From: Plantactinospora sp. BC1
GTDB taxonomy: Bacteria > Actinomycetota > Actinomycetes > Mycobacteriales > Micromonosporaceae
Reading direction: 5' to 3'
Assembly (NCBI RefSeq): GCF_003030345.1
Contig: NZ_CP028158.1
Coordinates: forward strand, 2,108,001-2,172,000
Length of the DNA stretch: 64,000 nucleotides
The stretch's first letter is position 1; every line of letters starts with the position of its first letter. The notes beneath the pieces are model-generated. The model did not search any database and was not told the DNA's origin. It saw nothing but the letters and a program-made list of their open reading frames with translations. Positions 1 to 64,000 of this stretch are shown piece after piece. The position numbers and the translations under genes are program-made.

Positions 1-1125
1 AAGCTGGTCCAGCAGTTCCAGACCGAGCACCCCAACATCAAGATCGAACTTCAGAACGTACCCGCCGAGGAGGCGAACGAGAAGCTGACCGCGCAGGTCG
101 CCGGGGGTAACCCGCCGGACGTGGCCTTCATCGACGCCAGCACCACGGCCAACTTCGCCTCCCGCAAGGCGCTGGTCAACCTCGACAACTACCTGCGGCG
201 CAGCGAGATCGTCAAGGCCGACGCCTACGTACCGGCGTTCAAGACCTTCACCACCCACGACGGCAGCATGTATGGGCTGCCCTTCGACGGCGAGTCCACC
301 GCGCTCTTCTACCGGACCGACCTCTTCGCCGCCGCCGGGCTGAGCGGCCCGCCCACCACCTGGGAGCAGTACGAGGCGGCGGCGAAGGCGCTGACCGACC
401 CGGCGAAGCGGACCTACGGGCACGCGATGTTCGCCAGCTCGCCCGAGGCGGCGTACTACTGGTACCCCTGGCTCTGGCAGAACGGCGGCCACCTGCTCTC
501 CGACGACGGCAAGGAGGTGCTGTTCAACAAGGCCGAGGGGAAGAAGGCCGCCGAGTTCTACGTCAACCTGGCGAAGTACGCCCCCAAGGACTACCTCAAC
601 TCCAACTCGTACGACGGCCGCCAGGCGTTCGCCAACGGCCAGGTCGGGATGTACGTCGCGGGTTCGTGGTTCGCCGGTACCCTCGCCGACGAGTTCCCGG
701 CGATCGACGGCAAATGGGCCACGGCGCCGCTGCCGAAGGGCTCGGCCGGCTGCGGCACCACCATCGCCGGTGACGCGCTGGTCATCTTCAGCCAGAGCAA
801 GAACAGCGACGCCGCCTGGAAGTTCATCGAGTTCCTCTCCAAGCCGGAGAACGTCGCGCAGTGGACCTACAAGTCCGAGGACGGCACCACCCTCCCGCCG
901 ATCACCAGCCTGCTGGAGTCACCCGACCTGGTGGCGACCAAGCCGGTGCTGAAGGGCTTCGCCGAGGCCATGCCGTGTGGGGTCAGCAACGTCGTCGCCA
1001 ACCCCGACTGGCCGAAGATCGAGGAGGCCCTGAACGAGCAGCTCGCCAAGGCCATCTACGGCGAGCAGACGGCCGACCAGGCGCTGGACGCGGCCGCCGC
1101 GGAGGCCGAGAAGATCATCAGGTGA
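1..1125 (+). CDS. Carbohydrate ABC transporter substrate-binding protein (5' end missing)
   Basis: Extracellular solute-binding protein of a sugar ABC importer. The frame is open from base 1, so signal peptide, lipobox Cys and first residues lie outside the window; 374 residues are visible. The visible part has the usual family-1 binding-protein course: an early PPDVAF strand, a GLPFDGESTALFYRTDLF segment, WYPWLWQNGG, the hinge around QVGMYVAGSW, and a C-terminal helix rich in Ala/Glu. Two permease genes follow directly, so it delivers substrate to them. The exact sugar cannot be read; the isomerase-like cupin at the operon end suggests a hexose or hexose derivative. No ATPase gene is visible, so a shared MsiK-type ATPase probably powers it (inference). 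Confidence 0.93.
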   Translation, partial: KLVQQFQTEHPNIKIELQNVPAEEANEKLTAQVAGGNPPDVAFIDASTTANFASRKALVNLDNYLRRSEIVKADAYVPAFKTFTTHDGSMYGLPFDGESTALFYRTDLFAAAGLSGPPTTWEQYEAAAKALTDPAKRTYGHAMFASSPEAAYYWYPWLWQNGGHLLSDDGKEVLFNKAEGKKAAEFYVNLAKYAPKDYLNSNSYDGRQAFANGQVGMYVAGSWFAGTLADEFPAIDGKWATAPLPKGSAGCGTTIAGDALVIFSQSKNSDAAWKFIEFLSKPENVAQWTYKSEDGTTLPPITSLLESPDLVATKPVLKGFAEAMPCGVSNVVANPDWPKIEEALNEQLAKAIYGEQTADQALDAAAAEAEKIIR

Positions 1126-1207
1126 GGAACCGGGCCGGCCGCCATCCGTGGCCGGCCCGGCAACTCTTCGGGCAGACAGCCGAGCGAGGAATGGTGGTGG
1201 CAACGGT

Positions 1208-2188
1208 ATGGCGGCGCTGACCGCAGCCCGGACCCCGGCTCCGGAACAGGGCGGGGGAACCCGGCGGCCCGACCCCGGACCCGGCCGACGGCGACGCGGC
1301 GTACGGGGAACGCTCTGGCGGGCCTGGCGGGAGCGGTCGGCGTACGCCTTCCTGGCCCCCGGCCTGATCCTCTTCTCCGTCTTCACCGTCTTCGCGCTCG
1401 GCTTCGCCTTCTACCTGACGTTCCGGGAGTGGAACATCCTGGAGCCGGAGAAGCCCTTCGTCGGCCTCCAGAACTACCGGGACATGGTGCAGGACGAGGA
1501 CTTCCGCCGCTCGATCATCAACACCGCCTACTTCACCGGCGCGTCGGTGCCGCTCGGCATGGCCGTCGGGCTCGGCGTCGCCCTGCTGCTCAACCAGCCG
1601 ATCCGGGGTCGGGGCCTGCTGCGTACCCTCTACTTCCTGCCCAACATCACCCCGTTCGTGGTGGCGGCCATCGTCTGGAAGTGGCTCTACAACGGCGACT
1701 TCGGCCCGATCAACTTCTACCTGCTGAAGACCCACCTGATCACGGAGCCGCTGGTCTGGCTCTCGGACAAGAACCTGGCGATGCCGGCCGTGGTGCTGAT
1801 GAGCGTCTGGGCCAGCACCGGCTTCTCGATGGTGGTCTACCTGGCGGCGTTGCAGGCCATCCCGCACCAGCTCTACGAGTCGGCCCGGATCGACGGCGCC
1901 GGGCCGTGGGCCCGGTTCCGCTACGTGACGCTGCCGATGCTGGCCCCCTCGACGCTCTTCCTGATGGTGATGGGGATCATCGGCTCGTTCCAGGTCTTCA
2001 CCCAGATCTACATCATGACCGGCGGCGGCCCGGTCAACCGGACCACCACGATGGTCTATTACATCTACGAGGCCGCCTTCAAGTTCTACGAGATGGGGTA
2101 CGCCAGCACCCTCGCCTACGGGCTGTTCGTACTCCTGCTGGTCTTCACGGCGATCCAGCTCCGGCTCTACCGGAAGGCGGACCTGTGA
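1208..2188 (+). CDS. Carbohydrate ABC transporter permease, MalF type
   Basis: Integral membrane subunit of the sugar importer, 326 residues from the ATG chosen here. A long basic, Pro-rich N-terminus precedes about six membrane helices (first near AYAFLAPGLILFSVFTVF). The EAA loop that contacts the ATPase is clear at about residues 222-245 (YESARIDGAGPWARF). The start is uncertain: the reading frame can be extended to a GTG at 1148, and the nearest AGGA is 17 nt from ATG 1208. A 9-codon ORF beginning ATG at 1191 ends across ATG 1208 and could couple translation. The stop overlaps the region of the next permease start. Family assignment is firm; substrate is unknown. Confidence 0.93.
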   Translation: MAALTAARTPAPEQGGGTRRPDPGPGRRRRGVRGTLWRAWRERSAYAFLAPGLILFSVFTVFALGFAFYLTFREWNILEPEKPFVGLQNYRDMVQDEDFRRSIINTAYFTGASVPLGMAVGLGVALLLNQPIRGRGLLRTLYFLPNITPFVVAAIVWKWLYNGDFGPINFYLLKTHLITEPLVWLSDKNLAMPAVVLMSVWASTGFSMVVYLAALQAIPHQLYESARIDGAGPWARFRYVTLPMLAPSTLFLMVMGIIGSFQVFTQIYIMTGGGPVNRTTTMVYYIYEAAFKFYEMGYASTLAYGLFVLLLVFTAIQLRLYRKADL

Positions 2189-2211
2189 GTCGAGGAAACC
2201 GAGGAGCCGTC

Positions 2212-3183
2212 GTGACCGCCACCGTGCAGGACCCGCCACCCGCCCCGACCGGCCCGGACCGGGTCGCCGCACCGGCCCGCCGGCCCGTGCTCGGACGCCG
2301 GCTCCGGCTCGCCGCCTGCTACCTGATCCTGGTACCCGGGGCGATCCTCTTCGTCGCCCCCTTCGCCTGGCTGGTCAGCGCCTCGTTCCAACACGTCGGC
2401 GACATCTTCTCCTGGCCGCCGCAGTGGATCCCGGAGAATCCGACCCTCGACGGCTACAAGGGCTTCTTCGGCATCGGCAAGGCCGGCGAGCTGGCCCAGG
2501 GCAGCGAGGGCGCCTGGCGCTGGTTCCTGAACAGCGCCTTCGTGGCCACCTCGGTGACCGTGCTGCAACTGTTCTTCAACTCGCTGGCCGCCTACACCTT
2601 CGCGAAGCGGAAGTTTCCCGGCCGGGACGCGATCTTCCTGCTCTTCCTGGCCACCATGATGGTGCCGCCGCAGGTGACCCTGATCCCGAACTACCTGGTG
2701 CTCAAGCACATACCGTTCTTCGGCGGCAACGACGCGCTCGGCGCCGGTGGGCACGGCTGGCTCGACTCGTACTGGGGGCTGATCCTGCCCGGGGCGGTCA
2801 GCGCGTTCGGCATCTTCCTGCTCCGCCAGTACATGCTGGCGATCCCCGACGAGTTGCTGGACGCGGCCCGGATCGACGGTGCCGGCGAGTTCCGGGTCTT
2901 CTGGCGGGTGGTGCTGCCGCTCTGCGGCCCCGCCCTCGCCGCCACCGCGATCTTCACCTTCACCTACGCCTGGGAAGACTTCCTCTGGCCCCTGATCGTC
3001 ATCTCCAGCTCCGACAAATACACTGCTCCGCTCGGTTTGGCCCTGTTCGTGGTGAAGAATCGGACATCCTGGAACCTGCTGATGGCCGGTTCGGTCGTCG
3101 CCACCCTGCCCATGATCGTGACTTTCCTGGTGTTCCAACGCCGGTTCATCCAGGGCATATCGATGAGCGGACTAAAAGGATGA
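2212..3183 (+). CDS. Carbohydrate ABC transporter permease, MalG type
   Basis: Second membrane subunit of the importer, 323 residues. GTG 2212 is preferred because GAGGAG lies 5 nt upstream; a GTG at 2185 overlapping the previous stop is the alternative. About six membrane helices are visible, with a helix near ACYLILVPGAILFVAPF, a TM run at LFLATMMVPPQVTLIPNYL, and the EAA loop at about residues 213-235 (LLDAARIDGAGEF). The C-terminus ends in the FQRRFIQGIS-x-GLKG tail typical of MalG-like permeases. Its stop overlaps the next start as ATGA, so the operon is translationally coupled through to the cupin gene. Confidence 0.94.
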   Translation: MTATVQDPPPAPTGPDRVAAPARRPVLGRRLRLAACYLILVPGAILFVAPFAWLVSASFQHVGDIFSWPPQWIPENPTLDGYKGFFGIGKAGELAQGSEGAWRWFLNSAFVATSVTVLQLFFNSLAAYTFAKRKFPGRDAIFLLFLATMMVPPQVTLIPNYLVLKHIPFFGGNDALGAGGHGWLDSYWGLILPGAVSAFGIFLLRQYMLAIPDELLDAARIDGAGEFRVFWRVVLPLCGPALAATAIFTFTYAWEDFLWPLIVISSSDKYTAPLGLALFVVKNRTSWNLLMAGSVVATLPMIVTFLVFQRRFIQGISMSGLKG

Positions 3184-4424
3184 CCGAGAACGGCAGCGAC
3201 CCGACCGGGGCGGAGAGCGGCGCGACCAGGGCGCTGGTCGAGGAACTCCTGAACGACGGCAACGGGGTGTTCCGGCTCGCGCCCGCCTTCGTCGCCCGCG
3301 ACCTGGTGCCGCCCGGCCGGCGGCTCGGCCTGGCCGAGCAGGATTACGACCTCGGCGAGCGGGGCTACGTCTGCGAACGCTGGCTCGGCTCGACCACCCG
3401 GGCCGACAACCGGATCGGCCCGCCCGACGAGGGGCTCGGCCACGTCGTCGACCGGGACGGGCGGCCCCGGCTGACCCTGCGGGACGCGGTACGCGCCGAC
3501 CCGGCCGCGATCATGGGTACGGCGTACGCGGCGAGCCACCCGGAGGGGCTCGGCCGGCTCGCCAAGCTGCTCGACTACGGCGCCCGGATCCCGTACCACA
3601 TCCATCCGCCGCAACGCTTCGCCGAGCTGGTCGGGCGGCGCTCGAAGGACGAGGCCTACTACTTCCCCGCCGGGGTGGAGACCGGCCCGCATCCGGAGAC
3701 GTTCTTCGGGGTGCACCCGTGGATCGCCCGGGAGCGGGCGTACGACGTGCTGCTGCCGTACCTGGTCGACTGGGACAGCGACCTGATCCTCCGGCACTCC
3801 CGGGCCTATCTCCAGGTGCCCGACGACGGTTTCCAGGTGCCGTCCGGGGTGCTGCACGGCCCCGGCACCGCGCTGACGGTGGAGCTACAGGAGGACTCCG
3901 ACGTCTTCGCCATGTTCCAGGCGCTCAACGCCGGCCGGATCATCGCCAAGGAACTGCTCTTCAAGGACGTCCGGCCACAGGACCGGCAGGCGCAGGGCGA
4001 GCGGTTCCCGCTCGGGTTCGTCGAGTGGAAACTCAACGGCGATCCGTACTTCTACGAGCACAACCACCTGACACCACGCCCGGTCGACCCGGCCGCCTCG
4101 GCCGACGACGGCCAGGAGTGGTGGATCTTCTACAACACGCCGAAGTTCAGCGGGAAGAAGCTGGTGGTGCCGCCGGGACGGACCCACCGGTCGACGGAGC
4201 GCGGGGTGTACTCGATCCTCGTCTGGTCCGGCGCCGGCCGCTACTGCGGCCACGACGTGCGCGGCGGCGACGCCGAGCGGGACGAGCTGCTCGTCTCGCA
4301 CGACGTGGCGACCGCGCCGCACCCGGTGGAGAACACCGGCTCGGAGGAGTTGGTGGTCTTCAAGTTCTTCGGCCCGGACGTCAACGACGACGCTCCGACG
4401 ATCCCCCGGATCGCGCCGGCCTGA
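3180..4424 (+). CDS. Cupin protein resembling class I mannose-6-phosphate isomerase
   Basis: A 414-residue double-cupin-like protein translated from an ATGA overlap with the permease. Metal-site residues of the class I phosphomannose isomerase type are visible: H-x-H in PYHIHPPQ (about 139 and 141), Glu in DEAYYF (about 157) and a His in VPSGVLHGPG (about 225). A second cupin half follows (RTHRSTERGVYSILVW). By family it would isomerise a phosphorylated hexose or pentose, or epimerise an aldose; placement at the end of a sugar importer operon suggests processing of the imported sugar. Substrate is not determined by sequence. Only the non-coding inverted-repeat block follows on this strand. 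Confidence 0.8.
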   Translation: MTENGSDPTGAESGATRALVEELLNDGNGVFRLAPAFVARDLVPPGRRLGLAEQDYDLGERGYVCERWLGSTTRADNRIGPPDEGLGHVVDRDGRPRLTLRDAVRADPAAIMGTAYAASHPEGLGRLAKLLDYGARIPYHIHPPQRFAELVGRRSKDEAYYFPAGVETGPHPETFFGVHPWIARERAYDVLLPYLVDWDSDLILRHSRAYLQVPDDGFQVPSGVLHGPGTALTVELQEDSDVFAMFQALNAGRIIAKELLFKDVRPQDRQAQGERFPLGFVEWKLNGDPYFYEHNHLTPRPVDPAASADDGQEWWIFYNTPKFSGKKLVVPPGRTHRSTERGVYSILVWSGAGRYCGHDVRGGDAERDELLVSHDVATAPHPVENTGSEELVVFKFFGPDVNDDAPTIPRIAPA

Positions 4425-4447
4425 CCCCGGGCCGGCTCCGGCAACCA

Positions 4448-4815
4448 GTGCCGCTGTCTCGGAAGGTCGATTGGGTAACCCTCTGGGCGACGCGGCACCG
4501 GCATCGCTGGGCGGACAGCCGGCACCCACAGGAGCGACCGGGGGCGGAGCGGGGGTCAGTCGGCGCGGAGACTGTCGAGCTGGGTGCACAGGCGGGGCAC
4601 GGAAGTCGGGGTTGCCGACGGCGTGCTACGGTTCGCCGCCGACCGGCGGGCGGGACGGGGGTTAGGGCGGCCCGGGAGGGTGGGCGCACAAGCGGGGCAG
4701 CTCGACAGTCTCCTCGGCGACTATCCCCACCCCGCACCCAACCCGACGTGAGATCGCCGGGTCAGGGATACCGGGAAGCACCGGGTTACCCGATCGACCT
4801 GCAAAGACAGGGCAC
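4448..4815. repeat. Non-coding block with nested inverted repeats (MITE-like)
   Basis: The outer arms 4464-4481 and 4783-4800 are 17/18 complementary (AGGTCGATTGGGTAACCC); the similarity continues more weakly outward to about 4448 and 4815, giving terminal inverted repeats of roughly 33 bp. Inside, a perfect 16-bp inverted pair (GGAGACTGTCGAGCTG) lies at 4567-4582 and 4698-4713. No convincing coding frame is present. Size, long terminal repeats and lack of coding capacity fit a miniature inverted-repeat element. The right arm ends exactly at the TAG stop of the DUF397 gene. No target duplication was recognised. Confidence 0.55.
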
Positions 4816-5018
4816 TAGCGGCCGGGATTGACGTCCGGCTGCGTGGCCAGGTCGACGAAGCCGCGCCACTGTCGAGGAGTGAACGTCAGGACCGGCCCGC
4901 GCGGGTCCTTGCTGTCCCGGACGAGGACCCGACCGGGGAGGTTGTCGGCCACCTCGACACAGGATCCGCTGTCGCTGCGGGTCGACTTGCGCCAGTTCGG
5001 GGCGTCACTCAGGTCCAT
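4815..5018 (-). CDS. DUF397 domain protein
   Basis: A 67-residue protein beginning MDLSDAPNWRKSTRSDSG-CVEVA, the hallmark of DUF397, and ending with the FTPRQWRGFVD motif. These small proteins are encoded beside XRE/DUF5753 regulators throughout actinomycetes (the BldB-like/abaA-orf family) and are thought to act with them in development or antibiotic control. Here the start overlaps the last codons of the upstream XRE gene by 10 bp, so the two are coupled. The stop codon coincides with the edge of the inverted-repeat block, which may have set this C-terminus. Biochemical function is unknown. Confidence 0.9.
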   Translation of the reverse strand: MDLSDAPNWRKSTRSDSGSCVEVADNLPGRVLVRDSKDPRGPVLTFTPRQWRGFVDLATQPDVNPGR

Positions 5019-5794
5019 TTCTCAGCCGTCCTCGTGATCAGTTCCAGGCTTTGCTCACTGGATAGAGCGTAGGCCCGGATGGCCTCCCAGGCACCCTCAA
5101 GATCCGTCGTGGCATCCGGGCTCTCCACGAGCCGACCCTCCAGGTGTCCTTCCAGGAAGCCGACCAACCGGCCGTCCACCGTCGCGATCGCCAGCGCACC
5201 GTCCATCCCCACGTAGGCACCGGCGTCGGACGGAACGACCTGCACCCGGATGTGGGGCTGCTCGCAGGCTGTCACCAGGGCTTTCAACTGGTCACGCATG
5301 ACGTTCGCGTCGCCGACCCGGCGGTGCAGGGCTCCTTCGTCGACGACGGCGACCAACTGACAGGGGTCAGGACGGCGGTGGAGGATCTCCTGTCGGCCGA
5401 GCCGCGCCGCCAGCATGCCGTCCAGGGAGTCCGTCTGGAAGCGGTACCCCGTCAGGACAGCTCGCGCGTACGCCTCGGTCTGCAACATGCCGGGAACCAG
5501 CAGCGGGTGGTACACCCTGAGCAGGCTCGCCCGGCCCTCGTGCTCGATGAAGGGCCGGTACCAGACGGGGACGAGTTCTCCCTTCACGAACATGCGGTAG
5601 AACTCCATGAAGGTGGTGCCGAACGCGCGATCGACAGCTCCCAGATAGTCGGGAAGCGGCGGACGCTCACCTCGTTCCACGGCACCGACGTGCTTCGCCG
5701 AGAAGTGGATTCGTTCTCCCCAAGCTTCCTGTGTCAGACCGAAGATCTCCCTGGTACGACGGAGGTCTCTTACCAGATATTCGCTCGCGGACAT
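5009..5794 (-). CDS. XRE-family regulator with DUF5753 domain
   Basis: A 261-residue regulator. The first ~65 residues form a helix-turn-helix (LRRTREIFGLTQEAWGERIHFSAKHVGAVERGERPP); the rest is a DUF5753 domain containing the usual VWYRPFIEHEGRASLLRVYHP, PGMLQTEAYARAVL and VVDEGALHRRVGD segments. It forms the standard XRE/DUF397 pair with the gene just downstream. Such regulators are pleiotropic in actinomycetes and targets cannot be predicted from sequence. The start ATG 5794 begins right at the conserved SASEYLVRDLRR; nothing conserved lies upstream. Confidence 0.92.
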   Translation of the reverse strand: MSASEYLVRDLRRTREIFGLTQEAWGERIHFSAKHVGAVERGERPPLPDYLGAVDRAFGTTFMEFYRMFVKGELVPVWYRPFIEHEGRASLLRVYHPLLVPGMLQTEAYARAVLTGYRFQTDSLDGMLAARLGRQEILHRRPDPCQLVAVVDEGALHRRVGDANVMRDQLKALVTACEQPHIRVQVVPSDAGAYVGMDGALAIATVDGRLVGFLEGHLEGRLVESPDATTDLEGAWEAIRAYALSSEQSLELITRTAEKWT

Positions 5795-6250
5795 AGGCTT
5801 TCACGTCCCCCAAATCTCTCCAGCCTGATCGTCAAGTTCATCGACCGGGCGGCAAAATGCTGACCGGGCTCGGGAAACGTGCAGTCACAGGTGGGGCCAC
5901 AGTCCAGGGTGGATTCCAGGTCTTCGCCCAACCCCCGTGGCTGCGCCGAGCCGGAGTGCGTGTCCACGCTTTTCGAGCGGAAGGGAATTGACCATCACCT
6001 CTGGCGGAAAATCGGATCCCTGTCACCGCCGATCTTCCGGCGGCTCTGGCGCTCCCCGATCAGCCGTACGAGCTTTCCGGAGCGGTGACGAATCGCCTCA
6101 GCGGGGGCGCAGGTCGGTCAGCACCTCGTCCGGGCCGCGCTTCGACGGCGCCGAGCGACGGCAGGCGCCACCCGACGGCGGGCGCGACTGTCCCGGCCGT
6201 CGCCCCGGCCGTCCGTCCCGACGGGCAGGCTTGTCAGCCTCGACTCAGAT
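5795..6250. other. Intergenic region without recognised gene
   Basis: About 550 bp separate the XRE regulator from the PanE-like gene, read divergently. Reading frames here have no recognisable domain and no good ribosome binding site. The right end carries the operator described at 6251 and presumably the promoters of both flanking genes. Confidence 0.6.
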
Positions 6251-6265
6251 TGCATACTGTAGTCA
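6251..6265 (+). promoter_or_regulatory. Oxalate-island operator, copy 1 (upstream of panE2)
   Basis: TGCATACTGTAGTCA. The left half TGCATAC is identical to that of the other copies; the right half is degenerate. It lies about 80 bp upstream of the panE2-like start. A further half-like GCATACGG follows at about 6273. Confidence 0.6.
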
Positions 6266-6344
6266 GCATAACGCATACGGGAAGGCACGCCGCTGCTGCG
6301 TCGCCTCGGCGCCGCGCGGACGTCGTACGAGAAGGGAGCAGCCC

Positions 6345-7346
6345 GTGCGAGTTGCAGTGCTCGGAGCCGGCGCCATCGGCGCGTACGTCGGTGCGTCCCT
6401 GTGCCGGGCCGGGGTGGATGTCCAACTGATCGCCCGCGGCGCACACCTGGCCGCGCTGCGGGCAGACGGGGTACGGGTGCACAGTCCCCGGGGAGACTTC
6501 GCGGCGCACCCGCACGCCACCGACGACCCGCGCGAGGTCGGGCCGGTGGACTATGTGTTCCTCGGCCTCAAGGCGCATTCCTACGCCTCGGCGGGGCCGC
6601 TGCTGGAACCGCTGCTCGGCCCGGAGACCGCCCTGATCGCGGGGCAGAACGGCATCCCGTGGTGGTATTTCCACAAGCTACCGGGGCCGTACGAGGGCCA
6701 GCGGATCGAGGCCGTCGACCCGGGCGGGGCGACCTCGGCGGTGATGGCCCCGGAACGGGCGATCGGCTGTGTGGTCTACCCGGCCACGGTGATCGAGTCG
6801 CCCGGGGTGATCCGGCACCTGGAGGGGACCCGGTTCTCCATCGGGGAGCCGGACGGCACGATCTCGCAGCGGTGCCAGCGGTTCAGCGACGCGATGGTGG
6901 CCGGCGGGCTGAAGTGTCCGGTCGAGCCGCGACTGCGGGACGACATCTGGATCAAATTGATGGGCAACGTGTCGCTGAACCCGATCAGCGCACTGACCAG
7001 GGCGACCATGGCGGAGATCTGCGAGAGCCCGGGCACCCGCCGGGTGGTCGAGCAGATGATGGCCGAGACGCTCGACATCGCCAACCGGGTCGGCAGCACG
7101 CCGGAGATCTCGATCAGCAAGCGGGTCGAGGGCGCCCGGCGGGTCGGCCACCACAAGACCTCGATGTTGCAGGACCTCGAGGCGGGCAAGGAGATGGAAC
7201 TCGACGCGGTGGTCGCCGCCGTGGTCGAGATCGCCGACATCACCGGTGCGCCGGCACCCACGCTGCGCACCATCTACGCCGCGACCGAGCTGCTGGCCAA
7301 GACCATGGCCCGGCCGGCGCCGACCCCCAGCGTGACGGCGGCCTGA
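6345..7346 (+). CDS. panE2: Ketopantoate-reductase-family protein, probable oxalyl-CoA reductase (PanE2-like)
   Basis: A 333-residue NADPH-dependent reductase of the ketopantoate reductase fold. GTG 6345 is chosen for the AAGGGAG 6 nt upstream. The Rossmann motif GAGAIG is at residues 7-12; Lys204 (DDIWIKLMGN), Ser273 (HKTSMLQD) and Glu285 (GKEMELD) match the catalytic Lys, Ser and Glu of PanE with the same Ser-Glu spacing. A QNGIPWWYF segment marks a PanE subgroup. Pantothenate neighbours are absent; the gene lies upstream of glyoxylate carboligase in an oxalate island. In Methylobacterium extorquens the PanE2 paralogue reduces oxalyl-CoA to glyoxylate, which is exactly the step needed here. 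The fold is certain; the oxalyl-CoA role is inferred from context. Confidence 0.72.
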   Translation: MRVAVLGAGAIGAYVGASLCRAGVDVQLIARGAHLAALRADGVRVHSPRGDFAAHPHATDDPREVGPVDYVFLGLKAHSYASAGPLLEPLLGPETALIAGQNGIPWWYFHKLPGPYEGQRIEAVDPGGATSAVMAPERAIGCVVYPATVIESPGVIRHLEGTRFSIGEPDGTISQRCQRFSDAMVAGGLKCPVEPRLRDDIWIKLMGNVSLNPISALTRATMAEICESPGTRRVVEQMMAETLDIANRVGSTPEISISKRVEGARRVGHHKTSMLQDLEAGKEMELDAVVAAVVEIADITGAPAPTLRTIYAATELLAKTMARPAPTPSVTAA

Positions 7347-7348
7347 CG

Positions 7349-7373
7349 GGTACGCCACCAGCACCGGCGTACC
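7349..7373 (+). terminator. Hairpin between panE2 and gcl
   Basis: GGTACGCC at 7349-7356 pairs with GGCGTACC at 7366-7373 (8-bp stem, 9-nt loop), just after the panE2 stop. No T-run follows. It may terminate or attenuate panE2 transcription, which fits a separate operator in front of gcl. Confidence 0.4.
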
Positions 7374-7414
7374 GGCGAGGCGCCGGGCAGGTATTGCACT
7401 GAATCTGCCGACAG

Positions 7415-7427
7415 AATACTGTATGCA
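7415..7427 (+). promoter_or_regulatory. Oxalate-island operator, copy 2 (upstream of gcl)
   Basis: AATACTGTATGCA; reverse complement TGCATACAGTATT. Central ATAC-T-GTAT is a perfect palindrome. It lies about 150 bp upstream of the gcl start and after the panE2 hairpin, so gcl probably has its own promoter. Confidence 0.72.
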
Positions 7428-7577
7428 GACCTCCTAACCGGTCCTGCCGGGCACCGGGATCCGGTGCCGGTCAGCCGAGGGACGCACCGGACGCACCGAT
7501 CCCCGTCCCGGCCCGGCGCTCTCGCCAATCCACAGGACAACTTCCCGACCCACGCCACTACCCGGAGGTCTGAACGC

Positions 7578-9302
7578 ATGGCCAAGATTCCCTGCATGGA
7601 CGCCGTCGTCTCGGTGCTCGCCTCGGAGGGCGTGGACATCGCCTTCGGCTGCCCCGGTGCCGCGATCCTGCCGCTCTACGCGGCGCTGCGGCGCAGCGAC
7701 ATCCGGCACCTGATCGTCCGGCACGAGGAGGGCGCCACCCACATGGCCGACGGCTGGGCCCGGACCAACGGCCGGGTCGGCGTCGCGATCGGCACCTCCG
7801 GCCCGGCCGGTACCAACATGATCACCGGTCTCTACACCGCACAGGCGGACTCCATCCCGATGGTCTGCATCACCGGCCAGGCGCCGACCGCCAAGCTGCA
7901 CCAGGAGGCGTTCCAGGCGGTCGACATCGTCGAGATCGCCAAGCCGGTGACGAAGTGGGCGGTGCAGGTCAAGGAGGCGGCCCAGGCACCCTGGATCTTC
8001 CGGGAGGCGTTCCGGGTCGCCCGCTCCGGGCGCCCCGGTCCGGTACTGATCGACCTGCCGATCGACGTGGCACGGCAGGAGATCGAGTGGGACGCCTCGA
8101 TCGACGCCCCGCTGCCGGTGACCCGGGTCGAGCCCCACCTGCCCCGGGTGGAGCGGGCCCTGGACCTGCTGCTCGCCGCCGAGCGACCGCTGATCCTGGC
8201 CGGTGGCGGGGTGATCATCGGCGGGGCGAGCGACCTGCTCCGGGAGGTCGCCGAGACGCTGAACATCCCGGTCCAGGTCACCCTGATGGGCAAGGGCGCG
8301 ATCCCGGAGGACCACGACCTCTTCGCCGGGATGACCGGCATCCAGACCACCCAGCGGTGGGGCAACGCCTCCTTCCTGGAATCCGACCTGGTGCTGGCGC
8401 TCGGCGCCCGGTTCGGCGACCGGCACACCGGGGACCTGCCGACCTACCGGGGCGACCGGAAGTTCATCCACGTCGACATCGAACCGACCCAGCTCGGCAA
8501 GGTGTTCGGCCCGGACCTCGGGATCGTCTCGGACACCGGGGCGTTCCTCGCCGCGCTGCTCGACGCCGTACGGCGCCGGGGGGTGCGGCGGGACCGGGGC
8601 GAATGGGTCTCGACGGTCCGCAAGCTGCGCGAGACGCTGCGCCGCCGCGACGACTTCGATTCGGTACCGGTCAAGGCGCCCCGGGTCTTCAAGGAAATCA
8701 ACGAATTCTTCGGCCCGGACACCTACTTCGTCACGGCGATCGGTCTCTACCAGATCTGGTCCGGACAGTTCCAGCAGGTCTTCAAGCCCCGGCACTACCA
8801 GGTCTGCGGCCAGGCCGGCCCGCTGGGTTGGGAGATCCCGGCGGCGATCGGGGTGAAGTCCGCCCGGCCCGACGCCGAGGTGGTCGGGGTGGTCGGCGAC
8901 TATTCGTTCCAGTTCCTGGTCGAGGAGCTCGCGGTCGCCGCGCAGTACAACATCCCGTTCGTGTTGGTCATGCTGAACAACGAGTATCTCGGGCTGATCC
9001 GGCAGGCCGAGATCGGCTACGAGATGAACTACGAGGTGGACATCCACTACGACGAGTACGGCACGGACAACGTCAAAATCATGGAGGCGTACGGCTGCGC
9101 CGGCCGCCGGGTACTGCGGCCCGACGAGATCGCCGACGCCCTCGCCTGGGCCAGCAAGGAGGCCCGGCGGACCAGCCGTCCGGTGCTGGTCGAGGTGATG
9201 ATCGAGCGGGAGGCGAACACCGCGCACGGGCTCTCCATCGCCCAGGTCAACGAGTTCGAGCCGGTACCGGAGGTCGAGTACCGGGACGCGGTCTCGGGCT
9301 GA
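7578..9302 (+). CDS. gcl: Glyoxylate carboligase (tartronate-semialdehyde synthase), Glu-type active site
   Basis: A 574-residue thiamine-diphosphate enzyme condensing two glyoxylates to tartronate semialdehyde and CO2. It follows E. coli Gcl closely along its length: TSGPAGTNMITGLYTAQADSIP, QAVDIVEIAKPV, DLGIVSD, CGQAGPLGWEIPAA, and the ThDP motif GDYSFQFLVEELAV...LNN. One residue stands out: in E. coli Gcl Val51 (RHVEGA) replaces the usual ThDP-activating Glu, whereas this protein has Glu50 at that place (RHEEGA). A GGAGG precedes the start. Together with GlxR, Hyi and glycerate kinase it forms the glycerate pathway. An acetolactate-synthase-like activity is the alternative, but the overall match and neighbours favour Gcl. 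Confidence 0.85.
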   Translation: MAKIPCMDAVVSVLASEGVDIAFGCPGAAILPLYAALRRSDIRHLIVRHEEGATHMADGWARTNGRVGVAIGTSGPAGTNMITGLYTAQADSIPMVCITGQAPTAKLHQEAFQAVDIVEIAKPVTKWAVQVKEAAQAPWIFREAFRVARSGRPGPVLIDLPIDVARQEIEWDASIDAPLPVTRVEPHLPRVERALDLLLAAERPLILAGGGVIIGGASDLLREVAETLNIPVQVTLMGKGAIPEDHDLFAGMTGIQTTQRWGNASFLESDLVLALGARFGDRHTGDLPTYRGDRKFIHVDIEPTQLGKVFGPDLGIVSDTGAFLAALLDAVRRRGVRRDRGEWVSTVRKLRETLRRRDDFDSVPVKAPRVFKEINEFFGPDTYFVTAIGLYQIWSGQFQQVFKPRHYQVCGQAGPLGWEIPAAIGVKSARPDAEVVGVVGDYSFQFLVEELAVAAQYNIPFVLVMLNNEYLGLIRQAEIGYEMNYEVDIHYDEYGTDNVKIMEAYGCAGRRVLRPDEIADALAWASKEARRTSRPVLVEVMIEREANTAHGLSIAQVNEFEPVPEVEYRDAVSG

Positions 9303-9458
9303 GCCGGCCCGGTGGCCCCCGGGTTCGGGGCCCGTGGCGGAGCGAGCGCGTCCCGGCCTGCGGTCGGGGCGCGCTTGTCGTCAGGACGGCCGTCGCCGAG
9401 GCACCAAATGGAATCGTTCCCGATCAATGCTCCTTGCCGACCGAAAAGTGCATCTGGA

Positions 9459-9473
9459 CTACTGTATGCTATA
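9459..9473 (+). promoter_or_regulatory. Oxalate-island operator, copy 3 (upstream of gntR)
   Basis: Core CTACTGTATGCTA; reverse complement AGCATACAGTAGTCC. It lies about 55 bp upstream of the GntR start, which is the expected position for autoregulation. Confidence 0.65.
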
Positions 9474-9525
9474 ACCCACAATGGGGCGCCAGCGCCCGAC
9501 CGATTCTCGCAGCCGGAGGTAGTCC

Positions 9526-10287
9526 ATGACCGAATGGGGCGGCTCGGCCTCACCCGCCGGCGGCAGTGGTGGTCGACGACGGCTCGCCTCGGCCCGTCGC
9601 GAGCCACGGGCCGTCCGGCAGCCCCTGGAGCGGCCCGCGCCGCTGCGCCAGGCGGTCTACGACGTCATCGCCGAGATGATCATCAACCGTGAGCTGCGCC
9701 CCGGCGAGCACCTGGTCGAGAACGAACTCGCGGCCCAGCTCGGCGTCAGCCGGCAACCGGTCCGGGAGGCGCTGCAACGGTTGCAGAGCGAGGGATGGGT
9801 GGACCTGCGCCCGGCGCTCGGCGCGTTCGTGCACGTGCCGACCGAGGAGGAGGCCGACCAGCTCCTCGCCACCCGTACCCTGCTGGAGTCCGAGTCGGCC
9901 CGGCTGGCGGCCCGACAGGCAACGCCGGAGCAGATCGAGCGGCTGCGCGAGTTGCAGGCCGCCGGGGAGAAGGCGTTGCAGGACGACGACCAGGTGGAGC
10001 TGGTCGACGCGAACGCGGCCCTGCACGCGTACGTGGTGGAGATGTCCGGCAACAAGGTCCTCGCCGAGCTGATCGCGATGGTCGACCGGCGGGTGCGGTG
10101 GTATTACTCCCCGATCGCCCGCTCCCGGGGCCGGGAGGCCTGGGACGAGCACGCCGAGTTGATCGAGGTGATCGCCAGCCGCAACGGCCGACGGGCCGGC
10201 GAGCTGATGCGCAAGCACACCGAGCGCACCCGGGAGAGCTACCACCAGCGCCGCAAGGAGGCCGCCGAACGGGAAGCGCTGGGCTGA
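9526..10287 (+). CDS. GntR-family regulator, FCD subfamily (candidate oxalate regulon regulator)
   Basis: A 253-residue regulator. After a ~35-residue basic tail comes a winged helix (about 39-102) with the GntR signature LRPGEHLVENELAAQLGVSRQPVREALQRLQSEGWV. The C-terminal helical FCD domain (about 115-245) carries the acidic/His metal or ligand residues of the group (HAYVVEMSGN, HAELIEVI, KHTER). FadR/FCD regulators usually bind small carboxylates, so oxalate, glyoxylate or an oxalyl-CoA-related ligand is plausible. It is the only GntR protein in the window, and the palindrome before its own gene recurs before seven other island promoters. Whether it represses or activates cannot be told. 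GGAGG lies 6-7 nt before ATG. Confidence 0.88.
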   Translation: MTEWGGSASPAGGSGGRRRLASARREPRAVRQPLERPAPLRQAVYDVIAEMIINRELRPGEHLVENELAAQLGVSRQPVREALQRLQSEGWVDLRPALGAFVHVPTEEEADQLLATRTLLESESARLAARQATPEQIERLRELQAAGEKALQDDDQVELVDANAALHAYVVEMSGNKVLAELIAMVDRRVRWYYSPIARSRGREAWDEHAELIEVIASRNGRRAGELMRKHTERTRESYHQRRKEAAEREALG

Positions 10288-10317
10288 CCCGCTCCCCCGC
10301 TCCCCCCGCACCGTCAC

Positions 10318-10354
10318 GCCGCACGTCCCGTCGACTCCCGACGGGACGTGCGGC
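10318..10354. terminator. Bidirectional terminator between gntR and aldehyde dehydrogenase
   Basis: Perfect 16-bp stem: GCCGCACGTCCCGTCG at 10318-10333 pairs with 10339-10354 across a 5-nt loop (ACTCC). It sits between the convergent gntR and aldehyde dehydrogenase genes, so it can serve both. Confidence 0.82.
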
Positions 10355-10413
10355 GTTGGTTCACGGTGCCCGGTGCGTACGCGTACGGGTCTCCGAGTCC
10401 GGCCCGCATCCCC

Positions 10414-11775
10414 TCACAGCCGGATGGATTTCTTGTTCATGAACTCCTCGATGCCGGCCGCGCCGAGTTCCCGACCCATCCCGGAGCGCTTGATCCCGCC
10501 GAACGGCAGGTCGGCCTGCGACCCACCGGCGCTGTTCAGATACACCATGCCGGACTCGATCTGGCCGGCAACCCGGCGCAACCGCTCGGGATCCGTGCCC
10601 CAGACGCTGGCGCCGAGCCCGAACGGCGAGTCGTTCGCGATCGCGACCGCCTCCTCCTCGGTCTCCGCCCGGAAGACCAGCACCACCGGACCGAAGATCT
10701 CCTCGTAGTAGGCGTCCATCTCGCGGGTCACGTCGGTGAGCACGGTGGCTTCGAGATAGGCGCCGGGCCGGTCGAGCCGACGTCCACCGGTACGCAGCGT
10801 CGCCCCCTGCCGGACGGCCTTCTCCACCTGACCGGCCACCTCGTCGGCGGCGGCGACCGAGGCCAGCGGCGGCAGCTTCGTCGCGGGATCACCGGGGTCG
10901 CCCGGTACGAAGGTCTCGGCCACGTGCGCGGTCAGCCGCTCGACGAACTCCTCGTAGATGTCGGCGAGCACGATCATCCGCTTCGGCGAGTTGCACGACT
11001 GGCCGCAGTTGCGCATCCGGGCGGTCGCGGTGGCCCGCACCGTCTGCTCCATGTCGTCGGTGTCCAGCAGGATCAGCGGGTCGGAGCCGCCCAGCTCCAG
11101 GACGACCCGCTTCAGGTTCTTTCCGGCCTCGGCCGCGACCGAGATGCCCGCCCGCTCGCTGCCGGTCAGCGAGACCCCCTGGATGCGGGGGTCCGCGAGT
11201 ATCCGGGGGACCTGCGAGCTGGACGCGAAGATGTTCACGTACACGTCCTCGGGCACTCCGGCGTCGTGCAGGATCCGCTCGATCGCGACTGCCGACCGGG
11301 GGCAGATCGAGGCGTGCTTCAGCAGGATCGTGTTGCCGAGGACCAGGTTCGGCGCCGCGAACCTGGCGATCTGATAGCAGGGGAAGTTCCACGGCATGAC
11401 GCCGAGCAGCGGCCCGATCGGGTTCTTGGTGATGACTGCCCTGCCGCCCCTGATCTCCAGCGGCTCGTCGGCCAGCAGCGCGGGACCGTTGTCGGCGTAG
11501 TACCGGAAGATGTCGACGACGACGCCGATCTCACCGCGCCCCTCGTTGATCCGCTTGCCCATCTCCAGCGTCATCGTCTCCGCCAGCTCGTCGGCGCGCT
11601 CGGCGAACAGGTCCGCCGCCCGGGACACGATGCCGGCCCGCTCGGCGACCGGCCGACGCCGCCACGACTGGTACCCGTGGTGGACGCGCTCGATCGCCGC
11701 ACGGACCTCCGCCTCGGTCGCGTTCTCGATCTTCTCGATCAGTTCACCCGTCGCCGGGTCGGTAACTGTGTACAT
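10414..11775 (-). CDS. NAD(P)-dependent aldehyde dehydrogenase (succinate-semialdehyde dehydrogenase type)
   Basis: A 453-residue aldehyde dehydrogenase. The catalytic Cys261 lies in NCGQSCNSPKR and the general base Glu227 in VLELGGSDPL; MPWNFPCYQIAR and EIFGPV are the family's other landmarks. Length and the NEGRGEI/ITKNPIGPLLGV segments resemble the Sad/YneI succinate-semialdehyde dehydrogenase branch. No island operator is obvious upstream, but the gene sits between gntR and oxc. It might oxidise succinate semialdehyde, glycolaldehyde, glyoxal or tartronate semialdehyde, or act on glyoxylate; the sequence does not decide. GGAGG lies 11 nt before ATG. Confidence 0.88.
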   Translation of the reverse strand: MYTVTDPATGELIEKIENATEAEVRAAIERVHHGYQSWRRRPVAERAGIVSRAADLFAERADELAETMTLEMGKRINEGRGEIGVVVDIFRYYADNGPALLADEPLEIRGGRAVITKNPIGPLLGVMPWNFPCYQIARFAAPNLVLGNTILLKHASICPRSAVAIERILHDAGVPEDVYVNIFASSSQVPRILADPRIQGVSLTGSERAGISVAAEAGKNLKRVVLELGGSDPLILLDTDDMEQTVRATATARMRNCGQSCNSPKRMIVLADIYEEFVERLTAHVAETFVPGDPGDPATKLPPLASVAAADEVAGQVEKAVRQGATLRTGGRRLDRPGAYLEATVLTDVTREMDAYYEEIFGPVVLVFRAETEEEAVAIANDSPFGLGASVWGTDPERLRRVAGQIESGMVYLNSAGGSQADLPFGGIKRSGMGRELGAAGIEEFMNKKSIRL

Positions 11776-12237
11776 GGGGATCCACGCCTCCGTTCTCTAC
11801 CAGCGCTGTGCCGGGACACTCTGTGATTACGCCTGCGTGCTGTGCACAGGCTTGCCGGATGCGAGGCTCCTCGCCGGTCGCGGGGAACGCCCCGGACGGC
11901 CGGGATCCGGTCGACGGCGGCGGGCAGCGCCACGGCAGTCGTACCCGGATCGGTCCGGTGGCGGCGACCCGTGAGCCGCCCCGGCGGATCCGCACGGGCG
12001 GTCGGCCTCCGGGGCGGCAGCTCGCCGGGCGGCCCGACCACGATGCGGGACGCCCCGCCCACCACGGCGAGTACGCGATCGCGCGTCGCCGGGGCGCCCA
12101 CCCACGCCGCGGGTTCGTCGGAGCGGTGGCTGGTGTCGTTGTCGTTGCTCAGAACGCGTGAGCCGGCCGAGTCGTCCGGGCGGGACGTTCGACGCCCTCC
12201 CCGCCGGCCCGGCCGGTACGGTGCCGCCCGGCCATCG
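11776..12237. other. Intergenic region, no gene recognised
   Basis: Nearly 500 bp between oxc and the aldehyde dehydrogenase, both on the minus strand. Frames on either strand give low-complexity Arg/Pro/Gly-rich products with no domain and no usable ribosome binding site. The oxc terminator borders it, so the dehydrogenase probably has its own promoter here; I could not define it. Confidence 0.55.
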
Positions 12238-12261
12238 CCCCCGCACCGTGCGGTGCGGGGG
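12238..12261 (-). terminator. Terminator hairpin after oxc
   Basis: CCCCCGCACCG at 12238-12248 and CGGTGCGGGGG at 12251-12261 are perfectly complementary (11 bp). It starts 12 bp beyond the oxc stop in the direction of transcription. Confidence 0.8.
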
Positions 12262-12273
12262 TGACGCTCGTGC

Positions 12274-14007
12274 TCACCGCTGTACCGTGATGCCCTTCGG
12301 GTTGAGGTGCGCGATGTTGCCGCTCTCGGTTCCGTCGGTGGGGTCGATGACGCAGTCGATGAGCGCGGGCTTGCCCAGGGCCAGGGCCTCGCGCAGGGCG
12401 GCGGTGACCTCCGCCGGTGTCGTCGCCCGGTAGCCCTTCCCGCCGAACGCGGCGATCATGAGGTCGTGCCGGGCCCGCAGGGCGGTCGGTGCCGGATCCT
12501 CGGAGGTCGACCCCTCGTCGCCACGGTAGACCCCGCTGTTGTTCAGCACGATCGTGACCACGGGCAGCCCGTAGCGGCAGATCGTCTCCAGCTCCATGCC
12601 GCTGAACCCGAACGCGCTGTCGCCCTCGATGGCGACGACCGGGTCTCCGCTCTCGACCGCGGCGGCGATCGCGTACCCCATGCCGATGCCCATCACGCCC
12701 CAGGTGCCGCTGTCCAGCCGGTGTCGCGGCACCTGCATGCCGATCGTGTTGCGGGCCAGGTCGAGCGCGTTCGCGCCCTCGTTGACGACGTACGTCTGCG
12801 GGTTCTCCCGCAGGACGTCGCGGATGGCCTGCAGGGCGCCGAGGAACTTCATCGGGTGTGCCGTCTCGGCGGCCTTGAGGCGCTTGGCCATCTTGCCGAC
12901 GTTCTCCGCGGAGCGGGCCGAAAGCTCGTCCCGCCACTGGGTCGGTACGGCGATCTGGCCCGGCTTGGTCCGGTCGATCAGGGCCTGCAGCACCGAGCCG
13001 ACGTCACCGACGAGCGGCGCCGCGATCGGCTGGTTGCTGTCCAGCTCGGTGCTGGCGATGTCGACCTGGATGAACTTGGCGTCGGGGTTCCACTGCGGTG
13101 CGTCGCCGTGCCCGAGCAGCCAGTTCAGGCGCGCACCGACCAGCAGCACGACGTCGGCCCGGCGTAGCGCCAGCGACCTGGTGCTGGCCACCGACTGTGG
13201 GTGGTCGTCGGGCAGCAGGCCCTTCGCCATCGACATGGGCAGGTAGGGCACGCCGGTCAGCTCGACGAACTGGCGGATCTCCTCGTCCGCCTGCGCGTAC
13301 GCCGCGCCCTTGCCGAGCACGACGAGCGGCCGTTCGGCGCCCGCGAGCAGTTCGATCGCGCGGTCCAGGGCGGCGGGTTCGGGCATCTGCCGCGGTGCCG
13401 GGTCGACGACCCGCCACAGCGACGCGGCGCCCAGATCGGCATCGATGACCTCGCCGAGGACCGCGGCCGGGATGTCGAGGTAGACCCCGCCCGGTCGGCC
13501 GGAGACGGCGGTGCGGATCGCCCGGGCCACGCCTCGGCCGATGTCCTCGGCCCGGTGCACCCGGTAGGCCGCCTTGGCAAACTGTCGGGCCGCCGCGAGC
13601 TGGTCCATCTCCTCGTAGTCGCCCCGTTGCAGGTCGACGAGGTGCCGCTCGCTGGAGCCGGAGATCTGCACCATCGGGAAGCAGTTCACGGTGGCGTTGG
13701 CCAGCGCCACCAGCCCGTTGAGGAAGCCCGGAGCGGAGACCGTCAGGCAGATTCCCGGCTTCTTCGTCAGGAACCCGGCCGCCGCCGCGGCGTGCCCGGC
13801 AGCGCTCTCGTGCCGGAAGCCGATGAAACGGATGCCGGACGCCTGCGCCAGGCGGGCCAGGTCGGTGATCGGGATGCCGACGACGCCGTAGATGGCGTCG
13901 ACCTCGTTGAGCTTGAGCGCGTCGACGACCAGATGGATCCCGTCGGTGAGTTTCTTCGCACTTACCAGGCCGCCGGCTTCTGACTCCCGAAGGGAAGCGA
14001 TGGTCAT
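12274..14007 (-). CDS. oxc: Oxalyl-CoA decarboxylase
   Basis: A 577-residue thiamine-diphosphate enzyme converting oxalyl-CoA to formyl-CoA and CO2. Glu67 (GFRHESAAGH) is the ThDP-activating Glu. The segment GSSERHLVDLQRGDYEEMDQ carries Tyr131-Glu132, equivalent to Tyr120-Glu121 of the Oxalobacter formigenes enzyme. The cofactor motif is GDSAFGFSGMELETICRYGLP...LNN and the C-terminus carries the family's NLNPK-like end. GGAGG is 9 nt before ATG. The promoter contains operator copy 4 inside a block duplicated in front of frc. Frc supplies its substrate; formyl-CoA returns to Frc as CoA donor. A downstream hairpin suggests a monocistronic transcript. Assignment is secure. Confidence 0.95.
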   Translation of the reverse strand: MTIASLRESEAGGLVSAKKLTDGIHLVVDALKLNEVDAIYGVVGIPITDLARLAQASGIRFIGFRHESAAGHAAAAAGFLTKKPGICLTVSAPGFLNGLVALANATVNCFPMVQISGSSERHLVDLQRGDYEEMDQLAAARQFAKAAYRVHRAEDIGRGVARAIRTAVSGRPGGVYLDIPAAVLGEVIDADLGAASLWRVVDPAPRQMPEPAALDRAIELLAGAERPLVVLGKGAAYAQADEEIRQFVELTGVPYLPMSMAKGLLPDDHPQSVASTRSLALRRADVVLLVGARLNWLLGHGDAPQWNPDAKFIQVDIASTELDSNQPIAAPLVGDVGSVLQALIDRTKPGQIAVPTQWRDELSARSAENVGKMAKRLKAAETAHPMKFLGALQAIRDVLRENPQTYVVNEGANALDLARNTIGMQVPRHRLDSGTWGVMGIGMGYAIAAAVESGDPVVAIEGDSAFGFSGMELETICRYGLPVVTIVLNNSGVYRGDEGSTSEDPAPTALRARHDLMIAAFGGKGYRATTPAEVTAALREALALGKPALIDCVIDPTDGTESGNIAHLNPKGITVQR

Positions 14008-14074
14008 GATCAGGGTCCTCCATCATCGTCGTGCGCACGGGAAGCGACGTCCTTCCCCTCGCCGTCCCTAGAAG

Positions 14075-14152
14075 TGCATACCGTATGGGGTAGGCAATAA
14101 TCGTGGACCATGTGACAGCGGGGTGTCTAGGGGGTGGCAGAGACGTTTTCCG
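14075..14152 (-). repeat. Duplicated promoter block, oxc copy
   Basis: This 78-bp stretch recurs at 21846-21921 upstream of frc with only a handful of substitutions and two 1-bp gaps. It holds the operator CATACCGTATG at its gene-proximal end and a shared ACAGCGGGGTGTCTAGGGGG segment further upstream. Conservation across non-coding DNA implies a recent duplication or strong selection on a shared regulatory unit. Confidence 0.9.
14077..14087 (-). promoter_or_regulatory. Oxalate-island operator, copy 4 (upstream of oxc)
   Basis: CATACCGTATG, a perfect palindrome around a central base; wider form TGCATACCGTATGGG. It lies 70 bp upstream of the oxc ATG. Confidence 0.8.
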
Positions 14153-14642
14153 GGCAGGCCGGCCCGTACCGGCGCCGAGCTGGCGGTCGCGGGACCGGGC
14201 GGCGACGCGGTGGCTTTGGTCACTGGATCGGTTTTTTGTATACCGAAGGCGGTATCCTGGAACCGTCGAACAAGGACCTGTCGCCGGACAGGACGAGCAC
14301 GAGGACGAGGGTTTGTGGTGACGCAGGACCGGGTAGCTCCACAGAGGAGAGGCCGGCGTACCGTTCACACCACCGACCGGGCCGCCAGGCTGCGGCCCCG
14401 CACGGCCGCCGCGGGCGACCCCCGCCGGTCATCGATCCGGCGACAGACATAGATCCGGCCGCCACGCGACGAGGCGTGACGGCGAAGATCCGGCGACCCG
14501 GGGTGTGCCCGGGCCCCACCAGGCACACCCGGGTGTCCTGCCGGACCACCGTCCCGGACGGTCTCACGCCGCCCGGTCCGGTGCGCACGGTCCCGGGAAG
14601 CGTCGTTTCCCGGGAAGACCGACAAGCAGGAGTGATGCTGTC
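14153..14642. other. Intergenic region with one inverted repeat
   Basis: Divergent space between the oxc promoter block and a small plus-strand gene. The only structure seen is a perfect inverted repeat ATACCG-AAGG-CGGTAT at 14240-14255. Frames in the region are Arg/Gly/Pro-rich, without domains, and are not reported as genes. Confidence 0.5.
14240..14255 (+). promoter_or_regulatory. Perfect inverted repeat ATACCG-N4-CGGTAT
   Basis: The half-site ATACCG is shared with the oxalate operator, but here the halves are separated by four bases and the arms are inverted outward. It might bind a different regulator or be a variant site. It is 390 bp from the next plus-strand start, so a role is unproven. 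Confidence 0.4.
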
Positions 14643-14852
14643 ATGACCACCTGGCGAACGTTCGCACGTTCCCTGACCCGACTCTCCGACCGGCTGGCCC
14701 TGCCGACCGGATTCCCGGCTGACGGCCGCTCCCTCGGGCTCGGCCTGGCGGCCGCGCTGGAGAACCAGCGTCGGGCCGCCCGGCCGAGCGACGAGGAGAT
14801 CGAGCGCTTCCTCCGTGGCTCCGCCTCGGACGAAGACCTGATCAAGGTCTGA
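14643..14852 (+). CDS. Small hypothetical protein (69 aa)
   Basis: ATG at 14643 with AGGAG 10 nt upstream. The product is amphipathic: a basic N-terminal helix (TTWRTFARSLTRLSDRLALP), a GLAAALENQRR segment and an acidic C-terminus (SDEEIERFLRGSASDEDLIKV). I do not recognise a family. It has no signal peptide or membrane segment. It points toward the convergent terC gene, 7 bp away. The coding call rests on the ribosome binding site and a protein-like composition, not on homology. Confidence 0.5.
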   Translation: MTTWRTFARSLTRLSDRLALPTGFPADGRSLGLGLAAALENQRRAARPSDEEIERFLRGSASDEDLIKV

Positions 14853-14859
14853 CGACCGG

Positions 14860-15885
14860 TCAGACCGCGTCCCGGTCCGCCGTCACGGTGTCGCGGGTAG
14901 CGGGGGTTTCGGCCCCCGCTCCCTCCGTGGCGGCGGACTGTCGTTCCGCCCCGTCCCGCCGGGACTTCGCCAGGCTCGCCACGGTGGTGACCAGCAGCGT
15001 GCCGACGATGACCCCGAGCGAGACGGCGATCGGCACCGACGGCGCCCAGGAGACCCCGTCGTGGTGCGCCGCCTCCAGCACGAGCTTGACGCCGATGAAG
15101 GCCAGGATGAACGCCAGGCCCTTGCTGAGGTACACCAGCCGGTCGAGCAGGCCACCGAGCAGGAAGTAGAGCTGCCGCAGGCCCATCAGCGCGAACGTGT
15201 TCGCGGTGAAGACCAGGTACGGCTCCTGGGTCAGTCCGAAGATCGCCGGAATCGAGTCGAGCGCGAACAGCAGGTCGGTGGTACCGATGGCGATCATGAC
15301 GATCAGCATCGGAGTCACCATCGTCCGACCGTTCAGCCGGACGAAGACCGACGCACCCCGGTACGACTCCGTGGTCGGCAGGATCCGCTTCGCCGTACGG
15401 AGGGCGACGTTCTCGGAGAACTCGTCCTCCTGCTGCGGAGCGACCAGCTTGACCGCGGTGTAGATCAGGAACGCGCCGAAGAGGTAGAAGAGCCAGTCGA
15501 ACCGGGCGACCGCCTGCGCGCCCGCCGCGATGAAGATGCCCCGCATCAGCAGCGCCAGCACGATGCCGATCAGCAGCACCTTCTGCCGATACTGGACCGG
15601 CACCGCGAACCGGCTCATGATGATGATGAAGACGAAGAGGTTGTCGACACTGAGCGAGTACTCGGTGAGCCAGCCGGCGAAGAACTGTCCTCCGTAGCTG
15701 ACCCCCGCCGTCCCCATCACCGCGAACCCGAAGGCGATGGCGGCCAGCACGTAGAAGCTCACCCAGGCGACGCACTCCCGGAAGGCCGGCTCGCGCGGGT
15801 TGCGGGCGACCAGGTAGAAGTCGAAGGCGATCATCACCAGGAAGCCGACGATCGTCACGGCCCATACCCAGACCGGCAGGTTCAT
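14860..15885 (-). CDS. TerC-family integral membrane protein
   Basis: A 341-residue membrane protein with about nine helices. The TerC landmarks are WLTEYSLSVDNLFVFIII and TTDLLFALDSIPAIFG, whose Asp residues line the presumed metal site, plus LRQLYFLLGGLLDRL. The C-terminus is a hydrophilic Ala/Glu/Arg tail. TerC proteins include tellurite-resistance components and, in Bacillus and E. coli relatives, manganese exporters. Its start overlaps the preceding gene's stop (ATGA), placing it last in a run from frc through the acyl-CoA ligase and Nramp-like gene. A role in handling metal released from metal oxalates is a reasonable guess only. Confidence 0.88.
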   Translation of the reverse strand: MNLPVWVWAVTIVGFLVMIAFDFYLVARNPREPAFRECVAWVSFYVLAAIAFGFAVMGTAGVSYGGQFFAGWLTEYSLSVDNLFVFIIIMSRFAVPVQYRQKVLLIGIVLALLMRGIFIAAGAQAVARFDWLFYLFGAFLIYTAVKLVAPQQEDEFSENVALRTAKRILPTTESYRGASVFVRLNGRTMVTPMLIVMIAIGTTDLLFALDSIPAIFGLTQEPYLVFTANTFALMGLRQLYFLLGGLLDRLVYLSKGLAFILAFIGVKLVLEAAHHDGVSWAPSVPIAVSLGVIVGTLLVTTVASLAKSRRDGAERQSAATEGAGAETPATRDTVTADRDAV

Positions 15886-16460
15886 AGTTCTCCCTTTGCT
15901 CGGAACAGGGCCGGTCGGCCGTTACCCCGACCGGCGGCCCGGGCCCGCCGACGGCTCTCCCGGGCCTTCCACTGCGCCTCGGCGTGCCGCAGGTAGAAGG
16001 CGTACAGCCGGTCGGCGGCCGGGTTGCGGTGCCGGATCCGGCGCAGCCAGCCCGGTGCGATCCGCTCGTGCAGCCAACTGAACCCGATCGCGAAGCCGAG
16101 GCTGACGATCGCCTGGTAGGCCAGGAAGCCGGGCAGGTCCGGCGGCAGCGCCGGCCGGCCGACGACCATCAGGCCGACCAGCATCTCGTGGGTCACCCGG
16201 GCGACCGGGAAGCCGATGAACCAGTAGAGCGCCGCCGGGGCGAAGACGCCCGGTGAGGCGATGCCGGTGGCCAGCAGCAGCCCGAAGCCGCCGCCGAGCA
16301 GCACCAGCGGCAGGCCGAGCCCCACGCCGGTGGCCAGGGCCCAGCCGACCGGTTGGCCGGCGAGCAGCGCGAGCCCGGCGGCCGCCACCCCGGCGGTCGC
16401 CCCGATGCCGGCTCCCGGCAGGGCGAGCTCACCGAGGTGGCGTACTTTGTCGCCGGTCAT
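15882..16460 (-). CDS. Predicted membrane protein of unknown function (192 aa)
   Basis: Start ATG 16460 is preferred over an upstream GTG because GAGAGG lies directly before it. Three to four hydrophobic segments: GAGIGATAGVAAAGLALLAG, ALATGVGLGLPLVLLGGGFGLLL, a third around GVFAPAALYWFIGFPVARV, and a C-terminal one at YQAIVSLGFAIGFSWL, followed by a strongly basic tail (KARESRRRARAAGRG). I do not recognise the family. It lies 40 bp after the Nramp-like gene and overlaps terC, so a shared transport or metal-related function is likely. Confidence 0.7.
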   Translation of the reverse strand: MTGDKVRHLGELALPGAGIGATAGVAAAGLALLAGQPVGWALATGVGLGLPLVLLGGGFGLLLATGIASPGVFAPAALYWFIGFPVARVTHEMLVGLMVVGRPALPPDLPGFLAYQAIVSLGFAIGFSWLHERIAPGWLRRIRHRNPAADRLYAFYLRHAEAQWKARESRRRARAAGRGNGRPALFRAKGEL

Positions 16461-16500
16461 GTCCTCTCCCCGTTCTGTCCGGTCACAGCGCTTCGCCGGC

Positions 16501-18054
16501 TCATATGACCACACCGAACCGGATCAGACTGTAGATCAACATCCCGAGATAGAACACCGCGCCGAACCCGATCACGGCGTTCTGCACGATGCCCGGCCGG
16601 ATCGGCTTCGGCAGCATCCGGTTGTTCACCAGCAGCAGGACGACGCAGTACGCGCCCATCGCGAAGGTGGAGAGGAAGGCCAGTACGTCGAGGATCGCCC
16701 CCGGGCCGTCCGCCGGACCGAAGTTCAGGATCAGGATGCCGAAGGTGATGACGCCCCAGAGGAACCCGGCGTACAGCTTCGACATGCTGAACCGCTTCGC
16801 CCCGGGTACGAAGTGGTAGGTCATGTCCGCCTGGCCCCGGGAGAACGAGTCGAAGAGGCCGAGCGTGGCGTTGAGACCGATCAGCGCGATGAACCCGAGG
16901 AAGACCCCGTGCAGCACCGGCGCCCCGGCCGAGGCGAACGCGTCGGCCATCGCGGTCAGCGCCGCCTCCCGCTCACCGTCGCGGATCACGTCCCCGACGC
17001 CCGGGTTCTCCCGGACGGCGGTCTGGGCCAGCACCGTGAACGAGATGGTGACCAGCATCGTGACGCCCCAGAAGAGCAGCAGGGCGTCGAAGGTGACCCA
17101 GCGCCGCCAGCCCTTCCACTTCTTCATCTCCTCCGGGTTGTCGGTGTCGAACATGAAGCCGCGGGAGGGCATCTCCTCCTGGTCACCCGCGTGCCGCAGG
17201 CCGCGGATCTTCGGGATGTGCGCGCCCATGCCGGCACCGGAGTCCCGCAGGTGCAGCGTGTACCACATCTGCTGCATCCCGGACGGGCCGGCGAAGGCGA
17301 TCGCACCGACGATCACCGGGAACCAGGCCGCCGACATCGCCTCGCTGGGCAGGTAGCCGAAGTGGAACATCCCGGCGAGGGTCGAGGTGACGTCGCTCCA
17401 CTGGCCGACGATGGAGGCGACCACCGAGGTGCCGACCACGAGTACGCCGATCAGGATCCCGAGCAGGCTCTCCAGCAGCGGGTAGATCACCTTTGCCAGG
17501 CTGAACACCACGCCGACCAGGATCAGTCCGACACAGGCACTGACCGTCCAGGGTATCCCGGTCACCTCCTCGAAGGCGGCGGCGCCGGTGGAGAGGTGTC
17601 CGGGCCAGATGTAGACCAGGATCGCCACGCTGAAGAAGAACCACATCAGTGGTTTGAAGACCCGGGCGGCCCCGAAGAAGATGCTCTCCCCGGTGGCCAT
17701 CGCGTACCGGGCCATCTCCAGCATCACGAAGGCCTGCAGGGTGACACCGATCAGGAAGAGCCACCGGATCTCCGGTCCGAAGATCAGGACCAGCCGGGGC
17801 CACATGTACGACTCGCCCATCCCCACGCCGAGCGCGACGAGGAAGACGGTCGGGCCGAGCAGGTGGACCGAGGGCGGAGCCTTGGGCAGCTCCCGGATCG
17901 GCATCGGTTCGAGTTTTCCGGCCCGCCACACCCGTTCCTCGGTGGGCGGGGCCGGCGGGACGGCACCGCCGCGCTGCTCGGGCAGCGCCGCGGTACCGGC
18001 CGCCGGGGTGGTACTTGTCGGCTGAGTTGGGTAAGGGCTGTTCGAAGCGTCCAC
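16501..18054 (-). CDS. Nramp-like permease lacking the canonical metal motif
   Basis: A 517-residue permease with about eleven helices after a ~75-residue Pro/Thr-rich tail. GTG 18054 is chosen because AGGAGG lies 6 nt upstream. The overall course (GPTVFLVALGVGMGESYMWPR, EMARYAMATGESIFFGAARV, AFAGPSGMQQMWYTLHLRD) recalls Nramp/SLC11 proteins of the APC superfamily. The DPGN of helix 1 is replaced by a GMGES segment and the MPH-type motif of helix 6 by AGPSGMQ. So true manganese/iron transport is doubtful. It lies between the acyl-CoA ligase and a TerC operon within the oxalate island; oxalate, another anion or an unusual cation are possible substrates. Confidence 0.72.
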   Translation of the reverse strand: MDASNSPYPTQPTSTTPAAGTAALPEQRGGAVPPAPPTEERVWRAGKLEPMPIRELPKAPPSVHLLGPTVFLVALGVGMGESYMWPRLVLIFGPEIRWLFLIGVTLQAFVMLEMARYAMATGESIFFGAARVFKPLMWFFFSVAILVYIWPGHLSTGAAAFEEVTGIPWTVSACVGLILVGVVFSLAKVIYPLLESLLGILIGVLVVGTSVVASIVGQWSDVTSTLAGMFHFGYLPSEAMSAAWFPVIVGAIAFAGPSGMQQMWYTLHLRDSGAGMGAHIPKIRGLRHAGDQEEMPSRGFMFDTDNPEEMKKWKGWRRWVTFDALLLFWGVTMLVTISFTVLAQTAVRENPGVGDVIRDGEREAALTAMADAFASAGAPVLHGVFLGFIALIGLNATLGLFDSFSRGQADMTYHFVPGAKRFSMSKLYAGFLWGVITFGILILNFGPADGPGAILDVLAFLSTFAMGAYCVVLLLVNNRMLPKPIRPGIVQNAVIGFGAVFYLGMLIYSLIRFGVVI

Positions 18055-18206
18055 GCTGGACCTCCTGGGGACTGTGACGTCGTGCGGAGCCGGAGGACGG
18101 GCCGGTTCCGACGCTTGTGTCCGTTGACCCTTGGCCGCGGAGCGGGTCGCCGTGTCGCTTAGTGGCCCCTCCAACTGCCCGGTCGGGTGGAACTGTCGTG
18201 CATCGC

Positions 18207-20372
18207 TCAGCGGCCGTCCGGTTGGCCGCCCAGCAGACCGGCGGAACGTGCCCACCGGTACTTGGCGCCGAGCACCGCGACCGGCTTCTCCGTGGTGTAC
18301 GGATAGGCGACGATCCCGTGCCGGTACAGGTGCTCGCTGGCCTCCTCGACCTCGACGTCCCCGGCGAGGGAGGCGACCACCGGCTTGTGGATGCCCTTGG
18401 CCCGGAACTCCTCGACCACGTCGACGACCAGCTCGGCGAAGACCATCGGCGGGGTGACGATGGTGTGCCAGTAGCCGAGGATCAGCGAGTGGATGCGGGG
18501 GTCGGACAGGCCGAGGGCGATGGTGTTGCGGTAGGTGGACGGCGGCTCGCCGCCGGTGATGTCCACCGGGTTGCCGGCCGCGCCGAACGGCGGGATGAAC
18601 GCGCGGAACGCCTCGTCCAGGTCCGGCGGGATCTCCATCAGGGTGAGCTTGTTGTCCACGCAGGCGTCCGAGAGCAACACTCCGGAACCGCCGGCGCCGG
18701 TGATGATGACGACGTTCTCGCCCTGCGGGGTGGGCAGCAGCGGGATGCCCCGGGCGTACTCCAGCAGGTCGTTCAGGCCGGGGGCCCGGATGACGCCGTT
18801 GGAGCGCAGGATGTCGTCGTAGACCTTGTCGTTGCCGGCCAGCGCGCCGGTGTGCGAGCTGGCCGCCCTGGCACCCTGGTCGGTGCGGCCCGCCTTGAGC
18901 ACCACCACCGGCTTGGTCTTCGAGACCCGGCGGGCGGTGTCGGCGAACGACCGGCCGTCCTTGAGGTCCTCCAGGTGCATGGCGATGAGCTGGGTGTTCG
19001 GGTCGCTCTCGAAGAAGGTCAGCAGGTCGTCCTCGTCGATGTCGGCCTTGTTGCCGACCCCGACGATCGCGGAGACGCCCATCTTGGCGGCCCGGCTGAA
19101 GCCGAGGATCGCCATCCCGATGCCGCCGCTCTGCGAGGAGAGCGCCACCCCGCCCTTGACGTCGTACGGGGTGCAGAACGTCGCCGAGAGGTTCTCCGGG
19201 GTGTAGTAGTAGCCGTAGATGTTCGGCCCGAGGATGCGTACCCCGTGTTCGCGGGCGACCCGGACGACCTCGGCCTGCAACTCGTGGTTGCCGGTCTCGC
19301 CGAAGCCGGACGGGATCAGGATCGCCCCGGCGACGCCCTTGGCGCCGACCTCGGCCAGCGCCTGCGGCACGAACTTGGCCGGGATGGCGAAGACCGCCAC
19401 GTCGACCGGGCCGGGCACGTCGGCGATGCTCCTGAACGCCTTACGGTCCAGGATCTCGCTGGCCTTCGGGTTGATCGGGTAGATCTCGCCCTGGTAGCCG
19501 CCGTTGACCAGGTTCTTCATCACCGAGTTGCCGATCTTGCCGGCCTCGGCGGAGGCGCCGATCACCGCGACCGAGGCGGGCCGCATGATCCGGTTCATGC
19601 TGGCCAGGATCTCCTCGTCGGTGAAGCGCTCCGGCTGCACGGCGGCGGCCGGGTCGACCAGGATCCGCACGTCGACCGCGGTCGCGCCGGCGGCGGTGGC
19701 CAGCACCGGGTTGAGGTCCACCTCGGCCAGCTCGGGGAAGTCGGTGACCAGGTTCGACAGCCGGACGACCAGGTCGGCCAGCACCTCCCGGTTGGCCGGC
19801 TCGGCGCCGCGTACGCCGCGCAGGATCTCGGCGGCGGCGATCCCGTCGATCATCGACAGGGCGGTCTCGGTGTCGGTCGGGGCGAGCCGGAACTGGACGT
19901 CCTTGAGCACCTCGACGAGTACGCCGCCGAGCCCGAACGCGACCACCTTGCCGAAGGTCGGGTCGGTGACCGTACCGACGATGACCTCGTGGCCGGAGTC
20001 GAGCTGCTGCTGCACCTGCACCCCGACGATCTTGGCATCCGCCCTGTACGCCCGCGCGTTGCCGAGAATCGTGTCGTACCCGGAAGCCACCTCCTCGGCG
20101 GTGCGCAGGCCGACGAGCACGCCGCCGGCCTCGGTCTTGTGCAGGATGTCCGGCGAGACGATCTTGAGTACCACCGGCAGGCCGATCCGCTCGGCCAGCG
20201 CCACCGCCTCCTCGGCGCTGCCGGCCAGACCCTCACCCGGGGTGGCGATCCCGTACGCCTCGACCACCAGCCGCCCCTCGGGGGCGGTCAGCGAACTGCG
20301 GCCCTCCGCGGCGGCCTGGTCCAGCACCCGCCGCACTGCCTCGCGGTCGTAGCTGCTGTCGTTGGTTGGCAT
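18207..20372 (-). CDS. ADP-forming acyl-CoA synthetase (acetate-CoA ligase family)
   Basis: A 721-residue single-chain NDP-forming acyl-CoA ligase. Domain order is ATP-grasp first (about 1-230, with VVLKIVSPDILHKTEAGGV and AEVDLNPV), then a CoA-binding Rossmann domain (about 245-350, SVAVIGASAEAGKIGNSV) and the succinyl-CoA-ligase-like domain with phospho-His507 in SSHTGALAG. It forms an acyl-CoA from a carboxylate, ATP and CoA, or runs in reverse. Located 122 bp after frc on the same strand, it could prime the pathway by making oxalyl-CoA, formyl-CoA or another CoA donor, or recover energy from one. The substrate cannot be fixed from sequence. Confidence 0.87.
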   Translation of the reverse strand: MPTNDSSYDREAVRRVLDQAAAEGRSSLTAPEGRLVVEAYGIATPGEGLAGSAEEAVALAERIGLPVVLKIVSPDILHKTEAGGVLVGLRTAEEVASGYDTILGNARAYRADAKIVGVQVQQQLDSGHEVIVGTVTDPTFGKVVAFGLGGVLVEVLKDVQFRLAPTDTETALSMIDGIAAAEILRGVRGAEPANREVLADLVVRLSNLVTDFPELAEVDLNPVLATAAGATAVDVRILVDPAAAVQPERFTDEEILASMNRIMRPASVAVIGASAEAGKIGNSVMKNLVNGGYQGEIYPINPKASEILDRKAFRSIADVPGPVDVAVFAIPAKFVPQALAEVGAKGVAGAILIPSGFGETGNHELQAEVVRVAREHGVRILGPNIYGYYYTPENLSATFCTPYDVKGGVALSSQSGGIGMAILGFSRAAKMGVSAIVGVGNKADIDEDDLLTFFESDPNTQLIAMHLEDLKDGRSFADTARRVSKTKPVVVLKAGRTDQGARAASSHTGALAGNDKVYDDILRSNGVIRAPGLNDLLEYARGIPLLPTPQGENVVIITGAGGSGVLLSDACVDNKLTLMEIPPDLDEAFRAFIPPFGAAGNPVDITGGEPPSTYRNTIALGLSDPRIHSLILGYWHTIVTPPMVFAELVVDVVEEFRAKGIHKPVVASLAGDVEVEEASEHLYRHGIVAYPYTTEKPVAVLGAKYRWARSAGLLGGQPDGR

Positions 20373-20494
20373 TACGTCGTCTCCTTCAAACGCCGGTGCC
20401 GGCGGGCCGGCGGGCCGGGAACGTGCGGGTTCTGGTCGGACGGAGCGGTGGGGCGGTGCGGTGCCGGGCGCCGCCGTGACGGCGCCCGGCCGCT

Positions 20495-21724
20495 TCAGAC
20501 GGCGCCGGCGGCGCGCAGCTCGCCGACCTGCTCCTCGGAGTAGCCCAGCTCGCCGAGGACCTGGAGGGTGTGCTCGCCGAGCAGCGGCGAGCGCTCCACC
20601 TCGACCTGCGAGTCGGAGAGCTTGATCGGGTTGCCGACGGTCTTGTACGCGCCCCGGGCGGGATGGTCGACCTCGACCACCGAGCCGAGCTGGGCGAGGG
20701 TCTCGTCCTCGATCAGCTCCCTCGTCGACAGGATCGGCCCGCACGGGATGTTGTACGCGTTGAGCTTCTCCATGACCTCCCGCTTGGTGTGCCGCTCGGT
20801 CCACTCCTCGATCAGCGCGAACGCCTTGTCGAGTTTGTTCAGCCGCACCTGCGGGGTGTTCCAGGCGGGGTCGTCGGCCAGCTCGGGCTTGCCGATCAGC
20901 TCGCAGAGCGGCTTCCAGCCCACCGGCTGGATGATCACGTAGATGTAGTCGTTCGGCCCGCCGGGGGCGCAGCGCACCGCCCAGCCGGGCTGGCCGCCGC
21001 CGGAGGCGTTGCCGGAGCGCGGCACCTCGTCGCCGAAGGTCTCGTTCGGGTACTCCCCCAGCGGGCCGTGCGCCAGCCGCTGCTGGTCGCGCAGCTTGAC
21101 CCGGCAGAGGTTGAGCACCGCGTCCTGCATGGCGACCTGGACCCGCTGGCCCCGCCCGGTGCGGGTGCGCTGGTAGAGCGCGGCGAGGATGCCGGCGACC
21201 AGGTGGATGCCGGTGCCGGAGTCGCCGATCTGCGCTCCGGTGGCGGTCGGCGGTCCGTCCTCGAAGCCGGTGGTGCTCATCGCCCCGCCCATCGCCTGGG
21301 CGATCACCTCGTACGCCTTGAAGTTGGCGTAGCGGCCCGGCCCGAAGCCCTTGATCGAGGCGTAGACCAGGCCGGGGTTGATCTCCTGTAGCCGCTCCCA
21401 GGGGAAGCCGAACCGCTCCACCACGCCGGGGCCGAAGTTCTCCACCAGGATGTCCACTCCGGAGACCAGCCGGGTGAAGACCTCCTTGCCCTGCTCGTGC
21501 TTCATGTTCAGCGTGATGCTGCGCTTGTTGCTGTTGAGCATGGTGAAGTAGAGGCTGTCGACGTCCGGGATGTCGCGTAGCTGGGTACGGGTGATGTCAC
21601 CCTGGCCCGGTGCCTCCAACTTGATCACGTCCGCGCCCAGCCACGCCAGGATCTGCGTGGACGAGGGGCCGGACTGTACGTGCGTCATGTCGAGGACCCG
21701 TACGCCCTCCAGCGCCTTACCCAT
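20495..21724 (-). CDS. frc: Formyl-CoA:oxalate CoA-transferase
   Basis: A 409-residue class III CoA-transferase. Start ATG 21724 has GGAGG 5 nt upstream. The N-terminus [35 protein letters not shown] is characteristic. Asp168 ([10 protein letters not shown]) corresponds to the nucleophilic Asp169 of the Oxalobacter enzyme, and the glycine loop with Gln (SGGGQPG, G242-Q245) is present. [20 protein letters not shown] also matches that enzyme. It moves CoA from formyl-CoA (or succinyl-CoA or acetyl-CoA in relatives) to oxalate. Its promoter region carries operator copy 5 in a block duplicated from oxc. Likely first gene of a run frc, acyl-CoA ligase, Nramp-like, membrane protein, terC. Confidence 0.95.
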
Positions 21725-21845
21725 TCCAACCTCCTGTGCGCGCCCCGCCCCGGCACTGCCGGCCGTGGAGCTGATGCCTCGGTTGCCCTGCCCTGCCGTC
21801 GCGGTTGCCGTGGACCGGTGCCCCGGTCCACCCCTTCCTCGGGAT

Positions 21846-21921
21846 TGCATACCGTATGGGGTAGGCAATATCGTGGCGCATGTAACAGCGGGGTGTCTAG
21901 GGGGTAGCGGGACGTTTTCCG
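21846..21921 (-). repeat. Duplicated promoter block, frc copy
   Basis: Second copy of the block at 14075-14152 (see there). It also starts with TGCATACCGTATGGGG and ends with GACGTTTTCCG. It is in the same orientation relative to frc as the first copy is to oxc. Confidence 0.9.
21848..21858 (-). promoter_or_regulatory. Oxalate-island operator, copy 5 (upstream of frc)
   Basis: CATACCGTATG, identical to copy 4, 124 bp upstream of the frc ATG. The space up to sucC (402 bp in all between the two genes) contains no gene; the sucC promoter must also lie there. Confidence 0.8.
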
Positions 21922-22126
21922 CCGAAGTCAGCGAGGCCCAGGCGGTACGACCCCCGTTCGTCAGCGCGGGCCAGAGCCCGGATCCGCTCCCCGGCACCCC
22001 ACCCCGGTCCGATCTCTGCACACCCGGTCCGGTCTCCACTCCCCCGTCTCTCCGCCGCCCGTCCGGGAACCACCCCGGCGGGCCGTCGGAGGCAACCCAC
22101 CGAAGGTCGAGAAGAAGGGAGGCCCG

Positions 22127-23305
22127 GTGGACCTGTTGGAGCACCAGGCACAGGAACTCTTCGCCAAGCACGGCGTACCGGTCAGCCGCAACCGGGTGGC
22201 CAGCACCCCCGACGAGGCACACGCCGCCGCCACCGAGATCGGTGGCCGGGTCGTGGTCAAGGCACAGGTCAAGACCGGCGGCCGGGGCAAGGCCGGCGGG
22301 GTCAAACTGGCCGACGGGCCGGACGCGGCCCGGGAGGTCGCCGACCGGATCCTCGGCATGGACATCAGGGGCCACACCGTGCACCGGGTGCTGGTCACCG
22401 AGGCCAGCGACATCGCCGACGAGTATTACGTGTCCTTCCTGCTCGACCGGTCCAACCGGTCGTTCCTGGCCCTCGCCTCCGCGCAGGGCGGCGTCGAGAT
22501 CGAGCAGGTGGCGGCGGAGAACCCGGCGGCGCTCGCCCGGGCCCGGGTGGACCCGGCCGACGGCTTCGACCTGGCAAGCGCACGCCGGCTGGCCGCCGAC
22601 GCCGGCCTGCCCGACGAGGTACGCGAGGACGTGGCCCGGGTACTCGTCCGGCTCTGGCACGTGTTCCGCTCCGAGGACGCCACCCTGGTCGAGATCAACC
22701 CGCTGGCCCGGCTCGCCGACGGCAGCGTACGGGCCCTGGACGGCAAGGTGACGCTGGACGACAACGCCCGGTTCCGCCAACCCGGGCACCCGCAGTACGT
22801 CGACATCAGCGCCACCGACCCGCTGGAGGTCAGGGCCGCCGAGAAACACCTCAACTACGTCAAGCTGGACGGCTCCGTCGGAGTGATCGGAAACGGCGCC
22901 GGTCTGGTGATGAGCACCCTCGACGTGGTCGCCTACGCCGGTGAGCAGTACGGCGGGATCCGGCCGGCCAACTTCCTCGACATCGGCGGCGGCGCCTCGG
23001 CCGAGGTGATGGCGAACGGCCTGGAGATCATCCTCAGCGATCCCGACGTACGCAGCGTCTTCGTCAACGTCTTCGGCGGGATCACCGCCTGCGACGCGGT
23101 CGCCGACGGCATCGTCGCGGCGTTCGGGCTGCTCACCGGCAGAGGCGAGACGATCAGCAAGCCGCTGGTCGTCCGGCTCGACGGCAACAACGCCGCACAG
23201 GGGCGGCAGATCCTCACCGAGGCGGCGCTATCGGGCGTACGGCTGGTGGACACGATGGACGGTGCGGCGCGGCTCGCCGCCGAACTCGCCGGCAAGGGGG
23301 CGTGA
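22127..23305 (+). CDS. sucC: Succinate-CoA ligase beta subunit (SucC)
   Basis: A 392-residue ATP-grasp subunit. GTG 22127 has AAGGGAGG 4-5 nt upstream. Motifs: [64 protein letters not shown] and [19 protein letters not shown]...FLDIGGGA. It looks like an ordinary actinobacterial SucC, so succinate remains the best substrate; malate or another dicarboxylate is possible for a paralogue. The island position suggests it supplies succinyl-CoA, which some oxalate CoA-transferases accept, or the conversion is simply the citric-acid-cycle step. Overlaps sucD by a GTGA. Confidence 0.92.
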
Positions 23306-24186
23306 CGACGATGGCAATCTTCCTCACCGAGAAGAGCCGGGTGCTGGTCCAGGGCATCACCGGCACCGAGGGCACCAGGCACACCCGCCGGATGGTCGCC
23401 GCCGGCACCAACATCGTCGCCGGGGTCACCCCGGGCAAGGGCGGCCGGGACGTCGACGGCATCCCGGTCTTCGACAACTGCGCCGAGGCGGTCCGGGCGA
23501 CCGGGGCCGACGTGACGGTGGTCTTCGTACCGCCCCGGTTCGCCAAGGCGGCCGTGCTGGAGGCGGTCGACGCCCGCCTCGGCCTGGCCGTGGTGCTCAC
23601 CGAGGGGATCCCGGTGCACGACACCGCCGAGTTCTGGGCGTACGCCCGGAGCACCGGCAACCAGACCCGGATCATCGGACCGAACTGCCCGGGGCTGATC
23701 AGTCCCGGACAGTCCAACGCCGGCATCATCCCGGCCGACATCACCAAGCGGGGCCGGATCGGCCTGGTCAGCAAGAGCGGCACCCTGACCTACCAGATGA
23801 TGTACGAGCTGCGCGACTTCGGCTTCTCCACCTGCGTCGGCATCGGCGGCGACCCGATCGTCGGCACCACGCACATCGACTGCCTCCAGGCGTTCGAGGA
23901 CGATCCGGAGACCGAGGCGATCGTGATGATCGGCGAGATCGGCGGGGACGCGGAGGAGCGTGCGGCGGCGTACATCGCCGAGCACGTCAGCAAGCCGGTG
24001 GTCGGCTACGTCGCCGGGTTCACCGCGCCGGAGGGGAAGACGATGGGGCATGCCGGGGCGATCGTCTCCGGGTCGTCCGGTACGGCACTGGCCAAGCAGG
24101 AGGCGCTGGAGGCGGTCGGGGTCCGGGTCGGCCGGACCCCGTCCGAGACCGCCGCGCTGATGCGCGAGACGTTGCTGGCGCGCTGA
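23302..24186 (+). CDS. sucD: Succinate-CoA ligase alpha subunit (SucD)
   Basis: A 294-residue CoA-binding subunit; GTG 23302 overlaps the sucC stop, with ATG 23311 as an alternative. CoA-binding [18 protein letters not shown], the [12 protein letters not shown] loop, [15 protein letters not shown] and the phospho-histidine His250 in [10 protein letters not shown] are all present. It pairs with the upstream beta subunit. Two strong hairpins follow, so sucCD form a two-gene transcript. Whether this is the cell's housekeeping enzyme or an island paralogue needs the rest of the genome. Confidence 0.92.
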
Positions 24187-24292
24187 TCCGCGAGGCGTTG
24201 CCGAGGCGCTGACCGTCGGCGGGGACGCCGGGTGCCGGATCGGGCGGACGCGACCGGCACCCGGCGACCGCCGTACCCGAGAGGTCGGCGCC

Positions 24293-24326
24293 GGTCCGGG
24301 CGGAGGCCGACACCTCCGCCCGGACC
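24293..24326 (+). terminator. First terminator after sucCD
   Basis: Perfect 14-bp stem: GGTCCGGGCGGAGG at 24293-24306 with CCTCCGCCCGGACC at 24313-24326, 6-nt loop. It lies between convergent sucD and fdhD. Confidence 0.82.
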
Positions 24327-24354
24327 CCTCGCCGCACCGGGCACACGACGAAGC

Positions 24355-24388
24355 CGCCGCGGCCGGGGTACGGCCGCGGCGAACTTTT
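24355..24388 (+). terminator. Second terminator between sucD and fdhD
   Basis: CGCCGCGGCCG at 24355-24365 pairs with CGGCCGCGGCG at 24371-24381 (loop GGGTA) and is followed by AACTTTT, giving a classical intrinsic terminator on the plus strand. Confidence 0.82.
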
Positions 24389-24395
24389 CGGAGGG

Positions 24396-25256
24396 TCAGG
24401 CAGACAGGATGCTCGGGGCCCGCCGGGTCAGCCGGTGCGCCCCGGCGTAGACGTTCATCGAACTGCCGCGCAGGAAGCCGACCAGGGTGAGCCCGGCGTC
24501 GGCGGCCAGGTCGGCGGCGAGCGAGGAGGGCGCGGAGACCGCCGTCAGGGCCGGGATGCCGGCCATCACCGCCTTCTGCACCAGTTCGAACGAGGCCCGC
24601 CCGCTGACCATCAGCACCGTGCCGCGCAGCGGCACCCGGCCGTTGCGCAGCGCCCAGCCGACCACCTTGTCCACCGCGTTGTGCCGGCCGACGTCCTCGC
24701 GCAGGCAGTGCAGCCGACCGTCGGCGGAGAAGAGCGCCGCCGCGTGCAGCCCACCGGTCCGGTCGAAGACCCGCTGCGCGGCACGCAGGGTGTCCGGCAG
24801 CGCGCTGACCACGTCGGGGTCGAGCCGGAGCGGGTCGTCCGCCACCGACCAGGTTGCGATGGTACGCACCGCGTCCAGGCTGGCCTTGCCGCAGAGCCCG
24901 CAGGAGGAGGTGGTGTAGAAGTTGCGCTCCAGCGACGGGTCCGGCGGTGCCACCCCGGCCGCCAGCACCACGTCGACCACGTTGTAGGTGTTCACCCCGT
25001 CGGCGGTGGCGCCCGCGCAGTAGCGGATCCCGGCGATCTCACCGGTGGCGCGTACCACGCCCTCGCTGACCAGGAAGCCGGCCGCCAGGTCGAAGTCGTC
25101 GCCCGGGGTCCGCATGGTCACCACCAGGGAACGCCCGTTCACCCGGATCTCCAGTGGCTCCTCGGCCGCCAGCGTGTCCATCGGCTCGCTGACCTCGCCG
25201 TCGACGATCCGGACCACCCGGCGTCGACTCGTCACCCGTCCCATTCCGCCCACCAC
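24396..25256 (-). CDS. fdhD: Formate dehydrogenase accessory sulfurtransferase FdhD
   Basis: A 286-residue FdhD. The catalytic C-x2-C is Cys119/Cys122 in SSCGLCGKAS; EEPLEIRVNG, MRTPGDDFDLAAGFL, CLREDVGRHNAVDKVVG and VSGRASFELVQKAVMAG are typical. FdhD passes sulfur to the bis-MGD cofactor of formate dehydrogenases, so it serves FdsA encoded 10 kb away. Starts at GTG 25256, GTG 25253 or ATG 25244 are possible; GAGGAA lies before the GTGs. It follows the MFS gene on the same strand with 101 bp between them. Confidence 0.94.
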   Translation of the reverse strand: MVGGMGRVTSRRRVVRIVDGEVSEPMDTLAAEEPLEIRVNGRSLVVTMRTPGDDFDLAAGFLVSEGVVRATGEIAGIRYCAGATADGVNTYNVVDVVLAAGVAPPDPSLERNFYTTSSCGLCGKASLDAVRTIATWSVADDPLRLDPDVVSALPDTLRAAQRVFDRTGGLHAAALFSADGRLHCLREDVGRHNAVDKVVGWALRNGRVPLRGTVLMVSGRASFELVQKAVMAGIPALTAVSAPSSLAADLAADAGLTLVGFLRGSSMNVYAGAHRLTRRAPSILSA

Positions 25257-25357
25257 CCGTTCCTCGCGCTGTCCCGTGCCTCCGGCCGGCCCCGCTGCAC
25301 GCGGGGTCCACCGGCTGACCTCTGGCCCGCCCCGGAGCCGGTCGACCTCCGTCCGCC

Positions 25358-26731
25358 CTAGAGCCGGTCGGCGCGCAGCGGCGACGGGAGCCGGACCATC
25401 GCCAGTCCGGGCTGGCGCATCCAGCGGGTCAGCGCCGCGCCGAAGAGCCCCAGCGAACCGGCCACCAGGAACGGCAACACGGAGTCCGGAGTGGTCACCA
25501 CCAGCCCGGCGAGCACGATGCCGAGCAGCCCGCCGACCGACTTGCCGGTGTAGACGATGCCGTAGTTCGGCACCGTGGCGGCGTCACCGAACCAGTCCCG
25601 GACCAGGCTGACCAGCAGCGAGTAGCCGGCTCCGGTGCCGGCGCCGGCCAGCGCGGCGAAGCCCACCACGGCGGCCGGGTGGTTGTCGTTGGTCGCCGCC
25701 GCGAGCAGGCCGAACTGGGCGATCCCGCCGACCAGCAGGGAGAGGCCCAGGGTGCCGCGCCGGCCGATCCGGTCGGAGAGCGAACTGGTCACCGCCCGCC
25801 CGATCCCGTTCGACGCGGCCAGCGCGCCGATCCCGGCCACCAGGGTCAGCGCCGGCAGCCCCTGGGTGTACGCGGCACCGGCCAGGTACGCGATGTCGAA
25901 CAGCGCCATCGTCGCGGTGAGTACCACCACCACGAACATCAACGGCAGCATGCCGCTGCGTACCGCCGCCCGGGGCGGGTAGGGGCGGGCGGCGGGGCGG
26001 TTGTGCGGGATGCTGCGGTTGAGCCGCCGGTCGACCGCCCAGCGCCGCGGGTCGATGTGCGCCGGCCACCAGTTGCGGGGCGGCTTGCGCATCAGCATGC
26101 CGCAGAGGGCCACCACGGCGAAGACGGCGACGGCGGTCCCGGTCAGCACGGTCGTCCGGTTGCCGGCGTCCAGGCCGTAGCCGGCGAGCACGACGAACGG
26201 GATCGACCCGTAGCCGAACGCGGCGCTGACCACCGCCACCCGGCCGGCGATCCGCTCCGGGAACCACTCGGTGACGCAGGCGATGCAGGTCATGTAGACC
26301 AGTCCGGCGCCGACGCCGCCGAGCACCGAGTAGCCGAGCAGCACGGTACCGAGGTCGGCCCGGTGCGCCAGGGTGAGCAGTGCGGCGAGGCAGCAGGCGG
26401 CGCCGACGAGCATCGGTACGACCAGCCGGCCGCCGAGCCGCTGGTACCACCACCCGGCCAGTGGCGAGCTGGCCGCCTGGCAGACCACCCAGAGGGCGAG
26501 TACCCCGAACGCCTGCCACAGGCTCCAGCCGTTCGCCTCGATCAGGGTGGGCAGGGCGGCGCCGTAGCCGTACTGGAACAGGCTGATCGCCAGCATGGCG
26601 GCCCAGGGCAGCAGCAGCATCCACGCCCGGGACCGGCCCAGCAGGGCGCGGTCGGTCTCGCCGATCCGGTAGCGGCGGCCGTAGAGGTCGCTGATCTCGC
26701 GCACCGCCGTGTCGTTGCTGGAGTCCGTCAT
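25358..26731 (-). CDS. MFS transporter of the oxalate/formate antiporter type
   Basis: A 457-residue carrier with about twelve helices. ATG 26731 has GGAGG 7 nt upstream. OFA-like features are the early SLFQYGYGAALPTL and WSLWQAFGVLALWVV helices, an A-type MFS loop (SSLSDRIGRRGTLGL) and the VGFAALAGAGTGAGYSLL region. A basic Pro-rich central loop (WWPAHIDPRRWAVDRR) separates the halves. It would exchange or import oxalate, with formate as the possible counter-substrate. Operator copy 6 lies 25 bp upstream, so expression should follow oxc and frc. Specificity within OFA is inferred from the island. Confidence 0.82.
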   Translation of the reverse strand: MTDSSNDTAVREISDLYGRRYRIGETDRALLGRSRAWMLLLPWAAMLAISLFQYGYGAALPTLIEANGWSLWQAFGVLALWVVCQAASSPLAGWWYQRLGGRLVVPMLVGAACCLAALLTLAHRADLGTVLLGYSVLGGVGAGLVYMTCIACVTEWFPERIAGRVAVVSAAFGYGSIPFVVLAGYGLDAGNRTTVLTGTAVAVFAVVALCGMLMRKPPRNWWPAHIDPRRWAVDRRLNRSIPHNRPAARPYPPRAAVRSGMLPLMFVVVVLTATMALFDIAYLAGAAYTQGLPALTLVAGIGALAASNGIGRAVTSSLSDRIGRRGTLGLSLLVGGIAQFGLLAAATNDNHPAAVVGFAALAGAGTGAGYSLLVSLVRDWFGDAATVPNYGIVYTGKSVGGLLGIVLAGLVVTTPDSVLPFLVAGSLGLFGAALTRWMRQPGLAMVRLPSPLRADRL

Positions 26732-26754
26732 CTGGTGCCTCCAACTGGCCACTG

Positions 26755-26765
26755 TATACTGTATG
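26755..26765. promoter_or_regulatory. Oxalate-island operator, copy 6 (between MFS gene and DUF6457-moeA)
   Basis: TATACTGTATG; reverse complement AACATACAGTATACA in wider form. It lies 25 bp before the MFS start and about 70 bp before the divergent DUF6457 start, so one site could control uptake and cofactor synthesis together. Confidence 0.75.
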
Positions 26766-26833
26766 TTGAGTGCACTATTCTCTACCACGGACGGGGAACT
26801 GTCCAGGTCGATCGGGCGGACCGAGGAGATGGC

Positions 26834-27079
26834 ATGAGCGTGCTGGACGAATGGACCCGACAGGCCATCGACGAACTCGGTCTCGACCCGGCGGTGCTGG
26901 ACCAGCGGCTCGTGCTGGACGTCGCCCGGGACGTCGCGCACGGCGTCACCCGCCCCGCCGCACCGCTCGGCGCCTTCCTGCTCGGCGTGGTGGTCGGCCA
27001 GGGCGCCACCCTGCCAGAGGCGGCGGACCGGCTGACCCGGCTCGCGCAGGAGTGGTCCCGGCGGGACGCCGGACGATGA
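26834..27079 (+). CDS. DUF6457 domain protein (81 aa)
   Basis: A small helical protein starting MSVLDEWTRQAIDELGLD and containing VLDVARDVAHGVTRPAAPLGAFLLGVVVGQG. This domain occurs in actinobacteria near molybdenum-cofactor and formate dehydrogenase genes, sometimes attached to MobA-like proteins. ATG 26834 is preceded by GAGGAG at 5 nt. Its stop overlaps the moeA start (ATGA). Precise function is unknown; it probably assists Mo-cofactor attachment or maturation for the formate dehydrogenase. Confidence 0.82.
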   Translation: MSVLDEWTRQAIDELGLDPAVLDQRLVLDVARDVAHGVTRPAAPLGAFLLGVVVGQGATLPEAADRLTRLAQEWSRRDAGR

Positions 27080-28287
27080 GCGCCGTCGCCTGGCCCGAGG
27101 CCCGGCGGTACGCCCGGAGCGCCGCCCGCCCCCTCGGCGCCGTGCAGCGGCCGCTGGCCGAGACCGTCGGCTCCGCCCTGGCGGTGCCACTCGTCGCCCT
27201 CTCCGCACTGCCCGCCTACGACAGCGCCGCGATGGACGGGTACGCGGTGTCCGGACCCGGCCCGTGGCGGCTCACCGGGCGGGTACTCGCCGGAGATCCC
27301 GGCACGCCGACCCCGCTGGCCGCCGGAGACGCCGTGGAGATCGGCACCGGTGCGGTGGTGCCGGCCGGCGCCGACGCGGTGCTGCCGTACGAGCGGGCCA
27401 CCCGGACGGACCGGACGGTGCACGGCCGGATCGAGCCCGGCCGGCACGTACGCCGCCGGGGCGAGGACTGTCCGGTCGGCCAGGAGGTACTGCCGGCCGG
27501 CACGGTCGTCAACCCGGTCGTGCTCGGGCTGGCCGCCAGCCTCGGGCACGACACGCTGACCGTGCACCGGCAGCCGAGGGTCGGCATGGTGGTGACCGGA
27601 GCGGAGCTGCGCACCGCCGGCATCCCGACGGCGGGACAGGTCCGGGACGCGATCGGGCCGATGCTGCCGGGGCTGGTCCGGTCCGCCGGAGCCGAGCTGG
27701 CTTGGTCCACCCGGATCGCCGACGACGCCTCCGCGCTGGTCGCCGCGCTGCTGCGCTCCGACGCCGACGTGCTGGTGGTCTGCGGAGCCACCTCGGCCGG
27801 CGCCGCCGACCACCTGCGCCGGGCCCTGGACACGCTCGCCGCCGAGGTCCCGGTACGCGGCGTCGCCTGCCGGCCGGGACATCCGCAACTCCTGGCCGGG
27901 CTGCCGGACGGCCGGTTCGTGGTCGGGCTGCCCGGCAACCCGTACGCGGCCCTGGTCGCCGCGCTGACCCTGCTCTCCCCGCTGCTCGGCCGGCTGGCCG
28001 GGCGTACCGAACCGGCGACGGTGACCGCGACGCTGGCCGGGCCGGTGGCACCGCACGACCGGGACACCCGGTTGGTGCCGGTGGCCCGGGTCGGGTCGGC
28101 GGCGCTGCCGGTCGGGCACGACCGCCCCGGTTCACTCTGGGGCGCCGCCGGGGCGGACGCGCTCGCGGTCGTCCCGCCGGGCTGGGCCGGCGCCGAGGTC
28201 GAACTGCTCCCGCTGCCGAGCGCCGAAACCGCGCTGACGTCGCCGGCACCGGTTTCGTGCCGACCGGTCGTCGCCGCCACGGCCTGA
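27076..28287 (+). CDS. moeA: Molybdopterin molybdenumtransferase MoeA
   Basis: A 403-residue MoeA that inserts molybdate into adenylylated molybdopterin. Features: ALPAYDSAAMDGYAV, the VEIGTGAVVPAGADAVLPYE segment, RRRGEDCPVGQEVLPAG, a VGMVVTGAEL strand, and VVGLPGNPYAALVA in the C-terminal half. Differences from the norm: the TGDEL motif reads TGAEL, and the GGVSVGDAD loop reads CGATSAGAAD, keeping only the last Asp. It may therefore be a specialised paralogue. Coupled to DUF6457 and divergent from the MFS gene at an island operator, it fits cofactor supply for FdsA. Confidence 0.88.
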   Translation: MSAVAWPEARRYARSAARPLGAVQRPLAETVGSALAVPLVALSALPAYDSAAMDGYAVSGPGPWRLTGRVLAGDPGTPTPLAAGDAVEIGTGAVVPAGADAVLPYERATRTDRTVHGRIEPGRHVRRRGEDCPVGQEVLPAGTVVNPVVLGLAASLGHDTLTVHRQPRVGMVVTGAELRTAGIPTAGQVRDAIGPMLPGLVRSAGAELAWSTRIADDASALVAALLRSDADVLVVCGATSAGAADHLRRALDTLAAEVPVRGVACRPGHPQLLAGLPDGRFVVGLPGNPYAALVAALTLLSPLLGRLAGRTEPATVTATLAGPVAPHDRDTRLVPVARVGSAALPVGHDRPGSLWGAAGADALAVVPPGWAGAEVELLPLPSAETALTSPAPVSCRPVVAATA

Positions 28288-28361
28288 GGGCGTGGCCCGT
28301 CCCCGGCTGCCCGCGTCCGGCACCCGGGCTCGCCGGGCACCACCTCGGGTAGCCTGTCGCC

Positions 28362-28769
28362 ATGACTACGCGGCCAACTCGTTTCGGTGGCCGGAACGAC
28401 GTGGTCCTGGCGGTGGTCCTGGATTGTTCCGACCTGGCCCGCTCGGCGACGTTCTGGTCCGGCGCGCTCGGCTACGTCGCCGAACCCCCCTCGCCGGGCC
28501 GCTACCGGCGGCTGCTGCCGGCGAACGGGGACGGCGTGGAACTGCTGTTGCAGCGGGTTCCCGAGGCCAAGCGGGACAAGAACCGGATGCATCTGGACCT
28601 GCGCGTGCCCGACCTGGAGGCAGAGCTGGCCAGGCTGCTGTCGCTGGGCGCCCGATGCCTGACCGAGCGTCCCATCGAGGAGGACGGCTGGGCCTGGCAC
28701 GTGCTCGCCGACCCCGACGGGAACGAGTTCTGCGTGCTGCGGCCACCGGCGACCTCCACCGGAGCGTGA
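28362..28769 (+). CDS. VOC-family (glyoxalase/bleomycin-resistance fold) protein
   Basis: A 135-residue protein with two beta-alpha-beta-beta-beta halves. VVLDCSDLARSATFWSGALGYVA opens the first half; HLDLRVPDLEAELARLLSLGARCL and the end WHVLADPDGNEFCVL close the second. Metal or substrate residues of VOC enzymes (His in MHLDLRV, Glu in NEFCVL) are kept. Small VOC proteins of this type are common and functionally diverse. It faces the glycerate kinase gene convergently, and nothing links it firmly to oxalate metabolism. Confidence 0.82.
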   Translation: MTTRPTRFGGRNDVVLAVVLDCSDLARSATFWSGALGYVAEPPSPGRYRRLLPANGDGVELLLQRVPEAKRDKNRMHLDLRVPDLEAELARLLSLGARCLTERPIEEDGWAWHVLADPDGNEFCVLRPPATSTGA

Positions 28770-28790
28770 GCGGCCCCGGGGTGACCCGGC

Positions 28791-29966
28791 TCAGCGCCGC
28801 CTGACCCGCCCGGACCGGTCCAGCCAGTCGGCGGCCAGCAGCTCCGCGACCTTCTCGACCAGCTCGGCGGCGCGGTCCAGGCAGGCCGCCGGGTCCGGTT
28901 CGACCGAGGTGAGCGGATAGACCGCCTCGATGCCGGCACCCCGCAACCGCTCCGGGCCGACACTGACCTGACCGGCGACGGCCACGGTGGGCACGCCGGC
29001 CAGGACGGCCGCCCCGGCCACCCCGACCGGCGCCTTGCCGTGCAGGCTCTGCCCGTCCAGCGACCCTTCCCCGGTGACCACCAGGTCGGCGCCGGCCACC
29101 GCCTCGGCAAAGCCCAGCAGGTCGAGCAGCAGTTCGATGCCGGGCCGGAACCGCGCACCGAGGAAGCCGAGCGCGGCGAACCCGACCCCGCCGGCCGCGC
29201 CCGCACCGGCCCGGTCCCGGACCCGGGGGCCCGGGGCGGCGCCGCGCAGACCCGCTGCCTCGATCGCCGGCTCGGCCAGGTCGGCCCAGCGGGTCAGGCC
29301 CGCCTCCAGTACCGCGACGTCGTCGGCGGTCGCACCCTTCTGCGGGCCGTACACGGCGGCGGCGCCGGTCGGGCCGAGCAGCGGATTGTCCACGTCCCCG
29401 GCCACCACGAAGCGGGTACGCCGGACCGCCGGGTGCAGCCCGGTCAGGTCGACCCGGTGCAGGTGGCGCAGCGCCGCACCACCGGGCGACAGCTCCGCAC
29501 CGCTCTCGTCGAGCAGGCGTACCCCGAGCGCGCCGACCAGCCCCGCCCCGCCGTCGGTACTGGCGCTGCCGCCGAGCCCGAGCACCACCTCGGAGCAGCC
29601 GTACGCCAGCGCCGCCCGGATCACCTCGCCGGCACCGCGACTGCTCGCGCGCAGCGGTTCGGGTACCCCGGCCGGCAGCCGGCGCAGCCCGCAGGCGTCG
29701 GCCAACTCGACCACGGCGACGCCGTCGGCGTACCCGAAGGCGGTCCGCACCTCGGCGCCGGTCGGGCCGGCGACGGAGACCGGGACCCGGCGGAAGCCGG
29801 CCGAGACCGCCGCGTCGAGGGTGCCGTCGCCGCCGTCGGCGACCGGGAAGCCGCGTACCTCGATGTCGGGTGCGGCCCGGCGCAGCCCGGCGGTCAGGTG
29901 CCGGACGACCTCGACGGCGGTCAGTGAGCCCTTGAACTTGTCCGGTGCCAGCAGCACGTGCCCCAT
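28791..29966 (-). CDS. Glycerate kinase
   Basis: A 391-residue kinase of the GarK/GlxK family, opening GHVLLAPDKFKGSLTAVEVVRHL. ADGGDGTLDA, the LGGSASTDGGAG loop and VTGEGSLDGQSLHGKAPVGVA are the family motifs. It phosphorylates glycerate, in this family usually to 2-phosphoglycerate, linking the glyoxylate route to central metabolism. It is the last gene of hyi-glxR-glycerate kinase, starting 12 bp after the glxR stop, and is covered by operator copy 7. The family is certain; 2- versus 3-phosphorylation is from family knowledge. Confidence 0.93.
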   Translation of the reverse strand: MGHVLLAPDKFKGSLTAVEVVRHLTAGLRRAAPDIEVRGFPVADGGDGTLDAAVSAGFRRVPVSVAGPTGAEVRTAFGYADGVAVVELADACGLRRLPAGVPEPLRASSRGAGEVIRAALAYGCSEVVLGLGGSASTDGGAGLVGALGVRLLDESGAELSPGGAALRHLHRVDLTGLHPAVRRTRFVVAGDVDNPLLGPTGAAAVYGPQKGATADDVAVLEAGLTRWADLAEPAIEAAGLRGAAPGPRVRDRAGAGAAGGVGFAALGFLGARFRPGIELLLDLLGFAEAVAGADLVVTGEGSLDGQSLHGKAPVGVAGAAVLAGVPTVAVAGQVSVGPERLRGAGIEAVYPLTSVEPDPAACLDRAAELVEKVAELLAADWLDRSGRVRRR

Positions 29967-29978
29967 CGGCGTGCCTGG

Positions 29979-30863
29979 CTAGCCGGCGGACCGGCCGGAG
30001 AGCTGCTCGACCAGCTTGAGCAGCGCGCTGTGGTCGAGGCCGCCGTCGCCCTGTGCCTTGAGCGCGGCGATGAGCTGGGCGACCACCGCGCCGAGCGGGA
30101 TCACCACCCCGGCCTCCCGGGCCGCCGAGGTGACGATCCCCATGTCCTTGTGGTGCAGGTCGATCCGGAAGCCGGGCTGGAACTGCCGGGCCAGCATCCC
30201 GGGCGCCTTGCGGTCCAGGATCCGGTTGCCGGCCAGGCCACCGGCGAGCACCCTGACCGCCGCCTCGGTGTCCACCCCGTAGGCCTCGAGGAAGACGATC
30301 GCCTCGGCGACCAGTTCGATGGTGCCGGCCACGATGAGCTGGTTGGCCGCCTTCACGGTCTGGCCGGCCCCGGCCGGGCCGACGTGCACGACGGTGGCCC
30401 CGAGCACCTCCAGGATCGGCCGGGCCGCGGCGAAGTCCGCCGGCTCGCCACCGACCATGATGGAGAGGCTGCCCTCGATCGCGCCCGCCTCGCCGCCGCT
30501 GACCGGGGCGTCCAGCACCCGCACCGAGCGGGTCGCGGCGGCCTCGGCGACCTGCCGGGAGGTGCCCGGCGAGATGCTGCTCATGTCGACGTAGAGCTGG
30601 CCGGGGCGGGCATGGGCCAGGATGCCGTCCTCGCCGAGGGCGACCGCCTCGACGTCGGCCGAGTCGCGGACCATGGTGATCACCACGTCGACCTGGCGCA
30701 CCAGCTCGGCGACGTCGGCGGCGACCTTGCCACCGGCCTGTTCCAGGGCGGCGTTGCGGGCCGGGCTGACGTCGTAGCCGACCACGTCGTGGCCCGCCTT
30801 GATCAGGTTGGCGGCCATCGGGCCGCCCATGATGCCGAGGCCGATGAAACCGATGCTGGTCAT
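29979..30863 (-). CDS. glxR: Tartronate semialdehyde reductase (2-hydroxy-3-oxopropionate reductase)
   Basis: A 294-residue beta-hydroxyacid dehydrogenase reducing tartronate semialdehyde to D-glycerate. The N-terminal GFIGLGIMGGPMA binds NAD(P)H; DAPVSGGEAGA is the substrate loop; catalytic Lys171 lies in GQTVKAANQL, the same number as in E. coli GarR/GlxR. KDMGIVTSAAREAGV is the C-terminal motif. ATG 30863 starts one base after the hyi stop, so the two are coupled. It accepts the product of Gcl. Confidence 0.93.
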   Translation of the reverse strand: MTSIGFIGLGIMGGPMAANLIKAGHDVVGYDVSPARNAALEQAGGKVAADVAELVRQVDVVITMVRDSADVEAVALGEDGILAHARPGQLYVDMSSISPGTSRQVAEAAATRSVRVLDAPVSGGEAGAIEGSLSIMVGGEPADFAAARPILEVLGATVVHVGPAGAGQTVKAANQLIVAGTIELVAEAIVFLEAYGVDTEAAVRVLAGGLAGNRILDRKAPGMLARQFQPGFRIDLHHKDMGIVTSAAREAGVVIPLGAVVAQLIAALKAQGDGGLDHSALLKLVEQLSGRSAG

Positions 30864-30864
30864 C

Positions 30865-31716
30865 TCAGCGATCCCCTTCGTTGGTCTGGTCGGCACCGCC
30901 GCCCCGGCGCTGCCGGGGCAGCCAGCCGAAGCTCTCCGCGCTCGCCCCGCTGGGCAGGTATTCCAGGCCGACCCAGCCTCGGTAGCCGGACCGGCCGAGT
31001 TGGTCGAGGTGGCCGTCGAGGTCGATCTCGCCGCTCCCCGGCTCGTGCCGGCCGGGTGCGTCGGCGATCTGCACGTGCCCGATCCGGTCGGCGTGCTCGG
31101 CGAGCACCTTCGGCACGTCGTCGCCGTTCACGGTGAGGTGGTAGAGGTCGGCGAGGAGGGCCAGGTTGCGGATGTCGCGTTCGACCAGCAACTGGTCGAG
31201 TACGGCGACCACGTCGGCGGCGGTACGCAGCGGGTAGGGCTGGGGGCCGCTGACCGCCTCGACGAGTACGGTGCCGCCGATCCGGGCGACCGCCGAGGCG
31301 GCGAAGGCGAGGTTGGCCACCGCCGTCTCCTCCTGCACGGTCGGGTGCAGGTCGGCGATCCGGTTGCCGTAGAGGGCGTTGAACGACCGGCAGCCGGTGG
31401 CGGCGCCGATCATCGCGACCAGTTCGACGTTCTCCCGGAACTCGGCGGAGCGCGCCGGCCAGGAGACCACTCCCCGGTCGCCGCCGGGCATGTCGCCGGC
31501 GAAGAAGTTGAGCCCCACCAGTTGGACGTCGGCGTCGTCGATGGCGGCGAGGAACGCCTCCACCTCGGAGGCCCGGGGCACCGGTTCGGCGAACGGCCAC
31601 CAGAACTCGACGGCGTCGAATCCGGCCGCCTTCGCCGCCGCCGGCCGCTCCAGCAGCGGCAGCTCGGTGAAGAGGATCGAGCAGTTCACGTCGTAGCGGA
31701 GCTGGTGTCCGGGCAC
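30865..31716 (-). CDS. hyi: Hydroxypyruvate isomerase
   Basis: A 283-residue TIM-barrel isomerase interconverting hydroxypyruvate and tartronate semialdehyde. GTG 31716 is chosen for the GGAGGG just upstream. RYDVNCSILFTELPLLERPAAAKAAGFDAVEFWWPF, GLNFFAGDMPGGDRG and HVQIADAPGRHEPGSGEIDL are Hyi signatures; the Glu, Asp, His and Glu metal ligands are in place. First gene of the glycerate operon, directly downstream of operator copy 7. Ends with a basic, Gly-rich tail of about 20 residues. Confidence 0.93.
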   Translation of the reverse strand: MPGHQLRYDVNCSILFTELPLLERPAAAKAAGFDAVEFWWPFAEPVPRASEVEAFLAAIDDADVQLVGLNFFAGDMPGGDRGVVSWPARSAEFRENVELVAMIGAATGCRSFNALYGNRIADLHPTVQEETAVANLAFAASAVARIGGTVLVEAVSGPQPYPLRTAADVVAVLDQLLVERDIRNLALLADLYHLTVNGDDVPKVLAEHADRIGHVQIADAPGRHEPGSGEIDLDGHLDQLGRSGYRGWVGLEYLPSGASAESFGWLPRQRRGGGADQTNEGDR

Positions 31717-31757
31717 GGGCCCTCCTGCGGCTCGGCGACTACTGCTATTACCTACAG

Positions 31758-31770
31758 GATTCTGTATGCA
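31758..31770 (-). promoter_or_regulatory. Oxalate-island operator, copy 7 (upstream of hyi-glxR-glycerate kinase)
   Basis: GATTCTGTATGCA; reverse complement TGCATACAGAATC. The left half TGCATAC is exact, the right half has one mismatch. It is 43 bp upstream of hyi. Confidence 0.7.
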
Positions 31771-31772
31771 GT

Positions 31773-31789
31773 ATGGAGAAGAGTCAAGG
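31773..31789 (+). repeat. Direct repeat flanking the NB-ARC gene, left copy
   Basis: ATGGAGAAGAGTCAAGG here and ATGGAGAGGAGTCAAGG at 34934-34950 differ at one base of 17. They bracket the DUF4062/NB-ARC gene with its leader, so they may be insertion scars or attachment-like sites. No integrase or transposase lies between them. Confidence 0.5.
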
Positions 31790-31917
31790 AGGAACCACAT
31801 CCGCCGAGGGTCCCGGCTCGGGGCAGTGACCTTGGGTCTTGAGTGTTTTGCTGAGCACGACGGTGAGCGATCGCCGTCGTCCGAGCGTGGCCGTCAAGTG
31901 GCATGGGGAAGGGTGTC

Positions 31918-34917
31918 ATGGTGGATAGCGCGCGGGTTTTCATCAGTCACACCTCGGACATGGCGCAGCATCCGGATCGAGACGCGTCGTTCGTGCGAGC
32001 GACGATCGATGCGGTGAATCGGGCGCGGCTGGTGCCGGTGGATATGGCCTACTTTGCGGCCCGTGACAGTCAACCCGCAGGGTACTGCCAGGAGCAGGTC
32101 CGGTCCTGCGACGTGTACGTGGCAGTGGTGGGGTTCCGGTACGGCTCGATCGTGCCCGACACGTCGGTGTCGTATACCGAGGTGGAGTTTCAGGCGGCTA
32201 CGGAGGCCGGGCTTCCGCGGCTGGTGTTCCTGCTCGACGAGCGTCCTGATCTGCCGGTGGGGTTGCTGGACGCGGACCGATCACGCATTGACGGGTTCCG
32301 GGCTCGGCTGGGCGGCGCCGGACTGATCCTGCGCACGTTCTCCACAGTGGATCGCCTGGAGTTCGAGGTGTTCCATGCCTTGACCGAACTCAACCTGGGA
32401 AGTGGTGGGGGGCCGGCGCGGGACACGCTACCTGCCGGACAGACGGTGTTCGTCGGCCGCGACGGTGAGCTGGAGCGGATTACCGCCACCGTCACCGGCG
32501 CCGCCCCCGGCAGTGGTGTGGTCGCGATCCATTCCATCGATGGAATGCCCGGTATCGGCAAGACCGCGCTTGCCGTGCATGCCGCGCGCCGGTTGGCTGG
32601 TCGGTTTCCGGATCGACGGCTCTTCGTCGACCTGCGCGGCCACACCCCGGGGCACGAACCCACCGATCCGGCCGACGCCCTCGCCGATCTACTCCGTGCC
32701 GACGGCCTCGATCCCCGCCAACTGCCCGACGGGGTGCACGCCCGCTCGGCCCTGTGGCGGGACCGGATGAACGGCAAAAGGGCCCTCCTCGTGCTCGACA
32801 ACGCGAGGTCAACGGCACAGGTACGCCCGCTGCTACCCGGCACTGACGGCGTGCTGGTGCTGATCACCTCCCGGCTCCGCCTGGCCGACCTGCGCGAAGC
32901 CACCCACCTCAACCTGCACCTCCTGCCCTCGGAAGACGCGGCGGCGATGTTCCAGCGGCTGGTCCCCCGCGCCGAAGTCGAACCCGACCGGGTTGCGGAA
33001 CTGGTCGAGGTGTGTGGGTTCCTACCGCTGGCGATCGCCATCACCGCGAGCCGGTTCGCCAGCCGGCCCACCTGGTCCATTGCGGACCTACTCGCCGAAC
33101 TCCGCGTCGACGGGCGAATGCTGACCGTCAAGGGCGAGGACGCCACCGTACGAGCCGCGTTCGACCTTTCCTACCGCCACCTGCCGCCCGAGCGGCAGCG
33201 CTTCTTCCGGCTCCTCGGTCTGCATCCCGGCGACGAAATCGACCCCTACGCCGCAGCCGCCCTCGCCGACACCACCCTCGACCACGCCGCCGAGCACCTG
33301 GACGAGTTGTACAACGACCACCTCCTCGATGAAACGGCACCCCGCCGGTACCGGATGCACGATCTGATCCGCGCCTACACCCACAACCGCACCACCACCG
33401 CCGACTCATCCGAGGTGCGCGACGCGGCCGTAGCACGGCTGCTGGACTACTACCAGCACACTGCCGGCCGCGCCGACCGGCTGACCGCCCATCACACCCA
33501 CTCCATGATCAGAACCGTGATGACGCCGGCAACGGCTCCCGTCCTGAGCGATTGGGACGCAGCCGTCGCCTGGCTCCGGGTCGAACGGGCCAACCTGCTT
33601 GCCTGCCTGCACCACGCCACGATCCGCAACGAGCACCAACAGGTGGTCGGGCTGACCGCAGGCCTCACCAGCCTGCTCCGCAGAGAAGGTCCCTGGGACA
33701 CGGCAGCCGACCTGCACCAGAGGGCCGCTGATCACGCCGCGCAGATCAACGATCGACTCGGCCAGGCCAACGCCCTCACAGATTTGGCGGCCACGCATTG
33801 GCTGACCGGGGACTACCGGGGTGCTGACCACCTGCTGCGGCAGGCGCTGGACCATTACCACGAACTCGACCACGGGCTTGGACAGGCCCACGCGCTCACC
33901 CAGCTAGGGACCGTGCAGCGGCTGATCTCGGCGGACTACTCGGACGCGGAGGACCTGCTGCGACAAGCCCTGGAGATCTACCGCGCGCTCGACCACCGGC
34001 TCGGCCAAGCCCACGCCCTCACTCAGCTGGGGCTCGTACGGTGGCGGACCGGAGACTACGCAGGCGCGATCGAGGTGCTGTGTGAAGCCCTGGAGATCTA
34101 CCACGCGCTCGACCACCGGCTCGGTCAAGCCACTGCCCTTTACACGCTGGGAGCCGTGCGGCGGCTGGCCGGAGACTATCCCGGCGCGGAGGACCTGCTG
34201 CGACAAGCCCTGGCCCTATCCCGCACACTCGACCACCGGCTGGGCCAGGCAAATACCATCCACCGACTGGGAAGTCTGCGGCGACTGACCGGGGACTACC
34301 AGGGCGCCGAAGATCTACTTCGACAAGCCCTGGAGCACTACCGCGCACTCAACGACCGGCTCGGCCTGGCCAGTGCACTCGCGGATCTGGGGATCGTACG
34401 GCGGCTGACCGAGCACTACCCGGACGCGGACGACCTGCTGCGCCAGGCTCTGGACCTCTACCGGGCACTCGAACACCCGCACGGTGCGGCGTATACCCTC
34501 GCCCATCTCGGAGTGGTGCGATGTCGAACTGGTGACTATGCCGCCGGTGACCATCAGCTCACGCAGGCACTTACCGCCCTGCGCGAGGTGGGCGCCCTCG
34601 ACGACGAGGTCGAAGCCATCAACTACCTCGCCAGCCTACGCCGGATGTCCGGGTACCCGGACCGGGCCCACGCCCTGCACCAGAAGGCCCTCGCGGTCGC
34701 CCACGACCGCGGTTACCGCCTTGAAGAAGCACGCGCACTCGAAGGCCTCGGCAGGGCCGCCGCCGACCTCGGCGACATCGCTTCCGCCACCTCCCACCTA
34801 CGGCGGGCTCTGGACCTGTACCAGGCGCTCGGCGTCCCGGAAGCCGCCCAGGTGGCGGGCGCGCTCGCGGCTCTGGACCCTCCACATCCTGACGAGACGG
34901 ACGACGGCACGCCATAA
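31918..34917 (+). CDS. STAND-type protein: DUF4062, NB-ARC NTPase, TPR repeats
   Basis: A 999-residue protein. ATG 31918 is preferred, with GGGAAGGG about 5 nt upstream. Residues ~5-95 are DUF4062, a TIR-like sensor/effector fold (VFISHTSDM, VGFRYGSIVPD, YTEVEFQAATEAGLPRLVFLLDE). An NB-ARC ATPase follows with P-loop GMPGIGKTALA at about 208-218, LLVLDNAR (Walker B) and LVLITSR (sensor), then a winged helix (HDLIRAYTH). The C-terminal ~380 residues are TPRs, six of them nearly identical 40-residue units. Such STAND proteins act as signal switches, including in anti-phage defence or development. No defence partner is adjacent. Base composition is visibly less GC-rich than neighbours, consistent with acquisition. 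Confidence 0.88.
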   Translation: MVDSARVFISHTSDMAQHPDRDASFVRATIDAVNRARLVPVDMAYFAARDSQPAGYCQEQVRSCDVYVAVVGFRYGSIVPDTSVSYTEVEFQAATEAGLPRLVFLLDERPDLPVGLLDADRSRIDGFRARLGGAGLILRTFSTVDRLEFEVFHALTELNLGSGGGPARDTLPAGQTVFVGRDGELERITATVTGAAPGSGVVAIHSIDGMPGIGKTALAVHAARRLAGRFPDRRLFVDLRGHTPGHEPTDPADALADLLRADGLDPRQLPDGVHARSALWRDRMNGKRALLVLDNARSTAQVRPLLPGTDGVLVLITSRLRLADLREATHLNLHLLPSEDAAAMFQRLVPRAEVEPDRVAELVEVCGFLPLAIAITASRFASRPTWSIADLLAELRVDGRMLTVKGEDATVRAAFDLSYRHLPPERQRFFRLLGLHPGDEIDPYAAAALADTTLDHAAEHLDELYNDHLLDETAPRRYRMHDLIRAYTHNRTTTADSSEVRDAAVARLLDYYQHTAGRADRLTAHHTHSMIRTVMTPATAPVLSDWDAAVAWLRVERANLLACLHHATIRNEHQQVVGLTAGLTSLLRREGPWDTAADLHQRAADHAAQINDRLGQANALTDLAATHWLTGDYRGADHLLRQALDHYHELDHGLGQAHALTQLGTVQRLISADYSDAEDLLRQALEIYRALDHRLGQAHALTQLGLVRWRTGDYAGAIEVLCEALEIYHALDHRLGQATALYTLGAVRRLAGDYPGAEDLLRQALALSRTLDHRLGQANTIHRLGSLRRLTGDYQGAEDLLRQALEHYRALNDRLGLASALADLGIVRRLTEHYPDADDLLRQALDLYRALEHPHGAAYTLAHLGVVRCRTGDYAAGDHQLTQALTALREVGALDDEVEAINYLASLRRMSGYPDRAHALHQKALAVAHDRGYRLEEARALEGLGRAAADLGDIASATSHLRRALDLYQALGVPEAAQVAGALAALDPPHPDETDDGTP
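33820..34545 (+). repeat. Tandem ~120-bp repeats encoding TPR units
   Basis: About six consecutive 40-codon units share xAEDLLRQALxxYRALDHRLGQAxALxxLGxVRRLTGDY. Nucleotide identity between units is high (for example CTGCTGCGACAAGCCCTGG recurs), implying amplification by unequal recombination. Repeat number may vary between strains. Confidence 0.85.
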
Positions 34918-34933
34918 CGCTCGCGTCGTGCGG

Positions 34934-34950
34934 ATGGAGAGGAGTCAAGG
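34934..34950 (+). repeat. Direct repeat flanking the NB-ARC gene, right copy
   Basis: ATGGAGAGGAGTCAAGG; partner of 31773-31789 (16/17 identical). It lies just after the NB-ARC stop and before the LuxR fragment. Confidence 0.5.
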
Positions 34951-35067
34951 CAGCCCTTCCGGCGGCTTCACGCGGACCGCCGCCCAGCGGTCCGGCGATA
35001 CCGTCGACCGATCCTGCACCAGGCCGGCGGGGACGACCGCCAGTGACACGGGTACCCGGCGGTTGCC

Positions 35068-35164
35068 GGTACGTCAAGGGGCACCTCGCCAACATCCACC
35101 GCAAGCTCCAGGTCGCAACCGGGTCGAGATCGCCATCTGGGCACACGAGAACGGCTGCACCTGA
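35068..35164 (+). pseudogene. Remnant of a LuxR-type helix-turn-helix domain
   Basis: Frame 1 reads YVKGHLANIHRKLQVAT, the recognition-helix end of a LuxR/NarL regulator; after one lost base the neighbouring frame continues NRVEIAIWAHENGCT and a stop at 35162-35164, the usual C-terminus of such regulators. The break is at GTCGCAACCGGG (about 35112-35121). The preceding HTH helices and receiver domain are absent. It is a degraded gene tail, perhaps left when the NB-ARC block was inserted. Confidence 0.75.
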
Positions 35165-35234
35165 GGCGGGACCTGCGCGCGTCGTGGCCCGCGCCAGCAC
35201 ACGGGCCACGACGCGTCGTGCGACGGGCGGGGCG

Positions 35235-35456
35235 TCAGCCGGTCAGCAGCCGGGCGGCGGCCAGGGCCAGGGGGTCGAACGCATCCGGCTCGGCCTCGGC
35301 CCGGGCCAGCAACTCGGCCCGCATCCGCGGATCCCAGAACGCCCGGATGTGCTCGGCGATCGCCGCCGCTGCCTGCTCGGGCGCCTGGTGCCGGAAGTGC
35401 ACGGCGATCTCGTTGGCGAGCCTGACCTGCGGCGAGGTCCCGGTGTGGGTCGACAT
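35235..35456 (-). CDS. fdsD: Formate dehydrogenase delta subunit
   Basis: A 73-residue protein beginning MSTHTGTSPQVRLANEIAVHFRHQAPEQAAAAIAEHIRAFWDPRM and ending ALAAARLLTG, which is the FdsD family pattern. FdsD is required for assembly or stability of NAD-dependent molybdenum formate dehydrogenases. It starts two bases after the fdsA stop and ends the operon. Confidence 0.92.
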   Translation of the reverse strand: MSTHTGTSPQVRLANEIAVHFRHQAPEQAAAAIAEHIRAFWDPRMRAELLARAEAEPDAFDPLALAAARLLTG

Positions 35457-35457
35457 C

Positions 35458-38271
35458 TCAGTCCGCCATCGCCGGAAGCCGGGTCTCCGCCACGGTCGCC
35501 CCGGCCGGTGCCGGCGGATTCTTCAAACCGACCTGCACTGCCGTCACCTTGTATTCGGGACAGTTGGTCGCCCAGTCGGAGTTCTCCGTGGTGACCACGT
35601 TCGCCCCGGTGACCGGGTGGTGGAAGGTCGTGTAGACCACGCCGACCGGCATCCGGTCGGAGAGGACCGCGCGCAGCGAGGTGGCGCCGACCCGGCTGGC
35701 CAGGGTGACCTCGTCGCCGTCGTTGATGCCCCGGACCTCCGCGTCGTGCGGATGGATCTCGAGTACGTCCTCCGGGTGCCACTCCACGTTGCTGGTCCGC
35801 CGGGTCTGCGCCCCCACGTTGTACTGGCTGAGGATCCGGCCGGTGGTCAGGATCAGCGGGAACTTGCGGGTACTCCGCTCCCGGGTCGGCACGAACGGGG
35901 TCTGCACGAACCGCCCCCGGCCCCGGACGAAGCCCTCCATGTGCATGATCGGGGTACCCTCCGGCGCGCTGTCGTTGCAGGGCCACTGCACGCTGCCCAG
36001 CTTGTCGAGCTTGTCGAAGGAGACCCCGGCGAAGGTCGGGGTGAGCGCGGCGATCTCGTCCATGATCTGGCTCGGGTGGTCGTACCGCATCGGGTAGCCC
36101 ATCGCCTGGGCGATCTCGGCGACGATCTCCCACTCGTGCTTGCCGGTCTTCGGCGGCATCACCGGGCGTACCCGGTTGATCCGGCGCTCGGCGTTGGTGA
36201 AGGTGCCGTCCTTCTCCAGGAAGGAGGTGCCGGGCAGGAAGACGTGGGCGAACTTCGCCGTCTCGTTGAGGAACAGGTCCTGCACCACGACCAGCTCCAG
36301 CGCCGCCAGCGCGGCGTGCACGTGCTTGATGTTCGGGTCGGACTGGGCGATGTCCTCGCCCTGCACGAAGAGCGCCCGGAAACTGCCGTCCAGCGCCGCG
36401 TCGAACATGTTCGGGATCCGCAGCCCCGGCTCGGCCAGCAGCTCGCGCCCCCACATGTTCTCGAAGACCCCGCGTACGACGTCGTCGGAGATGTGCCGGT
36501 AGCCGGGCAGCTCGTGCGGGAACGACCCCATGTCGCAGGAGCCCTGCACGTTGTTCTGCCCGCGCAGCGGGTTGACCCCGACGCCGTCCCGGCCGATGTT
36601 GCCGGTCGCCATCGCCAGGTTCGCCATCCCCATCACCATGGTCGAACCCTGGCTGTGCTCGGTGACACCGAGGCCGTAGTAGATCGCCGCGTTGCCGCCG
36701 GTCGCGTAGAGCCGGGCCGCCGCCCGCAGCTCCTCGGCCGGTACCCCGGTGAGCTCCTCGACCGCCTCCGGGCTGTTCTCCGGCCGGGCGATGAACTCGG
36801 CCCAGCCGTCGAAGTCCTCGCAGCGCTCCTCGACGAAGCTCCGGTCGACCAACCCCTCGGTGAGCACCACGTGCGCCATCGCGTTCACCACCGCCACGTT
36901 GGTGCCGGGGGCAAGCTGGAGGTGGTGCGCCGCCTCGACGTGCGGCGAGCGGACCAGGTCGATCCGGCGCGGGTCGACGACGATCACCTTGGCGCCCTCG
37001 CGGATCCGGCGCTTCATCCGGGAGGCGAAGACCGGGTGCGCGTCGGTCGGGTTCGCGCCGATCACCATGATCACGTCGGACTTGGCCACCGAGCGGAAGT
37101 CCTGGGTACCGGCGGAGGTGCCGAAGGTCTGCTTCAGGCCGTACCCGGTCGGCGAGTGGCAGACCCGGGCGCAGGTGTCCACGTTGTTGTTGCCGAACGC
37201 GGCCCGGATCATCTTCTGCACCACGTAGACCTCCTCGTTGGTGGTACGCGAGGAGGTGATGCCGCCGATCGAGCCGACCCCGTGCCGGGCCTGGATGTCC
37301 TTCAGCTTGGCGGCGGTGTAGGAGATCACCGTCTCCCAGTCGACCGGGCGCCACTCGTCGGTGATGCTCTCCCGGAGCATCGGGGTGAGCACCCGGTCCG
37401 GGTGGGTGGCGTAGCCGAACGCGAAGCGGCCCTTGACGCAGGAGTGCCCCTCGTTCGCCCCGCCGTCCTTGTGCGGCACCATCCGGACCAGCTCGGCGCC
37501 GCGCAGCTCGGCCTTGAACGAGCAGCCGACCCCGCAGTAGGCACAGGTGGTGACGACGCTGCGGGTCGGCATGCCGAGCTGCACCACCGTCTTCTCCTGA
37601 AGGGTGGCGGTCGGGCAGGCCTGCACGCAGGCGCCGCAGGAGACGCATTCGGAACTCATGAAGTCGGTGCCGCCGGCCGACACCTTGGAGCCGAAGCCAC
37701 GCCCCTCGATGGTCAGCGCGAACGTCCCCTGCACCTCGCCGCAGGCCCGTACGCAGCGGGAGCAGGCGATGCACTTGGACGCCTCGAAGTCGAAGTACGG
37801 GTTGCTGGAGTCGGTCTTCTCGTCGAGGTGGTTGGCGCCGTCGTAGCCGTACCGGACCTGGCGCAGCCCGACCACACCGGACATGTCCTGCAACTCGCAG
37901 TCGCCGTTGGCCGAGCAGGTGAGGCAGTCCAGCGGGTGGTCGGAGATGTAGAGCTCCATCACGCCCTGGCGGAGCTTCTCCAGCTTCGGCGACTGGGTGG
38001 TCACCTTCATGCCCTCGGTGACCGGGGTGGTGCAGGACGCCGGGGTGCCGCGCCGGCCGTCGATCTCCACCAGGCAGAGCCGGCAGGAGCCGAACGCCTC
38101 CAGGCTGTCGGTGGCGCAGAGTTTCGGGATGTCGATCCCGCTCAGTGCCGCCGCCCGCATCACCGAGGTGCCCTCGGGGACCGCGACGGGGTGCCCGTCC
38201 ACCTCGACGGTGACGGTCGCCGGGCCGGGCCTGGCCGGGGTACCGAGGTCGGGTTCCTTCAACAGGCTCAC
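35458..38271 (-). CDS. fdsA: NAD-dependent formate dehydrogenase alpha subunit (Mo-bisMGD, Fe-S)
   Basis: A 937-residue catalytic subunit oxidising formate to CO2. The N-terminus has a 2Fe-2S plant-type domain (CRLCLVEIDGR), a His/Cys cluster (SDHPLDCLTC), two 4Fe-4S ferredoxin sites (CIACSRCVRACGEVQG and CVSCGACVQACPTATL) and the molybdopterin-domain cluster CAYCGVGC. Cys371-His372 in CARVCHSPTG are the metal-ligand Cys and catalytic His, so it is a cysteine, not selenocysteine, enzyme. Molybdopterin-binding domains fill the rest to VTLASRVGATSLRA. GTG start overlaps the fdsB stop. FdhD and MoeA in the island serve its cofactor. Confidence 0.95.
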   Translation of the reverse strand: MSLLKEPDLGTPARPGPATVTVEVDGHPVAVPEGTSVMRAAALSGIDIPKLCATDSLEAFGSCRLCLVEIDGRRGTPASCTTPVTEGMKVTTQSPKLEKLRQGVMELYISDHPLDCLTCSANGDCELQDMSGVVGLRQVRYGYDGANHLDEKTDSSNPYFDFEASKCIACSRCVRACGEVQGTFALTIEGRGFGSKVSAGGTDFMSSECVSCGACVQACPTATLQEKTVVQLGMPTRSVVTTCAYCGVGCSFKAELRGAELVRMVPHKDGGANEGHSCVKGRFAFGYATHPDRVLTPMLRESITDEWRPVDWETVISYTAAKLKDIQARHGVGSIGGITSSRTTNEEVYVVQKMIRAAFGNNNVDTCARVCHSPTGYGLKQTFGTSAGTQDFRSVAKSDVIMVIGANPTDAHPVFASRMKRRIREGAKVIVVDPRRIDLVRSPHVEAAHHLQLAPGTNVAVVNAMAHVVLTEGLVDRSFVEERCEDFDGWAEFIARPENSPEAVEELTGVPAEELRAAARLYATGGNAAIYYGLGVTEHSQGSTMVMGMANLAMATGNIGRDGVGVNPLRGQNNVQGSCDMGSFPHELPGYRHISDDVVRGVFENMWGRELLAEPGLRIPNMFDAALDGSFRALFVQGEDIAQSDPNIKHVHAALAALELVVVQDLFLNETAKFAHVFLPGTSFLEKDGTFTNAERRINRVRPVMPPKTGKHEWEIVAEIAQAMGYPMRYDHPSQIMDEIAALTPTFAGVSFDKLDKLGSVQWPCNDSAPEGTPIMHMEGFVRGRGRFVQTPFVPTRERSTRKFPLILTTGRILSQYNVGAQTRRTSNVEWHPEDVLEIHPHDAEVRGINDGDEVTLASRVGATSLRAVLSDRMPVGVVYTTFHHPVTGANVVTTENSDWATNCPEYKVTAVQVGLKNPPAPAGATVAETRLPAMAD

Positions 38272-39848
38272 GGTGTGGCCTCCTCGTATCGGCCGGCGGA
38301 CGGCTCCCCGCGAACGGTGAAGTCGTCCGGGAAGTGCAGCAGTGCGCTGCGTACCGGCATCGGTGTCAGGCCGCCCATCGCGCAGAGCGACCCCTCGGTC
38401 ATCAGCTCGCAGAGATCACCCAGCAGGGCCAGGTTGCCGTCCGGGTCCTGACCGGCGGTGATCTTGTCGATCACCTCGACGCCCCGGACCGCTCCCACCC
38501 GGCAGGGGGTGCACTTGCCGCAGGACTCCTCGGCGCAGAACTCCATGGCGAATCTCGCCATCGCCGCCATATCGACGGTGTCGTCGAAGACCACGATGCC
38601 ACCGTGGCCGAGCATCGCGCCGGCGGCGGCGAAGGCCTCGTACTCCATCGGCAGGTCCAGGCCGGTCGCCGGCAGGTACGCCCCGAGCGGGCCGCCGACC
38701 TGGACCGCCCGGACCGGCCGGCCGGTGCGGGTGCCGCCGCCGTAGGTGTGGATCAGCTCGCCGAGCGTCATCCCGAAGGCGGTCTCGAAGATCCCGCCCC
38801 GGGCGACGTTGCCGGCGAGTTGGAAGACCTGGGTGCCCCGGGACCGCTCCATCCCGAGCGCCTGGTACGCCGCCGCCCCGTCGGCGAGGATCGTCGGCAC
38901 CGAGGCCAGGGTCAGCACGTTGTTCACCACGGTCGGCCTGCCGAAGAGGCCGGTGATCGCCGGGATCGGCGGCTTGGCCCGGACCATGCCGCGCTTGCCC
39001 TCCAGGCTCTCCAGCATCGCGGTCTCCTCGCCGCAGATGTAGGCGCCCGCGCCGACCCGGACGTGCAGGTCGAAGCGGAGCCCGGAGCCGAGGACGTCGC
39101 CGCCGAGCCAGCCCTGCTCCCGGGCCACCGCGATCGCCTGGCGCATCGTCCGGACCGCGTCCGGATATTCGGAGCGGATGTAGACGTAGCCCTCGGTGGC
39201 ACCGACCGCGTGCGCGGCGATGGTCATCCCCTCGATCAGGGTGAAGGGGTCGCCCTCCATCAGCATCCGGTCGGCGAAGGTGCCGCTGTCGCCCTCGTCG
39301 GCGTTGCAGCAGACGAACTTCAGCGCGCCGGGGGTGTCCAGCACGGTCTTCCACTTGATCCCGGCGGGGAAGCCGGCGCCGCCCCGGCCGCGCAGTCCGG
39401 AGCCGGTGACCTCGGCGACCACCTCGGCCGGGGTGAGTTCGAGGGCGCGACGCAGTCCGGCCAGGCCGCCGTGTGCGAGGTAGTCGTCCGGGGAGAGCGG
39501 GTCGGTGACGCCGACCCGGGCGAAGCAGAGCCGGGTCTGGTCGCGCAGCCAGGGCAGTTCGGCGACGACGCCCTGGCAGAGTTCGTGGTCGGCACCGTCG
39601 AGCAGCCCGGCGGCGACCAGGTCGGCGACCGCCTCCGGCGCGACCGGCCCGTACCCGATCCGGCCGCGCTCGGTGACCACCTCGACCAGCGGTTCCAGCC
39701 AGAGCATGCCGTGCGAGCCGTTGCGGACCAGCCGGACCGGCCGGCCGGCCTCGGCGGCGGCTCGCTCGATCTCGGCGGCGACCAGGTCGGCGCCGACCGA
39801 GAGCGCCGCCGAGTCGCGGGGTACGTAGACCGTCACCGGGGCCGTCAT
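38268..39848 (-). CDS. fdsB: Formate dehydrogenase beta subunit (NADH/FMN, NuoF-like)
   Basis: A 526-residue flavoprotein passing electrons from FdsA to NAD+. An N-terminal thioredoxin-like part precedes the NuoF core: SGLRGRGGAGFPAGIKW (NAD-binding Gly-rich), NADEGDSGTFADR (FMN), GAGAYICGEETAMLESLEGKRGMVRAKPP, and the C-terminal 4Fe-4S ligands ESCGKCTPCRVG with a later Cys in GSLCAMGG. ATG 39848 overlaps the fdsG stop. The operon order G-B-A-D is that of Fds enzymes of Cupriavidus and Rhodobacter (there fdsC is also present; no FdsC here, FdhD is separate). Confidence 0.95.
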   Translation of the reverse strand: MTAPVTVYVPRDSAALSVGADLVAAEIERAAAEAGRPVRLVRNGSHGMLWLEPLVEVVTERGRIGYGPVAPEAVADLVAAGLLDGADHELCQGVVAELPWLRDQTRLCFARVGVTDPLSPDDYLAHGGLAGLRRALELTPAEVVAEVTGSGLRGRGGAGFPAGIKWKTVLDTPGALKFVCCNADEGDSGTFADRMLMEGDPFTLIEGMTIAAHAVGATEGYVYIRSEYPDAVRTMRQAIAVAREQGWLGGDVLGSGLRFDLHVRVGAGAYICGEETAMLESLEGKRGMVRAKPPIPAITGLFGRPTVVNNVLTLASVPTILADGAAAYQALGMERSRGTQVFQLAGNVARGGIFETAFGMTLGELIHTYGGGTRTGRPVRAVQVGGPLGAYLPATGLDLPMEYEAFAAAGAMLGHGGIVVFDDTVDMAAMARFAMEFCAEESCGKCTPCRVGAVRGVEVIDKITAGQDPDGNLALLGDLCELMTEGSLCAMGGLTPMPVRSALLHFPDDFTVRGEPSAGRYEEATP

Positions 39849-40321
39849 GCGTCCACCGCCTTCGTCACCAGGGCGTCCAGCCGGGCGGGGGTGAGCCGCC
39901 CGTGCACCCGTTCGTCGATCTGACCGGCCGGGCCGAGCGCGCAGTTGCCCAGGCAGAACACCTGCTCCAGGGTGACCGAACCGTCCGATGTGGTCTGTCC
40001 TACCTTGACGCCCAGGGTCCGCTCCGCGTACGCGACGAGCTGCTCGGCGCCGACCGACTGGCAGGCCTCGGCCCGGCAGAGCTTGACCACCGTCCGCCCG
40101 GCGGGCTCGGCCCGGAAGTCGGTGTAGAAGGTGATCACGCCGTGCACGTCGGCACGGGAGATGTTCAGCTCGCTGGCCAGCACCGGCACGACGTCGGAGT
40201 CGACGTAGCCGAACTCGGCCTGGATCCGGTGCAGGATCGGCAACAGCGCACCGCGGTCACCACGATGCGCCGCGACCAGCGCGCGCACCCGATCCGTCAC
40301 CGAGGGGTCCGGACTGGCCAC
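39845..40321 (-). CDS. fdsG: Formate dehydrogenase gamma subunit (NuoE-like 2Fe-2S)
   Basis: A 158-residue thioredoxin-like 2Fe-2S protein with cluster ligands in LCRAEACQS and FCLGNCALGP and the ILHRIQAEFGYVDSDVVPVLASEL opening of NuoE-type subunits. GTG 40321 is preferred because GGAGGTGG lies upstream at proper distance and the length then matches FdsG; the frame could be extended upstream into the operator by a TTG, which is unlikely. First gene of fdsGBAD, 54 bp downstream of operator copy 8. Confidence 0.92.
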   Translation of the reverse strand: MASPDPSVTDRVRALVAAHRGDRGALLPILHRIQAEFGYVDSDVVPVLASELNISRADVHGVITFYTDFRAEPAGRTVVKLCRAEACQSVGAEQLVAYAERTLGVKVGQTTSDGSVTLEQVFCLGNCALGPAGQIDERVHGRLTPARLDALVTKAVDA

Positions 40322-40374
40322 GGGGATCCCACCTCCACTCGCGCCTACTGGACCTCCACCATACGTCGCCTTGG

Positions 40375-40386
40375 ATACCGTATGCA
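40375..40386 (-). promoter_or_regulatory. Oxalate-island operator, copy 8 (upstream of fdsGBAD)
   Basis: ATACCGTATGCA; reverse complement TGCATACGGTATCCA in wider form, with a perfect ATAC-C-GTAT core. It ties formate oxidation to the oxalate genes. Confidence 0.78.
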
Positions 40387-40656
40387 ATATCGCCGGGAGA
40401 CGCCCCCCGAGGAGGGGTGTACCAGTTGATCAATTTCCAGTATCGCCTGCGGAAAGGCGTTCCGACAGAGGGTGCTCCACTCCGGACGGCGGCGCCGGTG
40501 TCGCGGCCGGGCCGGAATCCCGGCGACGGCAAGCCTCCCAAGTGCGGGTTGATCCGCCATAGCGACACAGCAGACGCCGATGGTGGCCGACACCGGCGGC
40601 TCCCCCGATCGCGGGCAGCCCGCCGCCGAGCGCGACGTCGCCGGAGACTCCCCGGA

Positions 40657-41145
40657 TCAGCCGACCGTCGGGCTGCGCCGCTCCAGAAGCACCACGTCAC
40701 GCCACTTGCCGTGGTGCCGCCCGACCCGCTCCCGTACGCCGACGACCCGGAAGCCGGCCCGCTCGTGCAGGGTGAGGCTGGCGGCGTTCTCCGGAAAGAC
40801 CCCGGACTGGATCGTCCAGATCCCGGCGGCCTCGGTCGAGGCGATCAACGCGTCCAGCAGCGCACGCGCCACTCCCCTGCCCTGGGCGGCGGGATGGACG
40901 TAGACGGAGTGTTCGACCACCCCGGCGTAGACGGCCCGGGTGGAGACCGCGCTGACCGCGACCCAGCCGAGCAGCGTACCGTCGTCGTCCACCGCCACCA
41001 GCCGATGCGCGGCGAGCCGACCGGCGTCGAACGCCGGCCAGCTCGGCGCGACGGTCTCGAAGCTCGCCTGTCCGGTGTCCAGCCCGGCCTGGTAGATCGC
41101 GAGCACGGCGGCGGCGTCGCCCGGCTCCATCGCCCGGATCCGCAT
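40657..41145 (-). CDS. GNAT acetyltransferase, phosphinothricin acetyltransferase-like
   Basis: A 162-residue N-acetyltransferase. MRIRAMEPGDAAAVLAIYQAGLDTGQASFETVAPSW is the start of the Pat/Bar-like group; the acetyl-CoA loop is VHPAAQGRGVARALLDALI and the end ERAGFRVVGVRERVGRHHGKWRDVVLLERR is also typical. Such enzymes acetylate phosphinothricin, methionine sulfone or related small amines. It lies apart from the fds operon, 54 bp short of which no gene is seen; no operon partner is evident. Confidence 0.88.
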   Translation of the reverse strand: MRIRAMEPGDAAAVLAIYQAGLDTGQASFETVAPSWPAFDAGRLAAHRLVAVDDDGTLLGWVAVSAVSTRAVYAGVVEHSVYVHPAAQGRGVARALLDALIASTEAAGIWTIQSGVFPENAASLTLHERAGFRVVGVRERVGRHHGKWRDVVLLERRSPTVG

Positions 41146-41272
41146 CAGCGGCCTCCGGCCGGCGGCGGGGCGGACCTGCCCCGCACCGCGTCGGCGTGGG
41201 CGTCGGCCATCTCCACCCTCGTCGTCAGACAGCGATAGACGGTGACACCCTATCCGAGGCGGGTGCGCGGCG

Positions 41273-42232
41273 TCAGTCGGTGAAGTGCGGATTGCCGGCG
41301 GTCAGCCGGAGGGTGAAGGCGCCCGGGCTCCGGTTGATCGACACGTGGTTGCACGACTGGTAGGTGATCCACAGGCCGAGCCCGCCCGCGCCGCCGTCGG
41401 CCGCCGGCAGCAGCCCGGCGAAGGGGTCCGCCGGGCCGCCTCCCTCGTCGCTGACCGCGACCACGATCCGGTCCACGCCGGCCCAGAGCCGGAACCGGAC
41501 CGGCGGACGGCCGTGCCGCAGGGCGTTCGTCACCGTCTCGCTGACCGCGACGACCAGGTCCTCGACCTCCTCGATCGGGAGCACCCCGGAGTCGGCCTGG
41601 TAGACCGCCTGCCGGGCCCGGGTCGGCGACGGGTCGACGAGTTCGACGAGCGGCGGCGTCCGCTGGATCGGATCGGGCAGTGCCGCTCGCTCCTCGGTCA
41701 GGTACGCCTTCGGCTCGGTGTACGTCTCGCTCGGCCGGCGGCCGTCGGCGGTGACCACCCGGGGGTGGGTACGCAGCACGTCCTCGAGCACCGGCGCCGG
41801 AGTGATCCGGGTGTCGTACGCGCACATGCTCCAGAGCGGGAAGCTGTCGTACGCGTGGTTGATCGCCGACTCGTAGCGGGCCCACCAGTCCCAGGTCGCG
41901 CCGAGCGCGGCCCGGGGCACCTCCCCGATGATCCGGATCTGCCGGGCGCCCTCGGCGACGTATCCGGCCAACATCCGCTGGTAGGACCGGATCGCGACGG
42001 CCGGGCGGGCGTAGAGGTCACCGCCGGGCAGGAAGGTGACGCCGGAGCCGGCCGGCAGCGCGGCCCGGACCAGCGCCCCGGTCCGCTCGCCGAGGGAGAC
42101 CACCGTCGGCTCCCCGGCCGAGACGCCGCCGAGCAGGAACGGCAGCACCACAGCGAGGAGTTCGTCGTCGGAGTGGTATGTCACGGCCTCGTGGTAGTAA
42201 CCCTCGTGGCCGGCGGCGGCGCCTGTCCTCAT
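41273..42232 (-). CDS. MEDS-domain sensor with anti-sigma-type ATPase (RsbW-like)
   Basis: A 319-residue two-domain protein. The first ~180 residues are a MEDS (DcmR-type sensory) domain: YHEAVTYHSDDELLAVVLPFLLGGVSAGEPTVVSL, DLYARPAVAIRSYQRML, and WSMCAYDTR. The C-terminal part is a HATPase_c domain of the anti-sigma kinase kind, with VVAVSETVTNALRHG (N box) and DEGGGPADPF...GGLGLWIT (G boxes). ATG 42232 overlaps the stop of the upstream MEDS/STAS gene, so the two form a sensory partner-switch pair. The ligand and sigma factor are unknown. Confidence 0.88.
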   Translation of the reverse strand: MRTGAAAGHEGYYHEAVTYHSDDELLAVVLPFLLGGVSAGEPTVVSLGERTGALVRAALPAGSGVTFLPGGDLYARPAVAIRSYQRMLAGYVAEGARQIRIIGEVPRAALGATWDWWARYESAINHAYDSFPLWSMCAYDTRITPAPVLEDVLRTHPRVVTADGRRPSETYTEPKAYLTEERAALPDPIQRTPPLVELVDPSPTRARQAVYQADSGVLPIEEVEDLVVAVSETVTNALRHGRPPVRFRLWAGVDRIVVAVSDEGGGPADPFAGLLPAADGGAGGLGLWITYQSCNHVSINRSPGAFTLRLTAGNPHFTD

Positions 42233-43056
42233 CGGGCCGCCTCGACCCGCACCCCGGAGAGCCCGAGCATCTCCACCAGGCGGGCGGCGGCGCTCCACGG
42301 GGTCCGCAGCACGGCGGTGGCGTCCCGGCCACCGGCGTAGTCGTGCAGCCGGGTGAGGCAGTTGTGGTCGATGAACCGCAGGTCGCCGGCGCGCACCACC
42401 AGCTCGCCGTCGACCGGGTTCAGGTCGGCGTGCTCCAGGGCGGTGGCGAACATCTCGTGGTTGAGGGTGTCCAGCTCCCCCGCCAGCGCGGCGGCGCCGT
42501 CGCCGGGATGGCAGGCGTAGAGCCGGAACAGGACGTCCGGGACGTTGCTCACCGGGTGCAGGCAGGCCAGATCGGCGACCGTCCGGTCACCCAGCTCGGG
42601 CCGGTGGTAGGCGCACATCGCCGAGAGCGGCCGGACACGCATGTAACGGTCGATCACATGCTCGTAGCGGGCGAACGCCGCGAGCTGGGCCGGAGTACGC
42701 ACCAGCGACGTCGCGTCCGCCACGACCCGCAGCCCGGTGTAGCCGGCGGCCAGGGCCGCCTCGGTCGCGGCCGTGTAGCGGCGTACCTGCTCCATGGGGT
42801 CGATGACGTCGCCCGGATAGGTCGAGTCGAGTGCGACCACCTCGGCGGCGCCCCGCCGCAGCGCGTCGGCGAACTCGACCAGCCCGGCCAGCCGCTCGAC
42901 GACCGGCTCCGGCTTCCCGGGCAGGACATACCAGACACGCTCCCCGGCGGCCAGCCCCTCGGCGAGGAACCGCCGGGCCCGCTGGTCGAAGGCCGCCGGA
43001 TCGTCGTAGGACCAGCAGACATGACCGTACGGCGCATCCGTACGAAGGTCGATCAT
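42229..43056 (-). CDS. MEDS-domain protein with STAS-like anti-sigma antagonist domain
   Basis: A 275-residue protein. MEDS domain in the first ~165 residues (GHVCWSYDDPAAFDQRARRFLAEGLAAGERVWYVL, MEQVRRYTAATEAALAAGYTGLRVVADAT, LSAMCAYHR), then a STAS fold (LNHEMFATALEHADLNPVDGELVVRAGDLRFIDHNCLTRL). STAS proteins counteract anti-sigma ATPases like the one encoded next. Start is ATG 43056 or GTG 43068; neither has a strong ribosome binding site. With its neighbour it makes a compact two-protein sensory module. Confidence 0.85.
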   Translation of the reverse strand: MIDLRTDAPYGHVCWSYDDPAAFDQRARRFLAEGLAAGERVWYVLPGKPEPVVERLAGLVEFADALRRGAAEVVALDSTYPGDVIDPMEQVRRYTAATEAALAAGYTGLRVVADATSLVRTPAQLAAFARYEHVIDRYMRVRPLSAMCAYHRPELGDRTVADLACLHPVSNVPDVLFRLYACHPGDGAAALAGELDTLNHEMFATALEHADLNPVDGELVVRAGDLRFIDHNCLTRLHDYAGGRDATAVLRTPWSAAARLVEMLGLSGVRVEAAR

Positions 43057-43230
43057 GCTGGCTGCCACATCCGAGAGTGTAGTTCGGGCGCGCCCGACGG
43101 TCATCCGCCGGGTAACCGGCACGTCGCCCTCCGGTCGGCCCCTGACCTGCCCCGTCGACCGGGTTTGCCGCCGCGACGCCGGGGTAGCCGCCTGTCTGCT
43201 AGCACCGTCGCCGGACGGAAGGGGCGTGCG

Positions 43231-43806
43231 ATGAGCGGTCCGGGACAAACCGTCGGAAGTCAGCCGTGGCTGCACCAGCACGACGGGCGGATCCAGGAGT
43301 TCGGCACCGTACGGCAGTTTCCGCTCGGGCTCTCCTCGAACGCCCGGATGTACTCCTGCCAGCGGCTCAACCAGGTGCTGGCGGACACCCAGATCCTGTA
43401 CGCCCTCTACAAGAAGCACCACTGGTTGATGCGCGGCCCCACCTTCTACCAGCTCCACCTGCTGCTCGACAAGCACGCCGGCGAGCAACTGGCGCTCGTC
43501 GACATGCTCGCCGAGCGGGTGCAGACGCTCGGCGGGGTGGCGGTCGGCGATCCCCGGCACGTCGCCGAGATCACCCGGATCCCCCGGCCGCCGGACGGCG
43601 CCGAACAGGTGCCGGTGATGCTCTCCCGGCTGCTGGAGGCGCACGAGACGATCCTGATCGACGTACGCGACGCCGCCGGGCGGGTGGCCGAGGCGGGTGA
43701 CGACGGCAGCAACGACCTGCTGGTGTCGAACGTGCTCCGCACCGGTGAGTTGCAGGCGTGGTTCCTCGCCGAACACCTGGTCGAGGTACCGCTGGCCCGG
43801 AGCTGA
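43231..43806 (+). CDS. dps: Dps family DNA-binding ferritin-like protein
   Basis: A 191-residue protein with the Dps four-helix bundle. The ferroxidase region reads KKHHWLMRGPTFYQLHLLLDKHAGE, the Dps signature with shared-site His and Asp/Glu. The N-terminal ~45 residues are a polar extension (HQHDGRIQEFGTVRQFPLGL). It would oxidise and store iron and protect DNA under stress. GGAAGGGG lies about 7 nt before ATG 43231. Divergent from the MEDS pair, whose partner-switch could be part of stress control. Confidence 0.92.
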   Translation: MSGPGQTVGSQPWLHQHDGRIQEFGTVRQFPLGLSSNARMYSCQRLNQVLADTQILYALYKKHHWLMRGPTFYQLHLLLDKHAGEQLALVDMLAERVQTLGGVAVGDPRHVAEITRIPRPPDGAEQVPVMLSRLLEAHETILIDVRDAAGRVAEAGDDGSNDLLVSNVLRTGELQAWFLAEHLVEVPLARS

Positions 43807-43841
43807 CCACCTGGTCGAGGTGCCGTGGCCCGGCGCTGACA

Positions 43842-45536
43842 TCAGCTCGGATAGACCTCCAGCTCGGAGAGCTGCCCGGCGGGCCAGCCGGTGTTGCCGG
43901 TGAACTCCAGCCGGACGTACCGGGTCGGGGTGGCCGGGAAGGTGACCGTGACGGTGTTGCCGGCGGCCGGGTCGAACCGGCGCGGTGCCGATGCCGACAG
44001 GGTGCCGAAGGAGTTGCCGTCGGTGCTGCCGCGTACCGCCAGGGTCTGGGTACGGGCGCCCCAGGCGGGCGAGGGCGGCAGCCTGAGCACGAGCCGCCCG
44101 ACCGCCGTACCCGCCCCGAGGTCGACCTGCACCCACTGCGGGAAGGCGTGGTTGGGGCTCTCCCAGTAGCTGTCCGGGTTGCCGTCGACGATGTTGCCCG
44201 AGCCGTAGTGCTGGACGTGCCCGCTCTCGGCGGTCGGCCGGCCGCGCGCCAGGTTGGTGCCGGGCTGCGGACCGGGCCCACCACCGGCGACCGGCGGGGT
44301 GGGCCGGACCGGGGTCAGCGGGAGCTGGCCCTTGAGCATCCGGCCACCGTCGGCGGTGATCCGCAGGTAGTAGTCGGAGGAGCAGAACGTGCCGTCCTCG
44401 TCCAGCGCCCGGATGCCGGCGCCGGCCGGGGTGCTCGCCTGGGTCTCGCTGGTCTTGGCGATCTGGTTGCCCTCGTTGAACTCGTCGAACATCGAGACGT
44501 AGAGGCCCTGGGCCCCGAGCCGGATCATGTTGTAGAGGTGCCGCCAGTAGAAGTCGCCGTGCCGGCGGTGCCCCGCGGAGAGGTCGCCGGGCATCACGCA
44601 CGGCTGGTAGTCGATCCCCCGGGCGTCGCAGTCGGCCTGGTCGGGCCGGTTGACGTTGGTGTAGAACCAGTCCAGCCCGTCGAGGGTGCCGGTGCGGCCG
44701 ACCATCCACGGCGAGATCATGTTGAACGCGTGGTAGACGTCGAGGAAGCCGGGCCGGGAGTCGTTGATCCCCTCCCGCCAGTACGTCGGCACCCCGCCGA
44801 TCACGTAGCAGCCCTGCGCCTTGAACCAGTTGACCACGTCCAGGCAGGGTGCCGGCGGGAACGGGCGGCCGGGGTCGTTGAAGCCGAAGCCCCAGACGCA
44901 GACGACGGGCCTGCCGTTCTGCCGCGCGTACGCCGGTGAGGAGGTGTGCGCCGACATCTTCGTCGACCAGTCGGTCTTGATCTCCGTCTGGAAGTTCGTC
45001 CAGCTCGTGACGTCGTACATGATGTAGTACTTGCGACCGAACCGTTCGGCGGCGGCCCGGACCTTGGCCGCCATCGCGTCCCGGGTCGGCCCCTCGTCGC
45101 CCATCGGGTTGAAGCGTTGCAGCGCGGCGGTGTCGCAGTTGTGCTCGCGCATCCACCGGAAGTGCGTGTCGACGGTCTGCTGGTCGTAGGAGGAGAAGAG
45201 TTCGGCCGGGGCGCCGTTGCCGAGGTTCGGGTATGCGGTGGGATAGCGCCGGTCCAGCTCGCGGAGGTCGGGCCAGGAGACGATGGTGGTGTTGGCCGGC
45301 GACGGCGGCTGGAACCGGTCGCGGCTCCAGTGCCACCAGCCGCCGATCGGTGCGCCGTCGCCGGGGCAGGCGAACCAGCCCTGGTAGCCGACCGAGATCT
45401 TGCCGACCACGTCGCCGGGCGGGCTGGCCGCGCCGGCCGGGCGGGTCATCGCCGTGAGCAGTTCGGTGGTGGCGACGGCGGCCAGGGCTCCGCCGGCGGC
45501 CGTGGAGGTCAGGAATCGTCGGCGTGGTAGCGCCAT
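43842..45536 (-). CDS. Secreted GH71/GH99-like protein with C-terminal F5/8-type (CBM32-like) domain
   Basis: A 564-residue exported protein. A Tat signal (PRRRFLTSTAAGGALAAVATTELL) ends near AGAAS. Residues ~45-400 form a glycoside-hydrolase-99-like barrel (GKISVGYQGWFACPGDG, GGWWHWSRDRF, KYYIMYDVTSW, YVSMFDEFNEGNQI). After a Pro/Gly linker the last ~140 residues are a discoidin domain (TNLARGRPTAES...WVQVDLGAGTAVGRLVLRLP...RYVRLEFTGNTG). It probably acts on extracellular mannose- or galactose-containing glycans. GAGGAG lies 8 nt before ATG 45536. Enzymatic class is by fold only. Confidence 0.85.
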   Translation of the reverse strand: MALPRRRFLTSTAAGGALAAVATTELLTAMTRPAGAASPPGDVVGKISVGYQGWFACPGDGAPIGGWWHWSRDRFQPPSPANTTIVSWPDLRELDRRYPTAYPNLGNGAPAELFSSYDQQTVDTHFRWMREHNCDTAALQRFNPMGDEGPTRDAMAAKVRAAAERFGRKYYIMYDVTSWTNFQTEIKTDWSTKMSAHTSSPAYARQNGRPVVCVWGFGFNDPGRPFPPAPCLDVVNWFKAQGCYVIGGVPTYWREGINDSRPGFLDVYHAFNMISPWMVGRTGTLDGLDWFYTNVNRPDQADCDARGIDYQPCVMPGDLSAGHRRHGDFYWRHLYNMIRLGAQGLYVSMFDEFNEGNQIAKTSETQASTPAGAGIRALDEDGTFCSSDYYLRITADGGRMLKGQLPLTPVRPTPPVAGGGPGPQPGTNLARGRPTAESGHVQHYGSGNIVDGNPDSYWESPNHAFPQWVQVDLGAGTAVGRLVLRLPPSPAWGARTQTLAVRGSTDGNSFGTLSASAPRRFDPAAGNTVTVTFPATPTRYVRLEFTGNTGWPAGQLSELEVYPS

Positions 45537-45668
45537 GGCTGCCGCTCCTCGGGGGGAAGGGATGCGGATCGATGCCTCAGCCTGCCAGGACACGACTCGC
45601 TCTCGCAATAGTTCGACACCAGCGTGAAAAATTATAGTGTCGAGCAGAAAGAAGGGAACTTCCTCTGT

Positions 45669-47576
45669 TCAGCCCCGGCCCGACCGCCGGCGCCGCCGGG
45701 GTTCGATCCGGGCCCGCGCCCGGGCGATCTTGACCGCCCGGGTCAGGGTCTCGATGTCGTACGCGCCGTAGTGCCGGCGGTCGTTGATGAAGAAGGTCGG
45801 GGTACCGGAGACCCCGCTGATGTCGGCCGAGTCCACGTCCCTGGCGACCCGGGCCGCGTGCTCGTTCGTCCTCAGGTCCGCCTCGAACTGCTCCCGGTCG
45901 AGGCCGAGTTCGCCGGCGAACCCGATCAGGTCGTCGATGCGCAGCCGGTCCTGGTGGTCGAACAGCAGGTCGTGCATCTCCCAGAAGGCGCCCTGCGCGG
46001 CCGCCGCCTCGGCCGCCTCCGCCGCGAGCTGTGCCTGCGGATGGACGTCCGTCAGCGGCAGGTGCCGCCAGACGTAGCGCAGGTCGACATCGGTCAACAG
46101 CTCGCGCACCGCCGGTTCGGCCTGACCGCAGTACGGGCACTGGAAGTCGCCGTACTCGACAACGGTCACCGAGGCGTCCGCCGGACCGCGGACATGGTCC
46201 CGGCGCGGGTCGACCGGCGGGACGAGGTCGAGGAGCTGGTCCGCGTCGCCGAGCAGCGCCCGGGTCCGCTGCGGCTTCGGCAACGCCGAGGTGATCCGGA
46301 AGACGACCCAGGTGAGCAGGGCGGCGACCAGCGAGGCTGCCAGCACCCCGACCTTCGCCTCGGCGAGCTGGTCGTCCTGGAAGGCGAGGGTGGCGATCAG
46401 CAGCGACAGGGTGAAGCCGATGCCGGAGATGGTGCCGCTGGCGAGTACCCCGGCCCAGCCGACCGCCGGCCGGATCCGGCCACCGGTGATCCGGTCCACC
46501 AGCCAGGAGACCCCGACCACCGCGACCGGCTTGCCGACGACGTACCCGAGGAAGACGCCGACGGTCACCGGCGCGGTGAGGGCCCGGGCGAGGAAGCCGG
46601 CGTCGAGCACGATGCCGGCGTTGGCCAGACCGAAGAGCGGGACGATGAGGAAACTCGACCACGGGTGGTAGATCCGCTGGAGCCGGTCGTTCGGCGACAG
46701 GGTACGGGTCAGCCCGACCGTGGCACTGCGGGCCAACTCGGCGGTGGGCTGCTCCCGGAAGAGCTTGAACAGGCCGCTGGCGTACTCCAGGGCACCCCGG
46801 GCCGGCGAGTACGCGGTCGCGGTGAGCCCGATGGCGAGCCCGGCCACCACCGGCTCCACGCCGCTGGCCAGCAGCGCCGCCCAGAGCGCGACGCAGAACG
46901 GCAGGTAGACCAGCCCGCGCCGCACCCCGAGCGCCCGCAGCCCGAGCAGTGCCGCGAAGAGCCCGATCGCCACCCCCAGCGGCACCACGGAGACGTGCTC
47001 GGTGTAGACCACCGCGATGACGACCAGCGCCACCAGGTCGTCGACCACGAAGACGGTCAACAGGAAGATCCGCACCTGGTCGGGTACGCCGCGCCCGAGC
47101 AGCGAGATCAGCCCGAGGGCGAGCGCGGTGTCGGTGGACATCGCCACACCCCAGCCGTGCGCGCCGGGACCGCCCCGGTTGACCAGCAGGTAGATCCCGA
47201 CCGGGATCACCATGCCGAGCACGCCGGCCGCGAGCGGGAGCACGAACCGCCGCCGGTCCCGCAGGTCGCCGAGATCGAACTCCCGGCGCGCCTCCAGCCC
47301 CACCACCAAAAAGAAGATGGTCATCAGGCCGCTGTTGACCCAGGTACGCAGGTCGTGCGCCACGCCGACGCCGTCGAGCCGGATCGACAGCTCGGTGCCC
47401 CACACCGCCTCGTACGACGAGTTGTCGACGTTCGCCCAGACCAGCGCCGCGACGACGGCCGCGACCAGTACGCCGGAGCTGCCCGCCTCGGTACGCGCGA
47501 ACCGCCGCAACGGCGCGGCGATGTCCTGGGCCCACGCCGTCCGACCGGACATCCGGGACGAAGGCCGCTCGGTCAC
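45669..47576 (-). CDS. nhaA: NhaA-type Na+/H+ antiporter fused to a DsbA-like thioredoxin domain
   Basis: A 635-residue fusion. Residues ~25-430 are NhaA with eleven to twelve helices; [11 protein letters not shown] and [21 protein letters not shown] contain the paired Asp of the ion site. Residues ~455-625 are a DsbA/thioredoxin domain with the redox motif CPYC (Cys480, Cys483) and cis-Pro in [13 protein letters not shown]. The fusion places a disulfide oxidoreductase at the membrane next to the antiporter. Fusions of this kind occur in other actinobacteria, where their purpose is not established. Ends in a strongly basic tail. Confidence 0.92.
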
Positions 47577-47831
47577 CGGTATCCCCCGTCCGGTCAGCTA
47601 TCCCCACTGCCGGGCACGAACCCGACGGACGGCCCGCCGGACCCGGCCCGCACGGCCCCGCACCCGAGTGCCCGCCGCCGGGAGTGTCGACTCCCCCGAG
47701 ATTTACCACGTTCTCCCCGGTCACCTGGGCCGCTCCGCCGAACCCCGGCGGGAATCCGCACCCCGCGCCGGTGGTTGTGCCGGACGGAAACCGGCGGAGC
47801 AGCCGCCGGTACGAGGCGGAGGAGAGCAGTC

Positions 47832-47954
47832 ATGAAGGTCCGCAGCTCGCTCCGGGCGTTGAAGCAGAAGCCGGGCTCGGTGGTCGTACGCCGGCGCGGC
47901 CGGGTAGTCGTGATCAACCGCGCCAACCCGAGGTGGAAGAGCCGCCAGGGCTGA
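47832..47954 (+). CDS. rpmJ: 50S ribosomal protein L36, zinc-free paralogue
   Basis: A 40-residue protein [23 protein letters not shown]...[12 protein letters not shown]. The four zinc ligands of the standard L36 are absent, so this is the C-minus form (YkgO type) that replaces zinc-dependent L36 when zinc is scarce. GGAGGAGAG precedes the ATG. No Zur site was recognised upstream. The standard L36 with other ribosomal genes should be elsewhere. Confidence 0.93.
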
Positions 47955-47969
47955 CCCGAGCGTCCCGGC

Positions 47970-48050
47970 GCGTCAGTGACGCGGTGGATGTGGCGTCGGT
48001 GACGCGGGGTGGATATGGCGTCAGTGACGCGGTGGATATGTCAGTGACGC
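47970..48050. promoter_or_regulatory. Four repeated palindromes upstream of the NB-ARC regulator
   Basis: GCGTCAGTGACGC, a perfect 13-bp palindrome, at 47970-47982 and 48018-48030; a one-base variant GCGTCGGTGACGC at 47993-48005; a partial copy GTCAGTGACGC at 48040-48050. Each is followed by GGTGGATATG-like bases, and spacing is 20-25 bp. Multiple regularly spaced palindromes just before a regulator suggest cooperative autoregulation. Confidence 0.75.
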
Positions 48051-48116
48051 GGGTAGATATATTGTGACCGTTCCACCACACTGCGCAGGTCGATGACCGC
48101 GAGCCATGGAGGACGG

Positions 48117-50489
48117 GTGACCGACCGGTCGGGCGAACGATCGCCGGGGCTGTCGCACCGGGAGGTGGCCCGGGTGGAGACCGTCGCCGAACTGGCCGCA
48201 CTGCTGCGTCAACTCCGGCGTCGGGAGGCCCGGCTGGAGGGGGTGAGCCCGCTCACCTACCGGGAGCTGGCCGCCAAGACCGGCTGGTCGCGGGGCATCC
48301 TCGGCGAGTACTTCGCCGGCCGGGTGCTGCCACCCACCGACCGGTTCGACATCCTGATCCGGCTGCTCGGCGCCACCCCCGGCGAGCAGGGCGCCCTGGC
48401 CACCGCCCGGGACCGGGTCGAGGAACGACGCCGTTCCGCCGCGACGACGGTCACCCCGGCGGTCCCGTCCTCGCGCCAGCTTCCGCCGGCCGTGCCCGGC
48501 TTCGCCGGCCGGGCCAGCCAGCTCGCCGCACTCGACCGGCTGCTGGAGGCGGACCCGGCCGCGCCGGTCGCACTGATCACCGCCGTCTCCGGCACCGCCG
48601 GGGTCGGCAAGACCGCGCTGGCACTGCACTGGGCACACCGGGTCGCCGACCGGTTCGCCGACGGGCAGCTCTACCTCAACCTGCGCGGCTTCGACCCGAC
48701 CGGAGCCCCGGTCGGCCCGGCCGAGGCGATCCGTACCCTGCTGGACGCCCTCGGGGTGCCGCCGCAGCGCATCCCGACGACCCTGGACGCACAGGCGGCC
48801 CTCTACCGGGGGCTGCTCGCCGAACGGCACGTCCTGGTGCTCCTCGACAACGCCCGGGACGCCGACCAGGTGCGCCCGCTGCTGCCCGGCGGTCCCGCCT
48901 GCCGGGTACTGGTGACCAGCCGCAACCAGCTCGCCGGTCTGGTCAGCACCGGAGGCGCCCGGCCGATCACCCTGGACCTGCTGACGAGTGCCGAGGCCCG
49001 GCAGCTGCTGGCCGCCCGGATCGGTCCGGCCCGGGTGGCGGCCGAACCGCAGGCCGTCGACGACATCATCACCGCCTGCACCCGACTGCCGCTGGGCCTG
49101 GCGATCGTGGCCGCCCGGGCCGCCCTGCACCCCGAGTTTCCGCTCGACGCGCTGGCCGGGGAACTCCGCGACGCCCGGGGCGGACTCGCCGCCTTCGCCG
49201 GCAGCGATCCCGCCTCCGACGTACGCGCCGTCTTCTCGTGGTCGTACCGGGCACTCGGCCCCGAGGCAGCACGGCTGTTCCGGCTGCTCGCCCTGCATCC
49301 CGGGCCCAGCGTCGGCGCACCGGCGGTGGCCAGCCTCGCCGGCCTGCCACCGTCCCGGGTCCGGCCACTGCTCGCCGAGCTGACCGACGCCAACCTGGTC
49401 GCCGAACAGGGCCCCGGGCGGTACGCCTGTCACGACCTGCTGGTCGCGTACGCGGCCGAACTGACCGCCGGGGTCGATCCGGAGCAGGAGCGGCGGGCCG
49501 CCACCGCGCGGGTACTCGACCACTACCTGCACACGGCGCACGCCGCGGATCGCCGACTGGACCCGCACCGTGACCCGATCCCGCTGCTCACCGCCTCGCC
49601 CGGCGTCACGCCGGGGCAGATCGCCGACCACTGCGCCGCGCTGGCCTGGTTCGACCTCGAACTGCCGGCGCTGCTCGCCATCGCCGAGGAGGCCGCCGCC
49701 GCCGGACTCGACCGGCACCTGTGCCGGCTGACCCGCACCATGGCGCACGTGATGGAGCGGCGCGGGCACTGGCACCGGTGGGCGGCGGTGCAGGAACTCG
49801 CCGTGGCGGCGGCCCGGCGGCTGAGCGATCCGGCCGAGGAGGCGCACGCCCGGCGCAGTCTCGGCCGGGCCCAGATCCACCTGGGACAGATCGACCGGGC
49901 CGTCGACCACCTGGACACCGCACGCGGGCTCTACCGGCTGGCCGCCGACCGGCTCGGCCAGGGCCGGATCCAGTTCGACCTGAGCTGGATCGCGGTCCGG
50001 CAGAACCGCTACCCCGACGCGCTGCGGCACAGCCGGGAGGCGCTCGAACTGTTCACCGCCGCCGGCAGCCGTTCCGGACAGGGCCGGGCGCTCAACAACA
50101 TCGGCTGGTGCCTGAGCTGGCTCGGACACCACGAGGAGGCTGTCGAGTACTGCCGCCAGGCCCTCGACATACTGCTCGAACTCGACGACCGGTTCGGTGC
50201 CGCCGACGGCTGGGACAGCCTCGGGCATGCCCAGCACCAGCTCGGCCGGTACCGGGAGGCGGCCGAGTCGTACCAGCACTCGTACGCGCTCTGGCGGGAA
50301 CTCGGACACCGCTACCAGGAGGCGGACCTGCTCACCCGGCTCGGCGAGACCCAGTCGGCGATCGGTGACCTCGACGCCGCCTCGGATGCCTGGCACCGGG
50401 CGCTGGACATCCTGGACGGCCTCGACCACCCGGACGCCGAGCAGGTGAAGGCCCGCCTCGACCGGCTCGGCCGGACACCGCGCCGCTGA
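48117..50489 (+). CDS. XRE/NB-ARC/TPR transcriptional regulator
   Basis: A 790-residue regulator. GTG 48117 is chosen for the GGAGGA 3-4 nt upstream. Residues ~20-90 form a helix-turn-helix (LTYRELAAKTGWSRGILGEYFAGRVLPPTDRFDILIRLLG). NB-ARC follows with P-loop GTAGVGKTALA (about 159-169), LVLLDNARDADQVRPLLPG and a winged helix; TPRs occupy about 560-780. This is the AfsR-like architecture without a BTAD domain. Such proteins control secondary metabolism or development. The array of palindromes directly upstream is probably its own operator. No biosynthetic cluster is next to it. Confidence 0.88.
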   Translation: MTDRSGERSPGLSHREVARVETVAELAALLRQLRRREARLEGVSPLTYRELAAKTGWSRGILGEYFAGRVLPPTDRFDILIRLLGATPGEQGALATARDRVEERRRSAATTVTPAVPSSRQLPPAVPGFAGRASQLAALDRLLEADPAAPVALITAVSGTAGVGKTALALHWAHRVADRFADGQLYLNLRGFDPTGAPVGPAEAIRTLLDALGVPPQRIPTTLDAQAALYRGLLAERHVLVLLDNARDADQVRPLLPGGPACRVLVTSRNQLAGLVSTGGARPITLDLLTSAEARQLLAARIGPARVAAEPQAVDDIITACTRLPLGLAIVAARAALHPEFPLDALAGELRDARGGLAAFAGSDPASDVRAVFSWSYRALGPEAARLFRLLALHPGPSVGAPAVASLAGLPPSRVRPLLAELTDANLVAEQGPGRYACHDLLVAYAAELTAGVDPEQERRAATARVLDHYLHTAHAADRRLDPHRDPIPLLTASPGVTPGQIADHCAALAWFDLELPALLAIAEEAAAAGLDRHLCRLTRTMAHVMERRGHWHRWAAVQELAVAAARRLSDPAEEAHARRSLGRAQIHLGQIDRAVDHLDTARGLYRLAADRLGQGRIQFDLSWIAVRQNRYPDALRHSREALELFTAAGSRSGQGRALNNIGWCLSWLGHHEEAVEYCRQALDILLELDDRFGAADGWDSLGHAQHQLGRYREAAESYQHSYALWRELGHRYQEADLLTRLGETQSAIGDLDAASDAWHRALDILDGLDHPDAEQVKARLDRLGRTPRR

Positions 50490-50857
50490 CCCGTCCCCCG
50501 GCTTTCCCGCCTCGATCGCCCCCCGCATCCCGGGTCGGCCCGACGGCCGCTGCGGGGTGCCGGGCCGACGGGTGGCCACGTCGGCCCGGCCCACCCGGAC
50601 ACCCCCTCGTCGTCCGGGCCACCCGGTGTGCGGGACCGACTTTGCCGCCCGGCGAGGCCCCAGGGGCTGGATCTTGGACCGGGTTGGACACCGTTGGACA
50701 GCACCGCCCGGCACGGCCGTCGCTGCCGCCTCCGCCGGACCGGCCACCGAACGGGCGGTGTCGGACGGTCTACGCCGGGTAGTCCGTCGGGCCGGCCCAC
50801 CCGCGCCCGCACCGGGCACGGCGTCGGCGACCGGTAGGGGCGAAGTGAGGAGCGAGG
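50490..50857. other. Intergenic region with three 10-bp-spaced TTGGAC repeats
   Basis: Between the NB-ARC regulator and the GH15 gene. TTGGAC occurs at 50674, 50684 and 50694, exactly one helical turn apart, which is typical of a direct-repeat operator. No gene is evident. Confidence 0.6.
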
Positions 50858-52657
50858 GTGCGGTCCGGCGACCCGGATGAGCAGAGCCCGACGGTGGACC
50901 GGCGACAGCCCGGACCGTACGCGCTGCGCGAGTATGCGCTGCTCGCCGACGGTCACCGGGGTGCGCTCGTCGACCCGGCCGGGAACGTGAGCTGGCTCTG
51001 CGCCCCGCACTGGGACAGCCCGGCCGTGTTCAGCAGCCTGCTCGGCGGTGCCGGCCACTACAGCATCGTCCCGACCGATCCGCGCTTCGTCTGGGGCGGG
51101 TACTACGAACCCGACTCCCTGATCTGGACCAGCCGCTGGGTCGGTACCGACGGGATCATCGAGTACCAGGAGGCACTGGCCTTTCCCGCCGACCCGTCCC
51201 GGCTGGTCCTGCTGCGCCGGATCCGGACGCTCGGCTGCCCGATCCGGCTCTCGGTGTGGCTGGAGCCCCGGGCGAACTTCGGTCGGGAGCCGCTGCGTGA
51301 CCTGCGTACCGTCGACGGGTCGTGGACGGCCCGCACCGGCCCGCTGCACCTGCGGTTCACTGCCGACGCCCCGTTCCGGCCGGTCGGCGACGGCGCACTG
51401 GAGGGGGTACTGAGCCTGCCGGCCGGCGGCCGCCACGACCTGGTCCTGGAGGTCTCCACCGCGGCGCTCGACCAGCGGGTGCCGGACCCGGACGAGACGT
51501 GGCGGACCACCGAGCACGCCTGGCGGTCGGCGGCCGTGCCGCTCACCGGCTGCCTGGCCCGCCGCGACGCCCGGTTCGCGCACGCGCTGCTGCGCGGGAT
51601 GACCCGGCCCGGCGGTGGCCTGGTCGCCGCCGCCACCACCTCGCTGCCCGAGCGGGCCCGGGCGGGACGCAACTACGACTACCGCTACGCCTGGATCCGC
51701 GACCAGTGCTACGCGGGCCGGGCCGCCGCGACCGCCGGTGACCACAACCTGCTGGACGGTGCGGTCGCCTTCATCCGGGACCGGCTGCTCGCCGACGGCG
51801 CACGGACCGCCCCGGCCTACACGGTCGCCGGCGCACCGGTACCGGCGCAGGAGGCGCTGCCCTGGTTGCCCGGCTATCCGGGCGGCACGGTGCACACCGG
51901 CAACCTGGTCCGCGACCAGTTCCAGCTCGACGTCTTCGGCGAGTGCCTGCTGCTGCTCGCCGAGGCCGCCCGTCGGCAGCGGCTCGACCTGGACGGCTGG
52001 CGGGCCGTCGAAACGGCCGTCGAGGTGATCGGGAGGCGGTGGCGGGAGCCCGACTCCGGGATGTGGGAGCTGGAACCGCGGCAGTGGACGCACTCCAAGC
52101 TCACCTGCGTGGCCGGGCTGCGCGCGGTGGCCCGGCTGGCACCGGCGGCTCAGGCCGGGCGCTGGGCGGGCCTCGCCGACGCGGTACTGGCCGACGCCGG
52201 GCGGCACGGTGTGCATCCGTCCGGCCGCTGGCGCCGCTGCTACGACGACGACCGGGTCGACGCGGCGCTGCTGCTGCCGGTGATCCGGGGCGCCGTCCCG
52301 GCCTCCGACCCGCGCGCGGTCGCGACCCGGCACGCGGTCCTCGACACCCTCGCCGAGGACACCCACCTCTACCGGTTCCGCCCGGACGAGCGCCCGCTGG
52401 GCCACGCCGAGGGGGCGTTCCTGCTCTGCGGCTTCCTCGCCGCCCTCGCCGCGCACCAGGCCGGGGATCCGGTCGGCGCGGCGCGCTGGTTCGAACGCAA
52501 CCGCTCCGGCTGCGGCTCGCCCGGCCTCTACAGCGAGGAGTACGACGTACCGCAGCGGCTGCTCCGGGGGAACCTGCCACAGGCGTTCGTGCACGCGTTG
52601 CTCCTGGAGACGGCGGTGACGCTGAGCGACGCCGCCGATGACGCGGACCGGCGCTGA
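50858..52657 (+). CDS. Glycoside hydrolase family 15 protein (glucoamylase/trehalase-like)
   Basis: A 599-residue cytoplasmic-looking GH15 enzyme. An N-terminal beta-sandwich (REYALLADGHRGALVDPAGNVSWLCAPHWDSPAVF) precedes an (alpha/alpha)6 barrel with RNYDYRYAWIRDQCYAGRA, FIRDRLL and the C-terminal GLYSEEYD, whose Glu is the usual catalytic base. The group includes glucoamylases and actinobacterial trehalases; substrate is open. GTG 50858 has AGGAG 5 nt upstream. No signal peptide. The TTGGAC repeats upstream could be its operator. Confidence 0.9.
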   Translation: MRSGDPDEQSPTVDRRQPGPYALREYALLADGHRGALVDPAGNVSWLCAPHWDSPAVFSSLLGGAGHYSIVPTDPRFVWGGYYEPDSLIWTSRWVGTDGIIEYQEALAFPADPSRLVLLRRIRTLGCPIRLSVWLEPRANFGREPLRDLRTVDGSWTARTGPLHLRFTADAPFRPVGDGALEGVLSLPAGGRHDLVLEVSTAALDQRVPDPDETWRTTEHAWRSAAVPLTGCLARRDARFAHALLRGMTRPGGGLVAAATTSLPERARAGRNYDYRYAWIRDQCYAGRAAATAGDHNLLDGAVAFIRDRLLADGARTAPAYTVAGAPVPAQEALPWLPGYPGGTVHTGNLVRDQFQLDVFGECLLLLAEAARRQRLDLDGWRAVETAVEVIGRRWREPDSGMWELEPRQWTHSKLTCVAGLRAVARLAPAAQAGRWAGLADAVLADAGRHGVHPSGRWRRCYDDDRVDAALLLPVIRGAVPASDPRAVATRHAVLDTLAEDTHLYRFRPDERPLGHAEGAFLLCGFLAALAAHQAGDPVGAARWFERNRSGCGSPGLYSEEYDVPQRLLRGNLPQAFVHALLLETAVTLSDAADDADRR

Positions 52658-52685
52658 CCCCACCCGACGCGCACGGCCAGCGACG

Positions 52686-52797
52686 CTCACGGGCGGCGGG
52701 CCTCACGGGCGGCGGGGCTCACGGGCGGCGGCGGTCACGGGCGACGGCGCTCACGGCCAGCACCGGTCACGGGCGGCGGCAGTCACGGGCGGCGGTC
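52686..52797. repeat. Short tandem repeats TCACGGGCGGCGG
   Basis: Seven imperfect units of 14-17 bp beginning TCACGG, between the convergent GH15 and oxidoreductase genes. The last unit abuts the oxidoreductase stop. Likely slippage-generated minisatellite; no hairpin of note. Confidence 0.75.
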
Positions 52798-55700
52798 AGG
52801 GGCGACGGCGGGCGCCGGCCAGGGCGGACAGCACGGCGGCGAGGGCGGCGGTACCGGCCATCCCGACCGCCGCGCCGACCAGGGCACGGACCGGTGAAGC
52901 CGGTGGACGGGGCCGGGCCGCCCAGCGCCGCTCCGGACAGGGCAGCGGCCGCTCGCCCCGCAGACCGGCCCGGAGCAGTTCGGCGAGGTGCACCGCCCGG
53001 CGACCGTTCGCGGCACCCTGCTCGATCTGGGTCCGGCAGCTGAACCCGTCCGCGAGTACCGCGACGTCCGGGTCGGCGGCGCGCACCGCGGGCAGCAGTA
53101 CCCGCTCGGCACAGGCCACCGAGACGTCGTAGTGCCCCTGCTCGAAGCCGAAGTTGCCGGCCAGCCCGCAGCAGCCGGAGTCGAGGAAGGTGGCGGCGAT
53201 CCCCGCCCCGGCCAGCACCGCCCGGTCGGCGGCGGTGCCGAGTACGGCGTGCTGGTGGCAGTGCGTCTGCACCAGGGCCTGGGCGGGCAGCGTCGGCGGA
53301 CGCCAGTCGGGGGTGTGCTCGTGCAGCAGTTCGGCGAGCGTGACGGTCTGCCGGCGCAGCGTGGCGACGTCCTCGTCGTCGGGGAAGAGTTCGGCGGCGT
53401 CGGAGCGGAACACCGCCGTACAGCTCGGCTCCAGGCCGACGACGAGGGTACCGGCGCGCAGGTACGGCCGGAGGATCTCGACGCTGCGCCGCAGCACCCG
53501 CCGCGCGGTGTGCAGTTGCCCGGTGGAGATCCAGGTGAGCCCGCAGCAGAGCGCCTGCTCCGGAACCCGTACCCGCCAGCCGGCCGCCTCCAGCACCTCC
53601 ACGGCGGCCTGCCCGACCGCCGGGGAGAAGTGGTTGCTGAAGGTGTCCGGCCAGAGCAGCACCTCGCCCCGGCTGCCGGTACCGCCGGGGCGACGAGCCC
53701 TGAACCAGCGCTGGAACGTCTGGTCGGCGAAGAGCGGCAGCTCGCGGCGCCGGTCGATCCCGCCGACCACCTTGACCAGCGGGGCCACCCCGGGCAGCCG
53801 GAACACCGCGTTGACCAGCCGGGGCGCCCGGGCGGCGAGGGCGGCGGCCAGCGGCAGCCAGCCCATCGAGTAGTGCGCCCGGGGCCGGAGCCGACCGGCG
53901 TAGTGGTGGGAGAGGAACTCCGCCTTGTAGGTCGCCATGTCCACGTTGAGCGGGCAGTCGGACTTGCAGCCCTTGCAGGCCAGGCAGAGGTCGAGGGCGT
54001 CGCGTACCTCCTCGGAGCGCCAGCCGGCCCCGACCGGCCCGCCCCGGGCGGTGCCGTCCAGCATCTCGAAGAGCAGTCGCGCCCGGCCCCGGGTGGAGTG
54101 CTTCTCCTCCCGGGTCACCTGGTACGACGGACACATCACCCCGCCGTGCTGGCGTCGGCACTTGCCCACCCCGACGCAGCGCAGTACGGCCCGGCCGAAG
54201 CTCCCGCCGTCGTCCGGATAGCCGAAGACGGTGTCGACGTCCCCGTGCCGGTAGTCGGGGCCGATCCGCAGCGTGCTGTCCAGCGGCAGCGGGGCGACCA
54301 CCTTGCCCGGATTCATCCGGTCGTCCGGATCGAAGATCGCCTTGAGCTGGCCGAAGGCCCGGACCAGCCGGTCGCCGAACATCACCGGCAGCAGCTCGGC
54401 CCGGCCCTGCCCGTCGCCGTGCTCGCCGGAGAGCGAGCCGCCGTACGAGACGACGAGGCTGGCGGCGCGCTCCAGGAAGGAGCGGAACCGGGCGATCCCG
54501 TCGGCCGTGGTCAGCGGGAAGGGCAGCCGGTTGTGCAGGCAGCCCTGGCCGAAGTGGCCGTAGATCGAGGCCTGGTCGAGGTCGTACTCCCGGTAGAGCG
54601 TGCGCAGGTCGCGCAGGTACTCGCCGAGCCGGTCCGGTGCGACCGCCGAGTCCTCCCAGCCGGGCCAGGTGTCCGGCATCCCGGCGACGAAGGCGGTGGC
54701 GCCGAGCCCGGACTCCCGGACCGCCCAGAGCTGCGCCTCGTGCGCCGGGTCGACGAAGCGGCGCACGCTCGGCCCGCCCGGCCGGCGCATCGCCTCGGCG
54801 AACCGGGCGGCGGCCTCGTCCGCCTCCGGCTGGCTGTCGGCACCGAACTGCGCCATCAGCCAGCCGCCGGCCGGCGGCACCAGGTGCAGGGCCGCCGGGT
54901 GCAGGTGCTTGCGCTTCTCGAAGTCGATCAGCTTGTCGTCGACGCCCTCCAGCGCGATCGGCTGAAACGGCAACACCCGGGGCACGTCGTCGGCGGCCGC
55001 CGCGATGTCCGGATAGCCGAGCAGCACCAGCGAGCGGGCCCGAACCACAGGTACCAGCCGCAGCCGGGCCCGCAGGATCGTCACCAGGGTCCCCTCGGCA
55101 CCGACCAGGGCCTGGGCGACGTGGAAGCCCCGCTCCGGCAGGAGACTGTCCAGGTTGTATCCGGAGACCCGGCGGGGGATGTCGGGATAGCGTCGCCGGA
55201 TCTCGTCGGCGTACTCGTCGCGCAGCGCCCGGAGCTGCCGGTACACCTCGGCCGGGCGGCCGCCGCCGCGCTGGATCCCGGCGTACCGGTCGTCGTCGGT
55301 GGCGCCGACCCACATCCGGGTGCCGTCGTAGAGGAGTACCTCCAGCTCGACGACGTTGTCGACCACCTTGCCGGTGCGCTGGGCGCTCGCCCCGCAGGAG
55401 TTGTTGCCGATCATGCCGCCGACGGTGCAGTGGTCGTGGGTGGCCGGCTCCGGGCCGAACTCCAGGCCCAGCGGGGCGAGCCGCTCGTTGAGGGTGTCCC
55501 GGACGATGCCGGGCTCGACCAGGCAGGTACGTCGCTCGGCGTCCACGTCCAGCAGCCGCGAGCAGTACTTCGACCAGTCCAGCACCACCGCGACGTTGCT
55601 GGACTGGCCCGCCAGGCTGGTGCCGCCGCCCCGGGAGAGCACCGGGGCGCCGAAGCGCCGGCAGACCGCGACCGTCTCCACCGCCGCCTCGACGGTGCGC

Positions 55701-55888
55701 GGCACCACCACCCCGAGCGGGATCTGCCGGTAGTTGGAGGCGTCGGTGGAGTAGGCGGCCCGGCTGCCGGCGTCGAACCGCACCTCGCCGTCGACCGTGG
55801 CCCGCAGCTCGGCCGCCAGCCGGCCCAGGTCGACGTGGCCGCTCCCGGGGGCGCGCGTCACCGGGTCCGGCAGCGAGACGGTGCTCAC
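52796..55888 (-). CDS. FAD-linked oxidase fused to Fe-S/CCG-domain protein (GlcD-GlcF-like)
   Basis: A 1030-residue fusion. N-terminal FAD-binding PCMH domain (VLSRGGGTSLAGQSSNVAVVLD, THDHCTVGGMIGNNSCGA) and a VAO-type C-domain with GEHGDGQGRAEL. Then two 4Fe-4S sites (CVGVGKCRRQHGGVMCPSY and CLACKGCKSDCPLNV) and two CCG repeats (CCGLTWIS, GCCGLAGNFG). The last ~30 residues hold one hydrophobic helix (GAAVGMAGTAALAAVLSALAG), so it is membrane-anchored. Relatives oxidise 2-hydroxy acids such as D-lactate, D-2-hydroxyglutarate or glycolate and feed quinones. It follows the pyruvate-oxidase-like gene by 34 bp, suggesting a linked respiratory function. Substrate is unknown. Confidence 0.9.
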   Translation of the reverse strand: MSTVSLPDPVTRAPGSGHVDLGRLAAELRATVDGEVRFDAGSRAAYSTDASNYRQIPLGVVVPRTVEAAVETVAVCRRFGAPVLSRGGGTSLAGQSSNVAVVLDWSKYCSRLLDVDAERRTCLVEPGIVRDTLNERLAPLGLEFGPEPATHDHCTVGGMIGNNSCGASAQRTGKVVDNVVELEVLLYDGTRMWVGATDDDRYAGIQRGGGRPAEVYRQLRALRDEYADEIRRRYPDIPRRVSGYNLDSLLPERGFHVAQALVGAEGTLVTILRARLRLVPVVRARSLVLLGYPDIAAAADDVPRVLPFQPIALEGVDDKLIDFEKRKHLHPAALHLVPPAGGWLMAQFGADSQPEADEAAARFAEAMRRPGGPSVRRFVDPAHEAQLWAVRESGLGATAFVAGMPDTWPGWEDSAVAPDRLGEYLRDLRTLYREYDLDQASIYGHFGQGCLHNRLPFPLTTADGIARFRSFLERAASLVVSYGGSLSGEHGDGQGRAELLPVMFGDRLVRAFGQLKAIFDPDDRMNPGKVVAPLPLDSTLRIGPDYRHGDVDTVFGYPDDGGSFGRAVLRCVGVGKCRRQHGGVMCPSYQVTREEKHSTRGRARLLFEMLDGTARGGPVGAGWRSEEVRDALDLCLACKGCKSDCPLNVDMATYKAEFLSHHYAGRLRPRAHYSMGWLPLAAALAARAPRLVNAVFRLPGVAPLVKVVGGIDRRRELPLFADQTFQRWFRARRPGGTGSRGEVLLWPDTFSNHFSPAVGQAAVEVLEAAGWRVRVPEQALCCGLTWISTGQLHTARRVLRRSVEILRPYLRAGTLVVGLEPSCTAVFRSDAAELFPDDEDVATLRRQTVTLAELLHEHTPDWRPPTLPAQALVQTHCHQHAVLGTAADRAVLAGAGIAATFLDSGCCGLAGNFGFEQGHYDVSVACAERVLLPAVRAADPDVAVLADGFSCRTQIEQGAANGRRAVHLAELLRAGLRGERPLPCPERRWAARPRPPASPVRALVGAAVGMAGTAALAAVLSALAGARRRP

Positions 55889-55922
55889 GACCGGGACACC
55901 GGGCTCCGGCGCTGCCCGGCGC

Positions 55923-57689
55923 TCACGACCGGAGCTGCCGGATCTTGTCGCGGGCGACGGTGGCCAGGGTGGCGATCCGGTGCGGCTGCCCGCGCAGGAA
56001 CGCCTCGGTGAACTCCTTGGCCTGCTCGTAGCGGATCCGGCCGGGCATCGGCGGCTCGTTCGGGTTGACGGTGCAGTCGACCAGTGCCGGACCCGGGTGC
56101 GCCAGCGCCGTCCGGACCGCGTCCGACACCTGCCCCGGCTCGGTCACCTTGACGCCGTACCCGCCGCAACTGCGCGCCCAGGCGGAGAAGTCCGCCGCCG
56201 GCTCCCGGTGCCGGACGGCGTACTCGGGATAGCCGAGCAGGATCTGCTCCCAGAGGATCTGCCCGTACGAGTTGTTGTTGTTCACGATCACCTTCACCGG
56301 CAGGTCGTGCCGGACGGCGGTGAGGAACTCGGCCATCAGCATCGCGAAGCCGCCGTCCCCGACGTACGCGATCACCTGCCGGCCCGGGAAGGCGAGCTGC
56401 ATCGCGATCGCGTACGGCAGGCCGCAGGCCATCGTGGCCAGGTTGCCGGAGAGGTGGTATTCGCGGCCGCCCCGGATCGTCCAGTACCGGGCCGACCAGG
56501 TGGCGACGGTGCCCGAGTCGCAGGTCAGGATCGCGTCGTCGGCGGCCAGTTCGTCGACGCACCCGATCAGGTACTGCGGGGCGACCGGCCGCCGTCCCGG
56601 GTCGCGCAGCGCCGCCATCTCGGCCCGCCACCGCGTCGCGGCATCCTGGTACTTCTCCAGGAACGACCGTTCGGCGGCCCGGTCCAGCAGTGGCAGCAGC
56701 TGCCGCAGCGCGGTACCGGCGTCGGCGGAGATCGCCACCTCCACCGGCAGCCGCATGCCGATCTGGCTGGCGTCCCGGTCGATCTGCACCACCCGGACCC
56801 GGTCCGGTGCCGGCAGGTATTTGCGGTACGGGAAGCAGGTGCCCACCATCAGCAGGGTGTCGCACTCCTCCATCAGTTCCTCGCTGGGCCGGGTGCCGAG
56901 CAGTCCGAGGCCGCCGGTGGTCAGCGGATGCTCGTCCGGCACCACCTGCTTGCCGGGCAGCGTCTTCACGATCGGCGCGCCGAGGCGGTCGGCGACGGCC
57001 AGCACCTCGTCGCGGGCGTCCCGGGCGCCGACCCCGACCAGCATCGCGATCTTCCGGCCCTCGCCGAGCACCCGGGCGGCCCGGTCGAGTTCGTCGGCTG
57101 CGGCCGGCACCGGCGGGTAGGACAGCGCCGGACTGCTCACCGGCGGTGCTCCGGGGCTGACGTGCCGGTACGGGTCGGTGCCGGCCTCGGCCACCGAGAT
57201 GTCGTTCGGGAAGGTCAGGTGTGCCACGTTCCGCCCGGCCAGGGCGCTGCGGATGGCGATGTCGACGACTCCCGGCACCTGCTGCGGGTTCGTCACCATC
57301 AGGTTGTACCCGGCGACGTCGGCGTACAGCTGGGTGGTGTGCACCTCCTGCTGGTACTGCGAGCCGAGGACCGAGGTCTCCTGCATGCCGGTGATCGCCA
57401 GCACCGGTACGTGGTCGAGCTTCGCGTCGTAGAGCCCGTTGAGCAGGTGGATGGCGCCGGGGCCGGAGGTGGCGACGCAGACCCCGAGCCGGCCGGTCGC
57501 CTTGGCGTAGCCGGTGGCCATGAAGGCCGCCGCCTCCTCGTGCTGCACCAGCACGAAGCGGAGCCGGTCACGGAGTCGGCGGAAGCCCTCCATCAGCCCG
57601 TTGATGCCGTCGCCGGGCAACCCGAAGACCGTGTCGACCCCCCAGTCGCACAGCCGGTCGGCCAGCGCCTCTCCGACTATCTTCCGCAT
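55923..57689 (-). CDS. Thiamine-diphosphate enzyme, pyruvate oxidase/pyruvate:quinone dehydrogenase-like
   Basis: A 588-residue ThDP enzyme. The activating Glu is in LVQHEEAAAFMATGYAK; TSGPGAIHLLNGLYDAKLDHVPVLAITG and the cofactor motif GDGGFAMLMAEFLTAVRHDLP...NNNNSYG are clear. It resembles PoxB-type pyruvate dehydrogenases, which decarboxylate pyruvate to acetate, but lacks an obvious C-terminal lipid-binding peptide; a basic end (RDKIRQLRS) is present. Upstream of and co-oriented with the FAD/Fe-S oxidoreductase. Pyruvate is the most likely substrate but another 2-oxo acid cannot be excluded. Divergent from the MerR gene. Confidence 0.88.
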   Translation of the reverse strand: MRKIVGEALADRLCDWGVDTVFGLPGDGINGLMEGFRRLRDRLRFVLVQHEEAAAFMATGYAKATGRLGVCVATSGPGAIHLLNGLYDAKLDHVPVLAITGMQETSVLGSQYQQEVHTTQLYADVAGYNLMVTNPQQVPGVVDIAIRSALAGRNVAHLTFPNDISVAEAGTDPYRHVSPGAPPVSSPALSYPPVPAAADELDRAARVLGEGRKIAMLVGVGARDARDEVLAVADRLGAPIVKTLPGKQVVPDEHPLTTGGLGLLGTRPSEELMEECDTLLMVGTCFPYRKYLPAPDRVRVVQIDRDASQIGMRLPVEVAISADAGTALRQLLPLLDRAAERSFLEKYQDAATRWRAEMAALRDPGRRPVAPQYLIGCVDELAADDAILTCDSGTVATWSARYWTIRGGREYHLSGNLATMACGLPYAIAMQLAFPGRQVIAYVGDGGFAMLMAEFLTAVRHDLPVKVIVNNNNSYGQILWEQILLGYPEYAVRHREPAADFSAWARSCGGYGVKVTEPGQVSDAVRTALAHPGPALVDCTVNPNEPPMPGRIRYEQAKEFTEAFLRGQPHRIATLATVARDKIRQLRS

Positions 57690-57878
57690 CGCTGACCCCC
57701 CGGTGCCGTCTCCCGGCGACAGACCGAATTATTCCGGCAAAGCCGGAGGGCCGGCATCAAACCGGGTAAGTCCCATCCAACCGGCGGAGGTGTGCGCCGA
57801 CGACGGCAGTAATTTCACCAATACCCGCACGCCGGGTCGCATCGGTACGTTCGAATCCCCAGGACGTGAGGAGAGGCC

Positions 57879-58670
57879 GTGACGGTTACTGTGTCCCAGC
57901 TCGGCGACCGCGTCGGCTCGGCACCGGCGACCCCGCGGTACACCATCGACACCCTCGCCCGGCTGGTCGGAATGTCCCCGCGCAACATCCGGGCGCACCA
58001 GGCCCGCGGCCTGCTCGCCCCGCCAGCCCGGTACGGCCGGACCGCCTACTACGGCGCCGGCCACGTACGCCGGCTGGAGAGCATCAAGGCGCTGCAACGG
58101 CAGGGCTTCAACCTGGTCGCCATCGAGGCGATGCTCGGGGTACGCCAGCCGCTGCCGCCGCCCGCCGAACCGCTGACGACCGCGCTGAACCGGCTGGCCG
58201 CCGAGCACCCCGCCCTGCTGCACAGCCTCGCCCGGCACGGCGTGCTGGTACGCGCCCAGGACGGCTCGGTCACCGCGGCCCGCCCCCGGGCCGTGCAGCC
58301 CGCACTCGACCTGCACCAGGCCGGCGTACCGGTGCTGGCCGCGCTGCGCCTGCTCGGCGAGGTACTGGACCGGCTCCGCCCGGTCACCGACGAGCTGGTG
58401 CCGGCCGCCGGCACCCGGTTGGCGCGGTTGCGCCGGACCGCGTCCCCGACCCCCGCCGGGCAGCAGCCGGAGACCGAGACGGCGGCGCTGGTCCCGGGCC
58501 TGGCCCGGCTGCTCAGCGAGGCGTTCCGGGTCGTCGCGGAGAACGCCTGCACCGCGGCCGCGGCCACCGGCCCGACCGCCCCGGACGGCGCCCCGACCGG
58601 CCACCCCGGCCCGGATCGCGACCCCGCCGCCCACCCCGGCACCGGCCGGGTCGCGCCCGGCGACCACTGA
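57879..58670 (+). CDS. MerR-family transcriptional regulator
   Basis: A 263-residue regulator. The N-terminal winged helix reads YTIDTLARLVGMSPRNIRAHQARGLLAPPARYGRTAYYGAGHVRRLESIKALQRQGFNLVAIEAML. The remainder is Ala/Leu/Pro-rich with no Cys-based metal site, so it is not a classical metal sensor. GTG 57879 is preceded by GAGGAGAGG. It is divergent from the pyruvate-oxidase-like gene with a 189-bp shared promoter region and may regulate it. Confidence 0.88.
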   Translation: MTVTVSQLGDRVGSAPATPRYTIDTLARLVGMSPRNIRAHQARGLLAPPARYGRTAYYGAGHVRRLESIKALQRQGFNLVAIEAMLGVRQPLPPPAEPLTTALNRLAAEHPALLHSLARHGVLVRAQDGSVTAARPRAVQPALDLHQAGVPVLAALRLLGEVLDRLRPVTDELVPAAGTRLARLRRTASPTPAGQQPETETAALVPGLARLLSEAFRVVAENACTAAAATGPTAPDGAPTGHPGPDRDPAAHPGTGRVAPGDH

Positions 58671-58676
58671 CCGCCG

Positions 58677-59492
58677 TCAGCTCGCGGCTCGACGGCGGAC
58701 GTAGCGGCCCGGTGTGGTGCCGAGGTGCCGGACGAAGTGCCGGTGCAGGTGGGCCTGGTCGTGGAAACCGACCGCCACGGCCACGCTCGCCGGTCGCTCC
58801 CCGGCCAGCAGCAGCCGGCGGGCCCGGTCGACGCGCCGGCCGGTCAGGTACGCGTGCGGCGGCAGGCCGTAGCTGCGGGTGAAGCACCGGATCAGGTGGC
58901 TGGGATGGGCGTCCAGGATCGTCGCCGCCTCCGCCAGGGACATCCCGACCGAGATCCTGGCGTCCAGCAGTTCCCGCAACCGGGTGGCGAGCCGATCCGA
59001 CCGGCCACCCGGGGCAGCCGGTCCGAGCGCGTCGAGGTGCTCGTGCAGCCGTTCCCGGATCAGGGCGAGCCGGGACTCCGCCTCGAACCCGTCGCCGGGA
59101 TGGCCGAGCGCGGCGTGCAACTGGTGGATCCGGTGCCGCAGCAGCCCGTCGTCCAGGACCGGGCCGTCCACCGCGCTGCCGCTCAGGCGCTCCGGCAGTA
59201 CGGTCGTGTCGAGGTAGAGGACCCGCTTGCGGAAGCCGGCCGGGGTGACCGTCCGGCCGTCGTGGGTGACCCCGGGCGGGAGCAGCAGCACGGTGCTTCC
59301 GGCGGTCATCCCGTGCCGGTGCCGGTCGAGGGCGAAGTCCACCGATCCGCCGTCGAGGATCATCAAATCCCAGGTGTCGTGGGTGTGCGCCGGATAGGCG
59401 TGCTCGGTGAAGTGCGCGTGGAAGACCTCGGCGATCCCGGGCACCGTCGGCCGCCAGGCGCTGATCGTCGTACCGGGGCGCTCGCCTGCCAT
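58677..59492 (-). CDS. AraC-family transcriptional regulator
   Basis: A 271-residue regulator starting MAGERPGTT. An N-terminal cupin-like sensing domain (FTEHAYPAHTHDTWDLMILDGGSVDFALDRH) precedes two helix-turn-helix motifs (MSLAEAATILDAHPSHLIRCFTRSYGLPPHAYLTGRRVDRARRLL and PASVAVAVGFHDQAHLHRHFVRHLGTTPGRY). It is divergent from a small cupin gene with about 100 bp between them, a typical regulator-target arrangement. Ligand unknown. Confidence 0.9.
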   Translation of the reverse strand: MAGERPGTTISAWRPTVPGIAEVFHAHFTEHAYPAHTHDTWDLMILDGGSVDFALDRHRHGMTAGSTVLLLPPGVTHDGRTVTPAGFRKRVLYLDTTVLPERLSGSAVDGPVLDDGLLRHRIHQLHAALGHPGDGFEAESRLALIRERLHEHLDALGPAAPGGRSDRLATRLRELLDARISVGMSLAEAATILDAHPSHLIRCFTRSYGLPPHAYLTGRRVDRARRLLLAGERPASVAVAVGFHDQAHLHRHFVRHLGTTPGRYVRRRAAS

Positions 59493-59591
59493 GTCAGGAA
59501 CGTACAAGACCGGCGCGGCGGGGTGCGCGACGCTCGGTGCCGGGTCCGTCGACTGCCGGCGGGCCGACCGGAACTTCCGAAGGGCGTACGC

Positions 59592-59981
59592 GTGTCCGAG
59601 TCTCCCGTACCCGTCAACCTGGCCGAGCGGCTCGGCCGGTTCACCGAGCTGTGGACCCAGAAGAAGGTCGCCGACCTCAACGACTACGAGATCAAGCTCG
59701 CCAAGCTGAAGGGCGAGTTCGTCTGGCACCGCCACCCGGAGACCGACGAGCTGTTCCTGGTGCTCAGCGGCCGGCTCACCATCAGGCTGCGGACCGGAGA
59801 CGTCGTCCTCGGCCCCGGCGAGCTGTTCGTGGTGCCCCGGGACGTCGAGCACTGCCCGGTGGCGGAGGAGGAGACCGCGATCCTGCTGGTCGAACCGGCC
59901 GGGACCCTCAACACCGGTACGGCGGGCGGCCCACTGACCCGCCCCGCCGAGCTCCTCGACGGTGCCGCCGACCGCCTTTGA
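59592..59981 (+). CDS. Small single-domain cupin protein
   Basis: A 129-residue cupin. GTG 59592 has GAAGGG 8 nt upstream. The metal-binding stretch is FVWHRHPETDELFLVLSGRL (H-x-H and Glu) with the second motif GELFVVPRDVEHCPVAEEE (His). Single-domain cupins of this type may isomerise or sequester small molecules; function is unknown. Likely controlled by the divergent AraC protein. Confidence 0.85.
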   Translation: MSESPVPVNLAERLGRFTELWTQKKVADLNDYEIKLAKLKGEFVWHRHPETDELFLVLSGRLTIRLRTGDVVLGPGELFVVPRDVEHCPVAEEETAILLVEPAGTLNTGTAGGPLTRPAELLDGAADRL

Positions 59982-60034
59982 GCAGGCTCGGCAGCTCATG
60001 ACCCGCCAGCCTCCGCTGCGAGCTCTGCCAGGCT

Positions 60035-60697
60035 TCAGCCGGCCCGCACGTCAACGCGTAGCTCCGCGATGGTCATCTGAGTAAGTTCGGGGAGTTGGTC
60101 TTCGCCGAGGGTGACCCCGTGCAGGTTGATAAGCGCCGCCTTGAGACCACGGAGGTGGTTACCCCGGAGGTCAGCGCCTTGGAGCTGGCAGGATTCGAGT
60201 TCAAGGTCGGTCAACTGACAGGACCTGATGGCGATTTTGGGCAGTCGGCAGGACGACCACCTGGCGCTGCTGAGTGTGCAATCGGTAAAGGCCACAGCTC
60301 CAGCGGCGACGACGCGCTGGAAGGTGGCGTAGTCGAAGCGGCAGCCGTCGAAGAGGACGTCTTTGAGGCGTACATCTGTCAGCCGGGTACCGGTGAACCG
60401 CGAGCCGGTGAACGCGCAGCGTTCGATGGTGACCCCGGTCAGAGTCGCACCGGAAAAATCGGTGCGGGTGATCTCGCTGCCCCAGGTGGTGCCGGATTCC
60501 CAGGTGCTCTCACTGAAGTCCGCGCCACTGATCCGGCTGCTCCGGATGCTGACATCGTCCAGTTGTGCGCCGTGCCAGGAGACACCCTCGATGCTGGCCT
60601 CAGTGAGGTCGCTCGCCGAATCGTGGACGCTGTCAAGATCTTCCGATTCGAGATCCGGGAGCAGAAGTTTCACGTCACCGATGGTGGTCGTCCGCAT
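60035..60697 (-). CDS. Pentapeptide-repeat protein
   Basis: A 220-residue protein made largely of A(D/N)Lxx-type repeats (ADFSES, TDFSGATLTGVTIERCAFTG, LQGADLRGNHLRG), which fold as a right-handed quadrilateral beta-helix. It is 73 bp beyond the RiPP precursor on the same strand and probably in the same transcript. Some such proteins mimic DNA and protect gyrase (Qnr, McbG, AlbG), so a self-protection role toward the peptide product is possible; this is inference. The opening MRTTTIGDVKLLLPDLESEDLDSV is not repetitive. Confidence 0.88.
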   Translation of the reverse strand: MRTTTIGDVKLLLPDLESEDLDSVHDSASDLTEASIEGVSWHGAQLDDVSIRSSRISGADFSESTWESGTTWGSEITRTDFSGATLTGVTIERCAFTGSRFTGTRLTDVRLKDVLFDGCRFDYATFQRVVAAGAVAFTDCTLSSARWSSCRLPKIAIRSCQLTDLELESCQLQGADLRGNHLRGLKAALINLHGVTLGEDQLPELTQMTIAELRVDVRAG

Positions 60698-60770
60698 GAG
60701 TCCTCAGTCTGCTTGGACGCGCGGCGGCGGCGCCACCCCGCGTACGAATGCCTACTCCTGTTTCAGCAGG

Positions 60771-60953
60771 TCACTTCTTCTTGTTCCAGTTGTCCCAGGC
60801 GGGCCGGCTGTCGAACCCTCCCTTGTTGTCCCAGGTGGGACGGTTGTCGAACTTGGCCGCGTCGATCGACGCTACCGCTCGAGACGGCTCGACGCCGAGA
60901 CGTGCGAGGCGCTCCGGCGTGGCGGCCACGAGGCTCGCAAGGGCGTTGGTCAC
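60771..60953 (-). CDS. amcA: Cyclophane-type RiPP precursor peptide (AmcA-like)
   Basis: A 60-residue peptide. GTG 60953 has AGGAGG 6 nt upstream, overlapping the maturase stop. A leader of about 34 residues (ASLVAATPERLARLGVEPSR) precedes a core of aromatic-Asp-Asn/Ser tripeptides at exact six-residue spacing: FDN (35-37), WDN (41-43), FDS (47-49), WDN (53-55), followed by WNK (56-58) and terminal Lys residues. Three-residue cyclophane maturases crosslink an aromatic ring to the third residue of such motifs. I recall similar actinobacterial precursors under the name AmcA; the name is given at moderate confidence. The core spacing is seen directly. Confidence 0.85.
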   Translation of the reverse strand: MTNALASLVAATPERLARLGVEPSRAVASIDAAKFDNRPTWDNKGGFDSRPAWDNWNKKK

Positions 60954-60963
60954 GGTGATCCTC

Positions 60964-62082
60964 CTAGCTGACGAGGTGGTTTGCGGTGGCGCGGACCAGG
61001 GCCTGCCGAGTGGTGCGGCAGTAGCTGGTCTCGCGGGCGGTGAAGGTTCGGTGCTCGAAGTAGCGGTTGCCGGCCTGCGCACCCCTGCAGAAGTTGTAGA
61101 ACGTGCAATGGCTTGCGCACTCGTTGAGTCCCGCAATGAACTCGGTGACATACCGTAGCTTGCCGGCCCGGGCCAAGAGGTCGGTGATCGACTCGCGGAG
61201 CACGTTCCCCGCAATGAAATCTCCGTACTGCGAGTCCCTGACCCCGAGGAGTTCCGGTGACAGGAGGACAACGTGCCCGTCCCAGGAGACGGTGGGGATC
61301 GGTTCGTACGGCGCGTCGTTGACGAGCCCAGCGCGCGTGGCGGTGAGGTAGTCGGCCAAGCGGTCCACATCGCGGATGCTCAACGGACTGCCGTCGATCC
61401 GTCGTTGGACGAGTCGGTGCCAGAACTGGTAGGCCGCTTCCTCCGACACCGGTGTCCGTGCCGCACCCTCCTGTTCCTCGATGTTGAAGCCCACAGAGCG
61501 ACAACCGGGCAAGTCGGTGAAGAAGTCAACAAGGTCGTCGGCGTGATCGATGGTTTCCGGGGTGACAACGCAAATCACTGAAAACCGCAATCCTGCCTCG
61601 GCGAGAGTCCGCATCCCTCGAAGGGTCCGGGCCGTTGTTGGATTGCCGGCCCGATCGAGTCTGTTGCGGTTCAGAGCGCCGGGGCCGTCGATGCTCACGC
61701 CAACTTCGAACTCGTAAGCGGCGAACAGCTCACACCATCGCTGATTGATCAGGGTGGCGTTGGTCTGGATCTCGTGGCGCACCTGTCCGGACTGCCTCAG
61801 CTCCTCGAACGGGGTAAGCAGCTCCCGGAGGGTGCCGAGAGGCGCGGCGGTGGGCTCACCGCCGTGCCACACCACGCTCACTGGATACGGGCTGCCCTGC
61901 TCCCCTACTGATCGGGCACACCCTGCGGCGGCTGGGACCGTCATGAGCCGTCGGGATCGTCGGTCGGGCAGGTAGCAGGTGCAGTCCAGGTTGCAGAAGC
62001 TGGTGGGCTGCAAGACCAGAGTGTGGAATGTACGGGCTATGGCGGCCCGCCCATCGGCGTTGATCACACCGATGCCGTTCAC
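60964..62082 (-). CDS. amcB: Radical SAM/SPASM peptide maturase with altered Cys motif (AmcB-like)
   Basis: A 372-residue protein starting GTG 62082 with AGGAGG 7 nt upstream and a GTGA overlap with the previous gene. The radical SAM motif reads C30-NLD-C34-T-C36-Y (C-x3-C-x-C), where relatives read CNLDCTYCYLP (C-x3-C-x2-C); one Tyr codon appears to be missing. The GGEP loop (VVWHGGEPTAAP), SIDGPG and the C-terminal SPASM-like Cys set (CASHCTFYNFCRGA...NRYFE...SYCRT) are otherwise intact. It should bind SAM and auxiliary Fe-S clusters and crosslink the precursor. Activity with the shortened motif is unproven; an assembly error or inactivation must be considered. Confidence 0.87.
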   Translation of the reverse strand: MNGIGVINADGRAAIARTFHTLVLQPTSFCNLDCTCYLPDRRSRRLMTVPAAAGCARSVGEQGSPYPVSVVWHGGEPTAAPLGTLRELLTPFEELRQSGQVRHEIQTNATLINQRWCELFAAYEFEVGVSIDGPGALNRNRLDRAGNPTTARTLRGMRTLAEAGLRFSVICVVTPETIDHADDLVDFFTDLPGCRSVGFNIEEQEGAARTPVSEEAAYQFWHRLVQRRIDGSPLSIRDVDRLADYLTATRAGLVNDAPYEPIPTVSWDGHVVLLSPELLGVRDSQYGDFIAGNVLRESITDLLARAGKLRYVTEFIAGLNECASHCTFYNFCRGAQAGNRYFEHRTFTARETSYCRTTRQALVRATANHLVS

Positions 62083-62441
62083 TGTCCTGCCTCCTTGGCC
62101 TCCACGCAGTCGTCGTGGTCAGTCGGTGCTGACGGGCGGGACGCGCGCAGCCAACCAAGAAACCGGTCGAATAGATCCGCGGTGCTTCCCGTCACGCTGG
62201 GATTAAGTTTGAGCAGGTCGTCGATGGCATCGCAGAGCAGAGTGGCCAGGTAGAGACACAGGCTCACACGGCTGCCCTGGTACTCGGCCAGAAGATCCAG
62301 CTTCGCCCGTCCGCATGGCCACGGGTGAGCGCAGGTCCGGCATAACCAAAGCGGGCGCATCGGCAGGTGCTCCCTCGACGCTTGCTCTCCTTGCCTAGAG
62401 GCGCGATGGTGAGGTGCGGCGTCGCGCTGAGCCTCCGTCAT
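62079..62441 (-). CDS. Small conserved Cys-rich actinobacterial protein (120 aa)
   Basis: The core MRPLWLCRTCAHPWPCGRAKLDLLAEYQGSRVSLCLYLATLLCDAIDDLL is widespread in actinomycetes beside XRE regulators; it has a CxxC-x5-C arrangement that may bind metal and is sometimes mislabelled as a reductase. ATG 62441 overlaps the preceding stop, which favours it over ATG 62360. It overlaps the maturase start, so it belongs to the RiPP operon. Function unknown. Confidence 0.72.
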   Translation of the reverse strand: MTEAQRDAAPHHRASRQGEQASREHLPMRPLWLCRTCAHPWPCGRAKLDLLAEYQGSRVSLCLYLATLLCDAIDDLLKLNPSVTGSTADLFDRFLGWLRASRPSAPTDHDDCVEAKEAGQ

Positions 62442-62605
62442 CGGCGCTTTCCCTCCCGGACCTGTCGCTCGAAATGCCGACGCCACGCGTGAGTGAGCAG
62501 CGGCGGCTCGGTCATCCGCTCCAGCGCCGTCGGACCGATGTACTCCGGCGGATCCAGCCACCACGGTCGGCCGGTCGTCACGTTGCGCGAGACGTACACC
62601 GTCAT
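62438..62605 (-). CDS. Small conserved protein (55 aa)
   Basis: ATG 62605 with GGGAG 5 nt upstream; MTVYVSRNVTTGRPWWLDPPEYIGPTALERMTEPPLLTHAWRRHFERQVREGKRR, of which the WWLD and TEPPLL segments recur in short actinobacterial proteins near XRE genes. Its stop overlaps the next start as ATGA. First gene of the five-gene minus-strand run. Function unknown. Confidence 0.68.
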   Translation of the reverse strand: MTVYVSRNVTTGRPWWLDPPEYIGPTALERMTEPPLLTHAWRRHFERQVREGKRR

Positions 62606-63039
62606 GGCCGCTCCCGGACGTGGGTGGACACCGGCAAGCGGTGGGCTCGCCTGGGTACGACGAGCCCACCGCCGCAGTGCGACGGCTGGGAGCAGACCGC
62701 CGCTCACCCTCCCGCGCAGCCCTCATGGCGGTACGCAGGCGGGGAGTTTCGGGAGCAGGCAAGGAGGTTTTCTGGGGCGATGCCGGCCGATGCGCCCGAA
62801 GACGCTTCTGACCTCGACTTGCCGCATCCTTCATCTCGACCCTCCCTGCTGAGAGACTGTGGGTCTGCCGACGGCCGGTCATCACGACGAGGCGGGCCGG
62901 GCAGATTCAGGTTTGCCGGAAATCGGAACGATGGAAATGTCCTATCGGTGCACTCGCGGCGCACTCACAGTGCACTCACCAACACGCCACGTGCCGCTAC
63001 GATCGACAAGTTGAGACGGTCCCATCGAGAGGACATCCG
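62606..63039. promoter_or_regulatory. Divergent promoter region with three GCACTC repeats at 11-bp spacing
   Basis: GCACTC occurs at 62950, 62961 and 62972, one helical turn apart, about 65-90 bp before the XRE start. No gene is evident in the rest of the 434 bp. The repeats are a candidate operator for the XRE regulator. Confidence 0.6.
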
Positions 63040-64000
63040 ATGGCCGCAGTGACTACTTGGACGGGCCGGGAGGCAAACGCCCTGCGGCAGGCATTACGGC
63101 TGAGCGTCACCGGCTTCGCCGAACATCTGGGCGCGGCCCGACGTACCGTGGCCAAGTGGAGCAGCCAGGGCGAGAAGGTCCAACTACGTGCCGACATGCA
63201 GGCCGCGCTCGATACGGTGCTCGCGCGGGCCGCCCCCGACGTTCTGGAACGTTTCGAGGTCCTGAGGAGGCGAGACACCAGCGGTGCATTTGCCGATGTC
63301 GCCGGACCGCCAGCCGCAGCGAACGCCGATACTGACAAGAACGGACCTGGCTCTGACTCGGACGGTGACGTGCGGCGTAGAAAGTTTCTGCAGGGTGCGA
63401 CGGCTAGCGGCATGGCTGCCCTGCCCGGCGTCACGCCACTACTCGACGCGCTGGTTTCTCAACCGATGGCTCACAAGTCCGATCCGGTTGCACTGCCCCT
63501 CCGGCAGTTCGCTCACGACGTGGCCGCCGCCAAGGCTGCCTATCAGGCATGCCGGTACGAGCAGGTCCTCGGCAATCTCACGGCCCTGGTGCCCGCACTG
63601 GCACCGACACGATCGGAAGCCGAGGGTGATCAGCGGAGGCGGGTCGACGCCCTGGCCAGCGACCTGTACCACGTCGTGGGCAGCGTGCTACTCAAGGTCG
63701 GCGACCGAGGTATGGCTTTGGTGGCAGCGGAAAGAAGCGCCCGGGCGGGCTCGGCCAGCCGGGACCCGGTCGCGATGGCGACCAGTGCGCGGATCATGAC
63801 CCATGCCTTGATGAGCAACGGCCACACCAGGCAGGCGAGGAGCCTGGCCGAGAACGCGGCCGGCGCTCTCGAACAGGAGACTCGCCTCATGTCCACCGAT
63901 CAGGTGGCTGTCTACGGTGCCCTCCTGCTCCGTGGTGCGATCGCCGCCGCGCGCAGCGACGACCGGGACACCGCAGAAGCCATGATCGACGAGGCCACCC
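63040..64000 (+). CDS. XRE-type regulator with helical repeats (3' end missing)
   Basis: ATG 63040 with GAGAGGA upstream; the frame runs to the window end, giving about 320 residues. The N-terminus is a helix-turn-helix (GREANALRQALRLSVTGFAEHLGAARRTVAKWSSQGEKVQL). A linker holds RRRKFLQGATASGMAALPG, a Tat-like string that is internal (about residue 112 on) and common in this regulator group; it is not a signal peptide. The rest is helical, TPR-like. Divergent from the RiPP run, it is the natural local regulator. Confidence 0.85.
   Translation, partial: MAAVTTWTGREANALRQALRLSVTGFAEHLGAARRTVAKWSSQGEKVQLRADMQAALDTVLARAAPDVLERFEVLRRRDTSGAFADVAGPPAAANADTDKNGPGSDSDGDVRRRKFLQGATASGMAALPGVTPLLDALVSQPMAHKSDPVALPLRQFAHDVAAAKAAYQACRYEQVLGNLTALVPALAPTRSEAEGDQRRRVDALASDLYHVVGSVLLKVGDRGMALVAAERSARAGSASRDPVAMATSARIMTHALMSNGHTRQARSLAENAAGALEQETRLMSTDQVAVYGALLLRGAIAAARSDDRDTAEAMIDEAT

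Follow-up and report, generated by a model that had tools for sequence, protein, structure and literature searches.

The genes for oxalate, glyoxylate and formate metabolism gathered in a 34 kb island of the Plantactinospora sp. BC1 genome are probably controlled as one regulon by the FCD-type GntR protein encoded among them at 9526–10287, with candidate palindromic sites as its operators, most likely in repression and by way of 8-bp TGYATRCA units. The regulon would be new, whereas the family of its regulator is a known one. This reading builds on computed results for the sites, their confinement, their conservation, their link to gntR and a 7-bp phase in the DNA around them. All positions refer to the window, the whole stretch of 64,000 nucleotides that was analysed.

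On the plus strand, a panE-like reductase gene (6345–7346; NF005089), whose product we take to be the candidate oxalyl-CoA reductase PanE2, is followed by gcl for glyoxylate carboligase (7578–9302; NF008431 and TIGR01504, above cut-off) and by the gene for the GntR-family regulator (9526–10287; winged HTH and FCD domain, Pfam GntR and FCD). The minus strand then carries an aldehyde dehydrogenase gene (10414–11775; best match NF006915, below cut-off), which lacks an operator of its own, with no matrix match of at least 9 nearby; oxc for oxalyl-CoA decarboxylase (12274–14007; TIGR03254, 982.8 bits, cut-off 739.4); genes for a TerC/Alx-type membrane protein, a small unknown protein and an Nramp-type metal transporter (14860–17904; TIGR03718, NF037982); a gene for an ADP-forming acyl-CoA synthetase-like protein (18207–20372; Pfam domains, below NCBIfam cut-offs); and frc for formyl-CoA transferase (20495–21724; TIGR03253, above cut-off). 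Further along lie a sucC–sucD-like CoA ligase pair (22127–24186, +; NF001913 and NF004230, above cut-off), fdhD with an MFS transporter gene (24396–26731, −; NF001943, TIGR00890; MFS_1), and genes for a DUF6457 protein and a MoeA-like protein (26834–28287, +; PF20058; NF011068, below cut-off). The MFS transporter is oxalate/formate-antiporter-like, scoring below NCBIfam cut-offs. Glycerate kinase (glxK), tartronate-semialdehyde reductase (glxR) and hyi are encoded at 28791–31716 on the minus strand (TIGR00045, TIGR01505 and TIGR03234, hyi scoring below its own family cut-off). The fdhA, fdsB and fdsG genes (35458–40321, −) probably specify an NAD-linked molybdenum formate dehydrogenase; fdsG matches NF004638 above cut-off, fdsB is NuoF-like but below cut-off, and fdhA was assigned by Pfam.

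A search of the 64-kb window with TGCATACNGTATNCA, allowing up to three mismatches, gave 19 strand-wise matches, compared with a mean of 2.46 and a largest count of 10 in 100 shuffles, none of which reached 19. The sequence-only reading had placed eight copies of one palindrome before panE2, gcl, gntR, oxc, frc, MFS/DUF6457, hyi and fdsG; all were recovered, 0–3 bp from the positions given, and start at 6251, 7413, 9456, 14075, 21846, 26753, 31756 and 40372. These sites have 0–3 mismatches to TGCATACNGTATNCA on the better strand, and the weakest has a matrix score of 16.6. Extra matches at 14237 and 61882 have three mismatches and appear on one strand only.

The putative panE operator (6251–6265, +; TGCATACTGTAGTCA), a pattern and matrix match, overlaps a sigma-70-like match at 6231–6258, the sole one in a scan of 5800–9600. 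Pattern and matrix matches also define putative operators before gcl (7413–7427, +; AGAATACTGTATGCA), where the unit TGCCGACA flanks the site at 7406, between the MFS transporter (−) and DUF6457–moeA (+) genes (26753–26767, +), and before fdsG–fdsB–fdhA (40372–40386, −). The putative oxc operator (14075–14096, −) comprises a 15-mer (14075–14089) and the adjoining unit GGTAGGCA (14089–14096), and its 22 bp are identical to those of the putative operator between frc (−) and sucC (+), a pattern match at 21846–21867 (−). A weak putative operator precedes gntR (9456–9470, +; GGACTACTGTATGCT), and a multi-unit putative operator, TACCTAC-AGGATTC-T-GTATGCA-GTATGGA, precedes hyi–glxR–glxK (31749–31777, −); the hyi site has two copies, at 31756 and 31763, and stands upstream of the divergently oriented TPR gene at 31903 too. 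Measured from the edge of the site to the start codon, as start codons were read in this analysis, the distances are 21 bp for MFS, 39 for hyi, 50 for fdsG, 55 for gntR, 66 for DUF6457, 67 for oxc, 79 for panE, 121 for frc, 150 for gcl and 266 for sucC, so the 25–150 bp first reported was about right.

In the 8.33 Mb genome, the exact core ATACNGTAT occurs at five places, all inside the 34 kb island. Places matching TGCATACNGTATNCA with no or one mismatch were confined to the island in the genome pattern search, and those with two mismatches were found outside it too. With up to one mismatch, CATACNGTATG has 11 genome places, five of them in the island; ACNGTATGC has 29, of which six lie in the island and the 23 others all stay below a matrix score of 15. 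Reading frames called across the off-island matches were given no weight, as this method was too crude and assigned frames to island sites as well. These results support the view that the sites are one regulon, restricted to the island as far as pattern searches reach. By the same pattern searches, the motif proved not to be frequent genome-wide.

The sites are retained in relatives. Across 17 related islands, 111 sites scoring at least 15 were found before the same genes as in the window, and none of the 111 falls inside a gene to which a window protein matches; the in-gene test covered these matched genes, the relatives' other genes being without annotation. Sites of at least 15 precede panE in all 16 islands that have it, and sites precede oxc in 8/8, frc and sucC each in 16/16, mfs in 15/16, moeA in 12/13 and fdsG in 10/11. 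The site is kept before hyi in 8/16, before gcl in only 4/16 and before glxR in 3/16, and every one of 18 gntR copies is preceded by a site of at least 10 (at least 15 in four). Inner genes had no site of at least 15 before them: terC, hyp16k and nramp (0/14 islands each), acd and sucD (0/16 each), glxK (0/6), and fdhA and fdsB (0/11 each). Sixteen relatives gave 102 sites of at least 15 as against none in reversed sequences, and the best 80 loci gave 164 as against one, the two sets having at least nine genomes in common. The motif lies near orthologues of the GntR protein in Lentzea, Amycolatopsis, mycobacteria and Streptomyces, at 71 of the best 80 loci, and is kept across several orders. 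Seven of these 80 loci, five of them Streptomyces, have no site of at least 13; at five of the seven a weaker site (10.1–10.6) lies within about 120 bp before gntR. The predicted control system for oxalate breakdown is conserved.

By domain content, the 9526–10287 protein belongs to the FCD (FadR) subfamily of the GntR family (PF00392, 73.2 bits; PF07729, 95.4 bits; both above cut-off), its GntR domain starting at residue 41 after about 40 residues. In an alignment of 18 GntR copies, SRQPVREA, which fits an S-R-x-P-V-R recognition helix, and three histidines are invariant; a metal-site role of FCD histidines is described in PMC6608401. The protein is neither a PhnR-type member (TIGR03338, its best NCBIfam match, 111 bits where the cut-off is 271.5) nor a NanR family member (PRK03837, the second best, 94.2 of 260 bits). 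It is very probably the regulator of the eight candidate sites, and the weak operator before gntR makes autoregulation probable.

Since the islands were selected by the presence of gntR, its presence there is no evidence, and only searches that start from oxc are free of this bias. Such a search of 200 family genomes, in which the best six oxc and best 13 GntR candidates per genome were scored, found a GntR orthologue in 8/8 oxc genomes, the genome studied here included. In nine genomes elsewhere that carry oxc and gave no orthologue at E ≤ 1e-50, no site of at least 15 was present in 4.6 kb around oxc. G389, considered as a case of oxc without gntR, was removed from this negative set because strong sites, masked bases and part of a gntR gene lie beside it; G438, for which 108/111 candidates were scored, was left out, and its 46 kb contig has no site of at least 15 (best 14.4). 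gcl was found at E ≤ 1e-200 in 0/26 gntR-negative family genomes, a weak result obtained without a positive control. Counts of GCATACNGTATGC were rejected as a genome-level marker of gntR, their background being too high. Together with confinement and conservation, the oxc-first searches support the sequence-only proposal of one regulon with the FCD-type GntR encoded inside as its likely regulator.

It seems quite improbable that the linked gntR is incidental and that the sites are bound by some other regulator, whether a paralogous FCD GntR or the product of a gene elsewhere. Nearly the same palindrome lies near the genes of two distant FCD proteins, G050 (39% identical) and G043 (34%). The motif therefore extends beyond this orthologue group, and with at least 13 GntR matches in the genome other GntR proteins could bind the sites. 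Against this, sites of at least 15 are missing from the 4.6 kb around oxc in all nine genomes without the orthologue, and gntR is itself preceded by a site of at least 10 in all 18 copies; the nearby XRE regulator (5009–5794) was rejected as binder, having matches in only 2/17 islands, at differing places. The idea that the repeats are remnants of duplicated promoter DNA or of a mobile element is almost certainly wrong. The oxc and frc promoters do have an upstream block of about 60 bp in common, but only this pair looks duplicated, and the reading is already contradicted by conservation of the motif over several orders and in 79 sites whose flanks are less than 50% identical. A regulator that activates, or acts in both directions, is unlikely, although position alone does not settle the sign and some FCD proteins, such as CitO (PMC6608401), are activators. 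As placed by eye, TGCATC and TATAAC flank the gntR site, TTGACT and CAGAAT flank the hyi site, and the frc and oxc sites come after a conserved upstream block; HypR, an FCD repressor of Streptomyces, likewise covers the −10 region (PMC6608401), and deletion of the GntR-family gene gclR in Pseudomonas putida KT2440 activates gcl, hyi, glxR, ttuD and pyruvate kinase (PMC11166783).

The same regulon and regulator could also operate with one dimer on the 15-bp TGCATAC-N-GTATGCA, each subunit taking a 7-bp half-site and flanking half-sites being secondary. In favour of this, the central N is the symmetry centre of the operator, and in column counts the halves point outward on both sides. Nevertheless, we consider this doubtful, since AC-N-GT is the reverse of the order in the FadR-subfamily consensus described in PMC4494728 (TKGT / ACMA, with GT and AC 2–3 nt apart). 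The earlier suggestion that ATAC-N-GTAT suits FadR/FCD proteins does not hold as worded against that consensus, with which the TGYATRCA unit agrees in part; the family link is restored if the site is read as overlapping units. Also at odds with a single dimer, the central N (position 8, the base common to both units) is A/T in 84% of cases, compared with 35% in the surroundings, and GTATAC lies within 300 bp upstream of 18/30 more distant FCD homologues (shuffle mean 0.7, largest 4). These homologues fall into a few orthologue groups, stops occur in at least two of the matches, and GTATAC is not the only common palindrome there (GGCGCC 19/30, TCATGA 14/30).

The 15-mer appears to read better as two overlapping TGYATRCA units, which resemble the FCD site TGTATACA, than as an ATAC-N-GTAT palindrome, and weaker units frequently continue the series on the same step. 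The units are palindromic, follow a 7-bp step and are symmetric about the centre. At 79 sites whose flanks differ, the next positions in phase match TGYATRCA at 3.78 and 3.47 of 8 bases on average, against 2.35 (sd 0.13) elsewhere; in the adjoining 7 bp, matches to GTATGCA average 3.22 and 3.16 of 7, compared with about 1.7 (11–12 sd). The latter count drew on 70/80 loci, with L129–L135 and L137–L139 left out; all of these ten except L132 duplicate relatives that were in the set already. The 79 sites are not fully independent, as promoters of one gene recur across genera, and the flanking units are weak, an adjacent unit matching at least 6 of 8 in only 22/79 sites.

Published FCD systems resemble this one in part. 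Atu1419 of Agrobacterium fabrum (FCD/VanR type) shares the GntR winged HTH and FCD domain, although its structure (6z74) matches the 9526–10287 protein with only 40.9 bits. According to PMC7797058, its operator ATGTATACAT has the GT-AT-AC spacing of the proposed unit, the G it reads at position 3 is as far from the dyad as in TGYATRCA, and its sites lie at −10 or between −35 and −10; unlike here, they are separate 10-bp palindromes bound by a tetramer at hydroxycinnamate genes. In E. coli NanR, as described in PMC8012715, three dimers pack on (GGTATA)3, with cooperativity via a 32-residue N-terminal extension. NanR likewise has residues before its GntR domain (32 vs about 40), but it reads direct repeats at sialic acid genes, whereas the units here are palindromic and the sites lack three direct GGTATA-type repeats; the comparison concerns only how such proteins may work. 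In that sense, the ladder of units with a 7-bp phase suggests neighbouring dimers, somewhat as in NanR, and the operator layout is possibly new. HypR of Streptomyces coelicolor is also an actinomycete FCD GntR repressor with a small regulon and weaker autorepression, but with a different motif, CTNTGC(A/C)ATGTCAC, and hydroxyproline genes (PMC6608401). GclR, likened by description only, shares the family and the glyoxylate branch; its context is ethylene glycol and glyoxylate, and the relevant passage of PMC11166783 names no oxalate or formate genes. In the open-access literature searched and judged by title, no published GntR regulon with an ATAC[N/A/T/C/G]GTAT string was found; PMC4576408, which holds GntR and such a string, was rejected as it concerns LexA, and PMC13343189 also holds both, judged by title.

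We propose that GntR dimers would occupy the DNA at the promoters of the main transcription units, or immediately next to them, and repress these units until a small pathway carboxylate (oxalate, glyoxylate, formate or a CoA ester) enters the FCD pocket and the dimers leave the DNA, with mild autoregulation through the weak site before gntR. Each operator would consist of at least two 8-bp TGYATRCA dimer sites in 7-bp steps with one base in common, the ATAC-N-GTAT palindrome being the seam between two units. Going further, we tentatively suggest, as somewhat less than an even prospect, that oxalate, glyoxylate and formate metabolism is governed across the actinomycetes by one master regulator, hitherto undescribed, which acts on 8-bp palindromes that overlap in a ladder with a 7-bp step. 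Dimers would share a base pair and bind cooperatively round the helix. The strength of an operator would depend on how many rungs it has and how good they are, with a single good one at gntR and about four at hyi.

Oxalate from plants and fungi is converted to carbon dioxide and biomass by oxalate-degrading actinomycetes, and the open-access literature searched yielded no account of how these bacteria switch their oxalate genes. Naming a candidate regulator and eight target sites for a defined set of genes makes the ligand, the sign of control and the operator directly testable. If the ladder reading is true, FCD-type GntR proteins would build graded operators from one short palindrome.

All eight palindromic sites claimed by the sequence-only reading were found in the window, its coordinates being 0–3 bp off. 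They lie at 6251, 7413, 9456, 14075, 21846, 26753, 31756 and 40372, and the genes downstream are panE, gcl, gntR, oxc, frc/sucC, the MFS transporter/DUF6457 genes, hyi and fdsG. Gene names come from NCBIfam and Pfam matches, those for hyi, the MFS protein, the aldehyde dehydrogenase, the MoeA-like protein, the acyl-CoA synthetase and fdsB being below the NCBIfam cut-offs. With up to three mismatches, the 15-mer has 19 matches in the window (71% G+C) compared with a shuffle mean of 2.46. In the genome (8.33 Mb, single contig), ATACNGTAT occurs at five places, CATACNGTATG with at most one mismatch at 11, five of them in the island, and ACNGTATGC at 29, six of them in the island. Two-mismatch matches to the 15-mer are also present off-island, the best among those scored reaching 14.6 against 16.6 for the weakest of the eight sites. 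The expected genome-wide rarity of the motif was borne out by the pattern searches, since all five ATACNGTAT places fall inside the island and none of the 23 off-island ACNGTATGC places scores at least 15 against the matrix built from the eight sites.

The candidate regulator, encoded at 9526–10287, has a clear orthologue (E ≤ 1.4e-77) in 16 other genomes out of 200 of the family (best 13 candidates scored per genome), the next group appearing at E 1.4e-40. The islands, taken as up to 60 kb around each gntR and annotated with the window's proteins only, hold 111 sites scoring at least 15 in 17 islands (overlapping sites counted separately), and none of these lies inside a gene matched by the window proteins. 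The 400 bp ahead of the matched start hold such sites at panE, frc and sucC (16/16 islands each, that of sucC often common to frc), oxc (8/8), DUF6457 (4/4), the MFS gene (15/16), moeA (12/13), fdsG (10/11), hyi (8/16), gcl (4/16), glxR (3/16) and aldh (1/7). For gntR itself, 4 of 18 copies have an upstream site of at least 15 and all 18 have one of at least 10. No upstream site was found for the inner genes terC, hyp16k and nramp (0/14 each), acd and sucD (0/16 each), glxK (0/6), fdhA and fdsB (0/11 each); fdhD has none of at least 15 in 12 islands and two of at least 10. Gene order differs in the islands of genomes G024 and G129, yet sites precede most of the same genes. As a separate observation, genome G091 has 28 GCATACNGTATGC matches with at most one mismatch, the highest count of the 200 genomes, and AGCATACGGTCCGCA occurs twice around its island; these are possibly a repeat family.

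A search of named genomes, in which the best 80 of 365 loci were analysed, spanned Micromonosporaceae, Lentzea, Amycolatopsis, Kibdelosporangium, mycobacteria, Streptomyces and others, and shares at least nine genomes with the family islands. Sites of at least 15 were present in 71 of the 80 loci, 164 in total compared with one in reversed sequence; seven loci were without any site of at least 13.

Since the islands were picked by gntR, its presence in them carries no weight as proof. Searches started from oxc found the gene in eight of the 200 family genomes (best six candidates scored), all eight also having the GntR orthologue, and in 14 of 394 genomes of the wider class (best three candidates scored). 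Nine oxc genomes of one other family are without an orthologue at E ≤ 1e-50 (all candidates scored), and in these there was no site of at least 15 within the 4.6 kb around oxc, one genome having a 13.8. Two further oxc genomes, G299 and G405, carry the orthologue, and their clusters contain strong sites; G389 and G438 were left out of this comparison. The protein contains the GntR helix and an FCD domain, and its SRQPVREA recognition helix and three histidines are invariant. Nearly identical palindromes are also present near the genes of FCD proteins 39 and 34% identical to it: TGCATACGGTATGCA or TGCATACAGTATCCG lies near the FCD GntR genes L110:7449–8189, adjoining a peptide-transporter cluster, and L111:8098–8805, adjoining gamma-glutamyltransferase-like and ABC transporter genes (functions read from translations). 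Such palindromes weaken the exclusivity of the link between motif and GntR protein. Clusters with two GntR gene copies (59–78% identical to the query) were seen at loci L140, L170, L175 and L181 and in the G024 island, and belong to mycobacteria and Virgisporangium.

The ATAC-N-GTAT core had been taken to suit FadR/FCD-type proteins, but its order is reversed relative to FadR-subfamily sites, which have GT then AC with 2–3 nt between them (PMC4494728). Column counts over 161 non-redundant sites show that conservation reaches beyond the 15-mer. In 79 sites with flanks less than 50% identical to one another, the 7 bp immediately adjoining the 15-mer look like a further half-site at either end, with averages of 3.22 and 3.16 matches of 7, 11–12 standard deviations above the approximately 1.7 of 7 at other offsets. 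Scoring the 8-bp unit TGYATRCA at four in-phase positions of these sites gave means of 3.78, 5.85, 7.22 and 3.47 compared with 2.35; the middle two are high by selection and the outer two are the actual test, an outer unit reaching at least 6/8 in only 22 of the 79 sites. Higher means were also seen at some out-of-phase positions within or next to the 15-mer (for example 4.47 at start 12 and 3.39 at start −3), which we put down to motif self-similarity. At the base common to the two middle units, A or T has a frequency of 84%, compared with a 35% background.

A set of 30 remoter FCD homologues was taken from lower-ranking hits in the orthologue search; GTATAC lies upstream of 18 of them, representing a few orthologue groups, compared with a shuffle mean of 0.7. 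Six-base palindromes number 64, and GGCGCC (19/30) is the sole one to occur in more loci than GTATAC, TCATGA being found in 14/30. According to PMC7797058, the FCD protein Atu1419, solved with DNA, has the site ATGTATACAT and contacts the G at position 3, whose distance from the dyad equals that in TGYATRCA. NanR places three dimers on adjacent GGTATA repeats, aided by an N-terminal extension (PMC8012715). Because of the GT–AC order, the in-phase flanking units, the GTATAC upstream of homologues and these two precedents, we prefer to read the operator as a putative ladder of dimer units; one 15-bp palindrome is a less likely but plausible reading. A further FCD GntR group (L050, L052, L112, L113 and L115–L119) has TTGTTCTTCGTATAC approximately 74–80 bp before the matched start, likely the operator of another regulon.

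The sites lie 21–150 bp before start codons, or 266 bp for sucC. By eye, the gntR site sits between TGCATC and TATAAC and the hyi site between TTGACT and CAGAAT; the panE site overlaps the sole sigma-70-like match of a promoter scan covering 5800–9600. At oxc and frc the site comes after a block that recurs across most Micromonosporaceae islands and includes a TAGACA/TGGACA-like word; the stretch of approximately 60 bp that the two genes have in common upstream (14075–14137 and 21846–21907), likewise seen in most of these islands, holds this word beside the operator. This placement fits repression with weak self-repression, for which HypR offers a precedent (PMC6608401).

A gene with DUF4062, NB-ARC and TPR regions (31903–34917) separates hyi from the genes for formate dehydrogenase and, being divergent from hyi, shares its operator region; it has no match at that place in the 16 relatives. 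In eight of the 16 relatives (G010, G068, G048, G091, G006, G098, G024 and G129, within L069–L098), true oxc is replaced by a TPP enzyme only 28–31% like gcl or oxc, which might be another formyl-CoA-forming lyase. A site of at least 15 lies within approximately 420 bp upstream of its matched start in seven of these eight islands, and the regulon is therefore independent of oxalyl-CoA decarboxylase.

No GntR regulator of oxalate genes was found in the literature searched, mostly open-access and in part, and the terms ‘regulator’ and ‘GntR’ are absent from the main text of PMC12927642 on oxalate pathways. The nearest precedents found are GclR of P. putida, termed GntR-family (deleting it activates gcl, hyi and glxR; review PMC11166783), and a putative GntR regulator that usually adjoins 2-hydroxyisobutyryl-CoA genes (PMC7176365). 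We regard this regulon as new and its regulator family as known; the operator layout is possibly new as well. In the pathway scheme, oxalate would be taken up and converted by the frc and oxc products to formate for formate dehydrogenase, and panE–gcl–glxR/hyi–glxK would assimilate glyoxylate.
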